NCBI RefSeq assembly: GCF_000346465.2
Contig: NC_034010.1
Span: 11,310,558-11,374,557 of the forward strand
Origin: Prunus persica
Lineage: Eukaryota; Streptophyta; Magnoliopsida; Rosales; Rosaceae
Length of the DNA stretch: 64,000 nt
Direction of reading: 5' to 3'
Part shown: one piece after another, positions 1 to 64,000 of the stretch
How the letters are laid out: the number at the start of each line of letters is the position of its first letter
Numbering within the stretch: the stretch's first letter is position 1
Program-made: the position numbers and the translations under genes
Notes under the pieces: generated by a model
The model's input: only the letters and a program-made list of their open reading frames with translations
The model's database searches: none
What the model was told of the DNA's origin: nothing

Positions 1-3000
1 GATTCAAGTGGTTTGAGTACAGAATTTGTTGCAGCAGCTACAATGGCAGATACACTGCAGACGAAAACATTCATAAATAAATAAATAAAACAGTGCTTTT
101 TGGGTGAACATAAAAATTAGTAACACCACTACAGAACAAATGATTGAGATTTCCACATGATACCACTGATTACATTTTGAAACGAAAGAGAAAGATTTAA
201 GAGCTTCTATCAATCACCACCCATCAAAGGAGCAGCCCCTAAACCCCCTTTTTCAAACCCTAAATCACCACATAGCCACCAGTACTAGATCTACCCTGAC
301 CAAATGAAATTCTGGTGGGGAACAAAAGTACACAAGCATTAAGGCAGAAGGAAACCATAATTTTAAAGGTATTCTAAGCACTTTGTTCCCTCTGTTTTAA
401 CTTACCACAGTACAAATGTCTTCAATTGTCTTTCATTCTTTGCTAATAAATAAATGCTTTATCTATCAATATTGCATTATTTTCGCTAACTGCCTTCACC
501 ACTAGGAAAGAAGATTGAAAATATAAATCCAAAAACGGATCACACGAGAACTCACGCTGAACTATACGAAGGTTCCAACAGACGATAGCTTAATTTTTCA
601 TTGCCACACTAAGTGAGCACTTGAAACTGACATTTACAGGCAACCCGCCTTCGTGGTATTAGGCCATAAACTACCTTCATGGTCTTCGGACATGCATATC
701 CTCTACCAACTGAATGATATTCATACAGTTCCGATCAATTTGCCCATTCCTTTGAAGGAAAATCCGTAAGAAGCCTAGGTTTGTTTATACACTTCAATCT
801 CTTTTTATAAAGAAAAAATAAGCAAAAGATAAATGCAGCAAACAAGGGCCTTCAACAATACTTTTCAACAATAGGAGAATATTAAAAAGAAAATACGCAA
901 ATTATCATACGGACCTGCTTGAGCTCTCAGGTTTGGGGACTGAAAAGGCACCAGATTTTACGTCAACAGATTCACCAACTGCAGGTGACGAAGCGAAAGC
1001 AAACTGTGGCTGTGCAACTTCGTCAACACTCTTAGAGACATAGTTAAACACAGGAGAAGCTGCATCTGAATCCTTCATTGAAGTAACTTTACCCCCAAAG
1101 TTAAACATTGAAGGACCAGCATTTGATTCTTCTGGTGGAGCAACTTTATCATATGTAAAGGATGGCTGGGTAGATACCATCTTGCTGAATGACGATGCAC
1201 TAGAGCCGATAGTGTTGGAGGATGGCTGGGTAGATACCATCTTGCTGAATGACGATGCACTAGAGCCAATAGTGTTGGTGCCATTCTCAGCAAGCACAGA
1301 CCCATCAGAGAAAGCTGGAGGCTTCTCCAGTGTAGCAGTTGCAGTACCAATACTGCTCTTCTCAGTCGAGAAAGTCTCCACCATAGAATTGTCATCATCA
1401 TCCAGCTCAAGATAATCCTACAAACCATACCCATAAGGTTCAAATATATCACAGGATAAGGAATTCAATAACAAAGAAATTAACAATATTCATTTGCTAA
1501 ACATTGAAAGAAATATTAAATCTAGTAAGATTTTCAAATTGGAAGTGATGGAATCTAAATCAATTCCTGCATGAAAACAACCCCCTCATAAACTTGATCT
1601 ATTTGATCAGCAAACGCTTACTATACAAATCATCTATGAATTTGTAACAAAACCCAACAGCTAGAGAATCTTATAATCTCAAATGTAAAGCCGCCCCCCC
1701 CATCAGTAGCTACTATGATTTTTTTTTTTTTTTTTTCAAATTTGGGGATACCTAGAAATCCATCAATCTGCTTTCAGGACGCAGCTATGAAATTGGGCCC
1801 AGCCCTACAGTCTTTGCAAGGCAGAAAACACTAGGAAATAGCTAGGTAGGTACCTTTTGGGGTTTACAACCTCAGACCACATGGGCCTGACAATTCCAAC
1901 TAACCCAAGTTGGTGTATGTGCTATGATCAAATTGAAACCAAAATTGGTTATATCATGTCACTCACATTTCAGAGCAGTATAAAGAAGAAAGTAGAAAAT
2001 TAGGAACTTAGTTTAGTAAAAGACCCCAAGATTATCGGGGAACCATGGATGATAAGAAAGCAAAACTATACCTCATGTGCACTCATCCTGAATGCCCGTT
2101 TCTTTTGTGGAGGATGAACAGCGTTTGATGCAGTAGAAACTGCAGTTTTAACATTTGGCACAATATCCTTCTTTTCTGCTGTAGAATCTTCACCATTCAT
2201 TAGTATAGCTGAACTGTCACAAGGAGCTCTAATTCTCAATGGGCCATTTTCTTTATCCTTGTCCTCATTTTCAGAGGTGAAGTCTCGAGCATCTGGTATC
2301 AATCGATCAAATGATACATTCAACTTAGAATTACTCTTATTATTATGGACATTATCCATAAATTTTGACGAATCCGCATCCTCCAGGCTTTTCAGAGCCT
2401 GACCACGTAACATGGATGGTGAAAGCTTAGTTGGCGATTTATCTCTCACAGTATGTAGATTGGTCTCAGATGGTTTCTCTTTAGGGGAGACCAACTTATC
2501 AAGCTGCTCCAGAATTTTGGAAGCCATCTTGCTGGATTTTGAGGGAACAGAAGAGAAACTTGTACTAGGAACAGCATTGTCCCCATTTTCTGACAATGCG
2601 TTATGCTTAGGTTCACCCAATGATAGTGGCTTCCATATTGAAGATGGTGGATTTTGAGCAGCCTCAGAACTTATTCTAGTCCCGCGAATAGAAGAAGTAG
2701 TGCTGTATACTGGTGAGCTCAAGCCTCTTGAAGATAGAAGATTAGGTTTTTGACGAATTCTACGAATAGGACCAACAGATCCTATGTCATTATCTAAGAC
2801 TGAAAATCTGCGTTTTAAGACCTACAAAAGAAAAAAACAATGAATCTGGATGCAATAAGTACAAAATAAAGTAGTAATCTTCAGACTTCATACCCCTTGT
2901 TTAGATCCAGAAGGTTGGCTTTGCTCCGATACAGACTGAGAAGACGACGCCCCACCATAAGCATCAACTGTGGACCCAGCACCCTGAAGTACGAGCAAAA

Positions 3001-6000
3001 GAAAATGTAAGAGCCTCAATCCCAATAAACATTAAAAACCTGAAAGGAACTGTAGTCCTTTTCTTACACCCAGAAATCCCCCAAACCCACTTTGCAAATA
3101 AGACGGTGAGGCACCCCGCCGAACCCTACAATGCAGGAAACTCTAGCAACTCGATAAATAGGTTGAGGAATACAATCCACATGGGAGCAAACAGGCCTAA
3201 CCACTCAACTAAACCCTTGTTGGTTGAAAGGAACTATATTCTCATAGCAAACAAACCTTGAATGTTGTAGTTGTGCGAACTCGAGAGTATGGTGTTCGAG
3301 CCATATTGTATATAGCAGATCTGCCTCGCGATCTAGGGGTCACAAAACCATTTTCTTGAGCCCCCCCATTGCCAGAAGTCCATGGCACAAGTGACATCAT
3401 TGGTGATTTTGACTGAATTGGTAGACTGCTCAAAATAGGTGAATCTTCATGGTGTGCTTGACCTCGTAAACCTAACATTGATGGGGATACTTTTGAAGGC
3501 CTACTGCCCATGTATGCTTTTGCGAGCTCTGCAGGTGAAGCAACATCTTCATGAAGGACCTGAAGACATTTTGAACCACTAAATGTCAAAAAAGTGCCAA
3601 AGTTCAATATGTTACTATTCCACAATTATTTTTAATTAGAGAGTAGCAAGCATGGCTTTCACAAACTCATCAACCCAGTATACAAATGGAAAGCAGGTTA
3701 TCATACACTTGTATTGACAACAGGGTTTGAAACAAGACGGCTCTCAATCCCATTTTTGTCTTGCACTGGAGTTTTAAGAAATTCCTCCTTTTTGTCATGA
3801 GAAACCACTGGCTTTGAAGGCACCACTTCCGACCTTTTCTCTTGATTCTCAATTGGTATATCAACAGTTCTTGAATGCAATAACGCTGTCAATCGATCAA
3901 TTTCAGATCTGCAGATGTGATTAACATTCAACTCACAGTAAGCACATGTTGCAAGAAAACAAGTTCTAATCCCCACAAGAGGCATGGACGAAATTATAAC
4001 TGATCTCTGAAATTATAAATGCATACGTCATAACCCATCCCATTCAGAAATTTCATTCAAAAGTTCACCTCATCGCCTCTTCTGCCACTCTCTCTCCCTC
4101 TATCTCCCTTTCCCTCTATCTCCCTTTCCCTCCCCGCTCCGTCACCCTCTCCATCTAACTTACCCACACAGGAATACTGGTGTAGAGAAATTAACCCTTC
4201 CAATTAAATAGAGCATAGAATTACAGCACCCACCAATATTTATAGTAATTAAAATATACAAAAAACACACACACACATCACCATATAAATCATTCGCTTT
4301 GCATACCAGTGACTGATAGACACAGTTTTCCTGATGTACGGCTACATTTAGATTATTATAAGTACTTTCTACGAAAGATTAACAAAAATATACTACCTAG
4401 TGCTAGTACATAATAACTTGTCCGGGCCAAACAAAAAAAGCAAAAATATAAAAACTTGCCTGGTAAAAGTTTTTTGCTCTAAAATTTGTTTGAGCTCAGT
4501 GAACTCGCCTCCATCAGCAGTAGTACTTGGACCAGCACTCTGATCAACTGTGCCTTTTTGCACTCCTGGAGGATACTGTACAACAGGCATTACATACAGA
4601 AGACATATCAAGATGATTTACATGCAGAATAACATTATCAAAACCATAAAAATAAAATGATAAACCTAAAAATTGAATTTCATTGAAACTTGTTCAGCTT
4701 AAAAATATATATAATAGCACACCACCATAACTCAATTAAAATAATTTTTAATTGACAAAGGACTAAAGAAACAATAATTAATTCTCATTCAATGGGTGCA
4801 TATTGGCCCAAAAATATAGTTTGCCTCATGCAGCCACTCGTGGCTTTGGGTAACAGAAAGAAACTCTCAGGAAACAGGGTACGAGACACATGCACTAAGT
4901 TTCCTTTTTAAAATCTCATTGAACAGTAACCCAGATGCTTTACGTCGGTGCATTTCTAGACAACAGAATAATTATTAGCAACATAAAATGTGGATCTGTA
5001 ACATGGACTACTCTTATACCAAAAAATAAACATGGATGAATAATTAAACCAAAAACAAAGAAAAAATTGATTAGATCAACCAACATGAACAGGTTCAACA
5101 AGTATTGACTCACTTCAACCGACATGAATTCCACAAACTGAGCAGTTTGACCGGTTAAAATGTCCATCCCTATTCAGCAACGAAACCAGGATGTTTTCTT
5201 CTTCTTTTTTCTGTCAGTTTTTTTTACTCTATTATGTCTTTCTGTCTTAATTTCTTGCGATTACAAGCAGTTTTTTCTTATCAATTCTAGACTTTATTAA
5301 TGGACCAACTAGATACCAAGATCATGTCTTCCAACAGAACTTTAGCCAAATAAACCCAACTGCACTTATATTTCCTTAACCCCCTAAATTATTCTAACAC
5401 TCGACCAAGAGGAAATTAGAGCGCCAAAATTCCTGTTCACCTAACTTTCTAATTTAAAACTATGATCTTACATCAATCATCAAAATTTGTAAATGATGGG
5501 AAGTAAAAAAAAGGTTGCATGCTTATAATACTCAAACATAGGGCAAAACGTAGATCCAAGTGTCATGTACTGCCTACAACTCATAATTTCAGAAAAGAAT
5601 ACTGTAATGTTACCTACAAACAGAATGTTTAACACAACATGAGTATAAAGCTTAATAATAAAATAAAAAGGTATGGGATCCCAGTTACTAGAACAAAGCA
5701 CGCTGAGTGCAAAGAATAGAAATATACAACCCCTTTACACTTACCATGGTAACATCTTCTTTGCCCTTGATCCTTACTTCATGATTTACCCCTGGTAAAG
5801 TAACAGAAGATTAAATTCATGAATAATTGGCAAAGAAACCAACAAAGCAATCACAGTCCTTTTCAGAGAACAAGACAGAAGGGAGTTCATGATAGCTAAT
5901 CATTATTCTGTTATAAATGAACTGACATCTTATAATAGAAAGTACAAGGCATTCAAGATAACATTAACATACACGCAACAACTGCGAGCAAAATAATTTG

Positions 6001-7191
6001 AAATTTCGCTTTCATATCTCATTCAAGAAACCAAAGGAGCCAACAACCAGCTAAAATTTAAAGTCACAACGACAGCTAAAGAAATATCATCCTATAAAGA
6101 AAGCTTCTAAAGCAAGCAATCTTATGTATTCTCAGGAACTTCAAATTTTCCCCAAAACCCAAATCTACAAAGGAAAAAATACGGGTGATATGGCAGTCAC
6201 AAATAAAACAAAAAAACTAATCAAGGGAGAAACTTCAACAGGCTCTTTCGGATAAAGTTCAACTGGCTCTTTCGGATAAGACACCAATACCAGAGACTGT
6301 ATGAATGCAAAAGACGATGTACTATCAAGCATCACTCTTAAAAGAAGCACACCTGACTCATACCAATTTACATGTTAAATAACTAAACCAGCAGTAGAAT
6401 ATAAGGGGTGCAAGGACTTTATGCCTTCCTCCTATTAAAAATAAAGGATTCATATGTCTTCCAAATATGGTAACTGTGCATGCATTATTTGAAATTCAGA
6501 CCCACTCGAATTTAGGATTCGGTCAATTACAATTTCAATCGTTTATCGTTGAACATTCATGTCCTAACAAGTTTCTCCTGAAGACCCCACAATTATTATA
6601 ATGAACATAATGAATTCGAGATCTGATATTCCACAACACAAAAACAACTTGCATAACCCAACATGAAGCAACCAACTACCCAAATTCAACCCTCACACAC
6701 TGGCCCCAGGAAATTAATTGTTAAGACAAATTGAAACAAAATTAGCTTTGAAATCAGCAAAAACATAACAAAAGGCGTCCCAAATAAAGAAACCCCAACT
6801 CCCACATTTGATTGAACAAAGCGCCCAAAACTTAGGCCTCAACTTAGGTCACAACTAAGAAACCACAAAAGCCATTAGCATAGTAAACAAAGGTAGTCTC
6901 GAGAGCAGAAAAAGCCGAACCTGTCGAAGGCGACTGAGGCGGTGGAAGGCGTTTGCGAAAGACGGAGGAAAAGAGGCGGTGGGCGCTGTAGGAGATGAGC
7001 CGCTGAGCCGGATCGACGAGCTTCGAGAGCCAGCCATCGTTGGCAGTGCTAGGGTTTCGCAGTGACGTGGGCGGCCGATCGTATGGCGTCGAATGGGAGG
7101 TCCTTCGAAACGGCGTCTTCCGAAACTTGCCTCCCGCTCCCATTCCTTCATACGCCTGCTTCTGCTTCTCTTCCCGCGCGGCCGCCGCCAT
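1..7191 (-). CDS. NUP1: Nucleoporin NUP1/NUP136 (partial, 9 exons, 3' end off window)
   Basis: Plant nuclear-basket nucleoporin, the functional counterpart of Nup153/Nup1, anchoring the pore basket and aiding mRNA export. Exons on the minus strand: 7191-6921, 5791-5745, 4575-4460, 3908-3707, 3559-3257, 2983-2894, 2821-2072, 1417-915 and 54 to beyond the left edge, about 778 codons in one frame. Diagnostic blocks in order: GGKFRKTPFRR and WLSKLVDPAQRLISYSA at the N-terminus (amphipathic, membrane or pore anchoring), KTFTRSEIDRLTALL, LAKAYMGSRPSKVSPSMLGL, GFVTPRSRGRSA, DNDIGSVGPIRRIRQK, MASKILEQLDKLVSP, KLSPSMLRGQALKSL, PPKKRAFRMSAHE. The start is the first ATG before this N-terminus. The FG-rich C-terminal part must lie left of the window. 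All splice sites are GT-AG except intron 3 (GC-AG). Exon 8 has an in-frame 60-bp duplication. Confidence 0.93.
1161..1280 (-). repeat. 60-bp in-frame tandem duplication in NUP1 exon 8
   Basis: 1161-1220 and 1221-1280 differ at only two positions (1208/1268 and 1219/1279). Each copy encodes the same 20 residues, rich in Ser (core IGSSASSFSKMVSTQPS). The unit is a multiple of three, so the frame is kept. Confidence 0.95.
3909..4459 (-). other. NUP1: GC-AG intron of NUP1 (intron 3)
   Basis: The upstream exon ends ACCAG and is followed by GCAAGT, a classic GC donor. The acceptor is CTGCAG before ATCTGAA. Only this junction restores the conserved FTRSEIDRL reading. Using the nearest GT four bases further (GGCAA/GTTTTT) gives an immediate TGA stop. 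Confidence 0.85.
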
Positions 7192-7196
7192 GAGAG

Positions 7197-7238
<42 letters not shown>

Positions 7239-7240
7239 TA
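7192..7240 (-). promoter_or_regulatory. CT-rich 5' leader of NUP1
   Basis: A (GA)n tract of about 40 bp on the plus strand ends just before the NUP1 start codon, so the NUP1 transcript would begin with a (CU)n leader. CT-rich leaders are common in plant genes. I see no convincing TATA box in the next 300 bp, so the transcription start is not placed. Confidence 0.5.
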
Positions 7241-7372
7241 GGGTTTCAAATATTTTGGGAGTAGAGAGAGAAAGGGATGCGACAGCAAATTAGGGTTTTT
7301 AATTGCACCGAGGGCGTGGAATTGAAAGGGGTCAATATGATATTTTACCAAAATAAAATTATTTGTTGTCAG

Positions 7373-8050
<678 letters not shown>

Positions 8051-8322
8051 AAAGCATAGAATGGTAAACCTTCAAAATACCAGAAAATGTCTTTGGTTAA
8101 TGCAAACATTAAGAATTGAAATTATTAATTAAATGAAGATAATATGGTAAATTCACACTTTTTCATATTTAAAAAATTAAAATTAAAAGAAAATTCAGAT
8201 AATGAATCCTATTTTTATAGAACACAACTACTCATTAATTTTTTTAATTCTAAAGTAAATTTAAATTATTATTTTTTTAAAAAGCCTCTTGCAAGAGCAT
8301 AAGCGCGTGCAAAGAGGCTAGT
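8051..8322 (+). mobile_element. Short non-autonomous Helitron (degenerate copy)
   Basis: The 3' end shows the Helitron signature: a GC-rich hairpin (GCCTCTT at 8284-8290 pairing with AAGAGGC at 8312-8318, inner GCA/TGC) running straight into CTAGT at 8318-8322. The body (AAAGCATAGAATGGTAAAC, ACCAGAAAATG, AATGCAAACATTAAGAATT) matches the reverse complement of the element at 62.7-63.2 kb. The 5' TC terminus is eroded, so the left limit is approximate. Confidence 0.65.
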
Positions 8323-8787
8323 AAATTTCAAATTATGCACTCTTTGATAATGACAAAAAATTTAAGGGGAAGAAAGAATGCAGGATAACTATTTTGAAGT
8401 ACTTAACAATCCCCTTTTCAAATTATAGGTAAAGTAAATTTCAATGTTGGCTTTAAACTTTTACCTATGTGGATACGAGAGAAAACAAAGAAAGATTGTA
8501 CTGGCATCGAATATCAAGAACCAAAAAATTGACAAAACTCTCAAATTTAATTGAAAATAAGCAAAAATATGGGAGGAAAATCCTAGTTGACAAAGGAATA
8601 ACAAACCAAAACTAAACGAAGAAGGAAAGCACAAAATTACTAAAACACAAATTTTGAAAACTTAAAGAATGTCGTTAAATCACAGTACAATGGTGTGATT
8701 TTCTTCTAAACGACATGGTTTTCACCCAATACTAATATTGGAGCCTCGCAATGTTAGAAAATTCAAGATCTATTATTAAACAAGTAC
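8323..8787. other. Intergenic, no gene seen
   Basis: AT-rich DNA between the Helitron and the target-site duplication of LTR element 1. No coding or repeat structure recognised. Confidence 0.5.
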
Positions 8788-8792
8788 CACTT

Positions 8793-8969
8793 TGTTATAA
8801 AACCAAAGAATTGAGGAGAGAATTTAGAAGCAAGAAAAGAACCCTTGGATTGGTTCCTCTCTTCAGTATTATATCTCCCATACATTACAAGGAGGGGTGA
8901 ACCCTTTTGTAGGCAAAGTCCCTTCCAACATGTGGTGGGCTCCACCTTATCACCTTATCATTTACAACA
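8793..8969 (-). repeat. 3' LTR of element 1
   Basis: 177 bp, TGTT...AACA ends on either strand, flanked at 8788-8792 by the target duplication CACTT. Two mismatches against 16801-16977. Confidence 0.93.
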
Positions 8970-8980
8970 CTCCCCCTTGG
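8970..8980 (-). promoter_or_regulatory. Polypurine tract of element 1
   Basis: Minus strand CCAAGGGGGAG lies directly before the 3' LTR, as expected for plus-strand DNA priming. The identical tract is in element 2 at 37234-37244. Confidence 0.85.
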
Positions 8981-9005
8981 AGACCACAAATGATACGGAA
9001 TATGC

Positions 9006-9388
9006 CTCGTTAAAAACCTTGCCAGTAAAAACTCAGTGGGACAAAAACTGGTCGAAGGGAAAAAGAGTACATAACCATGTGTAACATAAAATTCTGTGTA
9101 TATTGACACGCGTGCGACACTGCCTCGTTAAAACCTTGCAAGGAAAAATCCAGTGGGATAAAAACCTGGACGAAGGAAAAAGAGTACAGTGTTTGAAGAT
9201 CTTTATTGATAGCACGCTCCCCCTGATGCTTGGCAAAATATCTTTAAGTCATACTGTTGATCATCTTTCTGAATATCGTAGTTGACACTGCTTCTGTGAG
9301 TCAATCTTGAGCGACACTGCCTCGTTAAAACCTTACCAGGAAAAACTCAGTGGGATAAAAAAAAACTGGATGAAGGAAAAAGAGTACA
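9006..9388 (-). repeat. Three copies of a 65-70-bp motif near the 3' end of element 1
   Basis: Blocks at about 9006-9068, 9122-9186 and 9318-9388 share CCTCGTTAAAACCTTGC, CAGTGGGA and GAAGGAAAAAGAGTAC. Element 2 has four such blocks (36630-37210). They sit just upstream of the polypurine tract and are non-coding here. Confidence 0.8.
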
Positions 9389-10480
9389 GTGTGTGAAGGT
9401 CTTTATTAATACCACGCTCCCCCTAAGGAATATCTCCCCCTGAAAACTTCATGACTAGCTTTTTCCAGTAAGCGACCATAAAAATTTTCATAGTATCATC
9501 CCAAAGTGGTGGTGATGGAGCTGAGCCCTATCTGGTCCAGTATACTTCTGGAAAAAACATTTAAGTGTCCAACGGATAATCCTCAAAAAAATGTTTCAAT
9601 ACTTTCTTAGTATAAGCAAGAATCTCGTTGGCATAATGCTCGATCTTTAAGTCGAGACAAATATTTCTTGAACTCTTCAAAAGCTTTAATGTGTTGCAAA
9701 CACATTATAATCAATATACTCACTGATGCAATTTATGCACATTAGCATTGAGTACAGATTTTGTGCTTCAGGCACATGTCTTTCAGGGACTTGTTTCATG
9801 CAATTTCGATCCTTTCAAGGATTTTGTTTAAAAGGGTTAAACTTTATGACACATTATATAGCTTTAACCCCGCTATTTATACATATTTAGGGAATCGCTT
9901 CTGGCGACATGCTCCGTGCATTTAATAACCCTTAAAGATAATATGTTGGTCTTCGTAATTGTGCGGTAAGGGGGGCACAATTGAATCTGTAAATATGAAA
10001 AAACCCAACATTCCTTCTTTATGCCAGAAACATTGTGTCATACAAAGTAGGTATATTCCCTTTTATTCCGAACACCCAAGTATAACTTTCAGTATTAACA
10101 TCTTTTGGGGTTCGTACTGTGGATTTGTTCTTTCACGTTCATTCTCATCTATAATGGAATTACCTCATTCCATTTTGGCTAATGATATTGTCGACATTTA
10201 ATAATTGAACGTGGTTCCAATCAACACAGCTCATTGATGATTTGAGTAGCTACTCCAAAACCAAAAATTGTCATTCATCAATTCATGATCTCATCATTCT
10301 CATTTGCATGCGTATGCATCAATTATAAGCATTTCTTTGCTTTTGGGTACCCAAGCCACTTCAGGGGGCTTTTATGATGTGAGAATGTGGATTATAACCT
10401 CCAATGGAGCGTTATTTTGCAGTAGGGCATGGATAATCTCCATTTAGGGAGTTGGAACATTTAGAACCCATATATCTGTC

Positions 10481-10700
10481 ATGCTGCAGGCATGCCACAT
10501 ATTAATACATACATGTCAATTAATTTATGGGACTTTAACCCATATAATTTGCTACGCATTAGGTGTGCACAATATCAATATTGACATGTTAAAGGATTGT
10601 CCTTTTGGGACTTCAATCCATATCATTTGCTACGCAACAGACGTGCATCATATTGATCACTGCTATACCCATATTCTGTTCTTATGGGACTTTAATCTGT
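10481..10700 (+). repeat. Two-to-three-unit version of the 78-bp repeat (element 1)
   Basis: Contains the units recognised by ATTTGCTACGCA and GACTTTAACCCATAT or GACTTCAATCCATAT, homologous to the longer array at 35118-35640 in element 2. The open frame through it is a by-product of the 3n unit length. Confidence 0.7.
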
Positions 10701-11772
10701 GCAACGTATTATCAATGTATTTCTACTTGCAATCATACAAGCCATTCTTTTGGAACGGATTTATCTCCCCATTTGGTTACCTTTCAAGATAAAATATCAA
10801 ATAAGTATATAAGCATAAAACAACACAAGTATTGCTTACATCCTTAGGTGGGAGAAACTTTTCTCAAGTATCATTCAAGCTCGTATCGGCCCAGTAAATA
10901 TAATGTAGCGCTTGATGATCTAGTTATATCCTGCAAGAGCAAAATTACAACTCTTTTGCCTATGTCAAAACAAATAACCCTCAGAGTTAGGATCACTTCA
11001 TGGATTCTTTCTTCAGATGTTCATTCTAAAGAAATAAAATCTCTTATGAACAGAGAGTTACAAAAAGAGAAAAAATGCAAAAAAAATGTGATATTGATTG
11101 CAAGATAAGGCAAGCAATCAAGGAAGGAAGCTGGTGGGAGCGTCTAATAAGCTCTCATTTCTCCTAGTCTAGAAGGACCTCAGGAGATTAGAGCATAAGG
11201 TCGCCTTCACAGTTCCCTGATGTGGCGGAAACGTGATCAGGGATAGTCTCGCTTCCTGAATGGATGATCAGAGATAGTCTTGCTTCTCGGGCATATTGAG
11301 TGCTCACTGATAAGAAAAATAAGTAGATATTGCATCACTAGGTATGGAGAAAACTGGATGTCTTCTGCAAAGAAAATTTCGTTAGTAACACATTTATACA
11401 CAAATAAGAGAAATAGGTAGAACCGGTGAATTTCAAATTAACCATAAGAAAATTGCGAGATTCTCGGGGCACTTTTGAAAAAGTAGCTCCGTGAAATCTG
11501 CAAAGCAAGATCGGCTTTGACGAAAATAATACTTGAAAACGCCGAAAGTGCCGACAAACATTAATGGAGGCAGCGTGAAGTTTTGGAATCTAGAAAAGAA
11601 AAAGAGAATATGGGGATCTGAGATAATATTGGGGTCCTGGAAACTGTAGCCATATTTCCTCCTATAGATATTGCCTTTGCAAAACTTGATTCGAGCAACT
11701 GCGTTTCAACTCAACTTCCTTCATTTTATGAAACTTTAGTTTTTCTAAGACTTTCTTCGAAACCTTCTTAAA

Positions 11773-12160
11773 ATGGCTTCCTCTTCTTCCAGCCCAAATT
11801 ATTTCAATTTAAATGATGCTCCCACAACAACCAGTGACGCCAATGGCTTCTAGCATTCAGAGTGCTGCTTCTGTTTCTAACATGGCTGATCGTTTGCGTG
11901 CTAGAGCAAACGAGGTTCAGAAGCTAACAACTGAAAATTCGTCTCTTCAAAGGATGCTTCATGAGTCTCAACAGGAGGTTGAGAAACTTAAAGGAGAGAA
12001 TAATGCCTTGTTGAAACTGGTGAGTTCGTACTCTGTTGATACACTGAGAAGGCTATACATGCTGCAGGTCTCCAATGAAAGAATTTTGGGAGACCACGAG
12101 AGGCTTATGGCTAAGCTTACGAGGTGTTGTCCTCTTCCATCAGAGGCTTCCAGAACATGA
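11773..12160 (+). pseudogene. Antisense coiled-coil ORF inside element 1 (frameshifted)
   Basis: This runs opposite to the element's own transcription. An ATG at 11773 opens MASSSSSPNYFNLNDAP and stops at 11851-11853. A +1 frame then continues to 12160 with a Leu/Glu-rich heptad region (ADRLRARANEVQKL, ENSSLQRMLHESQQEV, LKGENNALLKLV), probably a coiled coil of about 60 residues. One frameshift near 11835 separates the halves. I do not recognise a function. Element 2 keeps the upstream sequence (34130-34240) but lacks the whole reading frame, so it is either an insertion in element 1 or a deletion in element 2. A bZIP factor was considered, but there is no basic region. Confidence 0.6.
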
Positions 12161-13369
12161 TGTAATTTTATAGATTTTACAAGGCCTGCACATTCATTGC
12201 AGGTGGAAAAAATCTATCTGTTGTATGCTCCTTTCCTGTTATAATAATTGCACACATTCTTAAATTTGCACCTGTGGTTTTTATGTCTTTTCAAAATGAC
12301 GGTTTGGAACCTTATGCCTTATAGGTTCAAATAACCACATCGACTCTCCCAAATTTCATATTTCAACGTATGGGAGCCCGGAACTTTTGGCCTGGGCTAA
12401 ACATTTATTCGCCCTTTTCAAATGGACATGAAATATGAATTGAGTAAAAGCCACGATAATATCACAATGTAGTAGTGAAGAGCATTAACTACTATATACC
12501 CACAACCTCAAATTCGGGATTTCTCATATATTTGAATCCATGTGCTTCCGGCCCAGATATAACAAAATATGTTGGGAGCCTCAATTCATCATTTGAGGTT
12601 TATATTGATATTATCTATTTCACGGTGTATTCTTAACAACCAGAATTCACAAAATATATTTCTTCCTTGAGGTGTCGATTATAACATAATCGGACTTTAT
12701 TAAATTCATCATTTTCTTAGACCAAAGAAATATGTGGTGTACCACAATTTGCAATAATACCTCAAGGGTTGTCCATTTAACTGTTGGAACTTTAGGTTCT
12801 TAACACTGTTAGATTTTGAACTTCAGGCCAAAATCACATATTCTCATAGTATGGACATTTTTACAATTTTCTGTACATATTTCTGGACTTCAAGCCCTTA
12901 CATAATTGTCCATATTTTGAGGAACTTCTAGCATCTCATTTAATTGCTCATCCATGAGTTTAAGGAACTGCAGGTTCCTTTTTGAATAGTGATGGTTTTC
13001 CCAAAATGATTAATATTTATGTATACGTCACTATTCATATATCCGGTACTATTCATCAAGTCATGAATACGTATCTATTCATGTGTACAGTACATTTTCC
13101 AGTACAGTTATTATCCATGTGTACGGCACTATGAACCAATACGGTACTGTTACATCATTAAGGAACCCCAGGTCCTTATTTACATGTCAGGGATCAAGGA
13201 CCCTCAAGTCCAATCACATGTTTACAAATATAGTACCGGAGAGACTGCCAGCTCTCATATTAATATCATCAAGGATCTTTAAGTCCTGATGTAATTGTAT
13301 GATGAGGATCAAGGAACTTCTGGTCCTGATCTGCATACTGTAAAAACTCATCATACAGCACAATTAATC

Positions 13370-13760
13370 CATAAAATAAATTGCTGGTAAATAAATTACT
13401 GGTATGGACGATAAACCCGCACCATACTTTAAATAAATGTAAATGTGCGGTAAAATAAATTCATAAATTAAATTGCTTGCTGTATGGACGTTAATCCCGC
13501 ACCATACCTTAAATAAAATTAAATGTGCGGTAAATTAAATTCATAAAGTATGAGGGTTAATTCCACATCATACTTTAAATAAAAGTAAATTTGCGATAAA
13601 GTAAACGTGCTTGTATGGGCACTAATTTTGCCCCATACATTTAAATAAAAGTAAAGGCGTTAACGATAAACCCGCACCACCCTTTTAAATAGATACTGTT
13701 GTATGGGTAATAAACCTACACCATACAGTAAATAAAATAAATGTGGGAATAAAAACCACC
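13370..13760. repeat. Degenerate 70-80-bp tandem repeats of element 1
   Basis: About five units, each with a variant of CCCGCACCATAC followed by TTTAAATAAA and AAATGTGCGGTAAA. The same array, inverted, lies at 32826-33250 in element 2, so it is part of the shared module. Confidence 0.85.
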
Positions 13761-14232
13761 ACTGAATAAGATAAGAAAAGTATTAGTATTACTAACGGCC
13801 TTCCACTAATAATATGTTTAATATTACCAAGAATCCATTTTTGTTAGTGGTTAGTAATAGAATAGCAAATAAATATAGTATATTATATATATATATATAT
13901 TGTCAACTTGAATTGCCTCCCCATTTTTTTTCGGTGGAATTCCCTTCAAAACTAGAGGAAATAGGAAATAATATAATATTATTATATTAATATATGTAAC
14001 TAGAAAAGTAGATATATTTATAATATTAAAATAATCAATATAATTACTTGCTTTTTATGATCAATATAATGATATAATATTAAAATAATAGAGAAGATAA
14101 GGGAGCAAAGATCTTATCGCTTATTCTTTCGGTGGGTTTTGTTGTTCTCATCAAAAGATGCTTGAGCACTTTCCTTGGGTCAGTGGCTAAGAAAAATTTG
14201 TGGACGAGAAGAAGGGTGCTGTGCCAATAATC

Positions 14233-14811
14233 TCAGCACCCAAAGCTGTGCCCTTGCATCTTCTCTTTGTTCCTAAAGAATGTCGCTGATTCAGTTTGGT
14301 TTACTTGGTCATCCTTATTCTCCTTGTTGTCTGATGAGATTCTCCTCCTACTTCTCCTCCTGCTCCTCTTCTTGGAATCGACGCTCATCAGCGTTTGAGC
14401 TTCGTTCTCGCTGGCATACTCTTTGACCAACATGGGATTGTCATGCTTATAATTGAACATTCCCGCTGGAGCACTAGCCTGAGTCCTTGGTCTTGGGGGT
14501 GTCGCTAGAAGCGAGTAACAGCAGCCGGGTTCCTTGTCAGAGTCGGAGGACAGCCCAGCTTCTAGTAGTACTTGTTTGGTTCGTTTATCATTGGATGACA
14601 ATGTTTCCTCCTCGTCTACATCCCCGTCAAAGCTTTCCATGGACAAGAGTGACATGTACATACTCATACCACTATGTTCTTGGGCATCATGATCTTGATC
14701 TTGATGTAGGCCTTGGTAGAAGTAGTTACCATCATCATCATCATCAATTTCATCCTGATCAGAAGCACCACAGGTGGAACTCCTACTAGTACACATAGAC
14801 AGCCTGGACAA
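14233..14811 (-). pseudogene. Unidentified captured coding fragment fused to RBCS in element 1
   Basis: An open frame runs on from the RBCS fragment for about 193 codons to a stop at 14233. It is acidic first ([12 protein letters not shown]), then has [15 protein letters not shown] and a basic stretch [11 protein letters not shown] followed by SSDNKENKD, which looks like a nuclear localisation signal. The composition is of a real host protein rather than of the AT-rich element, so I read it as a second captured segment. I do not recognise the family. The boundary with RBCS is the codon after YLLHN at about 14812. Confidence 0.5.
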
Positions 14812-16572
14812 GTTGTGTAGAAGATAATCTACTTCCTTGGCTAATGACTCGGCAGATAGGGGAGGAAGGTAAGAGAGAGTCTCGAACTTCTTCAATCCAA
14901 TTGGAGGTCACACTCGCATGCACTGAACTCTTCCACCATTGCTGGAGATAGAGGTAATATCATTGTTGGCCTTGCCGAGCTGAGCAACGCAAGCTTGTAA
15001 CCCAAGTGAGGGCATCGAAGTGTTGGAATGCTGGCTCAGCTATAGCGGGTCGGGTCATGCATGGGCAATGTTCTGGCCCGCCTGTTCCAAGCAAGGAGTT
15101 GAGCCATGTGGCTTGGGCGAAGGCTCTGGGCTTCATGGTTCCTGTTGTGAAATTATTGCAAGCGCACAATCCATACAAGTAATATAGAAATAAGTAGAGT
15201 GTCGTTCCCACGAAGACTGTAATTTCCTATTAACTACCAATTATGATTAATGCATAAGTTTATTTGAACAGTTGATTAAGAAGATTGATTAATTTTAAGA
15301 AAACTAAAACAATTATGAAAAATAACAATTTAATTAACAATAGAAAATTAAGATGATGAGACACTAGAGCATCCGACTTCACCATAACCAATTCTACTTA
15401 ATTCTTATAGCCAATTAACCCTAATTACTATCCATGTTGACAGTTGGTTTCTCCTAATTCATTCGATATCCCCTCTCAGGCTCAACCAAAAGTATTCTCA
15501 ATTAACAACCCATTCTCTCTCGAGCAACGGATTTAGAAAACCAAGAACCCATTAAGTTCTATGAGAACCTACAAGAAAACTGCATGAGTCATGTTAGTCC
15601 CTCTCGGGCACTCATTCAAGTCATGGTATTTGTTACAAGAAGCAAACACCAAACATCTCCTCTCGGTCTCCGCTTGGATCATCAATTAAATATTAGCTAG
15701 ATATTTAAATCATTAAGAACAGTAACAAATACTCAACATGAGATAATAATCAGAAATTAATATAACGATAGAAATTAAGTATTCAAGGTTAGGCTACATC
15801 GTAGCCCTAGCAAGGGAAATTAGTTCATGACAGAAGAAAATATAAACAAGAGAATTATTCTCATAAAACCAATTTGGCCGATGGACTTGATCTTCAGAAT
15901 CTTCACAGGAACACCTTCAAAAGCTCCTCAAATAATGCAGCAGCAAATTCTTGGCTTCCTCTGATATTTCTCTGGTTGAATGAAAGTTGGTGGAAAAATA
16001 TGGTAGAGAAGACGATGGTGGAAAAAGATGATGGGTAATTGATCTTTTCAACAATGACCTAAACTCCCTATTTATAAAACTCCTAGAAATCCTACCTAAG
16101 GAATAATTACAATTGTTATAAAAATAGGATTCCTTCTAAAATAAGGTCTTCTTTATTTCTCCTTATTTGACTTGATAAGACTTGCACCATCTTGAACTAG
16201 GAAATTTGACAACATTCCTTGCAACAAAAGGAATGACTTGGCTTCTTTTTAATTGATCTTCATCTTCTTGCCTTTTTTAGCACACTTTCTCCTATTTCAC
16301 AATTCCTTCACAAATCTCACAAAACCAATTAAAAACAACCAATTTAATCTGAGAAATTAATAAATAAATAAGCAAAGGAGGCATAAAATATATATAAAAT
16401 ATAGACTTATCAGTTCCTATAGTGGAGGGCACTGCGTCAGGCTGGTTTCACAGAGCAATGATTACAACACAAGCTTGTAACCGGAGTGGGGGCTTTGAGG
16501 TGTTGGAACATTGGCCAAGAATTAGCGGGTCTGGTGAACTACAGCTGCTGATGAAACCATGAAGGAAGCCAT
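14812..16572 (-). pseudogene. RBCS: Captured RBCS fragment (Rubisco small subunit transit peptide and N-terminus)
   Basis: The ATG at 16572 opens MASFMVSSAAVV, a chloroplast transit peptide start, preceded by an A-rich leader (tcaaacaagaaacagagg). After the solo LTR (15143-16412) the frame gives KANNDITSISSNGGRVQCM, then [18 protein letters not shown] and [10 protein letters not shown], diagnostic of the Rubisco small subunit. The conserved Trp after the mature N-terminus is TGA (14908-14910). No intron occurs at the transit/mature junction, where nuclear RBCS genes normally have one, so the source was spliced RNA. A transit-peptide segment is present twice (around 16510 and 15020, both reading SNTS.P.L.LQACV). 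Rubisco function is impossible here. Confidence 0.88.
15143..16412. mobile_element. Solo LTR (1270 bp) inside the captured RBCS fragment
   Basis: TGTTGTGAAATT...GACTTATCA has TG/CA ends and is flanked by a perfect 5-bp duplication GTTCC (15138-15142 and 16413-16417). No internal coding region is seen. It carries short segments such as gtgtcgttcccacgaagac. Removing it makes the two halves of the RBCS fragment adjacent. A complete non-autonomous element with TG/CA ends is the alternative. Confidence 0.75.
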
Positions 16573-16787
16573 TTTCCTCTGTTTCTTGTTTGATATATGA
16601 GAGCTGAAGAGATGAAGCTGGGCTTTGTGGTGTGGTTTGAAAGAGAAACTCATTATTGCAGAGTCTTGCTTTCTTATCAGCAGGCCAAAGATTCGGTTCC
16701 AGGAACCAGAATTGAGAGGAGGTGCATAGAGTTGTGAGGAGAGAAAGAGAGAGAGCGTTGAGGCTCTAAATTTAGAGATAGAGAAAT

Positions 16788-16800
16788 CGTGCTGATAACG
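16788..16800 (-). promoter_or_regulatory. Putative primer-binding site of element 1
   Basis: Minus strand CGTTATCAGCACG directly follows the 5' LTR; element 2 has the same at 31038-31050. It does not begin TGG like a site for a tRNA 3' end, and its complement resembles a tRNA anticodon arm (GUGCUGAUAACG). Confidence 0.65.
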
Positions 16801-16977
16801 TGTTATAAAACCAAAGAATTGAGGAGAGAATTTAGAAGTAAGAAAAGAACCCTTGGATTGGTTCCTCTCTTCAGTATTATATCTCCCATACATTACAAGG
16901 AGGGGTGAACCCTTTTGTAGGCAAAGTCCCTTCCAACATGTGGTGGGCTCCACCTTATCATCTTATCATTTACAACA
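16801..16977 (-). repeat. 5' LTR of element 1
   Basis: 177 bp, two mismatches to 8793-8969, followed at 16978-16982 by the target duplication CACTT. Confidence 0.93.
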
Positions 16978-16982
16978 CACTT

Positions 16983-19842
16983 CTATTAACTTTTTTATTG
17001 TCTCTTAATTGACAGACTTATTATAATTGTCCTGGAAGGACCAAACTGGAACACTTTGGTATGCAAGGGCCAAAGTCCCACAAGAGCCAAAATTCCAGAG
17101 GCAAAATGAAAATTGAATTTTATAGTTATGTCACAAACTTGTATAATTTTTATATATGTAGAAAAAGCAGTAATAATTTATTGATAAAACATAAGAAAGT
17201 ACATAACAGTCATAGTGTCAAATATGAGTACAACATCTTCAGTAACCAAACACAAAAATAATTTGGGTTGATCTAAAGAGAATTATGCATAAATAAATAA
17301 AATATTTAAAATTCCTATTCGGCATACCAAAGTACATGTACTCAAACTTACAATACATATTTACCGCACAATTTATATAGTTAGGTGTAAACTGTCAAAA
17401 AAAAGTTCAAGTAGCCAAGCATCAGGTGAAAAGTTTAGGCTATATTGCTAAAATTTTGCCTCTGTTTTCTTTTTTGAATCAAATAAAAACTTCATTAGAT
17501 AAACTTTGATGGTACAATATAAATCGTTAATTATGCCTTTGTTTAAATTGTTAAAACATATGTTCTCAATGTAAATAGTTAATTATGTTCTTTTTAAATG
17601 ATTTGTTATTGACACTTCAAAAAAGTATCATACATGTATTCAATTTAGATTTTTAAAGAGTTTATAAAAGTCTAATAGTATTCAATTATGACTTTTAAAA
17701 AATATTTAAAATATATTCTAACAAAAATATACGTGAATTCTTGAAAGTTTTGCAAAGAATTTTGAGTATCGAAAATATAAGTGTGGTCACTATTGTGTAT
17801 TAAGTATTGGGGATTTAATTAAGAATTGTATTTTGACTATTTTTCAATCCAATCCCACTTAATATAATGAGCATTTTTGAGAGTGGAAGTGGATGGCCCC
17901 AAAATTGGGATATGCTCATGCTGATGGATGCTTGATTTGATCCCTTAGGGTATGTTTGGTAGGACTCACTAACCTGGATTGGACAAAATAGCACTTAAAA
18001 CCCATGTTTGGTAAGAGGGATGACTAACTTAAATGAGACTATACAGTCCAACAGTGAAAAAAATGGCTCACTAGCTCCTCTAATATAATGAGCCTAAAAT
18101 GTGGTTCACAAAATAGTACTGTCGCTAAACTGAACAGGCGAGTCCAACACACTGGCTTGGCTTCTCTTCCCTGAAGCCATTCATCACTTTCTCTTCCGCA
18201 ACTTCCCTACCTCAACAAAATTGAAGCTCCAAGAAGTATATTTTCTTGATTGAAAAAACTGAAGTTCCAAGATCTGATTGGACCCAACAATAAAAGACAA
18301 AAAAGTATTTTTAGAATTTCTTCTGATCCAACTCTGGAAACCCATCTCCTCCGACCCATCGTCGTCCACTGCACTGCCCCCAACCCCAGCAACATCTATT
18401 GGTTTATTAAAATAAAAACCTGATATGGATTTGGTTGAAGAAAGAGAGTGGAAAGAGAGAAAAATAAGGAGAGAGAAGGAGGAGGGGAGGGGGGCTTGGT
18501 TGTCGAATAAAGAGGAGAGAGGGGAGGGGAGTTGTCGCGTGGGGTGTGGGGGGAGGAAGAGAGGACGGAAGGGGTGGGTGGGGTTTGGGATATTTGTTTT
18601 GGTTTAAAAATATTATCTTTAAGAATATTAAAAATCAGCTTCTTTAAAAAAATATAAGAATTTTTATTTATTTATTATTATTTTAAATCTTTAAATTGGA
18701 TTTCTTTGTAACATTTATATATTTTAAGTCAAAATTCCTAATTAAATTTAAATATTATAATTTAATTCCTTGCATTAGCGCCCACAAAAGCACAAAGTTG
18801 AGCAAAAGTCTATCACGCTCTCGCCACCCAACCATCAAAAAATTCATTATTCTTGCATGTAGAAAAAAAAAGTTAAAATTAAAATTAAAAACTCAGTCGC
18901 ACCACCATCTTCGACACCCACCCAGCCTCCACCACTCCCATCACCCACCTAAGCCTCAACCACACCATCAACTCCGTCACATCAAGTTCTCTTTCTCAGA
19001 TGAGACGGTAACACATACCTCATCACACCCAACTTGTCGAAGGTGAAGAGGCGGATGAGTCTGTGTTGAAAGAGAGGTGTGTCGTAGCTGGTTTGGAAGG
19101 TCTTCATCTTGGGCTTGGATCAGTGTTAGTTTCATTGGGCAAGCCACTCCCCTTGTACGACTCCGATGAGCTCTTCTTCTTCTCTTCACCACGAGACCAA
19201 GTTTACCCAGTTGAATTTAACTTGAAACCCAGATCTGGGTTCTTTCTTTGGTAAAAAGGTTTTTTCTTTTTTTCTCAAAACACTCAACCCAGATCTGGGT
19301 TGACTTCATACTAGCAAAACTCACGGGATTTTTTCTAAGTAAATGGTCAAATTCCATTTCACATTAATCAGTGCCTTTCGAATTTGGGTCTTGATCTTGA
19401 AGATTAAGTTGCATAGTCTGAACTTAAAAACAGAGATAATGGGGTTCTTTTGCACTTGGACTTGGGTCTTGAATATTTCTAGGTCGAATGGGAATTGATT
19501 GCTACACTAAAGAAAGCAAATAAGAATCCATAATCAATTTGTTCTTGTTACATGAAGGAGAGCTGCAGTGGTGAGGGTTTAGTTGGAAAGTAGGGGCTGA
19601 GGGTGGGTTGTGTTGGGTTCAATTGGAATTGATGTTGCTTTTGTTTCACTTTGAATTTGGGTGGATTGAGAAGTCTTTTGGAGAGTGATTTGTGGGCTGC
19701 TGTGGTGGCGGTGGTGGAGATCCATGGTAGAGACGTCGAAGGTGCATAAGGTTGGTGCGTGTTGATTGGGGAAGATGGTGGAGGTGGGGTGGGAGAGAGA
19801 AAAAGGGTTGGGGTTGGGGGCGTTTTTGTTTTTTAAATTATT
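16983..19842. other. Intergenic, no gene supported
   Basis: AT-rich with scattered GC-richer patches (18420-18600 purine-rich, 18900-19260, 19560-19820 GGT/GTG-rich). At 17948 GGTATGTTTGGTA resembles an hAT-type end, but I find no matching partner. Short open frames here lack recognisable domains. Confidence 0.45.
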
Positions 19843-19846
19843 TTAA

Positions 19847-20531
19847 GGGTGTATTCAATTAGAATTTTAATAAATTATTTTGAAGTTTAAAAATACAGTG
19901 GTATTTAATTAAAATTTTTAAGTAATGAATTAAAATTCAGTGGTATTCAATTAGGATTCTTAAGTAATGAATTAAAGTCGGGTGTTATTCAATAGTTACT
20001 GATTTTGAGGTATTTCATTAAATGTTGTATTGTGTGAGATTTTGAGTGGGTGATATAAACACCAAATAACATAAATAAAAAATTCACCCTCCTAGGCATG
20101 ATTCTCACGTTCTTTGATTTTCTTTTGAGAGAAGATCAACAGCGCATTTGCCACTCACACGAAAGCAATCAACCACAGCCAGCCACACTTTAGTGTTACA
20201 TCCTACCAAAACAAGATTATTTGCTAATTTCGATATCAATCAATCTAATTTTTTTTAATATAAAAAAGCATGTGAAGTATGGTATGAACTTTAACGATAT
20301 TTTTTATGTTGAATTAATCTATGTTATTATATGACTTTTATTTCATATGGAATCTTATAGCAAATTTTTTTATTCTTTGGAGAATACAAAAAAATTCTAA
20401 ATTAAGTAAAATCATGTAACTACAATCTATTAAATAAATAACTAAAATCCTGTATTACACAAATCCTGCTGAAATCCATTACATTAAAATCCTATAATTA
20501 AAATATATTAAAATCGTAATTGAACACACCC
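19847..20531. mobile_element. TIR element (MITE-like), 685 bp
   Basis: The left end GGGTGTATTCAATTAGAATTTTAAT and the inverted right end GGGTGTGTTCAATTACGATTTTAAT match at 22 of 25 positions. Direct TTAA flanks at 19843-19846 and 20532-20535. Subterminal copies of GGTATTCAATTAGGATT follow the left end. No transposase frame is present. Confidence 0.75.
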
Positions 20532-20535
20532 TTAA

Positions 20536-22337
20536 TCTATTAAAAGAATCTTTAAAATTTTAATTTGTTTAATATAATTTAAATTATAGTTTTTATTATT
20601 TAAAAAACAAAAGAATTGTTTATTATATATTTTGCCCACATGGAGTCCACGTCATCAAAAATTAAGGCTAACATTTGCCATATCAACATTTAACAAATTT
20701 ATTAACGGTTTGTGTAACGGTGGGGGCAATTTATAGGTTTTCCATGACTTAGATTATGTATTTATAAATGTCCCCAAAGATGAGTACGAACTTGAAAATG
20801 ACTCTATAGTTTGGGGGGTCTTTTGTAGTTTGTCATTTTATTTTTTACTGTATTTACAAAGGCCTTGATTATTATTTGGAATGTGGTAGCCATAAAAAAC
20901 TGAATGGTGATCTGCCATTTTGAATTTAGTTTTGATGGATAAAATACTTTTTTGAGTTCTTTAATGGAGGTGAATTGCAGGCCGTTGATTTTTTTCTATA
21001 AAGCAAGCATCATCAATAGAGGTGCCTCTGAACATCGCTGATGCTCGAGTCCACCGTGGACTTCATCGGACACTTGAATACACTCCAGGAGGTAATTGTG
21101 GATCATCAGCTTGGCAATGTTGCGGAGGTCGATGATGGCGTTGGAGGTCGCCAAGTATTTGACCAATCACCGCACTGAAGAAGCTTTGCCGGCGGAGGCG
21201 TAGGAGGCCTTGGGAGTGTTCATGACGGAGTCATCTTTAGTAGATAGTCCTCGAACGCATAGCTCGTATAAGTTGTGCAGGAGATAGTGGACGAGCTCAG
21301 ATCAATCGAAGGGAGCGATTAGTTGAGCTTAAGGGGTTATGTAATTGAATATTTTAAAATTTTAATTTCGTTTATTCATGTAAGTTCCCCAGTTTTGTTT
21401 TGATATTTAAGAGGCTCAATCAAATCTGCTCAAGGTTGCAAGGTTTGGGGTAACTAGCAGGAAACAAAACAAAGGCAACTGTACCTAAAAATAGAAGAGT
21501 AAAGGTAGAAATTAAAAATTAAGCGTGATTGGTCATTTTTTTTCATTATTAATTTACTTTGTTCTCGTTTTGTGCTTTTAAATGTGGATTGGGCTTATTT
21601 CGAGTTTTTGGGTTGTTTTAGGTTTTTGAGACATCTTGTTTTAAGAAAACAAGTGGCAATTTTGTAATATATAGAAAGTTCAAAGTCGGTTGTTTTTTTG
21701 TAAATGGACTTCTAGTGTGTTTGTAAGTCCATTTCATAAAAGGTTTTGTTAAAATCCCCGCATAATAGTGAAGCTCACCTATACAAAATTAATGAATGAA
21801 ATCAATAATAACGGATAGAGAACATCGTTGGATCAATTTAAATCCAGCCATTGATGTTAATAGAATTTTTGTGATTCATGTACATGGTTTGATGGTACCT
21901 TCTTTTTACAACAAGTGCCCCTTTGGTATTTATCCTTTTTATTATTGCTCATTATTCATATCCAATAATATTATGATCTCACCACCTCCAAATATTAAAT
22001 AAATAAATAAAAATGCAAGTTTAGGATAAATACGTAAATCCACTTGCCAAATGTCACAGCTTAAAACCATGTAGTAGGGCGGAGCAGCCTCACCCACTAA
22101 GAAAAGAATGCAAGGAACATACAAATCATCAATTAATCGGTCTGGTCATGCATCTAAAAGTATCTAATGCCTAGATATAGATTAATGTGATGCATCAGAG
22201 TTTGAACACGAGTTCACATCACCAGATTAGGAGTGCAACGGCTACTGGAGTTTGAACCTTAGTTCACATCACCATTTTGTGATGGATCACTATAATGTCG
22301 AGTACGACTATTGGATGAAGACCTTGATATAGATTAA
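20536..22337. other. Intergenic with one coding-like remnant (20990-21310, minus)
   Basis: A GC-rich island at 20990-21310 reads on the minus strand as SELVHYLLHNLYELCVRGL and, after a stop, KYLATSNAIIDLRNIAKLM. It looks like a decayed coding exon, but I cannot name the family. The rest is AT-rich with no feature seen. Confidence 0.4.
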
Positions 22338-22568
22338 TGCTAAAATATGAAACTTATGAGAGAATATTGTTTGTGGGAATTTTCTGTGTATTCTTCTCAT
22401 TGTAAGAGGTTGTATTTATAATACAATAAACCCTTGTAGGTTAAGGAAGGTAATTACTCATAATCTATTTACAGTAGGAAATCATGTATTAAAATAAATC
22501 AATCACATTTAATATAGGAATCCTTTGCCTGACAGGAAAGTAATTGCAGGCCCACAAGTCACATGAAC
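22338..22568 (-). repeat. 3' LTR of the copia remnant
   Basis: Minus strand TGTTCATGTGACTTG...ATATTTTAGCA, 231 bp with TG/CA ends and a TATAAATAC box near the middle, preceded by an AG-rich tract (gaggaagag). No second LTR or target duplication found. Confidence 0.65.
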
Positions 22569-23013
22569 ACTCTTCCTCAAGTTGGTGCATAGATCTCGCC
22601 AATGCCCAACTAGTTTAGTGAGTTGTGGAACACTCTACTGGAAATTGCATTTGTCAAAATATTCGCCAACTAGTTTAAGAAAGGAAACTGAATCACTTTA
22701 GCTTCGAGCTTCTATTTGATATAGTGTCGATCCACCTCAACATGTTTGGTGTGATCATGTTAAACTGGATTCTGTGCAATAGCTATTGTAACCTTGTTGT
22801 CACAAAAGAGATTCATAACAGATGTAGGTCTATACCCAAGTTCAGCAAGCAAACTATGTAACCAAAGGAGTTCTCAAATTCCTTGAGTCATACCTCTGAA
22901 CTCAGTTTCTGCACTAGATAGAGCTACTACCTTCTGTTTCTTGCTCTTCATGTTATTAAATTACCTCCAACGAATGTAAAGTAACCAGATGTGGATCTTC
23001 TATCTGTTATACT

Positions 23014-23762
23014 TCATGCCCAATTTCCATCTGTGTAACCATCAACATTGATATGACCATGTTTTGAGAACATAAGTCCTTTTCTAGGCGTATACTTCAA
23101 ATATCTAAGTATGCGAAGAATTGAATTCATGTGGTCTTCACTTGGAGAATGCATAAATTGACTGACTACGCTCACTGCATAGGTTATGTCTAGTCGAGTA
23201 TGTGACAAATGGATCAGTCTTCCCACTAAACTTTGGTATATTTTCTTGTTAATTGGAACTTGATCCGGGTATTCTCCAAGATGATGATTCTGAACAATAG
23301 GAGTGTCTATATGTTTGCAATTTAGCATTCCCATGTCTGTCAACAAGTTCAAGACATATTTCCTCAAAGAGATATATGCCTTGCTTTGATTTGGCCACCT
23401 CAATCCCCAAGAAATACTTGAGCCAACCTAAAGGTCCACCTAGATTCTTTATCGCAATTCAATAGCTAAATAGTTTGCAACCGAGATATTTCCTGTTCAT
23501 CATTCCCAATAATAATCATATCATCAACATAGATTATTAAAGTTGATACCTTCCCTTTATGATATTTCAAGAACATAGTATGATTTGAATTGCTTTGCCT
23601 GAACCCATAATTTTCCTCATTGCCAAAGTGAATTGTTCGAACCATGCACATGATGGCTGTTTCAAACCATATAGTGGTTTTCGCAACTTGCACACCATAC
23701 TTGTCTAAGTAGATGTTGTACATCCCGATGGAATAGATATACTTCTTCTGTGAGTTCACCAC
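23014..23762 (-). pseudogene. Copia reverse transcriptase and RNase H fragments
   Basis: The segment 23762-23466 holds the RT catalytic block LIIYVDDMIIIGND. The segment 23403-23014 holds the RT/RNase H connection with KYVLNLLTDMGM, the block YQSLVGRLIHLSHTRLDITYA, AVSVVSQFMHSPSE, RILRYLKYTPRKGL and GYTDGNWA (first RNase H aspartate region). A frameshift and stop separate the two. A second, near-duplicate block at 23840-24060 suggests an internal duplication. Confidence 0.88.
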
Positions 23763-24559
23763 GCAAGAAAATATTTTTCACATCAACCTGATGGAGTGGC
23801 CAATCCAGGTTTGCAGCAAGAGATAGTTGCACTCTAACTGTGTTGACCTTTGCTACGGGGCAAATGTTTCTTCATAATCGATGTAGTAGATCTGTGTGTA
23901 CCCTTTTGCCACAAGTCTAGCCTTATATCGTTCAACTAAATCATTGGCATTGTGTTTGATAGTAGCACTATGACCGTTTTAAGCTTTGCTACTAGGGAAA
24001 ATGTTTCTTCATAATCGATGTCGTAGGTCTGTGTGTACCCTTTTGTCACACGTTTGGTCTTGTATTGTTCAATGGAACCATCGGCATTGTGTTTGACAAT
24101 AAACACCTATCTGCATCCAACAATTCTTTTTCCTTTGAGAAATGTCTCGAATGTCCACGTCTGATTTTTCTCCACAACCTTCATTTCTTCCTTTATTGCT
24201 TGAGTCCACTTTAGATCTTTCAATGCTTCAGTCACCTAGTGCGAATATCAATAGCAAACAACTGATGCACAAATGCCTTTAGTGGTTCAGACAATCCTTG
24301 AGTGCACACATGGTTGGCAATTGAATATTTCGACTATTTGCCAATATCAAGGCAATATCTATCTGGCGATTTGCCACGATTCTACATGAAAGGTAATTAG
24401 CATCCAACAGAATCATCAACTAAATTCACAGGAGTTGTAGGGCTATTTACCATAGGAATATTATCAGGAGATTGGTAGTTTGGTACTATAGAATGTGAAA
24501 GAGGTATTCATTTTCTTTCTAGGTAGAACCATAAGTAGTCAAATCAGGAGAATTTTCAA

Positions 24560-24740
24560 ACACAGGCGACCGGTCGCATTCTTCAGGGCAACCGGTTGTT
24601 TTAGTCTGAGTCGAGTTTTGCTATTTGAGGTGACTGGTCGTCAAGTTCAGAGAGACTGGTCGTTTTGTCTAGAAAGCTCATTGTTCAAAGCAACCGGTCG
24701 TTATTGTCAAAATGGCCGGTCGTTTCCATGCTTACTTCAA
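24560..24740 (-). repeat. Degenerate ACCGGTCGTT repeats in the copia integrase-RT linker
   Basis: Six to seven spaced copies of RACYGGTCGTT, about 20-45 bp apart. They fall in the variable linker between integrase and RT of the copia polyprotein. Confidence 0.6.
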
Positions 24741-24792
24741 TTTTTCCATCTTTCGGAGTGCTCCAAGTTTGTGCTTCACTCTGTGTCTCCTC

Positions 24793-25300
24793 CTAAAGTG
24801 GATAATTAGACACTGAGTCATGAAAGAATGTCTTAGACTCCAAAAAAGTGACATATGTGCTTCGGGAAGGAGGATGATAACACCTATAACGTTTTTGATG
24901 AATGGCATACCCTAGAAAAACACAACGAAATGCACAAGGGTCAAGTTTGCTTCTCTTGTTTTTATGGAGATGAACATACGCCATGCAACCAAAGACTCGT
25001 GGTCTGAGCATTAAGACAGAGGGCAGGGGCCCTTGTTAAGCAAGCACTTGGACCGAAGTATGGAAGTCCAAGACATGAGAAGGCATACGATTTAGCAAAT
25101 AAACAACCGTGACAATGGCATCACCCTAGTGGTGGCGAGGGACATGAGCCCCAATGAAGAGTGCACGGGCTGTTTCAAGGAGATGATGATTTTTCTGTTA
25201 TGCAACCTCATTCTATTGCGGGGTTTGAGGACAAGTCGTTTCATAGAGAATGTCATGCGTAAGAAAGTACATCTGAAAGTCATGGTTGACATATTTTCCT
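24793..25300 (-). pseudogene. Copia integrase C-terminal fragment
   Basis: Readable blocks are NRMPSHVLDFHT (about 25090) then, after a stop, RPRVFGCMAYVHLHKN, KLDPCAFRCVFLGYA and TYVTFLESKTFF. These are the end of the catalytic core and the GKGY-type region of copia integrases. The catalytic acidic residues cannot be read reliably because of frameshifts. Confidence 0.8.
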
Positions 25301-25740
25301 CCCTTGTTAGACAGAGGATCTAGATTTAGGCAGAGAATTAGGTTTCAATTTGTTTGTGGAAGGATTTGAACATAGTAAACTCTTCACTTTTAGTCTTCAT
25401 CATGCCATGTCATACGAGTGCAATCATCCACAAACGTGACAAACCATCTAAATCTAGAAGTACTTATAGGTGAAGGACCACATAAATTAGAATGAATTAA
25501 AGCAGAACAGTTTTTTATTCACGCTCAAAGGATAAGAAACAAGTATAGTAAGCTAAGGGAGAGTCATAGTACAAAAAGTGTAGTCAGCTACAATAAGACT
25601 CTCGCTTAGTAAAGGTGCTTCCAAGAGTTCACAACATCATGACATATAATCATTAGTAAATCCATAAATTTTCAGGGAATGGACAATATTTTAAAGGTTA
25701 AAGACTACAAACAAATAACCTTAGGTCTATAACTAATTGA

Positions 25741-26468
25741 TACAACAATTATCAAAATTCATATTAAATCATCAATTAATCTAATTAAAATGCAAATCAA
25801 ATTATCAATTAAACAAACAAATCATAACGGATCATACCTCGATTTGTGCGCTACGCAACCTCTTCCTTCTCGAGTTCCTTATTGATCATACTAATATAGT
25901 GAAACCAAATAATGAAAATTAATAATAAAAGACACTTTGTTAAAAAAACACAAAGAAAAAAAAAACATAAGTAAAAAATACATTCGAAAATTGAAGTTTG
26001 CAGCATCAAGAGCCTCCTCTTTTTCAAGGCCATGCCCATGCCAGGCTTCTTCAAGGCTTCTCTTTTATGGAAATGGAAATCAAATTAATCTTCTTCATGA
26101 GTTATAACTAGAATGCATCACTTAATTTCAACTTGGGCATGACATCTTTCAAGACTCCTTTACGTATAAGGTAAGGTTGTTTCAATTTTTTCTTTGTTTT
26201 GTTTTGTTTTGTTTTTTTTTTTTTGGGCTAGTCCAAAACTACAATGTTTTGGCCAGGATTTAAAAAAAAGAAAAAAAAAAGAAAAAAAGAAAAAGGGATG
26301 CGTGCAGCAACGCAACAAAGAAGAAAAAGAAACAAAGGTCGCTCGCTCAGTCATTTGTTCAAACAGGTTGTGGGCACCACCAAGGCAGAGCAAAGTGGCA
26401 ATATCTAGCTTTTTTGGGCGAGAAAAGGTATAGCTACAACTCTTTGCACCTCTGTGAGTTCGGCACTG
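25741..26468. other. Intergenic, no gene seen
   Basis: AT-rich, with T- and A-homopolymer-rich stretches at 26185-26225 and 26260-26300. Nothing else recognised. Confidence 0.5.
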
Positions 26469-27476
26469 CATGTAATCAGGCTCGGCCTAGACCAGGGGTA
26501 GTTAGTGCGACTGCCTTGGGCCTATTATTCAGAGGGGCCCAAATTTTTTTTTTTAAGTGTTATATTATATTATTATAAACGAATGTAATATTTTCAGGGG
26601 AAAAGAAAGATGGATGCTAGTGCTAGGTTAATGTTAATATTATTGGGAAAAACAAAGATGACTAATTAATATTAGGCTTAATTGCTACAATGCACCCTGA
26701 AACATTGGTCAATTCTCACTTTACCCCTTTAAAGTTAAAGTGACCCACTTTGCCTCCTTGACCAAGGTTTGATATTCCACATTGCCCCTACCATTAACTC
26801 CATTCAAAAGTCAGTTAAGTTTGATAACGTGGCAAGGGTGTTTTAGTAATTTTGCGCACCTAGGTTTTTTAATTACTTAAAAAAATAAAATACAAACATA
26901 AAATTGAAAATAAAATAGATTTTAGAAAGAAAGAAAGAAAAAAAAAAAACCTACCCATCCCTTCTCCCCCAGTCGCACCAAATCTACCCCTTCCTTTTCT
27001 ATCCTTGTAACCCCCCTCACTTACCAGAAACCCATCGCTCCCCTCTCCCCCCCGCCCCCAATTGGCAACCCACAACCCACCCCTCCCCTTGTGCAGAACT
27101 TGGAAAGCCATCCCTCCCCCCTACCCCTCCCTAAGCAGAACCCAGAAACCTATCGCCCCCTCCCCCGACAACCCACCCCTGAGCAGAACCCAAAAACTCA
27201 CCGCCACTGATTTATTACACCTCCCTCGATTTTTTCTCTGCTCCCTCTGGTTTTTTCTATTCCACTTCCACATAACCCCAGTCCCCATACCCATTCCTCT
27301 ATTGTCTCTGTTGGAAAAAGCACTAGTTTCCACAGCAGCTTCAGCTCCATCAAGCTGTGATCTTGCTTTTATTTAAGCAATTATAGACGAATACTCTTTG
27401 TAGCAACCGGCTCTGAATGAGAAAGTGCTTTACACAAAATGGATGTCATTGACAAGTGCTTTTCCAGACCACCCTG

Positions 27477-27482
<6 letters not shown>

Positions 27483-27562
<80 letters not shown>
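27483..27562. repeat. (GA)n microsatellite, about 80 bp
   Basis: Pure GA dinucleotide tract inside the loop of the PIF-like element. Confidence 0.97.
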
Positions 27563-27567
<5 letters not shown>

Positions 27568-27828
27568 ATTTTTTAAAGTTTTAAATTTTATGTTTGTATT
27601 TTAATTCTTTAAAGTAATTAATTTTTTTTATCCACGCTGGAGGTGGGCTCCACTGTGCCACATTACCTACTCAATTTTGTGAATAAAAAAACCTAGGTGC
27701 ACAAAATTACTAAAACACCCCTGCCACGTCATCAAACTTAATGGACTTTTGGATGGAATTGACGGTAGAGGGTACTGTGGAACATCCAACCTTGGTCAAA
27801 TGGGCAAAGTGGGTCACTTTAACTTTAA

Positions 27829-28577
27829 GAGCAACTCCACCCCTTAGGGCAAAGTCTAAGGCAAGGGCAAGCTAGGGCAAGCAAGGGTTGACACTATTCA
27901 CGTGAATAGTGTCAGCCTTGCCATTTGTGGTTCCACCCACAAGGGCAAAGTCTAGGGCAAGTCTAGGGCAATTACTATTCATTGTACTTTATTTCCTATT
28001 TTTTTATACTTTAAATCATTAATTTTGATAATCTTTTTAATTAAATTTTCGGATAAGATTTTCGGATGTGAATCTCGGTTGCCACGTGTCTTATTCCAGA
28101 TAAAATTTTCGGATATTCATTAATAAAAATATGAGTAGAGAGTAAAAAATATTGGAAGGAGATGAGTTTGTATGGAGATTTGGTGTGGAAAATGAATTAT
28201 GTGAGTGGAGAGTAGAAAATATTGTATGGAGAAGAAATTGTATGAAGATTTGGTGTTGAAAGTAAATAAAATGGTTAGGTATTTATAGGGAAAAAATACA
28301 TACATTTTTGGTATTTTTTTTAAAAAAATTTCAGAATTTTTTCGAATTTTTTTGGATTTTTTTAAATTTTTTTGGCCAAAAAAAATTTGATTTTAGTGTG
28401 CTGACGTCATCGCTGACGTCAGCTCAACTCGGGCTTGAGCCCAGTCTGATTTCGCCCTTGGGCCTGCCCGGGCTCGTGGGACCCGCAGCTTGCCCGGGCT
28501 GGATTGCTTGCGCTGGAGCTGGACTCGGGCTCCTTTTTGCCTTTTGCCTGGGCCAGCCTCTACCGCTGGACTTGCTC
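27829..28577. mobile_element. Harbinger-type MITE nested in the right TIR of the PIF-like element
   Basis: Ends GAGCAACTCCACC and, inverted, GAGCAAGTCCAGC, with TAA flanks at 27826-27828 and 28578-28580. It splits the right inverted repeat of the surrounding element exactly at that TAA. Short repeats of GGGCAAGTCTAGGGCAA lie near its left end. Confidence 0.82.
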
Positions 28578-29206
28578 TAAGGTGGTAAAGTGAGAGTTGA
28601 CCAATGTTTCAAGGTGCACTATAACAATTAAGCCTTAACATGATTATATTATTAGTTAGTGCATCCCTTCACTCCTCAAGATTATATTATTATATTATCT
28701 ATTCCAATTTTTTTTCCTTCTTCTTATCTCGTCTCATCCCATCTCATCTCCTCTCCTCATCTAATCTAAGCATCTCCTACTAGTTCCAGAATTGTGAATC
28801 CCTAAATTAATTTTTCTGTTGGTAGATTGGGGAGATTCTAAAATCAAAAGTGTGGGCTTTTGTTCAATGCAAAATTGGTCCTTGTAGAAATCAATTTAAG
28901 ATATTTTTTCATGATTTGATATCAAATGAAAAAGAAAAAGTGATTTTTGTTTGTTTGTATATATATATATATATATACAAGCCTAATATTTACTTTTGCC
29001 CTGGGCCTTGAAAAATTCAGGACTGACCCTGCATATAATGAAGAAATAATATGTGAAGACCAATTATCACCAAAATAAAACATTTCCGTATTTCCCTGCT
29101 GATTAATGACACAATATATTTTCAAGTACAGGTGCTTACATGACCTGGCATGTACGTTTCCATACTCCCTAACCAAGGTGATTAGTTTAAGTGACTTGGT
29201 ATGTAT

Positions 29207-29208
<2 letters not shown>

Positions 29209-29250
<42 letters not shown>
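29209..29250. repeat. (CT)n microsatellite
   Basis: About 20 CT dinucleotides. An (AT)n tract lies nearby at 28960-28978. Confidence 0.95.
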
Positions 29251-29344
29251 TCTTTCCTGAACCAAATCCACAGCCTGCAACCCAATACAAGTAAATCCCA
29301 AATGCTAAAACCAACACCACAACCACACAACCGATTGTGATGCC

Positions 29345-29790
29345 ACAGATTGCTCAATTAGACAAATAAGACGAAGAAGAACTCAGCTGAAGCACGGGCA
29401 AATTGTTGTTGAGGTAGACGCCGATGTGGTTTCCATCTGGGTCGTTGAACTATGAGTTTTTCCCAGTATAGAACTCGACGACAAGCAACCGAGCAATGAA
29501 GGGGATGATGGCGTTGGTGAAGAGGCTGAAGTATTGGTTGGCAAGGGCGTTGCGGGGGAGGTGGAGTTGAAGAGGACGAATGAGAGGCTGAAACATGGGC
29601 TTGAAGCGATCTCGAGGAAGGGGGGAGATGGGGGAGACAGAGAAGACACAGGAGCTGGAGAAGGAGGTGAGGGAGGTGGAATTGGAGATGGGTTTCATGG
29701 TGAGCTTTGTTGGGTAGAAGACGTGGCCATCCCTAATATAGGGAGGGCCGCGAATTTGGTTCAGGTAGGGAGGAGAGAGATGGAAAAAGA
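29345..29790 (-). pseudogene. L-type lectin receptor kinase, lectin-domain fragment (decayed)
   Basis: Plant LecRKs are plasma-membrane receptor kinases with an extracellular legume-lectin domain. Readable pieces here: FYPTKLTMKPISNSTSLTSF, FSLSFVLFNSTSPATPL (another frame), ANQYFSLFTNA, LLVVEFYTGKNS, a TAG stop, then FNDPDGNHIGVYLNNN. These match the beta-strands of the lectin domain, including the Asp/Asn metal-binding region (DPDGNHIG). At least two frameshifts and one stop occur. No kinase domain is present. Confidence 0.82.
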
Positions 29791-29957
29791 GAGAGAAAAG
29801 GGGAAGCGATGGGCGGTTGAAATGGAAGTGGGGGGGAAAGGGGTGGGTCGTGAGGTTCAGATAGGGAGGAGAGAGATGGAAAAAGAGAGAGAACAGGGGA
29901 AGTGATGGGCAATTGGAATGGGAGTTGGGTGGAAAGGGGTGGGTCATGAGGTTCAGA
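29766..29957. repeat. 96-bp tandem duplication
   Basis: Two copies starting with TAGGGAGGAGAGAGATGG (29766 and 29862), each ending GGGGTGGGTCRTGAGGTTCAGATAG. It adjoins the lectin-kinase fragment and is G-rich. Confidence 0.85.
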
Positions 29958-29959
29958 TA

Positions 29960-30840
29960 GAGGACAGAGTGTTAATTTTTTTTCCTTCAGTTTTTTAAAT
30001 TATTTTAATTGTTAATTAATTATTTTATTTTTATTAGCTGATGTGGCACAATATGTATGAGTTTAAATGGGTCTTTGATTGCCACATTTTGACCCAAAAA
30101 AAAACTTTGATTAACACGTTATCTTTTAATGGATAACTTAATAATCAAACTAACGGAAATATGAAAGTGGTAGAAAAATAAAATTTTAGATACGAAGTTG
30201 AGATGAAAAAACCTTTATGTACTAAAGTCATAATTTCGGGAAACTTTCGAGTAGTAAAGTGAAATTAATCCCTTTAAATATGAATATTTTAATAGTACAG
30301 CCTGTGGTATACTGCACAAAATGGTTTTCTTTTTTGTAATTAAGTAATATCATTATTATTTCTTTAGTGAATAATTAGTATTAACATATTTTACCAATTT
30401 CATAAATTACTTAATAAATAGTAATTAATTATTTTAAATTATTTTTTGGACTTTATTTTTTATTTTTTATTTATACAAAATTAGTTTGTTTAGTTTAATA
30501 TTTTGCAATGAATTAATATCTTAGTCTTATTTAATTAATATTAATTAATATTTATGTTTAATCGCTTGTATTGATGTTTTCTTGACTACTTTAGTTTGTG
30601 GGTGTTCTTCATTTTGAAGCATTTCCTTGGGTTTGTAGTATGAATTTCAGGGTTCAGTGTAACATTTGTGACTAGTATTCAAATTTATACTCACAATAAA
30701 TGCCAAAGATTGATATAATTTATAGCATAATATGTTAGCTCCCTTTTCTTACTCTTCTTGACATCTCCTTTTGTATGCTAGATGTTTTGCATGTGAGACT
30801 CAAAGCGCTTCTCTTCTAAATACATCTGAAGAAAAATTTA
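29960..30840. other. AT-rich intergenic, no gene seen
   Basis: Left flank of LTR element 2, possibly intron sequence of the helicase pseudogene whose exons lie on the other side (37483 onward). No exon recognised here. Confidence 0.4.
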
Positions 30841-30845
30841 TCATA

Positions 30846-31037
30846 TGTTGTAAATGTGGAGTCCCCAAAATGCCCCCATGTGGAATCCCCAAATTGCCCC
30901 CCTTAAATGCCTATAAATAGGGCTTCTCCATTTGTAACAAAACATATAGAAACTAAACAAGAATCAGATCATGAATTAGAAAATCAGTCTCTCCTCTCTA
31001 TTCCAATTCTCTCCATTTTCTCTCTACATTTATAACA
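30846..31037 (+). repeat. 5' LTR of element 2
   Basis: 192 bp, TGTTGTAAATG...TTATAACA, with a TATAAATA box at 30912-30919. Confidence 0.95.
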
Positions 31038-31051
31038 CGTTATCAGCACGA
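31038..31051 (+). promoter_or_regulatory. Putative primer-binding site of element 2
   Basis: CGTTATCAGCACGA directly after the 5' LTR, identical to element 1. Confidence 0.65.
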
Positions 31052-31463
31052 GTCTTTAACCGGCTGAAATCTCTGATTTCTTGATCCCAGAAATTGATCA
31101 AGACACCCAGTTCGAAACCAAGCCCAGATTGCCCACCCACTGCTCTCCTTCTCTCTCTGTCTCTCTCTTTCCCAGAGTCTCTCACATCAGATAGATCAAA
31201 CGATCTCTGTGCTTGGTTTAGTCCTGTAATTAAAGAGATGAGTAAAGAGGCAAGGCAAGCAGAAACACTCTTCCTCCTTTACTTTGTAACCCAACAAACA
31301 AACACAGAGAGCACAACCAAAAAAAAAAAAAGGTATCAAACCAAGACACAGGCCGTCTCCCATTCCAGTTGCAGACCTCCAAACCCACTGCACGTCCACA
31401 ACAAAAAGCCCAGCTAGTGGTGGACGGCCTAGATTCCGATTTCGATCCGCCCCGACTTCACTC

Positions 31464-31622
31464 ATGAGCTCCGGCGCGTCCGATTCCTCTGGGGGCCCCT
31501 GCGCTTCGACGTCGCTCGCCGACAAGGACAAGCAGAAGGAGAAGGCCCGCGTCAGCCGTACCTCTCTCATACTCTGGCACGCCCACCACAACGACGTCGC
31601 CGCCTCACCTTCCTCCAACTAG
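31464..31622 (+). pseudogene. VIK: Captured N-terminus of a VIK-type ankyrin/Raf-like kinase
   Basis: ATG at 31464, 52 codons, then TAG. The stretch KQKEKARVSRTSLILWHAHH is the conserved start of the plant VIK (VH1-interacting) ankyrin-repeat MAP3K-like kinase, preceded by a Ser/Ala-rich head as in that family. The match ends at NDVAA, where the first ankyrin repeat should begin, and switches to SPSSN and a stop. Kinase and ankyrin domains are absent. It lies in the same orientation and place as RBCS in element 1. Codons are GC-rich, unlike the AT-rich element. Confidence 0.8.
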
Positions 31623-32067
31623 CGCCACACCAAGTCCAACAATGACAGAGGAGCTCTTGTCGTCGTCCAAGCCAAGGAACTGACCTCCAGCACGCCGCCT
31701 CACCTTCCTCCACCTAGCGCCACACCAAGAACTCCAAAGGCCCTACATCAGATTTCCCAACATAACCCAGCACAGAGATACAAAGCAAACCTCTGGTCAT
31801 GGCGTCTTTGTGGAGGACGCTGATGGCCCCACCGGAGGCGTAGATGGCCCTGAGGCCCCTATTGATGTCGGCCACACCCACCGGAATCTGCACATACCCC
31901 TTTGTGATTTTCAACTTGTCTTGCTTGACCGAGAAGAGACAATAACAGATTTACCACTTGACAATGGGGTTTGAGTTCTTTTGAGGGGCTGTGCTAAGCT
32001 CATGTTATTCTCATCTTGCTAATAATATTTTCTTCTGAGAAAATGAAAGTTGAAGAAGCAAAAGAAG
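31623..32067 (+). other. Further captured, unidentified sequence in element 2
   Basis: GC-rich sequence in which CGCCGCCTCACCTTCCTCC occurs twice (about 31598 and 31694). A minus-strand frame 31914-31714 stays open for 66 codons (VQIPVGVADINRGLRAIYAS) and could be an inverted host fragment. I cannot name it. Confidence 0.4.
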
Positions 32068-32367
32068 ATGAGCAGCGAGCCCAAAACCAGTAGCACAACT
32101 GGAGGAGCAGGAGGAAGGGGATTTAGGGCGAGAATGGAGCACTACATGTACAGCGGTGAGAAGAAGCACGTATTTGCTGGCATCGTTCTTGTCAGAGCCG
32201 TCTTTGCCGTTCCTTGGTACCTCATGACTCGAGGGGCAGAGCATCAATCCCATCAAGATTACTTAGAGAAAGCTGATAAGGCAAGGAGCCAAAGACTTTC
32301 TTCAGGGGCTTCTTCTGCTCCAAGGACAAGGTGCAGCAGACCAAAAACAGCCAACTTCAATACCTGA
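32068..32367 (+). pseudogene. Captured copy of a small single-pass membrane protein gene
   Basis: ATG at 32068, 99 codons. A Ser/Gly-rich head, then ARMEHYMYSGEKKHVFAG, one hydrophobic segment of about 18 residues (IVLVRAVFAVPWYLM) and the tail HQSHQDYLEKADKARSQRLS. I recognise this as a conserved plant small membrane protein of unknown function, but have no symbol. The frame is nearly intact; the last 15 residues (RTRCSRPKTANFNT) look foreign. Downstream (32367-32579) another open stretch (LLLKTVFHGFSASLIPDFSKG) may be a further captured piece. Confidence 0.6.
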
Positions 32368-32825
32368 GATTGGATCTACTCCTCAAGACCGTCTTCCATG
32401 GCTTCTCCGCATCTCTCATCCCTGACTTTTCCAAAGGAGATGATCACGCAGCAATGATGAAAAGCAAACCCACCGATAAAGAAAAACTACACGCTCCACA
32501 GGAAGGAATGATGACGGCCACAATGATAAAATTCCCACCGATAAAGAAAAGCAAACCCACCGAACCAAAGAAAGAATAATTAAATAAATTAAAATAAAAT
32601 TAAAAAAAAAAGGGATCACTCAGCAAGGGCATAAGTGAAAGAATAAGCGATAAGTTTTCTGCTCCCTTATCTTCCCTATTATTTCCTATTATATTTATCT
32701 GCTTTTCTTTTACTAACCATTAACAGAAATGGACCCTCGGTAATACTAAACATATTATCAGTGAGAGACCGTTACTAATACTAACAATTTAATTTATGAA
32801 TTATTTTTACTGCACATTTACATTT

Positions 32826-33250
32826 ATTTAAAAGGGTGGTGCGGGTTTATCGTCCACGCCTTTACTTTTATTTAAATGTATGGTGCAGAATTAGTGCCCA
32901 TACAAGCACGTTTAATTTACTGCAAATTTACTTTACCGCACATTTATTTTATTTACTGTATGGTGTAGGATTATTACCCATACGACAGTATTTATTTAAA
33001 AGGGTGGTGCGAGTTTATCGTCCACGCCTTTACTTTTATTTAAAAGTATGGAGCAGAATTAGTGCCCATACAGGCACGTTTAATTTATGAATTTAAATTA
33101 CTGCACATTTACATTTATTTAAAAGGGTGGTGCGGGTTTATCGTCCACGCCTTTACTTTTATTTAAATGTATGGTGCTGGTTTAACGTCCATACCAGTAA
33201 TTTAATTACCAGCAATTTACTATATGGATTAAATGTGCTGTATGATGAGT
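32826..33250. repeat. Degenerate tandem repeats of the shared module (element 2)
   Basis: Units with GGTGCGGGTTTATCGTCCA, CTTTACTTTTATTTAAA and GTATGGTGC, inverted copies of the 13370-13760 array in element 1. Confidence 0.85.
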
Positions 33251-35117
33251 TTTTACAGTAAGCAGATCAGGACCAGAAGTTCCTTGATCCTCATCATACG
33301 ATTACATCAGGACTTGAAGATCCTTGATGATGATGTTAATATGAGAGCTGACAGTCTCTCCGGTACTATATTTGTAAACATGTGATCGAACTTGAGGGTC
33401 CTTGATCCCTGACATGTAAATAAGGACCTGGAGTTCCTTAATGATGTAACAGTACCGTATTGGTTCATAATGCCGTACACATGGATGATAACTGTACTGG
33501 CAAATGTACTGGAACCTGTAGTTCCTTAAACTCATGGATGAGCAATTAAATGAGATGCCAGAAGTTCCTCAAAATATAGACAACTATGTAAGGGCTTGAA
33601 TGTCCATACCATGAGAATATACGATTTTGGCCCGAAGTTCAAAATCTAAGGGGATTAAATGTCCATACCATGAGAATATGTGATTTTGGCCTGAAGTTCA
33701 AAATCTAACAGTGTTGAGAACCTGAAGTTCCAACAATTAAATGGACAACCCTTGAGGTATTATTGCAAATTGTGGTACGCCACATATCTCTTTGGCATAA
33801 GAGAATGATGAATTGAGGCTCCCCACATATTTTGTTATATCTGGGCCGGAAGCTCATAAACCCAAATATATGAGATATTAGCGTGGCTTTTACTCAATCC
33901 ATATTTCATGTCCATTTTGAAAAGGGCAAATAAATTCTGAGTTTGTGTTTAGCCCAGGCCAAAAGTTCCGGGCTCCCATACGTTGAAATATGAAATTTGG
34001 GAGAGTCGATGTGGTTATTTGAACCTATAAGGCACAAGGTTCCAAACCGTCATTTTGAAAAGACGTAAAAACCACAGGTGCAAATTTTAAGAATGTGCGC
34101 AATTATTATAACAGGAAAGGAGCAAGTTGAAACGCAGTTGCTCCAATTAAATTTTGCAAAGGCCATATCTATAGGAGAAAATATGGCTACAGTTTCCAGG
34201 ATCCCAATATTATCTCAGATCCCTATATTATCTTTTTCTTTCACAGAGTCCAAAACTTCAAGTGGCCTCTGATAATGCATGTCAGCACTTTCGGCGTTTT
34301 CAAGTATTATTTTCATCAAAAGCCGATCTTGCTTTACGGATTTCACGGAGCTACTTTTTCAAAAGTGCCCCGAAAATCTTGCAATTTTCCTATGGTTAAT
34401 TTGAAATTCCTATTCATTTTATTTGTATATAAATGTGTTACTAACGAAATTTTCTTTGCAGAAGACATCCAGTTTTCTCCATACCTAGTGATGCGATATC
34501 TACTTGTTTTTCTTATCAGTGAGCACTTAATATGCCCGAGAAGCAAGACTATCTCTGATCAGCCATTCAGGAAGCGAGACTATCCCTGATCACGTTTCCG
34601 CCACATCCGGAAACTGTGAAGGCGACATTATGTTCTAATCTCCTGAGGTCCTTCTAGACTAGGAGAAATGAGAGTTTGTTGTTTGCTTCCACCAGCTTCC
34701 TTCCCTGATTGCTTACCTTCTATTTTTGCATTTTTTTTTCTTTCTGTAACTCTCTGAGGATTATTTGTTTTTGACAGAGAAAAGAGTTGTGATTTTACTC
34801 TTGCAGGATATAACTAGATCATCAAGTGCTACATTTACTGGGCCGATACAAGCTTGAATGATACTTGAGAAAAGTTTCTCACACCTAAGGATGTAAGCAA
34901 TATTTGTGCTATTTTATACCTATATACTTATTTGATATTTTATCTTGAAAGGTAACCAAATGGGAAGATAAGTCCGTTCCAAAAGAATGGCTTGTATGTA
35001 TCCATGAATTATTAAATGCAAATTTTATAGATTGCAACTTGGATACATTGATAATACACTGCCACAGATTAAAGTCCCATAAGAACAGAATATGGGTATA
35101 GCAGTGATCAATATGAT

Positions 35118-35640
35118 GCACGCCTGTTGCGTAGCAAATAATATGGATTGAAGTCCCGAAAGGACAATCCTTTGACATGTCAATATTGATATTATGCACG
35201 CCTGTTGCGTAGCAAATAATATGGATTGAAGTCCCGAAAGGACAATCCTTTAACATGTCAATATTGATATTATGCACGCCTGTTGCGTAGCAAATAATAT
35301 GGATTGAAGTCCCGAAAGGACAATCCTTTAACATGTCAATATTGATATTATGCACGCCTAATGCGTAGCAAATTATATGGGTTAAAGTCCCATAATATGG
35401 GTTAATGTCCCAGAAATTAATTGACATGTATGTATTAATCTGTGGCATACCTGCAGCATGACAGATATATGGGTGCACGCCTGTTGCGTAGCAAATGATA
35501 TGGATTGAAGTCCCGAAAGGACAATCCTTTGACATGTCAATATTGATATTATGCACGCCTAATGCGTAGCAAATTATATGGGTTAAAGTCCCAGAAATTA
35601 ATTGACATGTATGTATTAATCTGTGGCATGTCTGCAGCAT
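35118..35640 (-). repeat. 78-bp tandem array, open in one frame
   Basis: Units begin GCACGCCTGTTGCGTAGC at 35118, 35196, 35274 and 35352, exactly 78 bp apart. Two more partial units lie at about 35473 and 35552 with a 60-80-bp spacer repeat. On the minus strand each unit gives 26 residues (IHIICYATGVHNINIDM), so a 243-codon frame results. Element 1 has only two or three units. I treat it as a repeat, not a gene. Confidence 0.85.
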
Positions 35641-36629
35641 GACAGATATATGGGTTCTAAATGTTCCAACTCCCTAAATGGAGATTTTCCACGCCCTATG
35701 TAAAATAACGCTCCAATGGAGGTTATAATCCACATTCTCACATAATAAAAAGCCCCATGAAGTGGCTTGGGTACCCAAAAGCAAAGAAATGCTTATAATT
35801 GATGCATGCGCATGCACATGAGAATGGTGGGATCATGAATTGATGAATGACAATTTTTGATCATTAATTGATGAACGACAATTTTTTGTTTTTGGAGTAG
35901 CTACTCAAATCATCAATGGGCTGTGTTGATTGGAACCACGTTCAATTATTAAATGTCGACAATATCATTGGCCAAAATGGAACGAGGTAATTCCATTATA
36001 AATGAGAATGAACGTGAAAGAACAAACCCACAATACGAACCCCAAAATTTGTTAATACTGAAAGTTATACTTGGGTGTTCGGAATAAAAAGGGAATATAC
36101 CTACTTTGTATGACACACTGTTTCTGGCAGAAACAAGGAATGTTGGGATTTTCTCCATATTTACAGATTCAATTGTGCCCCCCCTTGTTACACAATTACG
36201 GAGACCAACATATTATCTTTAAGGGTTATTAAATGCACAGAGCATATCGCCAGAAGCGATTCCCAAAAGATGTATAAATAGCTGGGTTAAAGCTATATAA
36301 TGTGTCATAAAGTTTAATCCCTTTTAGACAAAATCCGTTGAGAGGATTGACAATTGCATAAAGCAAGTCCCTAAAGGACATGTGCTTGAAGCACAAAATT
36401 TGTACTCAATATTAATATGCATAAATTACCTCAGTGAGTACATTGATGTGATTGCAACACATTAAAGATTCTGCAGAATTCATGAAATATTTGTCTCGAT
36501 CGAGCATTATACCAACGAGATTCTTGCTTATACTAAGAAAGTATTGAAGCATTTTTATGAGGATTATCAGTTGGACACTTTAATGATTTTCCGGAAGTAT
36601 ACTAAACCAGATAGAGCTCAGCTCACACT

Positions 36630-37210
36630 GTACTCTTTTTCCTTCATCCAGGTTTTTATCCCATTGAGTTTTTTCTGGTAAGGTTTTAACGAGGCAGTGT
36701 CGCTCAAGGGTTTAGGGTATACTATGAAAATTTTTATGGTCGCTTACTGGACAAAAGCTAGTCCTAAATTTTTCAAGGGGAGATATTCATCAGGGGGAGC
36801 ATGGCCTTAATAAAGACCTTCATACACTGTACTCTTTTTCCTTCATCCAGGTTTTTATCCCACTGGGTTTTTCCTGGTAAGGTTTTAATGAGGCAGTGTC
36901 ACTCAAGATTGACTCACAGAAGCAGTGTCAACTACGATACTCAGAAAGCTGATCAACAGTATGACTTAAAGATATTTTGCCAAGCATCAGGGGGAGCGCA
37001 CCATCAATAAAGATCTTCAAAACACCGTACTCTTTTTCCTTCGTCCGGGTTTTTATCCCACTGGGTTTTTTCTGGCAAGGTTTTAACGAGGCAGTGTCGC
37101 ACGCGCGTCAATATACATGGAATTTTATGTTACACATAGTTATGTACTCTTTTTCCCTTCGACCAGTTTTTGTCCCACTGGGTTTTTACTGGCAAAGTTT
37201 TTAACGAGAC
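36630..37210 (+). repeat. Four copies of the 3' motif of element 2
   Basis: Blocks at about 36630, 36828, 37027 and 37143 share TACTCTTTTTCCTTC, TTTTTATCCCACTGGG and GGTTTTAACGAGGCAGTGTC. This segment recurs next to the polypurine tract in both elements. Confidence 0.85.
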
Positions 37211-37244
37211 ATATTCTGTATTATTTGTGGTCTCCAAGGGGGAG

Positions 37245-37436
37245 TGTTGTAAATGTGGAGTCCCCAAAATGCCCCCATGTGGAATCCCCAAATTGCCCCC
37301 CTCAAATGCCTATAAATAGGGCTTCTCCATTTGTAACAAAACATATAGAAACTGAACAAGAATCAGATCATGAATGAGAAAATCAGTCTCTCCTCTCTAT
37401 TCCAATTCTCTCCATTTTCTCTCTACATTTATAACA
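37245..37436 (+). repeat. 3' LTR of element 2
   Basis: 192 bp, preceded by the polypurine tract CCAAGGGGGAG (37234-37244) and followed by the target duplication TCATA. TATAAATA at 37311-37318. Confidence 0.95.
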
Positions 37437-37482
37437 TCATATGGTTTTTTATTTTTTTCGTTCTCGTGATATATTTCTTTAG

Positions 37483-38093
37483 ATCTTTGGACGGGCTGGG
37501 ACTCTGGGAGACCTCAATTCGACAAAAGTGGTGAAAGCATTATAATTACATCTCATGACAAAGTGGCCTACTATTTGCGGTTGCTGACAAGCCAACTTCC
37601 TATAGAAAGTCAGGTAGTAGGTACTTGTGTAGTTTAAGTGAGAGCTTAGAACATTATGTTATGTATGCAGCTAGGTTAGTCAGTGGGTGAGTTCCTCTTA
37701 TTCTTAATGTCAAGTACCTAGTTAGATTTTAGACAGTCGTTGCATTGCTAGGCCAAGGTATCATTGATCTGGATGTGCCATCGGGTACTTCATTTTACAT
37801 TGACATGCTGCAAAGAAACGTCCTCCATATGCTTAAGTTGTATGTTGTAAATGAAGTAGAATGGTGATATGATAACATTATTGTGTATTATAACTTTGAG
37901 TTTTCCACGTTTGTTTGTTTGAAATTATCTAAGGATATGTTAAGATGATTCACTATTCCATATTGTTCTTGAATTTTTCTCTATGCAGTTTATTAGTTCC
38001 TTGAACGACAATTTAAATGCAGAGGTGGCACTTGGTATTGTCACCAATGTCAAGGAAGCTTGTACATCAGAGGAAGACGTCTTCGATAGCTAA
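37483..38093 (+). pseudogene. Brr2/ASCC3-type DExH helicase fragment (two exons)
   Basis: Large Ski2-like helicases of the Brr2/ASCC3 group remodel RNA-protein complexes. Exon 37483-37613 reads IFGRAG, then after a short insertion and frame change [20 protein letters not shown] and [15 protein letters not shown]. It has a TTTCTTTAG acceptor and a GTAGTA donor. Exon 37989-38093 follows a TATGCAG acceptor and reads FISSLNDNLNAEVALG and TNVKEAC, then leaves the family and stops. This is helicase motif VI (GRAGRPQ) and the start of the following domain. Motif VI is disrupted, so the fragment is dead. Element 2 lies only 41 bp upstream, in what was probably an intron. Confidence 0.85.
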
Positions 38094-38905
38094 GATCATG
38101 ATGACATCATCAGTGTTTTAAGGATTCCTGAAGTGTTTTACCTTCGGCAGACTATGGGTTTGTATGGGGGGACCAATTCCCCAATAAAGAATGTGCTTGG
38201 TTGATTATGGTACAAACAATTTGCGTTATACTTGCCGTACTGTAGGTCTTTAGAGTTTGTTGATAAACTAGATTATGCTTATATGAGGAGTCTCTTTCAC
38301 CACGTTTTCGTTCGGGAAGGTTGGAAATTTGTCTTTTCATATTTTTCTGGTCATATAAATGTAGTGTTGTGGCGTTAACCATCTCTACTTATATTTGCTT
38401 CAAGTTTTGTGCATGATTATAAGTATGATTGGTATCAAAGGGCATTCCAGATGCGTCTGTATTGCACCAAATGTGTCTGTATCGCCCTGTTAATTGAAGA
38501 TGAAATTGGTACGATAGTCCAAACATTTTCTGTTTCCTCTAATTTCTCATACCAAAAGTGAATTTTGAGTATGCTTTCTTAATTTACCTAATAATTAGGG
38601 GCTTTGGCACCGACACGTATAAACATTTGCGAAATGGCCTGTTTATTTAAATCCTATAAAACTGGAACCTATAAATTTATCTTATCACATGCCTATCACT
38701 CTTTTTTCAGTTGCTCTCTCAAATCATTTTCTCTCTTTGTCTGGTCTTATTTTTTGTTATGCGAAACCTTAAAGAAATTCCACCTACACCAACCCTAGTG
38801 AGTCCCTAGCCAAGCTCGTAGTTGACCTCCACAACAAAGCCACAGTCCTAATCCGTATTTTTTGACAACCAAAAGCAAAAGTGTCTTTGAAGAAGCACCT
38901 AGGTC
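38094..38905. other. Intergenic, no gene seen
   Basis: Unremarkable DNA up to the target duplication of element A. No domain recognised. Confidence 0.45.
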
Positions 38906-38910
38906 ACTTC

Positions 38911-39526
38911 TGTTTGTGCAAATAATCTCGCGGGAGAATGTTCGCTTCTAGATCCTTTGCCCTTTGATCTTCCTTCTTTCTTTTCCTCGATTTCTGTAAA
39001 AAAGACTAGAGTAAATAGACCACACCCGGGGGTTGTTGGCCAAAGGCCCTCTGATGCCTAAGTTAGTTCGAGTGTTTGTAGGAAAACAATAGCTAACAGA
39101 AGGTTACAAAGATGTATGTATGGTATGAACCGGGCGGCCAGAGCCATGTTGAGAAAATATGGAGAGTGGAGAGTGGAGAGGGAGAGAGCTTTGGGTATTT
39201 TTCTCGGGTATTAGGAGTAGGTTTAGATGTAGGTTTTTTGAAGTACCTTGAATGATGAATGAAGTCATCTATTTATAGGAACCTCAGGGCTAGGGTTTCG
39301 TAGAGAATAAACTCTTATTAGGAGGAGTTTATTCTTTACCCAAATTCTTAGAGATTGAGTCGGACTTGATTATATCTCCTTATAAATAAAGACAATATCC
39401 TATAATTAAGATATTATCCCTATTAATTAGTTGGCGAAATAAATTATTTCAATTAATTAATTTAAGGGATAAGCTTCTTTTCCACGTGGCGTGCTGTGAT
39501 TGGAGACGAAAATATTTGCTCTTACA
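38911..39526 (-). repeat. 3' LTR of element A
   Basis: Plus-strand TGTTTGTGCAAATAATC...GCTCTTACA, 616 bp, with the polypurine tract (AAGCTAGGGGGCATT on the minus strand) at its right edge. Confidence 0.92.
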
Positions 39527-39738
39527 AATGCCCCCTAGCTTCTGCATGGCGCTTGTGTGGCATATAGGAGATGAAATTATTTTTCGGGCTCTCCAACTAT
39601 GTCTGGGCTTTCTTCTGTGAGTTGGACTCCTTTTGCAGATCGGATTCCCAATTGGAGTAAGCTTCTGACTGTTCTTGAAGTTGGATTCCCAGTAGGAATG
39701 AGCTTGCAATTCCTTCTTGACCCGGGTTGTCCAACCTG

Positions 39739-41544
39739 TATAAATACAGGGCTTCTCTTCACTTTTTCTCACATCGCAAACTTAACTTCTCTACTTTCTA
39801 GCTTGAGAAAGATCTTGGAGAATTTGTATTGCTTGTCAATGAGAGGAGTTTCCGTGCATCCCAAAGTAAGTCGAGCACTTAAATATATATATATATATAC
39901 TTCTTTTTTTTCCTGACTTTTGGCAGCAAGGTTGTGGTCCAGCATGAGTTGCAAGTCAGTGGGCAAGCGCTGACAAAATCTGGAATAGAGCTAGCAAGGC
40001 CAACATTAGCTTAAAGGCCTAGAGCTGGTCGAAATTAGACATGCATACACTGGCTGTTGAGCTATTATCTTAAGGAAGTCGATAGACTACCCCCTACCGA
40101 GGATGTCGAGAGATTGAAGCAGGATGGTCCGGACCCTGATGATCTGCCCGCTGGACAGGAGGAGTGTTCTGTTGAACTCCCCTCAAAGAGGAAGGTTGAT
40201 GTCAAGTCTTCGAGAACTCAAGCTACTTCTTCACAGGCGAGGAATGTGTCTTAATTAAGGAAGAAGCCAAAGCTCCCTTATACAGGGAAGGCCCAAGTAG
40301 GAGTTGTTCATTTGTCATCTTCTAGGGTCAAACATCTCGTTGGTGCAGATAGCAAGAAGATTGGCGGTATGCGCAACCAGTGGTGGGAAAGCCAAAGCAG
40401 TCCGTGCGCGATCTAGTTCACTTGTTGAGAGGTAAAAAGACGCAGATATTCCTTTCTGAAGTTTGGGTCATTTACACCAGTGGAAGAGTGGAGGTCGATC
40501 TGGGAGGTATGCTCATCCATTCAACCATCATGATCCAGCTGTTGAGTCACGAGCAGTTAAGTGTGGAGTTGATTCGTCGTTGCCAAGTCCTTTGGAAGTG
40601 AGGTTGGCAGAGGCTAGGAAAGCAAGAGAGTCATCCTCTCAGGTGAAAGGTTCTTCTGCAACTTCAGCGACTGACCCAGTGGTGGACAGGTCTAGGCCTG
40701 CAGCAGGGGATGCAGGCGTGTCTGATCTGCTCAGGACGCACTTTCTATCAAGTCCATCCGCTTGTGTTAAGCTGGTTGATCAAATCATTCAGGCTGGCGA
40801 TCTTGGTACTTTTTCAAGCGTTTCCTTGGAAAAACAAAGGGAAGCAATATTTCATCTGCTTCAAAAGGGAGTAAGTTTTGCTGCTAAGACCATTTGGAAC
40901 TCATCTGCTGTTGCCCCCTCTTTTGCCCAGCTCAATGAGTTGGAGAGAAAGAATGCCAAGCTAGTTAGCAATCTTTTTGCCTAACATACCCATTATGAGA
41001 AGAAGACGTATGATTTAAGGGCGATGATATCAAAGCTGAAGAGTTCCCTTGCTGAGAAGGATTCCGAGCTTAGCTCTTCTACTGCTGACTTGGATAGTCG
41101 AAAAGATGCTTATTTCCATCTTGAATGCAAGAATGCCGACATCTCTCTCAGTAATGACAAGCTTTTGGCTAGATTTTGCGCTTATCGTAAGTCTGCTGAA
41201 GAATCCAAGTTCGAAGCTACCGTGGATGTGTACAAGCTGGGCTACTTGGACTGCACAAATGGAAGTGATCCCTTTTATGCCATTAGAGATGAAGCATTGA
41301 GATGCTCTGTCCTAACTTGCTCCATGTGCAAAGTGAGCATGTTAATGCTGTGAATATAGAAGGAGCTGAAGGGCAGGTGGCTGAAAAGGTGATAGTTGAA
41401 GAGGATTGAGCAGAGGAGGATGCAGCTGATGAGGTGGGGACAGACATTACGGATCAGGCATGTGGAGCTGCTGAGAGTGTGGCTGATCAGGTGGATGCTG
41501 AAGAGGCTGCAGATCAGGGATCTCCTGCTGGCGTCTCGGAGTAG
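39739..41544 (+). pseudogene. Antisense ORF unit of element A (broken)
   Basis: A TATAAATA box (39739-39746) just inside the 3' LTR starts a transcription unit opposite to gag-pol. About 100 bp later come an ATG reading MRGVSVHPK, a strong donor (AAA/GTAAGT) and a pyrimidine-rich acceptor (TTTTGGCAG, near 39927). The main frame reads PPTEDVERLKQDGPDPDDLP, VKHLVGADSKKIGG, LEVRLAEARKARESS, LRTHFLSSPSACVKLVDQI and a Leu/Glu/Lys-rich coiled coil, ending at 41542-41544 with an acidic tail. TAA at 40252-40254 and further frameshifts break it. Function unknown; antisense extra ORFs in this position are known in Tat-lineage elements. Confidence 0.7.
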
Positions 41545-41769
41545 ATGAAAACTCCTTTATTTCTTTTCATATTTTGTAGTCTGCTTTTTGTTTATAATAA
41601 TTGGTCTTGTTTAACTATTTTCTTTTTGTTTGAACTTGGCCGGTTGGTCACTTTGCTATGGAAATTTTAGTTATTATTTTTTCAACTTTAATTTGCATAT
41701 TGACTGGTGAATTGCTTGAGTAATCGGCTAGTGTCTTGGCTGTACCTTTCCCTTAAGATATTGACAAAA

Positions 41770-42420
41770 GCCAGGATCCCCTTTGAGGGACTCCGGGCGT
41801 ATCAGCATCTCCCGGAGGATGCTTTGATTGTCGCCCTGTGTCTCCCTTAGGAAGCTTCTTATGAACAACTGTATGACTATCCTGCCCCCTTAGGAAATAG
41901 ATAGGAACCTAGATACTTCCCTCAGGAAGCATGGATACCTGCTTTAGGAAATTCCTAGCGCACCCTGCATCTCCTTGAGGATGCGTATTTGCGGGCTGCG
42001 TCTCTCGAAGGACGCTTCTTTGTGGGCTGCGTCTCTCTAAGAACGCTTTTGATCGTCACCCTGTATCTCCCGAAGGACGCTGATTATAAGCAACTACATG
42101 ACTATCCTCCCCCTTTTAGGAAACGAATAGGAACTTAGATACATCCTAGCACACTATGCGTCTCCCTAATGACTCTTCTTTGCGGATTATGTCTCTTGAA
42201 GGTAGCTTCTGGTCATCGCCCTGTGTCTCCTTTAGGATGCTTCTGATGGGCAACTGTATGACTATCCAGCCCTCCTTAGGAAATGGATAAGAACCTTGAT
42301 ACCTCACTCAAGAAGCATGGAGACCTCCTTTAGGAACCATAAGGAAGCTTCTTTGCGGGCTGCGTCTCCTGTAGGATGCTTCTGGTCGTCGCCCTGCGTC
42401 TCCCGAAGGACGCTGCTTTT
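41770..42420. repeat. Degenerate tandem repeats between pol and the antisense ORF (element A)
   Basis: Repeated CTGCGTCTCCC-TTAGGA-CGCT and GACTATCCTGCC-CCCTTAGGAAA blocks, homologous to 53160-53960 in element B. Confidence 0.8.
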
Positions 42421-42536
42421 GGGTAACTGTCTTTTTTATGTGTGGCGCATTCTGAAATTTGCAGTAGTTGCTTTTCTTCTTCAGAAATGTGTAGGGCTCA
42501 GTCATTTGATGGGGACTGAGCAGATAGGAGGAAGCG

Positions 42537-45500
42537 TCATAGATAATATCTTTGGAGGTGGCAGGCATTCCATTGTCGTGAAATATCCTTCCCTTCCATA
42601 GTGTCAATTGCATAGCTTTCTCTGCCCCAATTGGGCTTCATCTTTTTGGACTCTTGTCTTTGTGTAGCGATTAAGGTCTTTCTTAGCACAAGGTCGCCTG
42701 GTTGAACTTGTCTGATATTGGCTCTTTTGTTGTAGTAAGACTTCAACCGCTGCTGATAGGAGGCGACTCAGACAATGGCCTTCTCACGCTCACCTTCAAG
42801 TAAGTCAAGGTTAAGCTTCACTTGCTTAGAGTTCTGCTTAATACTGCCCCTTCAATGCCTACGTAAGGGACAGTGACGTGACGGAGAATGATTGCTTCAG
42901 TTCCATATGTGACGGAAAACGGGGTTTCGCCAGTTGATCTTCGTTTGGTGGTGCGATAAGCCCATAGTACTCCAGGGGGCTCATTTACCCATTTTCCCTC
43001 GGCGTCATTTACTCTCTTCTTTTGACAATCCAGAATTATTTTGTTAGATGCCTCGTCCTGGCCATTACCCTGAGGATATCTCGGGGGTAGACAAATGTTG
43101 CTTGATACCATATTTTTTGAAGAAGACGGTGATCTGCTTGCCGATGAATTATGAGCCATTGTCGGTAATTAGTGATTGTGGGTAGCTAAATCGGCAGATG
43201 ATGTTTCTCTAGATAAATTGTTCCACATCAGCTTCTTTAGTAGATGATAGAGCTTCGGCCTCAATCCATTTAGTAAAGTAGTTAGTTGTGACGATCATCA
43301 TTTCTTTTTTGGCATGTGCCGTTGGCATGGGCTCACTAAGTCGATGGCCCATTGCATGAAAGGCTACAGACTGCTCTGCGGATGATAGATTTTGGTAGGC
43401 AGGTTAGGAATTGGTTTGAACTGTTGGTAGCAATCACATCTTTTGACATATTCAGTGGAGTCATGGCGCATGGTAGGCCAGAAATAGCCTATGTTTAGAA
43501 CCTTCTTTGCGAGTGACCTGCCCCAGATTGGTTGCCACACTCGCCGTTGTGAATTTTGCAGAGGACCTCAAGTGTTTGAGGGTATTTTATGTACTTGAGA
43601 TGAGGGCCGGAGTATGATTTACGAATGAGCTTGTCGCCTAGCATGTAGTATCTCGCGAATTTTGCTGGATCTTCCTAGCTTCAAACTTATCCGTTTGCAG
43701 ATTTCCATTCACCAAGTAGTCAATGATGGGGTCTTACTAGCTAGGGTCTTCATCAATCTGCATTGAGTTGATTGGCTCTATTTCTTCCATGCTTAGCCGG
43801 TCAAGGTGTTCGACTAGGATGGAGCGTCTAAACTGGGTGTCCAGCGCTGATCCTAGACTCGCCAATGCATCTGCATGAGTGTTCTCTGCCCATGGTACTT
43901 GTTGGATGGTGAAAGTAGAGAATTCTTTCAAAAGCCCTTGGACCATTCTTGGATGTTTTGCCATGTACTCGCCTGAGGCTTGATTCGCAATCAGCTGGGA
44001 GTTTGAGTAGATGGGGAGCAATGCCTCATGTTCTGCCTCATTGTTTGAAGCAGGAAAGCCTAGTGTGATGGCTTGTTCCAACAAAGTCCCGTCTGCCTAT
44101 ACTCCTTTGTGATTTGATACTCCATCTACATGCAACTGCAACATGTCGTTAGGCAAGTTTGAATTCGTGGGGGAGGTATCGTCTGTTTTTTCCTTGCTTT
44201 TCGTGACTAGCTTCTCTTCTTCGGCTGTCGGAGTAAACTCTACAACAACATCTGCTAAAGCTTGAGCTTTTATAGTAGTCTTCAGCCGGTAGAGGAGGTC
44301 GTATTTACTGAGTTCGATAGCCCATTTCATAAGTCGCTGAGAGGCGTTGGGGCTATGGAGGATCGATCTCAAAGGAAATTTTGTTATGACAATTATCCGG
44401 TGTGCTTAATAGTAGGGCCTTAGTTTTCTCGCTGAAACCACAAGCGAAAAAAATGAGCTTTTTCATTTTCAGATAGCGAGTCTTTGCATCGAGGAGAGCT
44501 TTTGAAGTGTAGAATATTGGATGTTATGCCCCCAGCTCTTCTCGAATGAGAGCTGAGTCGGACACCACCAGGTAGATGTACAAATTTTCACATGGTATCG
44601 GTTTTGAGAGTAGGGGAGGTGACGTGAGGTAGGTTTTCAAGTTTTGAAAGGTTACTTCGCACTCGTCATCCCACTTGTCCTTGTGTCCTTTCTTAATGGC
44701 TTTAAAGAATGGTCTGCATTTGTCGGTAGATCTCGAGAGGAATCGGTTGAGAGCTGCTGCTCTACCCGTTAGACTTTGTATCTCTTTTATTATGGCAAGT
44801 GACTTCATGTTGAGTATAGCCTTGATTCCTCTTTGGGTGACTAAGTATCCCAAGAATCGGCCGAACGAGACTCCAAATGTGCATTTGTTAGGGTTTAACT
44901 TCATATTGTATTTTCAGAATAGGCTAAAAGCCTCGGTAAGTTTTTTGATGTGGTCTGCTCACTAGGGAGCTTTGACTAACATGTCGTCTAAGTAAACCTC
45001 TATAGTTTTACCGATTTGCTCCTTGAAAATTTTGTTTACTAGCATTTGGTAGGTTGCTTCGGCGTTCTTCAGCCCAAAGGGCATGACTTTGTAGCACTAT
45101 GTACCTCTTTCGATGATAAGGAGGTCTTTGCCTTGTCGTCTTCATGCATCATGATTTGATTGTAGCTGGAGTAGGCATCCATGAAGCTTAGCAGTTAATT
45201 GCCGGAGGTTGAATCCACGAGCTGATAAATTCTTGACAGTGGAAAGTTGTCTTTAGGGCATGCCTTGTTAAGGTCAGTGTAGTCGACGCACACTCTTCAT
45301 AGGCATTTATCTTTCTTTGCTACTAGAACAACGTTCGCCAGCCATTCTGAGTAGGAGAGTTCTTCAATGAAACCGGCAACTAAGAGCTTGTTAATCTCAG
45401 CTTCAATGATGGCAACTCGCTCGGGGGTGAAGTTGTTTCTCTTCTGCGCTACCGGCTTGATAGCTGGGTTGACGTGTAGGCGATGACAAATGATATGGTG

Positions 45501-45731
45501 ATCGATGCCTAGCATGTCAAATGGTGACCATGCAAATACGTTTTTTTGTTCTGGAGGAAGACTGCAAGCTCTGCCTTTTCCTCCTGACTTAGGTTCGATC
45601 CAATCCACGCTTTTCTTTCTAGCTTGTCAGGATCAAGAGGTACTAGCTCGACGTCCTGTTCAAACTTCCATCCTTCTTCAGGAGAGACTTCCGGACGGAT
45701 TCCCTCGACTTGGTCATGATTCTTTGATTGC
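42537..45731 (-). pseudogene. Pol remnant of element A (RT, two RNase H, integrase)
   Basis: Fragments in order: IICHRLHVNPAIKPVAQKR and YSEWLANVVLVAKKDK (RT start), KLNPNKCTFGVSFGRFLGYL, GRAAALNRFLSRSTDKCRPF (RT thumb), LYIYLVVSDSALIREELGA (first RNase H), LQLHVDGVSNHKG and [11 protein letters not shown] (second, archaeal-type RNase H), [17 protein letters not shown] (integrase catalytic Glu region) and the C-terminal MEGKDISRQWNACHLQRYYL. The segment directly follows the in-frame UAG at 45732-45734. Stops and deletions are numerous. Confidence 0.9.
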
Positions 45732-45734
45732 TAT
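45732..45734 (-). other. In-frame UAG with leaky context, element A
   Basis: Minus strand CAA-TAG-CAA-TCA-AAG fits the UAG-CAR-YYA readthrough consensus and stands between the protease and RT frames, as in element B. Confidence 0.75.
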
Positions 45735-48505
45735 TGGGGAGTAGTCATTCCCTTTCCTTTATGGTCTACTCAGCAGTTAAGAACAGGACCTGCTTTCTCC
45801 TCGGCTTGTTCTACTCCCTTTATATCTGCCTGATTCACATGGAGGAACCGTATTTGCTTGCTTCTCTTCAGCCTTTAAGCTAAGCATTTCCTCCCCATTG
45901 CCTGATCACTATTGATCTGGCAGACTCCACCCTGGGGATTGGGTAGCGAATTTTTTGATGTGTGGCGGAGGTGATGGCGTTGATCTTGCCAATCCATGGT
46001 CTGCCCAGAATGCCATTGTAGGGTAAGACTTCATCAATGACCATGAACATTTGCGAGCTGATTACAGGTAGGGAGTAGACGCTAAGATCTACTATGCCCA
46101 CGATAACCGTTGTTGTGCCATTGAAGCCGATTAGCGACTTGGCTGATTTATTGATTTTTATCTCTAAGTCTATCTATTGGATGACTGTCAATTGTAGGAT
46201 ATTGTCTGTGCTGCCTTCGTTTGCATGAATTCGGTCGACCATGACCTAAGCGATTTGAATGCTAATGACAATGGCGTCGTTGTGTGGCAGATCGAGGCCG
46301 ATTAGATCTTTCTTTTGTAAGCCAATCACGGGATAATCTTCTGCTAGTGGGAGGCTAGTTGAGACTTGGGAGATCACAGTGGCCTGTGTAATCTTCCCCT
46401 TCTTTTCTCTGCTAGTTAGCCCGGAATCCTCGGAGTCAGCTAGGATTGTGTTAATCCTTATGACCTTCTGGGGTGGCTCCTTGGCAGTATCACTATCCTC
46501 AATCTGTTGGATGACCTGCTTCGTAATGAACTCCATATTGTGACATTCACTCACGAGTTCTTCGTGGTGTGCTTTCCAAGCAAAGCAGTTATTCGTTTTG
46601 TGCCAGCGCATCGCATGGAAGGCACAATATTTTCTAGTATCCTTCTTGTCTGGATCTCCCCTCAAAGGTGGCAGTCTTCTTACCCAAGGCTTGTCCTTTA
46701 CTTGGGCTAAGATTTGATGTATGGGGATGAGAACTTGGTGTAGTTCTTCTTCACCGTAGTGTTTTCTTGTAGGGGCAACCTGTACTTGTCTTTGTTCCTG
46801 CTGCTAAGCCGGTCACTTCTTTGGCCTGCCTGCTCGGTCGGTTGATCTTTTTGCTCGGTAGACTTCAACACGGCGATTCGATCGTCGTCCCAGAGCGCAT
46901 AGCGTTCCACGATCATTCGCGATAGTCAGCTCGTGGTATAAGTCGTGTTCAGCTGGAAGACCTTTCTTGAATGCAGAGGACACGATTCGGTCATCGCACC
47001 ATACAATGTTGACTTTTTCTGCTTTGAATCTCTTAATGTAATCTCGAAGGGATTCATCGGGCTTTTTGCGCAGGTTGTATAGGTGGTTAGGGTTCTTCTT
47101 AATCGTCCAGTTAGAAGTATATTCCATGGTGAAGACGAAAGCAAGCTCTTTGCAGCTGCTGATCGACCCGGATGGCAAGGTGTGGAACCAGTCCTGAGTT
47201 GCTCATCGCAAAGTCATTGCAAAACCTTGCACATTAAAGCGTTTTTGGCCTTGTAGAGGATCATAATGTTTTTGAAGTGCTTCTGATGGCTATCGAGATA
47301 GGAATCCCCCTTGAAGCACATGAAAATGGGCATTGAGAATCGCTTTGGGAGAGCAACCTACTCAATTCGGCCGTGAAAGGTGAGGAGTTTGCTTGGTCTA
47401 CCTCCATGCGTAGTGCATCTTAGAAATTTTCGCCAATCCTAATGTCTCAAAGTCGGTTACTTACAAGCTTCTTAATGTCTTCCTCACACATGGCTGGTCA
47501 GTCACGTTGATGACCATCACGATTTAGGTGACGCTGATTGACTTTGTCATTGGTTCGCAAGGGTTGACCTTCTCGATTGTCCTACCTAGGGGGCATGTTG
47601 GTGGACTGCGCTTGCGAGGGATTTTATGTATCTTGTCGACAGGTATTGGTTCTTTGGGAGTCGGCAACAGAGCGCCTTTCTTCACGATCCTCATTACGAG
47701 GGTCGTCAGGTTAACCTCCCTGAGGGCCTAGCCTTTCGTGAACATTTCCCTGCAGACCCAGGTAGGAGTGGATGTCAAGTCGTGGGCCCATCCTTTTTCG
47801 CACTTTGGTCCTTGAGTTCAATCTAGATGAGAGACCTCATCTGCTTTAGTATGGCTTACAGATGCTTTTGACATGTCGGCAGGCTGACTGCATTGTTGTC
47901 CCTCTCATTGTCTGCTGACTCCTGCTCGACCTGCTTGGTACCCATTGAATTGCCCATCGGCGCGTTCATCCATCCTTCTCTCTTCGCCCTGTTGTCTAAG
48001 GCCAAGGTTTTGGTCATCCATTTTCTGAGTTAGCTGGTCAACTCTCAGATTAAGGTCTACTTGACTTCGTGGACTGGGAGGAAAGAATTGTGTGGAGCCC
48101 AATTGCATACGAGCTAGGGTTTCATTGGAGGTGTACGTGGGAGTGTGTCGAGCGTGCAGGCAATGGAGGGAATGACTGAAGTTACTCCAAGATTAGGCCA
48201 AAGTCGGTGGTGGTGGTAGTGAGCCCACCCTAATGAGAGGTTCCACCATGCTCGGTGGTGGTGCTATGAAGGTGGCTAGATCTAGCCACGGGGCCTTGAG
48301 ATGGTACTACGACTGGAAAGGTCAGTGTGATGGTCCCAGCTGCGGGTCCGGTAGGTGGCACGGTGGTTCCAGCCACATGAGGTGGCTGTTGTGGTGAGGC
48401 AGCAAGGGTTTGTTGTGGGTTCATGATGGCGAGATGTGGTGGTGCCACCATGTCTATCGCGGGACCGTGGGAGGAGTGACTTTGGGCCGTCGCTGATTGA
48501 GCCAT
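45735..48505 (-). pseudogene. Gag-protease remnant of element A
   Basis: Readable gag blocks: MAQSATAQSHSSHGPA (48505), DLNLRVDQLTQKMDDQ, LYNLRKKPDESLRDYIKRF (capsid), KDTRKYCAFHAMRWHKTNNC (zinc-knuckle-like), then protease-region blocks PLAEDYPVIGLQKKDLIGLD and FMVIDEVLPYNGILGRPWIG. The upstream ATG matching element B's gag start is followed by a TGA at codon 3. Many indels. Confidence 0.88.
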
Positions 48506-48640
48506 TACAGCGGTCTTACTTCTAGTTCGCTTGCTTCAAACCATGGTTGTTTGGAAGGCTTAGGTAGATTGGAAAATAGGAGGAACGGATTTCTTGAGCA
48601 CGTGTTGAGTATAACTCGTGCTCTCAATGAAAGCACCAAA

Positions 48641-49280
48641 TGTTTGTGCAAATAGTCTCGCGGGAGAATATTCACTTCTAGACCCTTTGCCCTTTGATCT
48701 TCTCCCTCTTCCTCGATTCCCGTAAAAAAAGATTGGAGTAAATAGACCATACCTGGGGGGTGTTGGCCAAAGGCCTTCTGATGCTTAATTTAATTTGAGT
48801 GTTTGTAGGAAAACAATAGCTAACAAAAGGGCACGGAGATGTATGTATGGTGTGAATCAGGAGACCGAAGCCGTGTGGAGAAAATATGGAGAGTGGAGAG
48901 GGAGAAAGCTTTGGGTATTTTTCTCGGGTATTAGGAGTAGGTTTAGATGTAGGTTTTTTGAAGTACCTTGAATGATGAATGAAGTCATCTATTTATAGGA
49001 TCCTCGGGCTAGGGTTTCGTAGAGAATAAACTCTTATTAGGAGGAGTTTATTCTTGACCCAAATTCTTAGAGATTGAGTCGGACTTGATTATATCTCCTT
49101 ATTAGGATAATATCTAGATTAATGATATTATCTTATTAAATAAAGATAATATCCTATGATTAAGATATTATACCTATTAATTAATTGGCCAAATAAATTG
49201 GTTCAATTAATTAATTTAAGGGATAATATTCTTTTCCTCGTGGTGTGCTGTGATTGGAGAAGAAAATATTTGCTCCCATA
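48641..49280 (-). repeat. 5' LTR of element A
   Basis: 640 bp. Its outer end is CCCATA instead of CCCACA. Just inside, at about 48628-48640, is the TTTGGTGCTTTCATT segment expected at a gypsy primer-binding site. Confidence 0.92.
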
Positions 49281-49285
49281 ACTTC

Positions 49286-49876
49286 CATTCTAGAGTAGTA
49301 GTCTCAAACGATATGAATTCAGTCCAAAACATTTCAATTAAAATAGTTGATATTCGAAAAATATATGTTGTTTATATCAACAATTGTTATTCACAAGATT
49401 TAAATTCATGAGCTACTAAAGTAAAGACTGAATGCTACTAAACCAAACGGTCATTCATGATTTATATAACCTGTAACAATAAAATAAAAAATAAAAAAAA
49501 AAACAGGTCAAAAGTGAAATAGGTGCTTGTGATAAGAAAGCTAAGAACAAAACTGCAGTTCTTGTTTTGATTGAGTCAACTTCATGAGCTTGAATTGCTC
49601 CCATAACCGGGAGCTGTTGTTTTACAGGGAAAAGATGTAGATGGAAATTGAAACCCCGTTGACATATAAACAAAGACTTTGGTAGTTGCTAGTCTAATCT
49701 AAACCGCAAAGGATTTGATGTTTTGCTTTTAGACTCGGCATTTGATGTTAGACCCAAGTCCCTATTACTGACAGACAGCTTTGTTAGTTCCATTCCATGA
49801 GGATGCTACCATTCGTAGCTTCAAAACTGAGAATGATATATATCACATACATTCATGTTACCCTATTTGTTACAAC
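49286..49876. other. 3' flank of the URB2-like gene, no other gene seen
   Basis: AT-rich DNA between element A and the URB2 stop codon, probably containing the 3' UTR. No feature recognised. Confidence 0.45.
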
Positions 49877-50162
49877 TTACATGTTAGAAGAGAACGTTGT
49901 ATAAGTCGCGTCAAAATGACTTTGCTGCTGGTATAGCCCATATGGGATTAAGCTTCCCCTAGACTTTTCCCTGGCATGGAAATTGAGTTCGTAATCATGT
50001 TTCAAGGTGGCCAAAGTGTTTCTGCAAGGGCCCTCTGCACAAACAAGAAGAAAATGTGAGACTGAGTTAAAATTCCCTTCCAGCCACACCTTGTAACGCT
50101 GACAAACTCAATTTTATTTACCTTCAAACAAGGTATGAAGGCGTTGAAGATCATCTGCTGAG

Positions 50163-50876
50163 TGTTTGTGCAAATAATCTCACGGGAGAATATTCGCTTC
50201 TAGATCCTTCAACCTTCGATCTTCCTTCTCTCTCTTCCTCGATTCCTGTAAAAAAGACTGGAGTAAATAGACCACACCCGGGGGGTGTTGGCCAAAGGCC
50301 CTCCGATGCCTAAGTTAGTTCGAGTGTTTGTAGGAAAACAATAGCTAAGCAAAGGGTACGGAGTTTTATGTAGGGTGTAAACCGGGTGGCCGGAGCCGTG
50401 TGTGGTGGCCGGAGCCGTGGGGAGAAAATATGGAGAGTGGAGAGGGAGAGAGAGCTTCGGGTATTTTTCTCTGGTATAAGGAGTAGGTTTAGATGTCGGT
50501 TTTGATGTACCTTGAATGATGAATGAGGTCGTCTATTTATAGGAGCCTCGGGGCTAGGGTTTCGTAGGAATCCAGTTGGGCCTGATAATATCTGAATTAA
50601 ATATATATTATCTCTTAAGAAGATAATATCTGAATTAAATGATATTATCTCTTAAAAAGATAATATCTGATTTAAATGATATTATCTTCTCTTTATTAGG
50701 ATAATATCTTAATTAATGATATTATCTCTTTAAATAAAGATAATATCATATTAATTAAGATATTTATCCCAATTAATTAATTAGCCAGATAAACTGGTTT
50801 AATTAATTAATTAAAGAGATAATCTTCTTTTCCACGTGGCGTGCCCTGATTGGAGACGAAAATATATGCTCCCACA
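50163..50876 (-). repeat. 3' LTR of element B
   Basis: 714 bp, minus strand TGTGGGAGCATATATTTTC...TTGTGCAAACA, with TATAAATA at 50534-50541 (minus). The AT-rich part has five to six inverted GATATTATC/GATAATATC motifs. Polypurine tract AAGCTGGGGGCATT adjoins at 50877-50890. Confidence 0.97.
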
Positions 50877-51088
50877 AATGCCCCCAGCTTCTGCATGGCG
50901 CTTGTGTGGCATGTAGGAGATGAAATTATTTTTTTCGGACTCTCCAACTGTGTCTGGGCTTTATTATGTGAGTTGGACTCCTTCGCAGATTGGATTCCCA
51001 ATTGGTGTAGGCTTCTGACTGTTGTTGGAGTTGGATTCCCAGTAGGAATGAGTTTATGATTCCTTCTTGACCCGGGTTGTCCAACCTG

Positions 51089-52954
51089 TATAAATACAGG
51101 GCTTCTCTTCACTCTTTCTCACATTGCAAACTTAACTTCTCTACTTTCTAGCTTGAGAAAGATTTTGGAGAATTTGTACTGCTTGTTGAGGAGAGGAGTT
51201 GCCGTGCATCCCAAGTAAGTCGAGCCTATAAAAATATATATGTATGTATATATATATTTTTATTTTTATTTTGCAGCACGGAGATGGTCCAGCATGAGTT
51301 GCAATTCGTGAGCGATAGCTGCCAAATAGCTGGGGAATTGATGCTGGGATCAGATGGAGCATGATGTGCATGCTGGTCTTGGTGCTACATGGCCTGGGCT
51401 GGAGCATATGCGTGCTGGGCCTGAAGCAAGGGCGTGGAGGAGGATGGTGGTCTGCCCCCTGCCGAGGATGTCGAGAGATGGAAGCAGAATGGTCCGGACC
51501 CTGATGATCTATCTGCTGAATAGGATGAGTGCTTTGCTGAACCCCCACCAGAAAGGAAGGCCGATGTCAAGTCTTCGAGAACTCCAGCTACTTCTTTGCA
51601 GGCGAGGAATGTGTCTCCGTTGAGGAAGAAGCCAAGGTTCCCTTCTGCTGAGAAAACCCAAGTAGGAGCTATTCCTGCGTCATCTGCCAGAGTCAAACAT
51701 CTTGTTGGTGCCGATAGCAAGAAGATTGGTGGTATGCGCAACATTAGGGATGTTCCCCTTAAGCCTCTTGCTGATGAGTTTGGAGATCGTGATCTGCTCC
51801 GCGACGTAGTTCGTGCACGGTCCAGGTCACCTGTTGAGAAGCCAAGAGATGCTGATTTTCCTCTCCGAAGTTCGGGTCGTTTGCACCAGTCGAAGAGTGG
51901 AGGTCGATGTGCGAGGTCTGCTCATCCATCCAACCATCATGATCCAACTGTTGAGTCACAAGCAGTCAAGGGTGGAGTTGATTCATCGTCGTCGGTTCCT
52001 TTGGAAGTAAGGTTAGCAGAGGCTAAGAAAGCAAGAGAGTCATCTGCTCGGGGAAAAAGTTCTTCTGCGACATCAGCGGCTGATCCAAAGGTGGACAAGC
52101 CTAGCCCTACAGGGGATGCAGACGTGTCTGATCTGCTCAAGACGCACTTTCTATCAAGTCCATCCGCTTGTGCTGAGCTGGTTGATCAAGTCCGTCAGGC
52201 TGGTGATCTCGGTACTTTTTCAAGTCTTTCCTTGGAAAAACAAAGAGAAGCAACATTTCATCTGCTTCAAAAAGGAGTGGTTTTTGCTGCGGAGACCATC
52301 CGGAACTCGTCGTCTGCTGTTGCCCCCTCTTCTGCTCAGCTTAGTGAGTTGGAGAAGAAGAATGCTGAGCTGGCTAGCAAGCTTTCTGCCGAGCAGACTC
52401 GTTATGAGAAGAAGACGTCTGATTTGCGGGCGATGATATCTGAGCTGAAGAGTTCCCTTACTGAGAAAGATTCCGAGCTGAGCTCTTCTGCTGTTGACTT
52501 GGCGAGTCGAAAAGATGCTTATTTCCGCCTTGAGCGCAAGAATGTCGACATCTCTCATAGTTATGACAAGCTTTTGGCTAGATTTCACGCCTATCATAAG
52601 TCTGCTGAAGAATCCAAGTCCGATGTTGTCATGGATGCGTACAAGTTGGGCTACTTGGACTGCACAATTGGATATGATCCCTTCTATACCATTGGAGATG
52701 AAGACATCGAAACGCTCTATCCTGACTTGCTCCCTGTGAAAGGTGAGGAGGCTAATGCTGCGAACACCGAAGGGGCTGAAGAGCAGGTGGCTGAAGACGC
52801 GGTAGCTGAAGAAGATGGAGCAGAGGATGATACAGCTGATGAGGCGGCGGCAGACGTCATAGATCATGCATGTGGAGCTGCTGAGAGCGTGGCTGATCAG
52901 GTGGACGCTGAAGAGGCTGCAGATCAGGGGTCTCCTGCTGGCGTTTCGGAGTAG
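51089..52954 (+). CDS. Antisense ORF unit of element B (coiled-coil protein, one nonsense codon)
   Basis: The TATAAATA box at 51089-51096 is followed by a leader, a strong donor (CCAA/GTAAGT, about 51215) and acceptor (TTTTGCAG, about 51275). The frame DVERWKQNGPDPDDLSAE meets TAG at 51521-51523, where element A has CAG. It is then open to 52954 (about 450 codons): VKHLVGADSKKIGGMRN, LEVRLAEAKKARESSARG, LLKTHFLSSPSACAELVDQV, a coiled coil (about 51990-52620; ELEKKNAELASKLSAEQTRY), YKLGYLDCTIGYDPFYTIGD and an acidic Ala/Glu/Asp tail. The first ATG after the stop is near 51733. No homologue with known function recognised. Confidence 0.7.
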
Positions 52955-53159
52955 ACGAAGACTCCTTTATTTCTTTTCAGCTTTTGTAGTCTGCTTTTTG
53001 TTTAGAATAATTGGTCTTGTTTTGACCATCTTCTTTTTGTTTGAACTTGGCCGGTTGGTCGCTTTACTATGGAAATTTCAGTCTTTATTTTTTCAACTTC
53101 AATTTGCACATTGTCTTGTGAACTGCTTGAGTAACCGATTAGTGTCCTGCTGTGTATTT

Positions 53160-53960
53160 CCCTTGGGATTTTGGCAAAAGCCAGGGTCCCCCTTGAGGGA
53201 CTCCGGGCGTGTTCTGCATTTTTCCAGAAAACGCTTTAAGACGCTTCTGGTCGTTGCCCTGCGTCTCCCTTAGGACGCTGCTTATGGACAACTGTCTGAC
53301 TATCCTGCCCCCCTTAGGAAACGGATAGGAACCTGGATACCTCCCTTAAGAAATTCCTGGCGCACCCTGCAACCCCCTTAGGATGCTGCTTTGTGGGCTG
53401 CGTCTCCCGAAGGACGCTTTTGGTCGTCGCCCTGCGTCTCCCGAAGGACGCTTTTTATGGACAACTTTTTGACTATCCTGCCTCCCTTAAGAAACGGATA
53501 GGAACCTGGATATTTCCCGCAGAGAGCATGGTGACCCCCTTTTAAGAAATTCCCGGCGCACCCTGCGTCTCCCTTAGGACGCTTTTTTAGCGGGCCACGT
53601 CTCCAAACGGACGCGTTTTGTCGTCACCCTGCGTCTCCCTTAGGACGCTCCTTATGGGCAACTGTGTGACTATCCTGCCTCCCTTAGAAAACGGATAGGA
53701 ACCTGGATACCTCCCTTAGGAAATTCCTGGCGCACCCTGCGTCTCCCTTAGGACGCTCCTTATGGGCAACTGTGTGACTATCCTGCCTCCCTTAGGAAAC
53801 GGATAGGAACCTGGATATCTCCCTTAGGAAATTCCTGGCGCACCCTGCGTCTCCCTTAGGACGCTTTTTTAGCGGGCTACGTCTCCAAACGGACGCGTTT
53901 TGTCGTCACCCTGCGTCTCCCTTAGGACGCTCCTTATGGGCAACTGTCTTTTGTTGTGGC
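53160..53960. repeat. 108-bp-type tandem repeats between pol and the antisense ORF (element B)
   Basis: Repeats of CACCCTGCGTCTCCCTTAGG, ACGCTCCTTATGGGCAACTG and TAGGAAACGGATAGGAACC. Two adjacent units (from 53645 and 53753) are nearly identical at 108 bp spacing; earlier ones are degenerate. Non-coding on both strands. Confidence 0.85.
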
Positions 53961-54043
53961 ACATTCTGGAATTTGCAGTAGTTGCTTCTCTTTTTCAGAA
54001 ATGTGCAGTACTCAGTCGTCTGCTGGGGACTGAGCAGGAAGCG

Positions 54044-57000
54044 TCATGGATAATATCTTTGGAGATGGTAGGCGTTCCATTGTCGCGGAATCTCCTTCCC
54101 TTCCATGGTGTCAAGCGTATAGCTTCCTCTGCCCCCGGACCGGCTGATTATGTAAGGGCCTTCCCAATTGGGTTTCATCTTTTTGGACCCTTGTCTTTGT
54201 GCAGTGATGAAGGCCTTTCTTAGCACAAGGTCGCCTGGTTGAAACTGTCTGATCTTGGCTCTTTTATCGTAGTAAGACTTCAACCGCTGTTGATAGGAGG
54301 CGACCCGGACAATGGCCTTCTCGCGCTCGCCTTCAAGTAAGTCAAGGTTGAGTCTCATCTGCTCGGAGTTCTGCTCAATACTGCCCACTTCGATGCCTAT
54401 TGAGGGGACAGTGATGTGAGGAGGAATGATCGCTTCAGTTCCATAGGCGAGGGAAAACGGGGTTTCGCCAGTTGATCTTCGCTTGGTGGTGCGATAAGCC
54501 CATAGTACGCCAGGGAGCTCATCTACCCATTTTCCTTCGGCGCCTTCTAATCTCTTCTTTAGACAGTCCAATATTATTTTATTGGATGCCTCGGCCTGGC
54601 CGTTGCCTTGAGGATATCTTGGAGTAGATAAATGCTGCTTGATGCCGTACCTTTTGTAGAAGGCAGTGATCTGCTTGCCGATGAATTGCGAGCCATTGTC
54701 GGTGACTAGTGATTGTGGGCAGCCAAACCGGCAGATAATATTTCTCCAGATAAATCGTTCCACATCATCTTCTTTAGTAGAGGATAGAGCTTCGGCCTCG
54801 ATCCATTTAGTAAAGTAATCAGTGGCGACGATCATCATTTCTTTCTTGGCAGGTGCCGTTGGCATGGAGCATCCAACTCCACAGGGGCTTTTACAAATTG
54901 AGTAAANNNNNNNNNNNNNNNNNNNNNNNNNNNNNNNNNNNNNNNNNNNNNNNNNNNNNNNNNNNNNNNNNNNNNNNNNNNNNNNNNNNNNNNNNNNNNN
55001 NNNNNNNNNNNNNNNNNNNNNNNNNNNNNNNNNNNNNNNNNNNNNNNNNNNNNNNNNNNNNNNNNNNNNNNNNNNNNNNNNNNNNNNNNNNNNNNNNNNN
55101 NNNNNNNNNNNNNNNNNNNNNNNNNNNNNNNNNNNNNNNNNNNNNNNNNNNNNNNNNNNNNNNNNNNNNNNNNNNNNNNNNNNNNNNNNNNNNNNNNNNN
55201 NNNNNNNNNNNNNNNNNNNNNNNNNNNNNNNNNNNNNNNNNNNNNNNNNNNNNNNNNNNNNNNNNNNNNNNNNNNNNNNNNNNNNNNNNNNNNNNNNNNN
55301 NNNNNNNNNNNNNNNNNNNNNNNNNNNNNNNNNNNNNNNNNNNNNNNNNNNNNNNNNNNNNNNNNNNNNNNNNNNNNNNNNNNNNNNNNNNNNNNNNNNN
55401 NNNNNNNNNNNNNNNNNNNNNNNNNNNNNNNNNNNNNNNNNNNNNNNNNNNNNNNNNNNNNNNNNNNNNNNNNNNNNNNNNNNNNNNNNNNNNNNNNNNN
55501 NNNNNNNNNNNNNNNNNNNNNNNNNNNNNNNNNNNNNNNNNNNNNNNNNNNNNNNNNNNNNNNNNNNNNNNNNNNNNNNNNNNNNNNNNNNNNNNNNNNN
55601 NNNNNNNNNNNNNNNNNNNNNNNNNNNNNNNNNNNNNNNNNNNNNNNNNNNNNNNNNNNNNNNNNNNNNNNNNNNNNNNNNNNNNNNNNNNNNNNNNNNN
55701 NNNNNNNNNNNNNNNNNNNNNNNNNNNNNNNNNNNNNNNNNNNNNNNNNNNNNNNNNNNNNNNNNNNNNNNNNNNNNNNNNNNNNNNNNNNNNNNNNNNN
55801 NNNNNNNNNNNNNNNNNNNNNNNNNNNNNNNNNNNNNNNNNNNNNNNGCCGTACCTTTTGTAGAAGGCAGTGATCTGCTTGCCGATGAATTGCGAGCCAT
55901 TGTCGGTGACTAGTGATTGTGGGCAGCCAAACCGGCAGATAATATTTCTCCAGATAAATCGTTCCACATCATCTTCTTTAGTAGAGGATAGAGCTTCGGC
56001 CTCGATCCATTTAGTAAAGTAATCAGTGGCGACGATCATCATTTCTTTCTTGGCAGGTGCCGTTGGCATGGGGCCTACTAAGTCGATGGCCCATTGCATG
56101 AAAGGCCACGGACTGTTCTGCGGATGGTAGACTTCGGCAGGCAGATTAGGAACTGGTTTGTACCGTTGGCAGCGATCACATCTTTTGACATATTCAGTAG
56201 AGTCATGGCGCATAGTAGGCCAGAAATAGCCTACGTTTAGGGCCTTCTGGGCGAGTGACCTGCCCCCAGAGTGGTTGCCACACTCGCCGTCATGAATTTT
56301 GCAAAGGACCTCAAGTGTTTGAGGGTACTTTATGCAAGTGAGATGAGGGCCGGAGTATGATCTGCGAATGAGCTTGTCGCCCTGCATGTAATATCTCGCG
56401 GCTTTCTGTTGGACCTTCCTAGCTTCGGACTTATCCATTGGCAGATTTCCATTCACCAAGTAGTCGATGATGGTGTCTTGCCAGCTGGGGTCTTCATCGA
56501 TCTGCATTGAGTCGATTGGCTTTATTTCATCGATGCTTGGTCGGTCAAGGTGTTCGACTGGGATGGAGCGTCTGAACTGGCTGTCCAGCGCTGATCCTAG
56601 GCTTGCCAACGCATCTGCATGAGTGTTCTCTGCCCGTGGAATTTGTTGGATGGTGAAAGTAGGAAATTCTTTCAAAAGTCCTTGGACTTTGTCGAGGTAC
56701 TGAATCATTCTTGGATGTTTTGCCATGTACTCGCCTGAGGCTTGATTCGTGATCAGCTGGGAGTCTGAGTAGATGGCTAATCTCTTGATCGTCAGTTCTT
56801 TTGCTAGGCGCAGTCCTGCGAGCAATGCCTCATATTCTGCCTCGTTGTTTGACGCAGAAAAGCCTAGTGTGATGGCTTGTTCCAACAAGGTTCCGTCTGG
56901 GGTGATTATGACGACGCCTGCCCCTGATCCTTTATGATTTGATGCTCCGTCTACATGCAATTGCCACATGTCGTTAGGTAGGTTTGAATCGGCAGGGGAG

Positions 57001-58589
57001 GTGTCGTCTGCTTTTTCCTTGCTTTTCGTGACCATCTTCTCTTCTTCGGCTGTCGGAGTAAACTCTACAACAAAATCTGCTAAAGCTTGGGCTTTTATAG
57101 CAGTCTTCGGCCGGTAGAGGAGGTCGTATTGACTGAGTTCGATAGCCCATTTCATGAGTCGCTGAGAAGCGTCGGGGCTGTGGAGGATCGATCTCAAAGG
57201 AAATTCTGTTATGACAATTATCCGGTGTGCTTGGTAGTAGGGCCTTAGTTTTCTCGCGGAAACTACAAGCGAAAAAATGAGCTTCTCCATTTTCGGATAG
57301 CGAGTCTCTGCATCAAGGAGAGCTTTTGAAGTGTAGAATACCGGATGTTGTGCCCCCAGCTCTTCTCGGATGAGAGCTGAGCTGACAGCTGAGTCGGACA
57401 CCGCCAGGTAGATGTATAAGTCTTCGCCTGGTATCGGTTTTGAGAGTAAGGGAGGTGAAGTGAGGTAGGTTTTCAAGTTTTGAAAAGCTACTTCACACTC
57501 GTCATCCCACTTGTCCCTATGTCCTTTCTTCAAGGCTTTAAAAAATGGCCTGCACTTGTCGGTAGATTTTGAGAGGAATCGGTTGAGGGCTGCCGCCCTA
57601 CCCGTTAGACTTTGTATCTCCTTTGTTGTGGCAGGTGACTTCATGTTGAGTATAGCCTTGATTTGATTTGGATGTGCTTCAATTCCTCTTTGGGTGACTA
57701 AGTATCCCAGGAATCGGCCGGATGAGACTCCAAACGTGCATTTGCTCGGGTTCAACTTCATGTTGTATTTTCGGAGTAGGCTGAATGCCTCGACAAGGTT
57801 CTTGATGTGGTCTGCTCGCTCGGGAGCTTTGACTAGCATGTCGTCTATGTAGACCTCCATAGTCTTGCCGATTTGCTCCTTGAAAATTTTGTTCACCAGC
57901 CTTTGGTAGGTTGCTCCGGCGTTCTTCAGCCCAAAGGGCATGACTTTGTAGCAGTATGTACCTCTTTCGATGATGAAAGAGGTTTTAGCCTTGTCATCTT
58001 CATGCATCATGATTTGGTTGTAGCCGGAGTAGGCGTCCATGAAGCTTAGCAGTTGGTTGCCGGAAGTTGAATCGACGAGCTGATCAATTCTAGGCAGTGG
58101 AAAGTTGTCTTTAGGGCATGCCTTGTTGAGGTCGGTGTAGTCGACGCACACTCTCCACAGACCTTTATCTTTTTTTGCCACTAGAACAATGTTCGCCAGC
58201 CATTCTGCGTAGGAGACTTCTTCGATGAAACCAGCAGCTAGAAGCTTATCGATCTCGGTTTCAATGATGGCAACCTGCTCGGGGGCGAAGTTACGTCTCT
58301 TCTGCGCTACAGGTTTGATGGCTGGGTTGACGTGTAAGCGATGGCAGATGATCTGGGGATCGATGCCAGGCATGTCGGATGGCGACCATGCAAATACGTC
58401 TTTGTTGTTCCGGAGGAAGGCTGCAAGCTCTATCTTTTCCTCATGGCTTAGGCGCGAGCCGATCCGCGCTTTTCTCTCTGGCTTGTCAGGATCAAGGGGT
58501 ACTAGCTCAACGTCCTCTTCGGGCTTCCATCCTTCTTCAGGAGAGACCTCTGGACGGATTCCCTCGACTTGATCCTGATTCTTTGACTG
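54044..58589 (-). CDS. Pol of element B: RT, RNase H, archaeal-type RNase H, integrase (contains gap)
   Basis: In frame after the UAG at 58590-58592. RT blocks: YTDLNKACPKDNFPLP, LLSFMDAYSGYNQI, SFIIERGTYCYKVMPFGLKN and catalytic YIDDM (57838-57852). First RNase H: LYIYLAVSDSAVSSALI and EKLIFSLVVSARKLRPYY. Second RNase H: LHVDGASNHKGSGAGVVI, SNNEAEYEALLAGL, YSDSQLI and [11 protein letters not shown], with D-E-D-D residues present. Integrase: zinc motif HDGECGNH...CDRCQRY, core WAIDLVGPMP, VTDNGSQFIG and GNGQAEASNK (DDE), C-terminal GPYIISRSGGRGSYTLD. It ends HLQRYYP at 54044. The N gap and duplicated flank fall inside the integrase core; outside them the frame is intact. Confidence 0.92.
54907..55847. 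other. Assembly gap (941 N) with duplicated flank
   Basis: The block 54643-54866 reads the same as 55848-56071, both covering the integrase core. Between them are 40 bases of unrelated sequence (54867-54906) and the N run. This is best explained as two contig ends from the same place that were not merged. Confidence 0.85.
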
Positions 58590-58592
58590 CTA
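58590..58592 (-). other. In-frame UAG with leaky context, element B
   Basis: Minus strand CAA-TAG-CAG-TCA-AAG. The protease frame before it and the pol frame after it are the same frame, and 73 open codons lead from it to the RT-side methionine at 58373. Confidence 0.8.
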
Positions 58593-61462
58593 TTGGGGAG
58601 TAGCTATTCCCTTTCCTTTCTGGTCTGCTCGGCCGTCAGGAATGAGATCTGCTTTCTCCTCTGCTTGTTCTACTCCCTTTAGATCTGCCTGATTCACAGG
58701 GAGGAACTGTGTTTGCTTGCTTTTCTTCAGCCCTTGAGCTGAGCATTTTCTTGCCATTGCCTGATCACTGTTGATCTGGCCGATACCGCCCCCAGGGATT
58801 GGGTAGCGAATCTTCTGATGTGTGGCAGAGGTGATGGCGTTGATCTTGCCGATCCATGGTCTGCCTAGAATGCCATTGTAGGGTGAGATTTCATCAATGA
58901 CCATGAACGTTTGCGAGCTGATTACAGGTGGAGAGTAGACGTCGAGATCTATCGTGCCAACGGTAACCGTCGTTGCGCCATTGAAACCAGTCAGCGACTT
59001 GACTGATTTATTGATCTTTGCCTCTAAGCCCATCTGTTGGACGACTGCCAATTGTAGGATGTTGGCTGCACTGCCCTCATCTATATGGACTTGGTCGACC
59101 ATGGCCTGAGCGATTTGAATGCTGATGACAAGGGCGTCGTTGTGCGGTAGATCAAGGCCGATTAAGTCTTTCTTTTGAAAGCCGATCACGGGATCGTCTT
59201 CTGCTAGTGAGAAACTAGTTGAGACTTGGGAGATCATAGTAGCCTGTTTGATCTTCCTCTTCTTTTCTTTGTTGGTCAGTCCGGACTTCTCAGAGTCGGC
59301 TAGGATTGTGTTAATCCTTATGACCTTCTGGGGTGGCTCCTTCGCGGTATCGCGGTCTTCTATCTGCTGGATGGCCTGCTTCGCGATGAACTCCGTGCAA
59401 TGTCCTTCTCTTACGAGTTCTTTGAGATGCGCTTTCCAAGCAAAGCGTCGTATTGTGCCCATGTGTCGCATGGAAGGCACAATATTTTCTGGTATCCCTC
59501 TTGTCCGGATTTCCTTTCAAGGGTGGCGGTCTTTTTACCCAAGGTTTGTTCTTCACTTGGGCTAGAATTTGATGTATGGGGATAGAGAACTTGGTGTAGT
59601 TCTCTTTCGTCGTGGCCTCTCTTTGTGGGCGTGACCTGCCTTTGTCTTTGTCCCTGCTCAGTGGACTTCTTCGCGGCGATTCGATCGTCATCCCAGAGTG
59701 CGTAGCGTTCTGTGGTCGCGAAGACCTTTTCCAGAGTCTGGCTGGGAGTGATAGTCAGCTCGCGGTATAAGTCATGTTCTGCTGGAAGACCTTTCTTGAA
59801 TGCAGAGGATGCGATTTGGTCATCGCACCCTACGATGTTGGCCTTTTCTACTTTGAACCTCTTGATGTAATCTCGAAGGGATTCCTCGGGCTTCTTGCGC
59901 AGGTTAAACAGATAGTCAGGGTTCTTCTTGATCGTCCGATAAGAAGTGTATTCTTTAGTGAAGACGTAAGTAAGCTCCTTGAAGCTGTTGATCGACCCGG
60001 ATGGCAGGGTATGGAACCAATCTTGAGCTGCTCCTCGCAAAGTCATTGCAAACACCTTGCACATTAGCGCGTCTTCGATTTTGTAGAGGATCATAAGGCT
60101 CTTGAAATGCTTCAGATGACTTTCAGGGTCGGAATCGCCTTTGAAGCATGTGAAAGAGGGCGTTGAGAATCTTTTTGGGGGGGGGGGGGGAGCCTGCTCG
60201 ATTTTGGCGGTGAAAGGTGAGGAGTTTGCTTGGTCTACCTCAATGCGTAGTGCGTCTTCGAAATTTCCGCCAATCTTTAAGTCTCGAAGTCGGTTATTCA
60301 CAAGCTTTTCAACGTCTTCTGCACGCATGGCTAGTCGGTCATGTTGATGACCTTCGCGATTTAGACGATGCTGATTCACTTCGTCATTGGCTTGCGAGGG
60401 TCGACCTTCTCGGTTGCGCTGTCTAGGCGGCGTGTTGGTGGACTGCGCTTGCGAAGGATTTCCAATAGCTTGGTGACGAGAGTTGGTTCTTCGAGAGCGA
60501 GTAGCGGAGCGCCTTTCTTCTCGATCCTCGTCTCGATGGCCGTCAAGTTGACCTCCCTGGGGGCCTATCCTTTCGTGAATATTTCTCTGTGAGTGAGCAG
60601 CAGATCGCCTTTCTTCTCGATCCTCGTCTCGATGGCCGTCAAGTTGACCTCCCTGGGAGCCTAGCCTTTCATGAACGTCTTCATGCTGGCCCAGGCGAGC
60701 GTGGATGTCAGGTCTTGGGCCCAGCCTATCGCGCACGTTGGTCCTTAAATTCAATCTGGATGGGAAACTTCGTCTGCTCTGAGTGTGACTTGCGGATGCT
60801 TGCGACATGTCCGCGAGCTGATCTCGTTGTTGCGCATTTCCTTGTCTGCTTACTTCTGCTCGACCTGCTTGGTTCCCACCGAACTGCCTATCGGCGCGTT
60901 CGTTTATCCTTCTCTCTTCGCCCTGTTGTCCAAGGCCAAGGTTTTGAGCCAAATTTATTTGATTGAGGAATTGCCTCATCAAATTGTTTTGGTCGTCCAT
61001 TCTCTGAGTTAGCTGGTCAACTCTCAGATTAAGGTCTGCTTGACTTCGTGGATCGGGAGGAGAGAAATGTGTAGAGCCTAATTGCACACGGGCTAGGTTT
61101 TCGTTGGATGTGTGCGTGGCTGCTTGACTTCGTGGATCGGGAGGAGAGAAATGTGTAGAGCCTAATTGCACACGGGCTAGGTTTTCGTTGGATGTATGCG
61201 TAACTGGATGTGAGGTTCCACCATGCTCAACGGTGGTGCTATGAAGGTGGCTAGGTCCGGGCATGGGGCCTTGAGAGGGTACGACGGCGGCGGAGGCCGG
61301 TACGGTGGTTCCAGTCACACGGGGTGGCTGTTGAGGGTTCATGGCGGCGAGAGGTGGTGGGGCCGCCATGTCGATCGCGGGATCGTGGGAGGAGTAGCTT
61401 TGGGCCGTCACGGATTGAGCCATAGCGGCGGTTTTGCTCCTCGTGCGCTTGCTTCCAACCAT
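58593..61462 (-). pseudogene. Gag-protease of element B (two frameshifts)
   Basis: ATG at 61462 (MVGSKRTRSKTAAMAQS). Capsid blocks: CFKGDSDPESHLKHFKSL, GAAQDWFHTLPSGSINSF, LRKKPEESLRDYIKRFKVEK. Proline run APPPPPKRF lies over a G14 tract (60177-60190). Frame 1 leaves the expected path near 59660, where element A has about 18 more codons. Frame 2 carries KYCAFHATHGHNTT; a 5-base loss near 59450 removes the last zinc-knuckle Cys and shifts to frame 3 (FAWKAHLKELV). The protease follows: HIDEGSAANIL active site (D-E-G-S rather than D-T-G) and NGILGRPWIG flap/end. In-frame duplications of 84 bp (61036 and 61120) and about 96 bp (60510 and 60606) lie in gag. Confidence 0.9.
61036..61203 (-). repeat. 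84-bp in-frame duplication in gag of element B
   Basis: Copies start with CTGCTTGACTTCGTGGATCG at 61036 and 61120 and differ at the last few bases. Each encodes 28 residues including ENLARVQLGSTHFSPPDPRS. Element A has one copy. Confidence 0.92.
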
Positions 61463-61558
61463 GGTTGTTTGGAAGGCTTCGGTGGATTGGAAAATAGGAG
61501 GAACGGATTCCTTAAGCACGCGTTGAGTATAACTCGCACTCTCAATGAAAGCACCAAA

Positions 61559-62272
61559 TGTTTGTGCAAATAATCTCACGGGAGAATATTCGCTTCTAGA
61601 TCCTTCAACCTTCGATCTTCCTTCTCTCTCTTCCTCGATTCCTGTAAAAAAGACTGGAGTAAATAGACCACACCCGGGGGGTGTTGGCCAAAGGCCCTCC
61701 GATGCCTAAGTTAGTTCGAGTGTTTGTAGGAAAACAATAGCTAAGCAAAGGGTACGGAGTTTTATGTAGGGTGTAAACCGGGTGGCCGGAGCCGTGTGTG
61801 GTGGCCGGAGCCGTGGGGAGAAAATATGGAGAGTGGAGAGGGAGAGAGAGCTTCGGGTATTTTTCTCTGGTATAAGGAGTAGGTTTAGATGTCGGTTTTG
61901 ATGTACCTTGAATGATGAATGAGGTCGTCTATTTATAGGAGCCTCGGGGCTAGGGTTTCGTAGGAATCCAGTTGGGCCTGATAATATCTGAATTAAATAT
62001 ATATTATCTCTTAAGAAGATAATATCTGAATTAAATGATATTATCTCTTAAAAAGATAATATCTGATTTAAATGATATTATCTTCTCTTTATTAGGATAA
62101 TATCTTAATTAATGATATTATCTCTTTAAATAAAGATAATATCATATTAATTAAGATATTTATCCCAATTAATTAATTAGCCAGATAAACTGGTTTAATT
62201 AATTAATTAAAGAGATAATCTTCTTTTCCACGTGGCGTGCCCTGATTGGAGACGAAAATATATGCTCCCACA
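61559..62272 (-). repeat. 5' LTR of element B
   Basis: 714 bp, reads as identical to 50163-50876. TATAAATA at 61930-61937 (minus). The adjoining inner segment TTTGGTGCTTTCATTGAG (61541-61558, minus) is the likely primer-binding region. Confidence 0.97.
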
Positions 62273-62676
62273 CTGAGCAAGTATCTATTAAAGCATATAT
62301 GCCTGGTCTTAGAGCTTCATCTATTTCCCTGAAAATTAAACATACAATAGTTCAGCTAACCAATGCATTTATGTCACCCCAAGATGGTCCACACCAAAAG
62401 GTAACGCTTTTGGAGATTGTAATAGGTACTTTTTATTATGTAATATTACCCTCTTACTGTATAAAAATTGGAAGGGGATAGCATAATTACAAATTCAAGT
62501 TTTCCAGAAAACTTTTCAGAGGAGAAAATGGGATGGAGAAAGCGACTTATAAACATAGGATCTACACCAACCTCGCCCCTTTTCCATCTTAACTAAGGGC
62601 CAGCAGGAATTGATGTAACAAAGTAATTTGGATTGTATTATTTCTAACAAATACAATTGATACACTATTATTGTCA

Positions 62677-63047
62677 CTAGCCTTTCTGCACGCGCTTCCG
62701 CGCATGCGAAAGGTTTTTTTTAAAAAAAAATTTAAATTTATTTTAAAATTAAAAAAGACTAGCCTCTCTGCACGCGCTTCTGCGCCTGCGAGAGGCTTTT
62801 TTTAAAAAAATTTAAATTTATTTTAGAATTAAAAAAAGATAATGAATAGTTGTGTTCCATAAAAATAGGATCCATTATCTGAATTTTCTTTTAATTTTAA
62901 TTTTTTTAATATAAAAAATTGTGAATTTACCATATTATCCTCATTTAATTAATAATTTTAATTCTTAATGTTTGCATTAATCAAGGGCATTTTCTGGTAT
63001 TTTGAATGTTTCACCATTCTCTGCCTTTTGCTTTATATATATAGATA
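62677..63047 (-). mobile_element. Non-autonomous Helitron with doubled 3' end
   Basis: Minus strand: the 5' end is ATCTATATATATAAAGC (start TC at about 63046). The 3' end is a hairpin (AGCCTCTCGC / GCAGAGAGGC) leading to CTAG at 62759-62762, then a second AT-rich spacer, hairpin (CCTTTC/GAAAGG) and CTAG at 62677-62680. It lies in the presumed intron upstream of the split URB2 exon. Confidence 0.7.
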
Positions 63048-63241
63048 ATGAATATTTGTGTTCCATAAAAATAGGACCCATTATCTGAATTTTCTTTTAT
63101 TTTTAATTTTTTTAATACGAAAAATTGTGAATTTACCATATTATCCTCATTTAATTAATAATTGCAATTCTTAATGTTTGCATTAACCAAGGGCATTTTC
63201 TGGTATTTTGAATGTTTTACCATTCTCTGCCTTTTGCTTTA
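63048..63241 (-). mobile_element. Partial second copy of the same Helitron
   Basis: 63048-63241 repeats about 190 bp of 62838-63035 (GATAATGAATA, TGTGTTCCATAAAAATAGG, CTGGTATTTTGAATG, TGCCTTTTGCTTTA) with a few mismatches. Its 3' hairpin is missing. Confidence 0.7.
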
Positions 63242-64000
63242 AGAAAAATTAGGTTTTAGACATAATTAACTTTATTAATTAGTTTGTAAGATATTGGATA
63301 TTTTGGTTTTAGTTTTAATACCTAGGAAAAAATTACTATTTTGGATTAGCCCAAAGAGAGGCCCAGATTCGTTGGCCCATTTGTAAACCTATACAGTAAA
63401 TGACGCTTTTGCCCCTGAATGTTTAAACAAGGCGCGACTTCTCTGTTTCGTTTTCGTTCTCGTTCGTTTGGCAGCAGCTTCGTATTCTTCTCTGTTTCGT
63501 CTTCGAGCTCAGTTGTTTGGCAGCAGATTTCGTTCGTTTGGCAGGCAAATTTCGTTCGACGACGAGCAGCAACGACGAGCAGCAACGACGACGAGCAGAA
63601 ACGACGAGCAACAACGACGAGCAGCAACGACGACGAGCAGAAACCACCACCAACAACGACAACCACTGACGACTATCGAAGCGATTTTCACTCTCTTGGG
63701 AAAAAAACAGTAAGAAAATGACCCTCTAACACAGATTTGTCTTCGATTTTAGGGATTACACATTTTTGCTGTTGTTCTTTATGCAATGCAGTTTTTGGAA
63801 AAATGGATGAATCGTTGGATTCAAAACTACTCTTTGTTTAGGTTTTGCTTCGTTTATAGGGATTAACCATTCAAAATCGTTGGATTCAAAATTTCTGGTT
63901 GTTTGTACTAAATTTTGAACCAGAAACTGCAATGCAGTTTCTGGTTCCATAATTCAATTTCAGAGTGCTTTTTGCTAGGGTTTATGGGAATATTATAACT
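63242..64000. other. GAC/CAG-rich region, possible leader of a plus-strand gene
   Basis: 63555-63660 is built of ACGACGAGCAGCA-type units, open in several frames without recognisable protein. Around it, GTTTCGTCTTCG and CGTTTGGCAGCAG repeat several times. An exon/intron leader (donor near 63713, AAACAGTAAGAAAATG) is possible. No gene can be called. Confidence 0.35.

What the first reader, a model, noticed from the sequence alone, without database searches (positions are those of the whole stretch)
8793..37436. A family of non-autonomous LTR elements with a constant 3' module and exchangeable captured host genes
Seen: elements 1 and 2 each have short LTRs, the same primer-binding sequence, the same polypurine tract, a homologous 4.6-5.2-kb 3' module (repeats included) and no gag-pol. 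Between primer site and module, element 1 carries RBCS plus another coding fragment, and element 2 carries VIK, an unidentified piece and a small membrane protein. All recognised genes lie in the sense orientation directly behind the 5' LTR promoter. Inference: a platform that repeatedly captures host 5' coding ends and could express chimeric transcripts.
Basis: partly seen in the sequence, partly recalled or inferred. Interest (0 to 1): 0.85.

Follow-up and report, generated by a model that had tools for sequence, protein, structure and literature searches.

The report
Retrotransposon platform shuffling host gene pieces
A plant genome, probably peach, holds hundreds of copies of a jumping element that cannot move on its own, and the cargo-bearing copies examined each carry their own mosaic of pieces copied from several host genes, apparently stitched in while the element was being copied from RNA.

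Summary
Elements 1 (8793-16977, minus) and 2 (30846-37436, plus) are complete LTR elements with 5-bp target duplications, the same 14-nt primer site and polypurine tract, a homologous module and no gag-pol. A module motif occurs at 452 sites. Of 18 complete copies read, 6 have no cargo; the other 12, plus 3 partial ones, all carry different inserts. Six inserts traced through the genome are mosaics of short pieces from several chromosomes; one intron checked letter by letter is cleanly excised. Inserts share sequence mainly as a 5' prefix or at the module side; the middle is mostly new. LTRs differ far more between copies (64% mean identity) than the module end (95%). The primer site matches edited half tRNA-Ile, reported for the Copia lineage Bianca, and a young gag-pol family with the same site and a related leader is present. 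Best explanation: a non-autonomous Bianca-type element, mobilised by that family, acquiring host mRNA when reverse transcriptase switches templates between element RNAs. Gene-capturing LTR elements are known; near copy-by-copy exchange of cargo is what differs: a new variant of a known kind.

The parts
16801..16977 (-). Element 1 5' LTR (TSD AAGTG at 16978-16982)
16787..16800 (-). Element 1 primer-binding site, complementary to the anticodon arm of tRNA-Ile with C opposite position 34
14172..16786 (-). Element 1 leader plus cargo region; holds RBCS-related pieces (14812-14975 matching C1:30236131-30236416 in two blocks) and a 504-nt piece 14318-14821 matching C3:119158-119658 (98%)
15143..16412 (-). 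Nested solo LTR of another high-copy family inside the cargo (TSD GGAAC at 15138-15142 and 16413-16417); not part of the platform
8970..14171 (-). Element 1 shared tail, module and polypurine tract
8793..8969 (-). Element 1 3' LTR (TSD AAGTG at 8788-8792)
30846..31037 (+). Element 2 5' LTR (TSD TCATA at 30841-30845)
31038..31051 (+). Element 2 primer-binding site
31052..31139 (+). Element 2 leader; from the primer site on, 102 nt are 99-100% identical to three other elements with different cargo (L049-L051)
31134..32391 (+). Element 2 cargo: pieces matching C3:9635492 (31134-31258), C1:28330345 (VIK-like, 31433-31604), C6:3844316 (31672-31735), C2:26293811 (31728-31770), C7:18073186-18073376 (31791-31913), C2:26293946 (31900-32002), C3:7676381-7677390 (32052-32319), C1:22936584 (32329-32391); stretches between them matched nothing scored or only another element
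32434..37244 (+). Element 2 shared tail (begins between 32434 and 32553 depending on the partner compared), module and polypurine tract
37245..37436 (+). Element 2 3' LTR (TSD TCATA at 37437-37441)

Best explanation
This is a non-autonomous Ty1/copia element family of the Bianca type. Its RNA is primed by a half-molecule of edited tRNA-Ile and is probably packaged and copied by the enzymes of a young gag-pol family with the same primer site and a related 5' leader. During minus-strand synthesis the reverse transcriptase copies the module, then leaves the template in the stretch between module and primer site, copies one or several co-packaged spliced host mRNAs in short hops, and finally lands on the 5' part of another element RNA, which supplies leader and primer site. 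Each such event gives a copy made of an inherited 5' prefix, new host pieces in the middle and an inherited tail plus module. Shown here: structure, differing mosaics, one clean intron loss, prefix and tail sharing, LTR mosaicism, presence of the gag-pol family. Inferred: packaging by that family, the order of hops, and that capture accompanies recombination between element RNAs.
For: Module motif at 452 sites, 0 in the reversed-pattern control. From the listed exact matches on C1 below 28.2 Mb, 25 of 34 module sites have a primer site 2.0-4.5 kb upstream on the same strand, 0 of 34 in the mirrored control. TSDs in 17 of 18 complete copies. Cargo of 6 traced elements matches several chromosomes in pieces of about 43-660 nt. 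In L034 the transporter piece joins exactly over a GT-AG intron of 93 nt. Block gaps that fit removed introns also occur in E1, E2 (C3 piece), L032, L047 and L050, mostly without reading the letters. A gap in the E2 C7 piece is not an intron but a loss of about 69 nt between two GGCCAC copies, as expected of a template jump. 12 of 22 counted junctions between sources overlap by 4 nt or more against 17% of 253 simulated joins. Of 60 shared segments among 15 inserts, 36 are prefixes, 21 lie at the module side (11 of them moved there by me from the script's internal class) and 3 are internal. In L047 the points where other places stop matching (114, 198/208, 387/392) fall at or near source boundaries (115, 203, 384). 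LTR halves have different nearest relatives in 12 of 12 elements at two of three split points against about 8 by chance. The primer site equals edited half tRNA-Ile, reported for Bianca. Gag family: 33 of 40 scored matches, the query included, at 96-100% (703 candidates); 10 of 11 on C1 below 28.2 Mb have a listed primer site within 2.6 kb upstream. The leader of its L035 copy is 88-94% identical over about 290 nt to the module start in 7 of 12 cargo-bearing copies, 90-95% over about 160 nt in 2 more, and 74-82% in 3; its LTR end is 81-88% identical to the 6 long-LTR copies.
Against: Some cargo is inherited or repeated rather than new: the EF-hand piece of L050 is at three further places that look like elements, the RBCS piece of element 1 at one, probably two, L047 shares its first 387-392 nt with two places, and L034 shares 34 nt of cargo with L039. 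Antisense pieces (3 of 11 Pfam-recognised) are not expected from minus-strand copying of mRNA alone; they need plus-strand switching or antisense RNA. Microhomology is modest: rank test p = 0.045, 5 of 22 counted junctions have gaps, and junctions with gaps above 20 nt or with both sides in elements were not counted. At one of three LTR split points the discordance is not beyond chance (10 against 7.9; 24 of 200 shuffles reach it). 75 of the 100 listed primer sites have no listed exact module motif within 9 kb, so the primer site marks more than this platform. No RNA or particle data. Only 15 inserts of several hundred copies were read, and the ten-kb loci came from the lower-scoring half of the 40 scored hits.
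Confidence: 0.78

Rival explanations
1. Capture first, amplification later: each host piece was captured once in a founder element; copies then multiplied and were reshuffled by deletion and recombination among elements, so today's differences are an old stock rearranged, not fresh capture.
For: Prefix and tail sharing, and shared pieces such as EF-hand, RBCS and the first 392 nt of L047. In the TRIM survey, gene-bearing elements had two or more copies with two exceptions.
Against: The larger middle pieces of E2, L034 and L032 match, among scored hits, only the element itself and loci that look like host genes (40 of 89, 40 of 46 and 23 of 23 candidates scored). Many pieces are 95-100% identical to their best other place, in the range of the LTR pairs, so many captures look recent.
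Confidence: 0.15
2. Processed host retrocopies inserted as DNA into the element one after another.
For: Intron-less pieces; nested insertion does happen (solo LTR in element 1).
Against: Pieces are fragments joined end to end, lying between leader and module in the copies read; the A-rich stretch before the module is part of a tail shared by several elements with different cargo. Target duplications around single pieces were not searched for.
Confidence: 0.03
3. Read-through transduction: transcripts running between an element and neighbouring genes carry adjacent exons.
For: A route described for plants (review passages).
Against: The element 2 insert draws on at least seven places on five chromosomes; pieces can be antisense.
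Confidence: 0.02
4. DNA-level capture as in Pack-MULEs or Helitrons.
For: Many genes and many mosaics, similar in look.
Against: LTRs, primer site and 5-bp TSDs; exact loss of a GT-AG intron in one case.
Confidence: 0.02

Closest known systems
Copia/Bianca lineage (Neumann et al. 2019, PMC6317226; passages seen)
   Same: Primer site complementary to edited half tRNA-Ile, which the paper assigns to Bianca.
   Different: The elements surveyed there carry polyprotein domains; the copies here lack gag-pol and carry a large module plus host cargo. RT phylogeny not tested.
Bs1 of maize (described in review PMC13317346; passages seen)
   Same: LTR element holding segments of three host genes.
   Different: One element type with one set of genes; here different copies of one family hold different sets.
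TRIMs with captured genes, e.g. GmaRetroS15 (PMC4717578; section 13 read)
   Same: Exon-only fragments, up to three genes in one element, both LTRs, 5-bp TSD.
   Different: Those are 1.2-1.4 kb and, with two exceptions, had two or more copies; here 5-9 kb, a constant module, cargo mostly private to a copy.
LARD-type non-autonomous LTR elements (recalled)
   Same: Long conserved non-coding interior without gag-pol.
   Different: I do not recall exchangeable host cargo as a feature of LARDs.
Onsen recombination (PMC5668417; passages seen)
   Different: Recombination between element copies, not with host mRNA, in the passages seen.
Pack-MULEs (passages seen)
   Same: Many copies with many host fragments, some in chimeric transcripts.
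   Different: DNA transposons; cargo contains exons and introns.

Membership tests
Copia/Bianca lineage | Primer site complementary to edited half tRNA-Ile | tested here: met
   14 nt identical to the complement of the tRNA arm except C opposite A34, the base reported as edited to inosine; tRNA-Ile with anticodon AAT found by ARAGORN in L052; 20 genomic copies of the arm
Copia/Bianca lineage | Copia domain order (integrase before RT) in the gag-pol relative | tested here: inconclusive
   the L035 pol ORF shows gag_pre-integrs, rve and SH3-like domains in order; the fetched stretch ends before RT, so RT was not seen
Copia/Bianca lineage | RT/RH/INT phylogenetic position | not tested
   no lineage reference set at hand
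LARD (definition recalled) | LTR element with a long conserved interior and no gag-pol | tested here: met
   interiors of 4.1-8.4 kb in 18 copies, nested insertions included; no gag hit and one weak pol hit by tblastn; last 500 nt before the 3' LTR 95% identical on average in 12 copies
TRIM | Short element with short LTRs | tested here: not met
   LTRs are short (158-262 nt) in 12 of 18 copies but interiors are several kb
Gene-transducing LTR element (Bs1-like) | Exon-only host pieces inside a complete LTR element with TSD | tested here: met
   exact intron loss read in one case only
Pack-type DNA transposon | DNA-transposon ends, introns kept in cargo | tested here: not met
   direct LTRs with primer site and polypurine tract; intron lost in the case read

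The most novel reading that the evidence does not exclude
Host-mRNA capture is coupled to replication in this family: template switching between element RNAs regularly passes through host transcripts, so a few hundred non-autonomous copies form a standing, RNA-derived library of multi-gene exon mosaics, mostly private to a copy, whose prefix/middle/tail layout records the recombination history. Repeatedly sampled transcripts (RBCS, a sugar-transporter locus, an EF-hand gene) hint that capture follows mRNA abundance.
Probability: 0.4. Interest if true: 0.82.

Novelty: new variant of a known kind. Interest (0 to 1): 0.7.

Why it matters
Gene capture by plant LTR elements is mostly described from single elements or small families. 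A family in which every cargo-bearing copy read has its own multi-gene mosaic makes the process countable: capture rate, choice of transcript, junction rules and orientation can be measured within one genome. It also bears on gene annotation, since such mosaics are easily annotated as genes, and on how exon shuffling can arise through RNA.

Tried and rejected
Antisense ORF as a core gene of the module: an ORF of 183 aa has matches in 6 of 41 copies, 2 of them partial and 1 with a stop, so it is not core. Strict 'ticker tape' (new pieces always next to the module): rejected, because L047 also shares its last 112 nt, including 39 nt of a captured piece, with another place upstream of a module site; new pieces sit in the middle. 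The E2 C7 gap as an intron: rejected on reading the letters. The L047 sulphate-transporter joint lacks the intron but also 27 nt of the next exon, so it is not a plain splice. An automatic split search printed no hits; the joints were read by eye and checked. LTR discordance at the first split point was not beyond chance. PMC5659011 (Rosaceae TGTT/AACA elements; abstract, outline and section 5 seen) describes Ale-lineage and TRIM families with other LTR end types, not this family as far as those parts show. Searches for an earlier description in Prunus, or of gene capture by Bianca, gave no listing that names it; passages of PMC13359793, PMC7004133 and PMC13317346 seen. Most listed papers were not opened and subscription papers are not covered, so novelty is not proven.

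Rows dropped before counts: of 133 sense and 106 antisense ORFs, 125 and 103 were scanned; the 8 and 3 left out lie in module-like stretches of L040 and at the end of L049. The Pfam tables give families, not members; counting 8 sense and 3 antisense ORFs assumes that distinct families are distinct ORFs. None of the 20 ten-kb regions was obtained, so the higher-scoring half of hits was held only as 3.7-kb pieces that do not reach the cargo. The 22 junctions were typed by hand; gaps above 20 nt and two overlaps of 39 and 46 nt between matches that may both be elements were left out. The 34-nt overlap kept in the list may reflect ambiguous sources. In one search, L044 shows no TSD; for L039, L042 and L047 the TSD is seen only after shifting the LTR edge. 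The internal class (14 segments) was reduced to 3 by my own reading of positions. The tblastn gave one weak pol hit in L047, not counted as gag-pol.
Full report
What is there. Element 1 (8793-16977, minus strand) and element 2 (30846-37436, plus strand) are complete LTR elements: LTR pairs of 177 nt (2 differences) and 192 nt (3 differences), TSDs AAGTG and TCATA, the same primer site CGTTATCAGCACGA, the polypurine tract CCAAGGGGGAG and a homologous module of about 5 kb. Element 1 is interrupted by a solo LTR of another family at 15143-16412 with TSD GGAAC; among 40 scored of 256 candidates, 39 other places match it, 10 over its whole length and 29 over about 890 nt, at 97-100%. The window lies in a 227.5-Mb assembly of 192 contigs; its contig sizes fit peach (Prunus persica v2), which is recall and not a tool result.

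Copies. A module segment of 701 nt gave 40 scored copies of 578 candidates. A 29-nt module motif, taken where overlapping 24-mers match 41 of 41 held copies at up to one mismatch, occurs at 452 sites with up to one mismatch and at none in the reversed control. The LTR-end-plus-primer-site motif occurs 730 times with up to one mismatch, 0 in the control. Using the listed exact matches on C1 below 28.2 Mb, 25 of 34 module sites have a primer site 2.0-4.5 kb upstream on the same strand, 0 of 34 in the mirrored arrangement; 75 of 100 primer sites have no listed module motif within 9 kb downstream.

Two groups. Of 18 ten-kb loci obtained, 16 contain an LTR pair around the module; L035 and L036 do not. 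With the two window elements that is 18 complete copies. Six have LTRs of about 500-570 nt and only some 100-260 nt between primer site and module (L033, L037, L038, L043, L046, L048). Twelve have LTRs of 158-262 nt and 1.2-4 kb there. Seventeen of 18 have a 5-bp TSD (three after correcting the LTR edge); L044 does not. LTR pairs differ at 0-5 positions. With the gag and partial pol of L035 as queries, tblastn finds no gag in the 18 interiors and one weak pol match in the module of L047 (29% identity, E 6e-4); the positive control is found in full.

Cargo. Three further copies with element 2's leader (L049-L051, partial) again have different inserts; no gag-pol ORF was seen in the 2.5 kb held of each. 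Among these 15 inserts, 60 shared segments of 30 nt or more were found over 105 pairs: 36 start at the primer site, 10 were classed as tail by the script and 11 more lie at the module side on inspection, 3 are internal. Element 2's cargo matches C1, C2, C3, C6 and C7 in at least seven pieces. L034 carries the first part of a sugar-transporter domain matching C8:13277354-13277981 and a 100% piece from C5; L032 carries the later part of such a domain matching C8:13275542-13276199, 1.2 kb away on the same strand, and a 100% piece from C1; that these are two parts of one gene is my inference. L047 carries a sulphate-transporter piece, a gene matched in four blocks at C1:36254339-36255701, and others. 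Element 1 carries an RBCS piece and a 504-nt piece matching C3. L050 carries an EF-hand gene in sense and a PI-PLC-X gene in antisense. Pfam at E up to 0.001 recognises 8 sense ORFs of 125 scanned and 3 antisense of 103 scanned, if each family is a separate ORF.

RNA origin. In L034 the transporter piece crosses a 93-nt GT-AG intron that is exactly absent (L053). In L047 the sulphate-transporter GT-AG intron is absent together with 27 nt of the next exon, with TAT on either side of the loss; in element 2 about 69 nt of the C7 source are lost between two GGCCAC copies, without intron borders (L054, L055). The last two look like template jumps inside one RNA. Other block gaps fit introns but were not read. 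Of 22 counted junctions between different sources, 12 overlap by at least 4 nt; 17% do so in 253 simulated joins; the rank test is weaker, p = 0.045, 5 junctions have gaps, and wider gaps were not counted.

History in the layout. L047 shares its 5' end with other places at 98-99%: to 114 (C4:24006393), 198 and 208 (C4:25299141, C1:41621577), 387 and 392 (C1:23883699, C6:13275359); these ends fall at or near boundaries between its sources (115, 203, 384). Two of the five, C4:25299141 and C1:23883699, have the shared tail about 1 kb downstream, so they are elements; for the other three this was not checked. Its last 112 nt are shared at 100% with C1:15480096, upstream of a module site. The middle, 393-1161, matches one other place per piece (29 of 29 candidates scored). 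Element 2 shares 102 nt with L049-L051, which share about 150 nt among themselves and then part. So copies look like the prefix of one element, new host pieces, and the tail and module of another. Exceptions: the EF-hand piece of L050 is at three other places that look like elements, with different ends, one of them about 380 nt behind a listed primer site; this means repeated capture or element-element recombination.

LTRs. Between the 12 cargo-bearing copies the LTRs are on average 64% identical (51-81%) while the last 500 nt of the module are 95% identical (91-98%). Nearest relatives of the two LTR halves differ in 12 of 12 at two split points (0 and 3 of 200 random column splits reach this) and in 10 of 12 at a third (24 of 200). 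LTR exchange between elements is my reading of this.

Gag-pol relative. The primer site is the complement of the tRNA-Ile anticodon arm except for C opposite A34, the base edited to inosine; a tRNA-Ile gene (anticodon AAT) with this arm was found (L052) and the arm occurs 20 times. Neumann et al. 2019 report edited half tRNA-Ile primer sites for Bianca (passages). In L035 a gag-pol element nested on the other strand has this site. Its leader is 88-94% identical over about 290 nt to the module start in 7 of the 12 cargo-bearing copies, 90-95% over about 160 nt in 2 (L041, L047) and 74-82% in 3 (L039, L032, E2); its LTR end is 81-88% identical to the 6 long-LTR copies. Gag and integrase domains are recognised. 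Its first 1.6 kb gave 40 scored matches of 703 candidates, 33 at 96-100% including itself; 10 of the 11 on C1 below 28.2 Mb have a listed primer site within 2.6 kb upstream. It is a plausible supplier of enzymes; packaging is inferred.

Known work. Bs1, gene-bearing TRIMs and inter-element recombination in Onsen are the nearest (passages or single sections). In the TRIM survey gene-bearing elements had, with two exceptions, two or more copies. The difference here is a constant module with cargo mostly private to a copy. No listing naming this family was found, which cover open-licence papers only.

Limits. Fifteen inserts of several hundred copies; six traced; only the best candidates scored in each genome search; no expression, no second species, no RT phylogeny. 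Names such as VIK and the type of sugar transporter are recall; RBCS has weak Pfam support.

Noticed in passing
window:11813-12160 (+), also L020, L041, L047, L048: Antisense ORF with coiled-coil-like sequence inside the module, up to 183 aa; matches in 6 of 41 copies (two partial, one with a stop); possibly an old captured gene or extra ORF.
   Followed up: partly
window:34438-34461: TTACTAAC followed by TTTTCTTTGCAG, resembling a plant branch point and 3' splice site, in the module; overlapping 24-mers match 41 of 41 held copies at up to one mismatch.
   Followed up: no
window:15143-16412: Solo LTR of a high-copy, very uniform family (97-100% in 39 other scored places) nested in element 1.
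   Followed up: partly
window:50584-50780 and 61980-62176: Two tandem arrays with the same consensus 11.4 kb apart, perhaps inside the LTRs of a further element.
   Followed up: no
window:23014-23427 (-): ORF resembling a Copia RT/RNase H fragment, by eye only.
   Followed up: no
L050; C1:18057539, C3:20874111, C2:17829040: The same EF-hand gene piece at several element-like places with different ends, once apparently in the opposite orientation to its element: one transcript sampled repeatedly, or recombination.
   Followed up: partly
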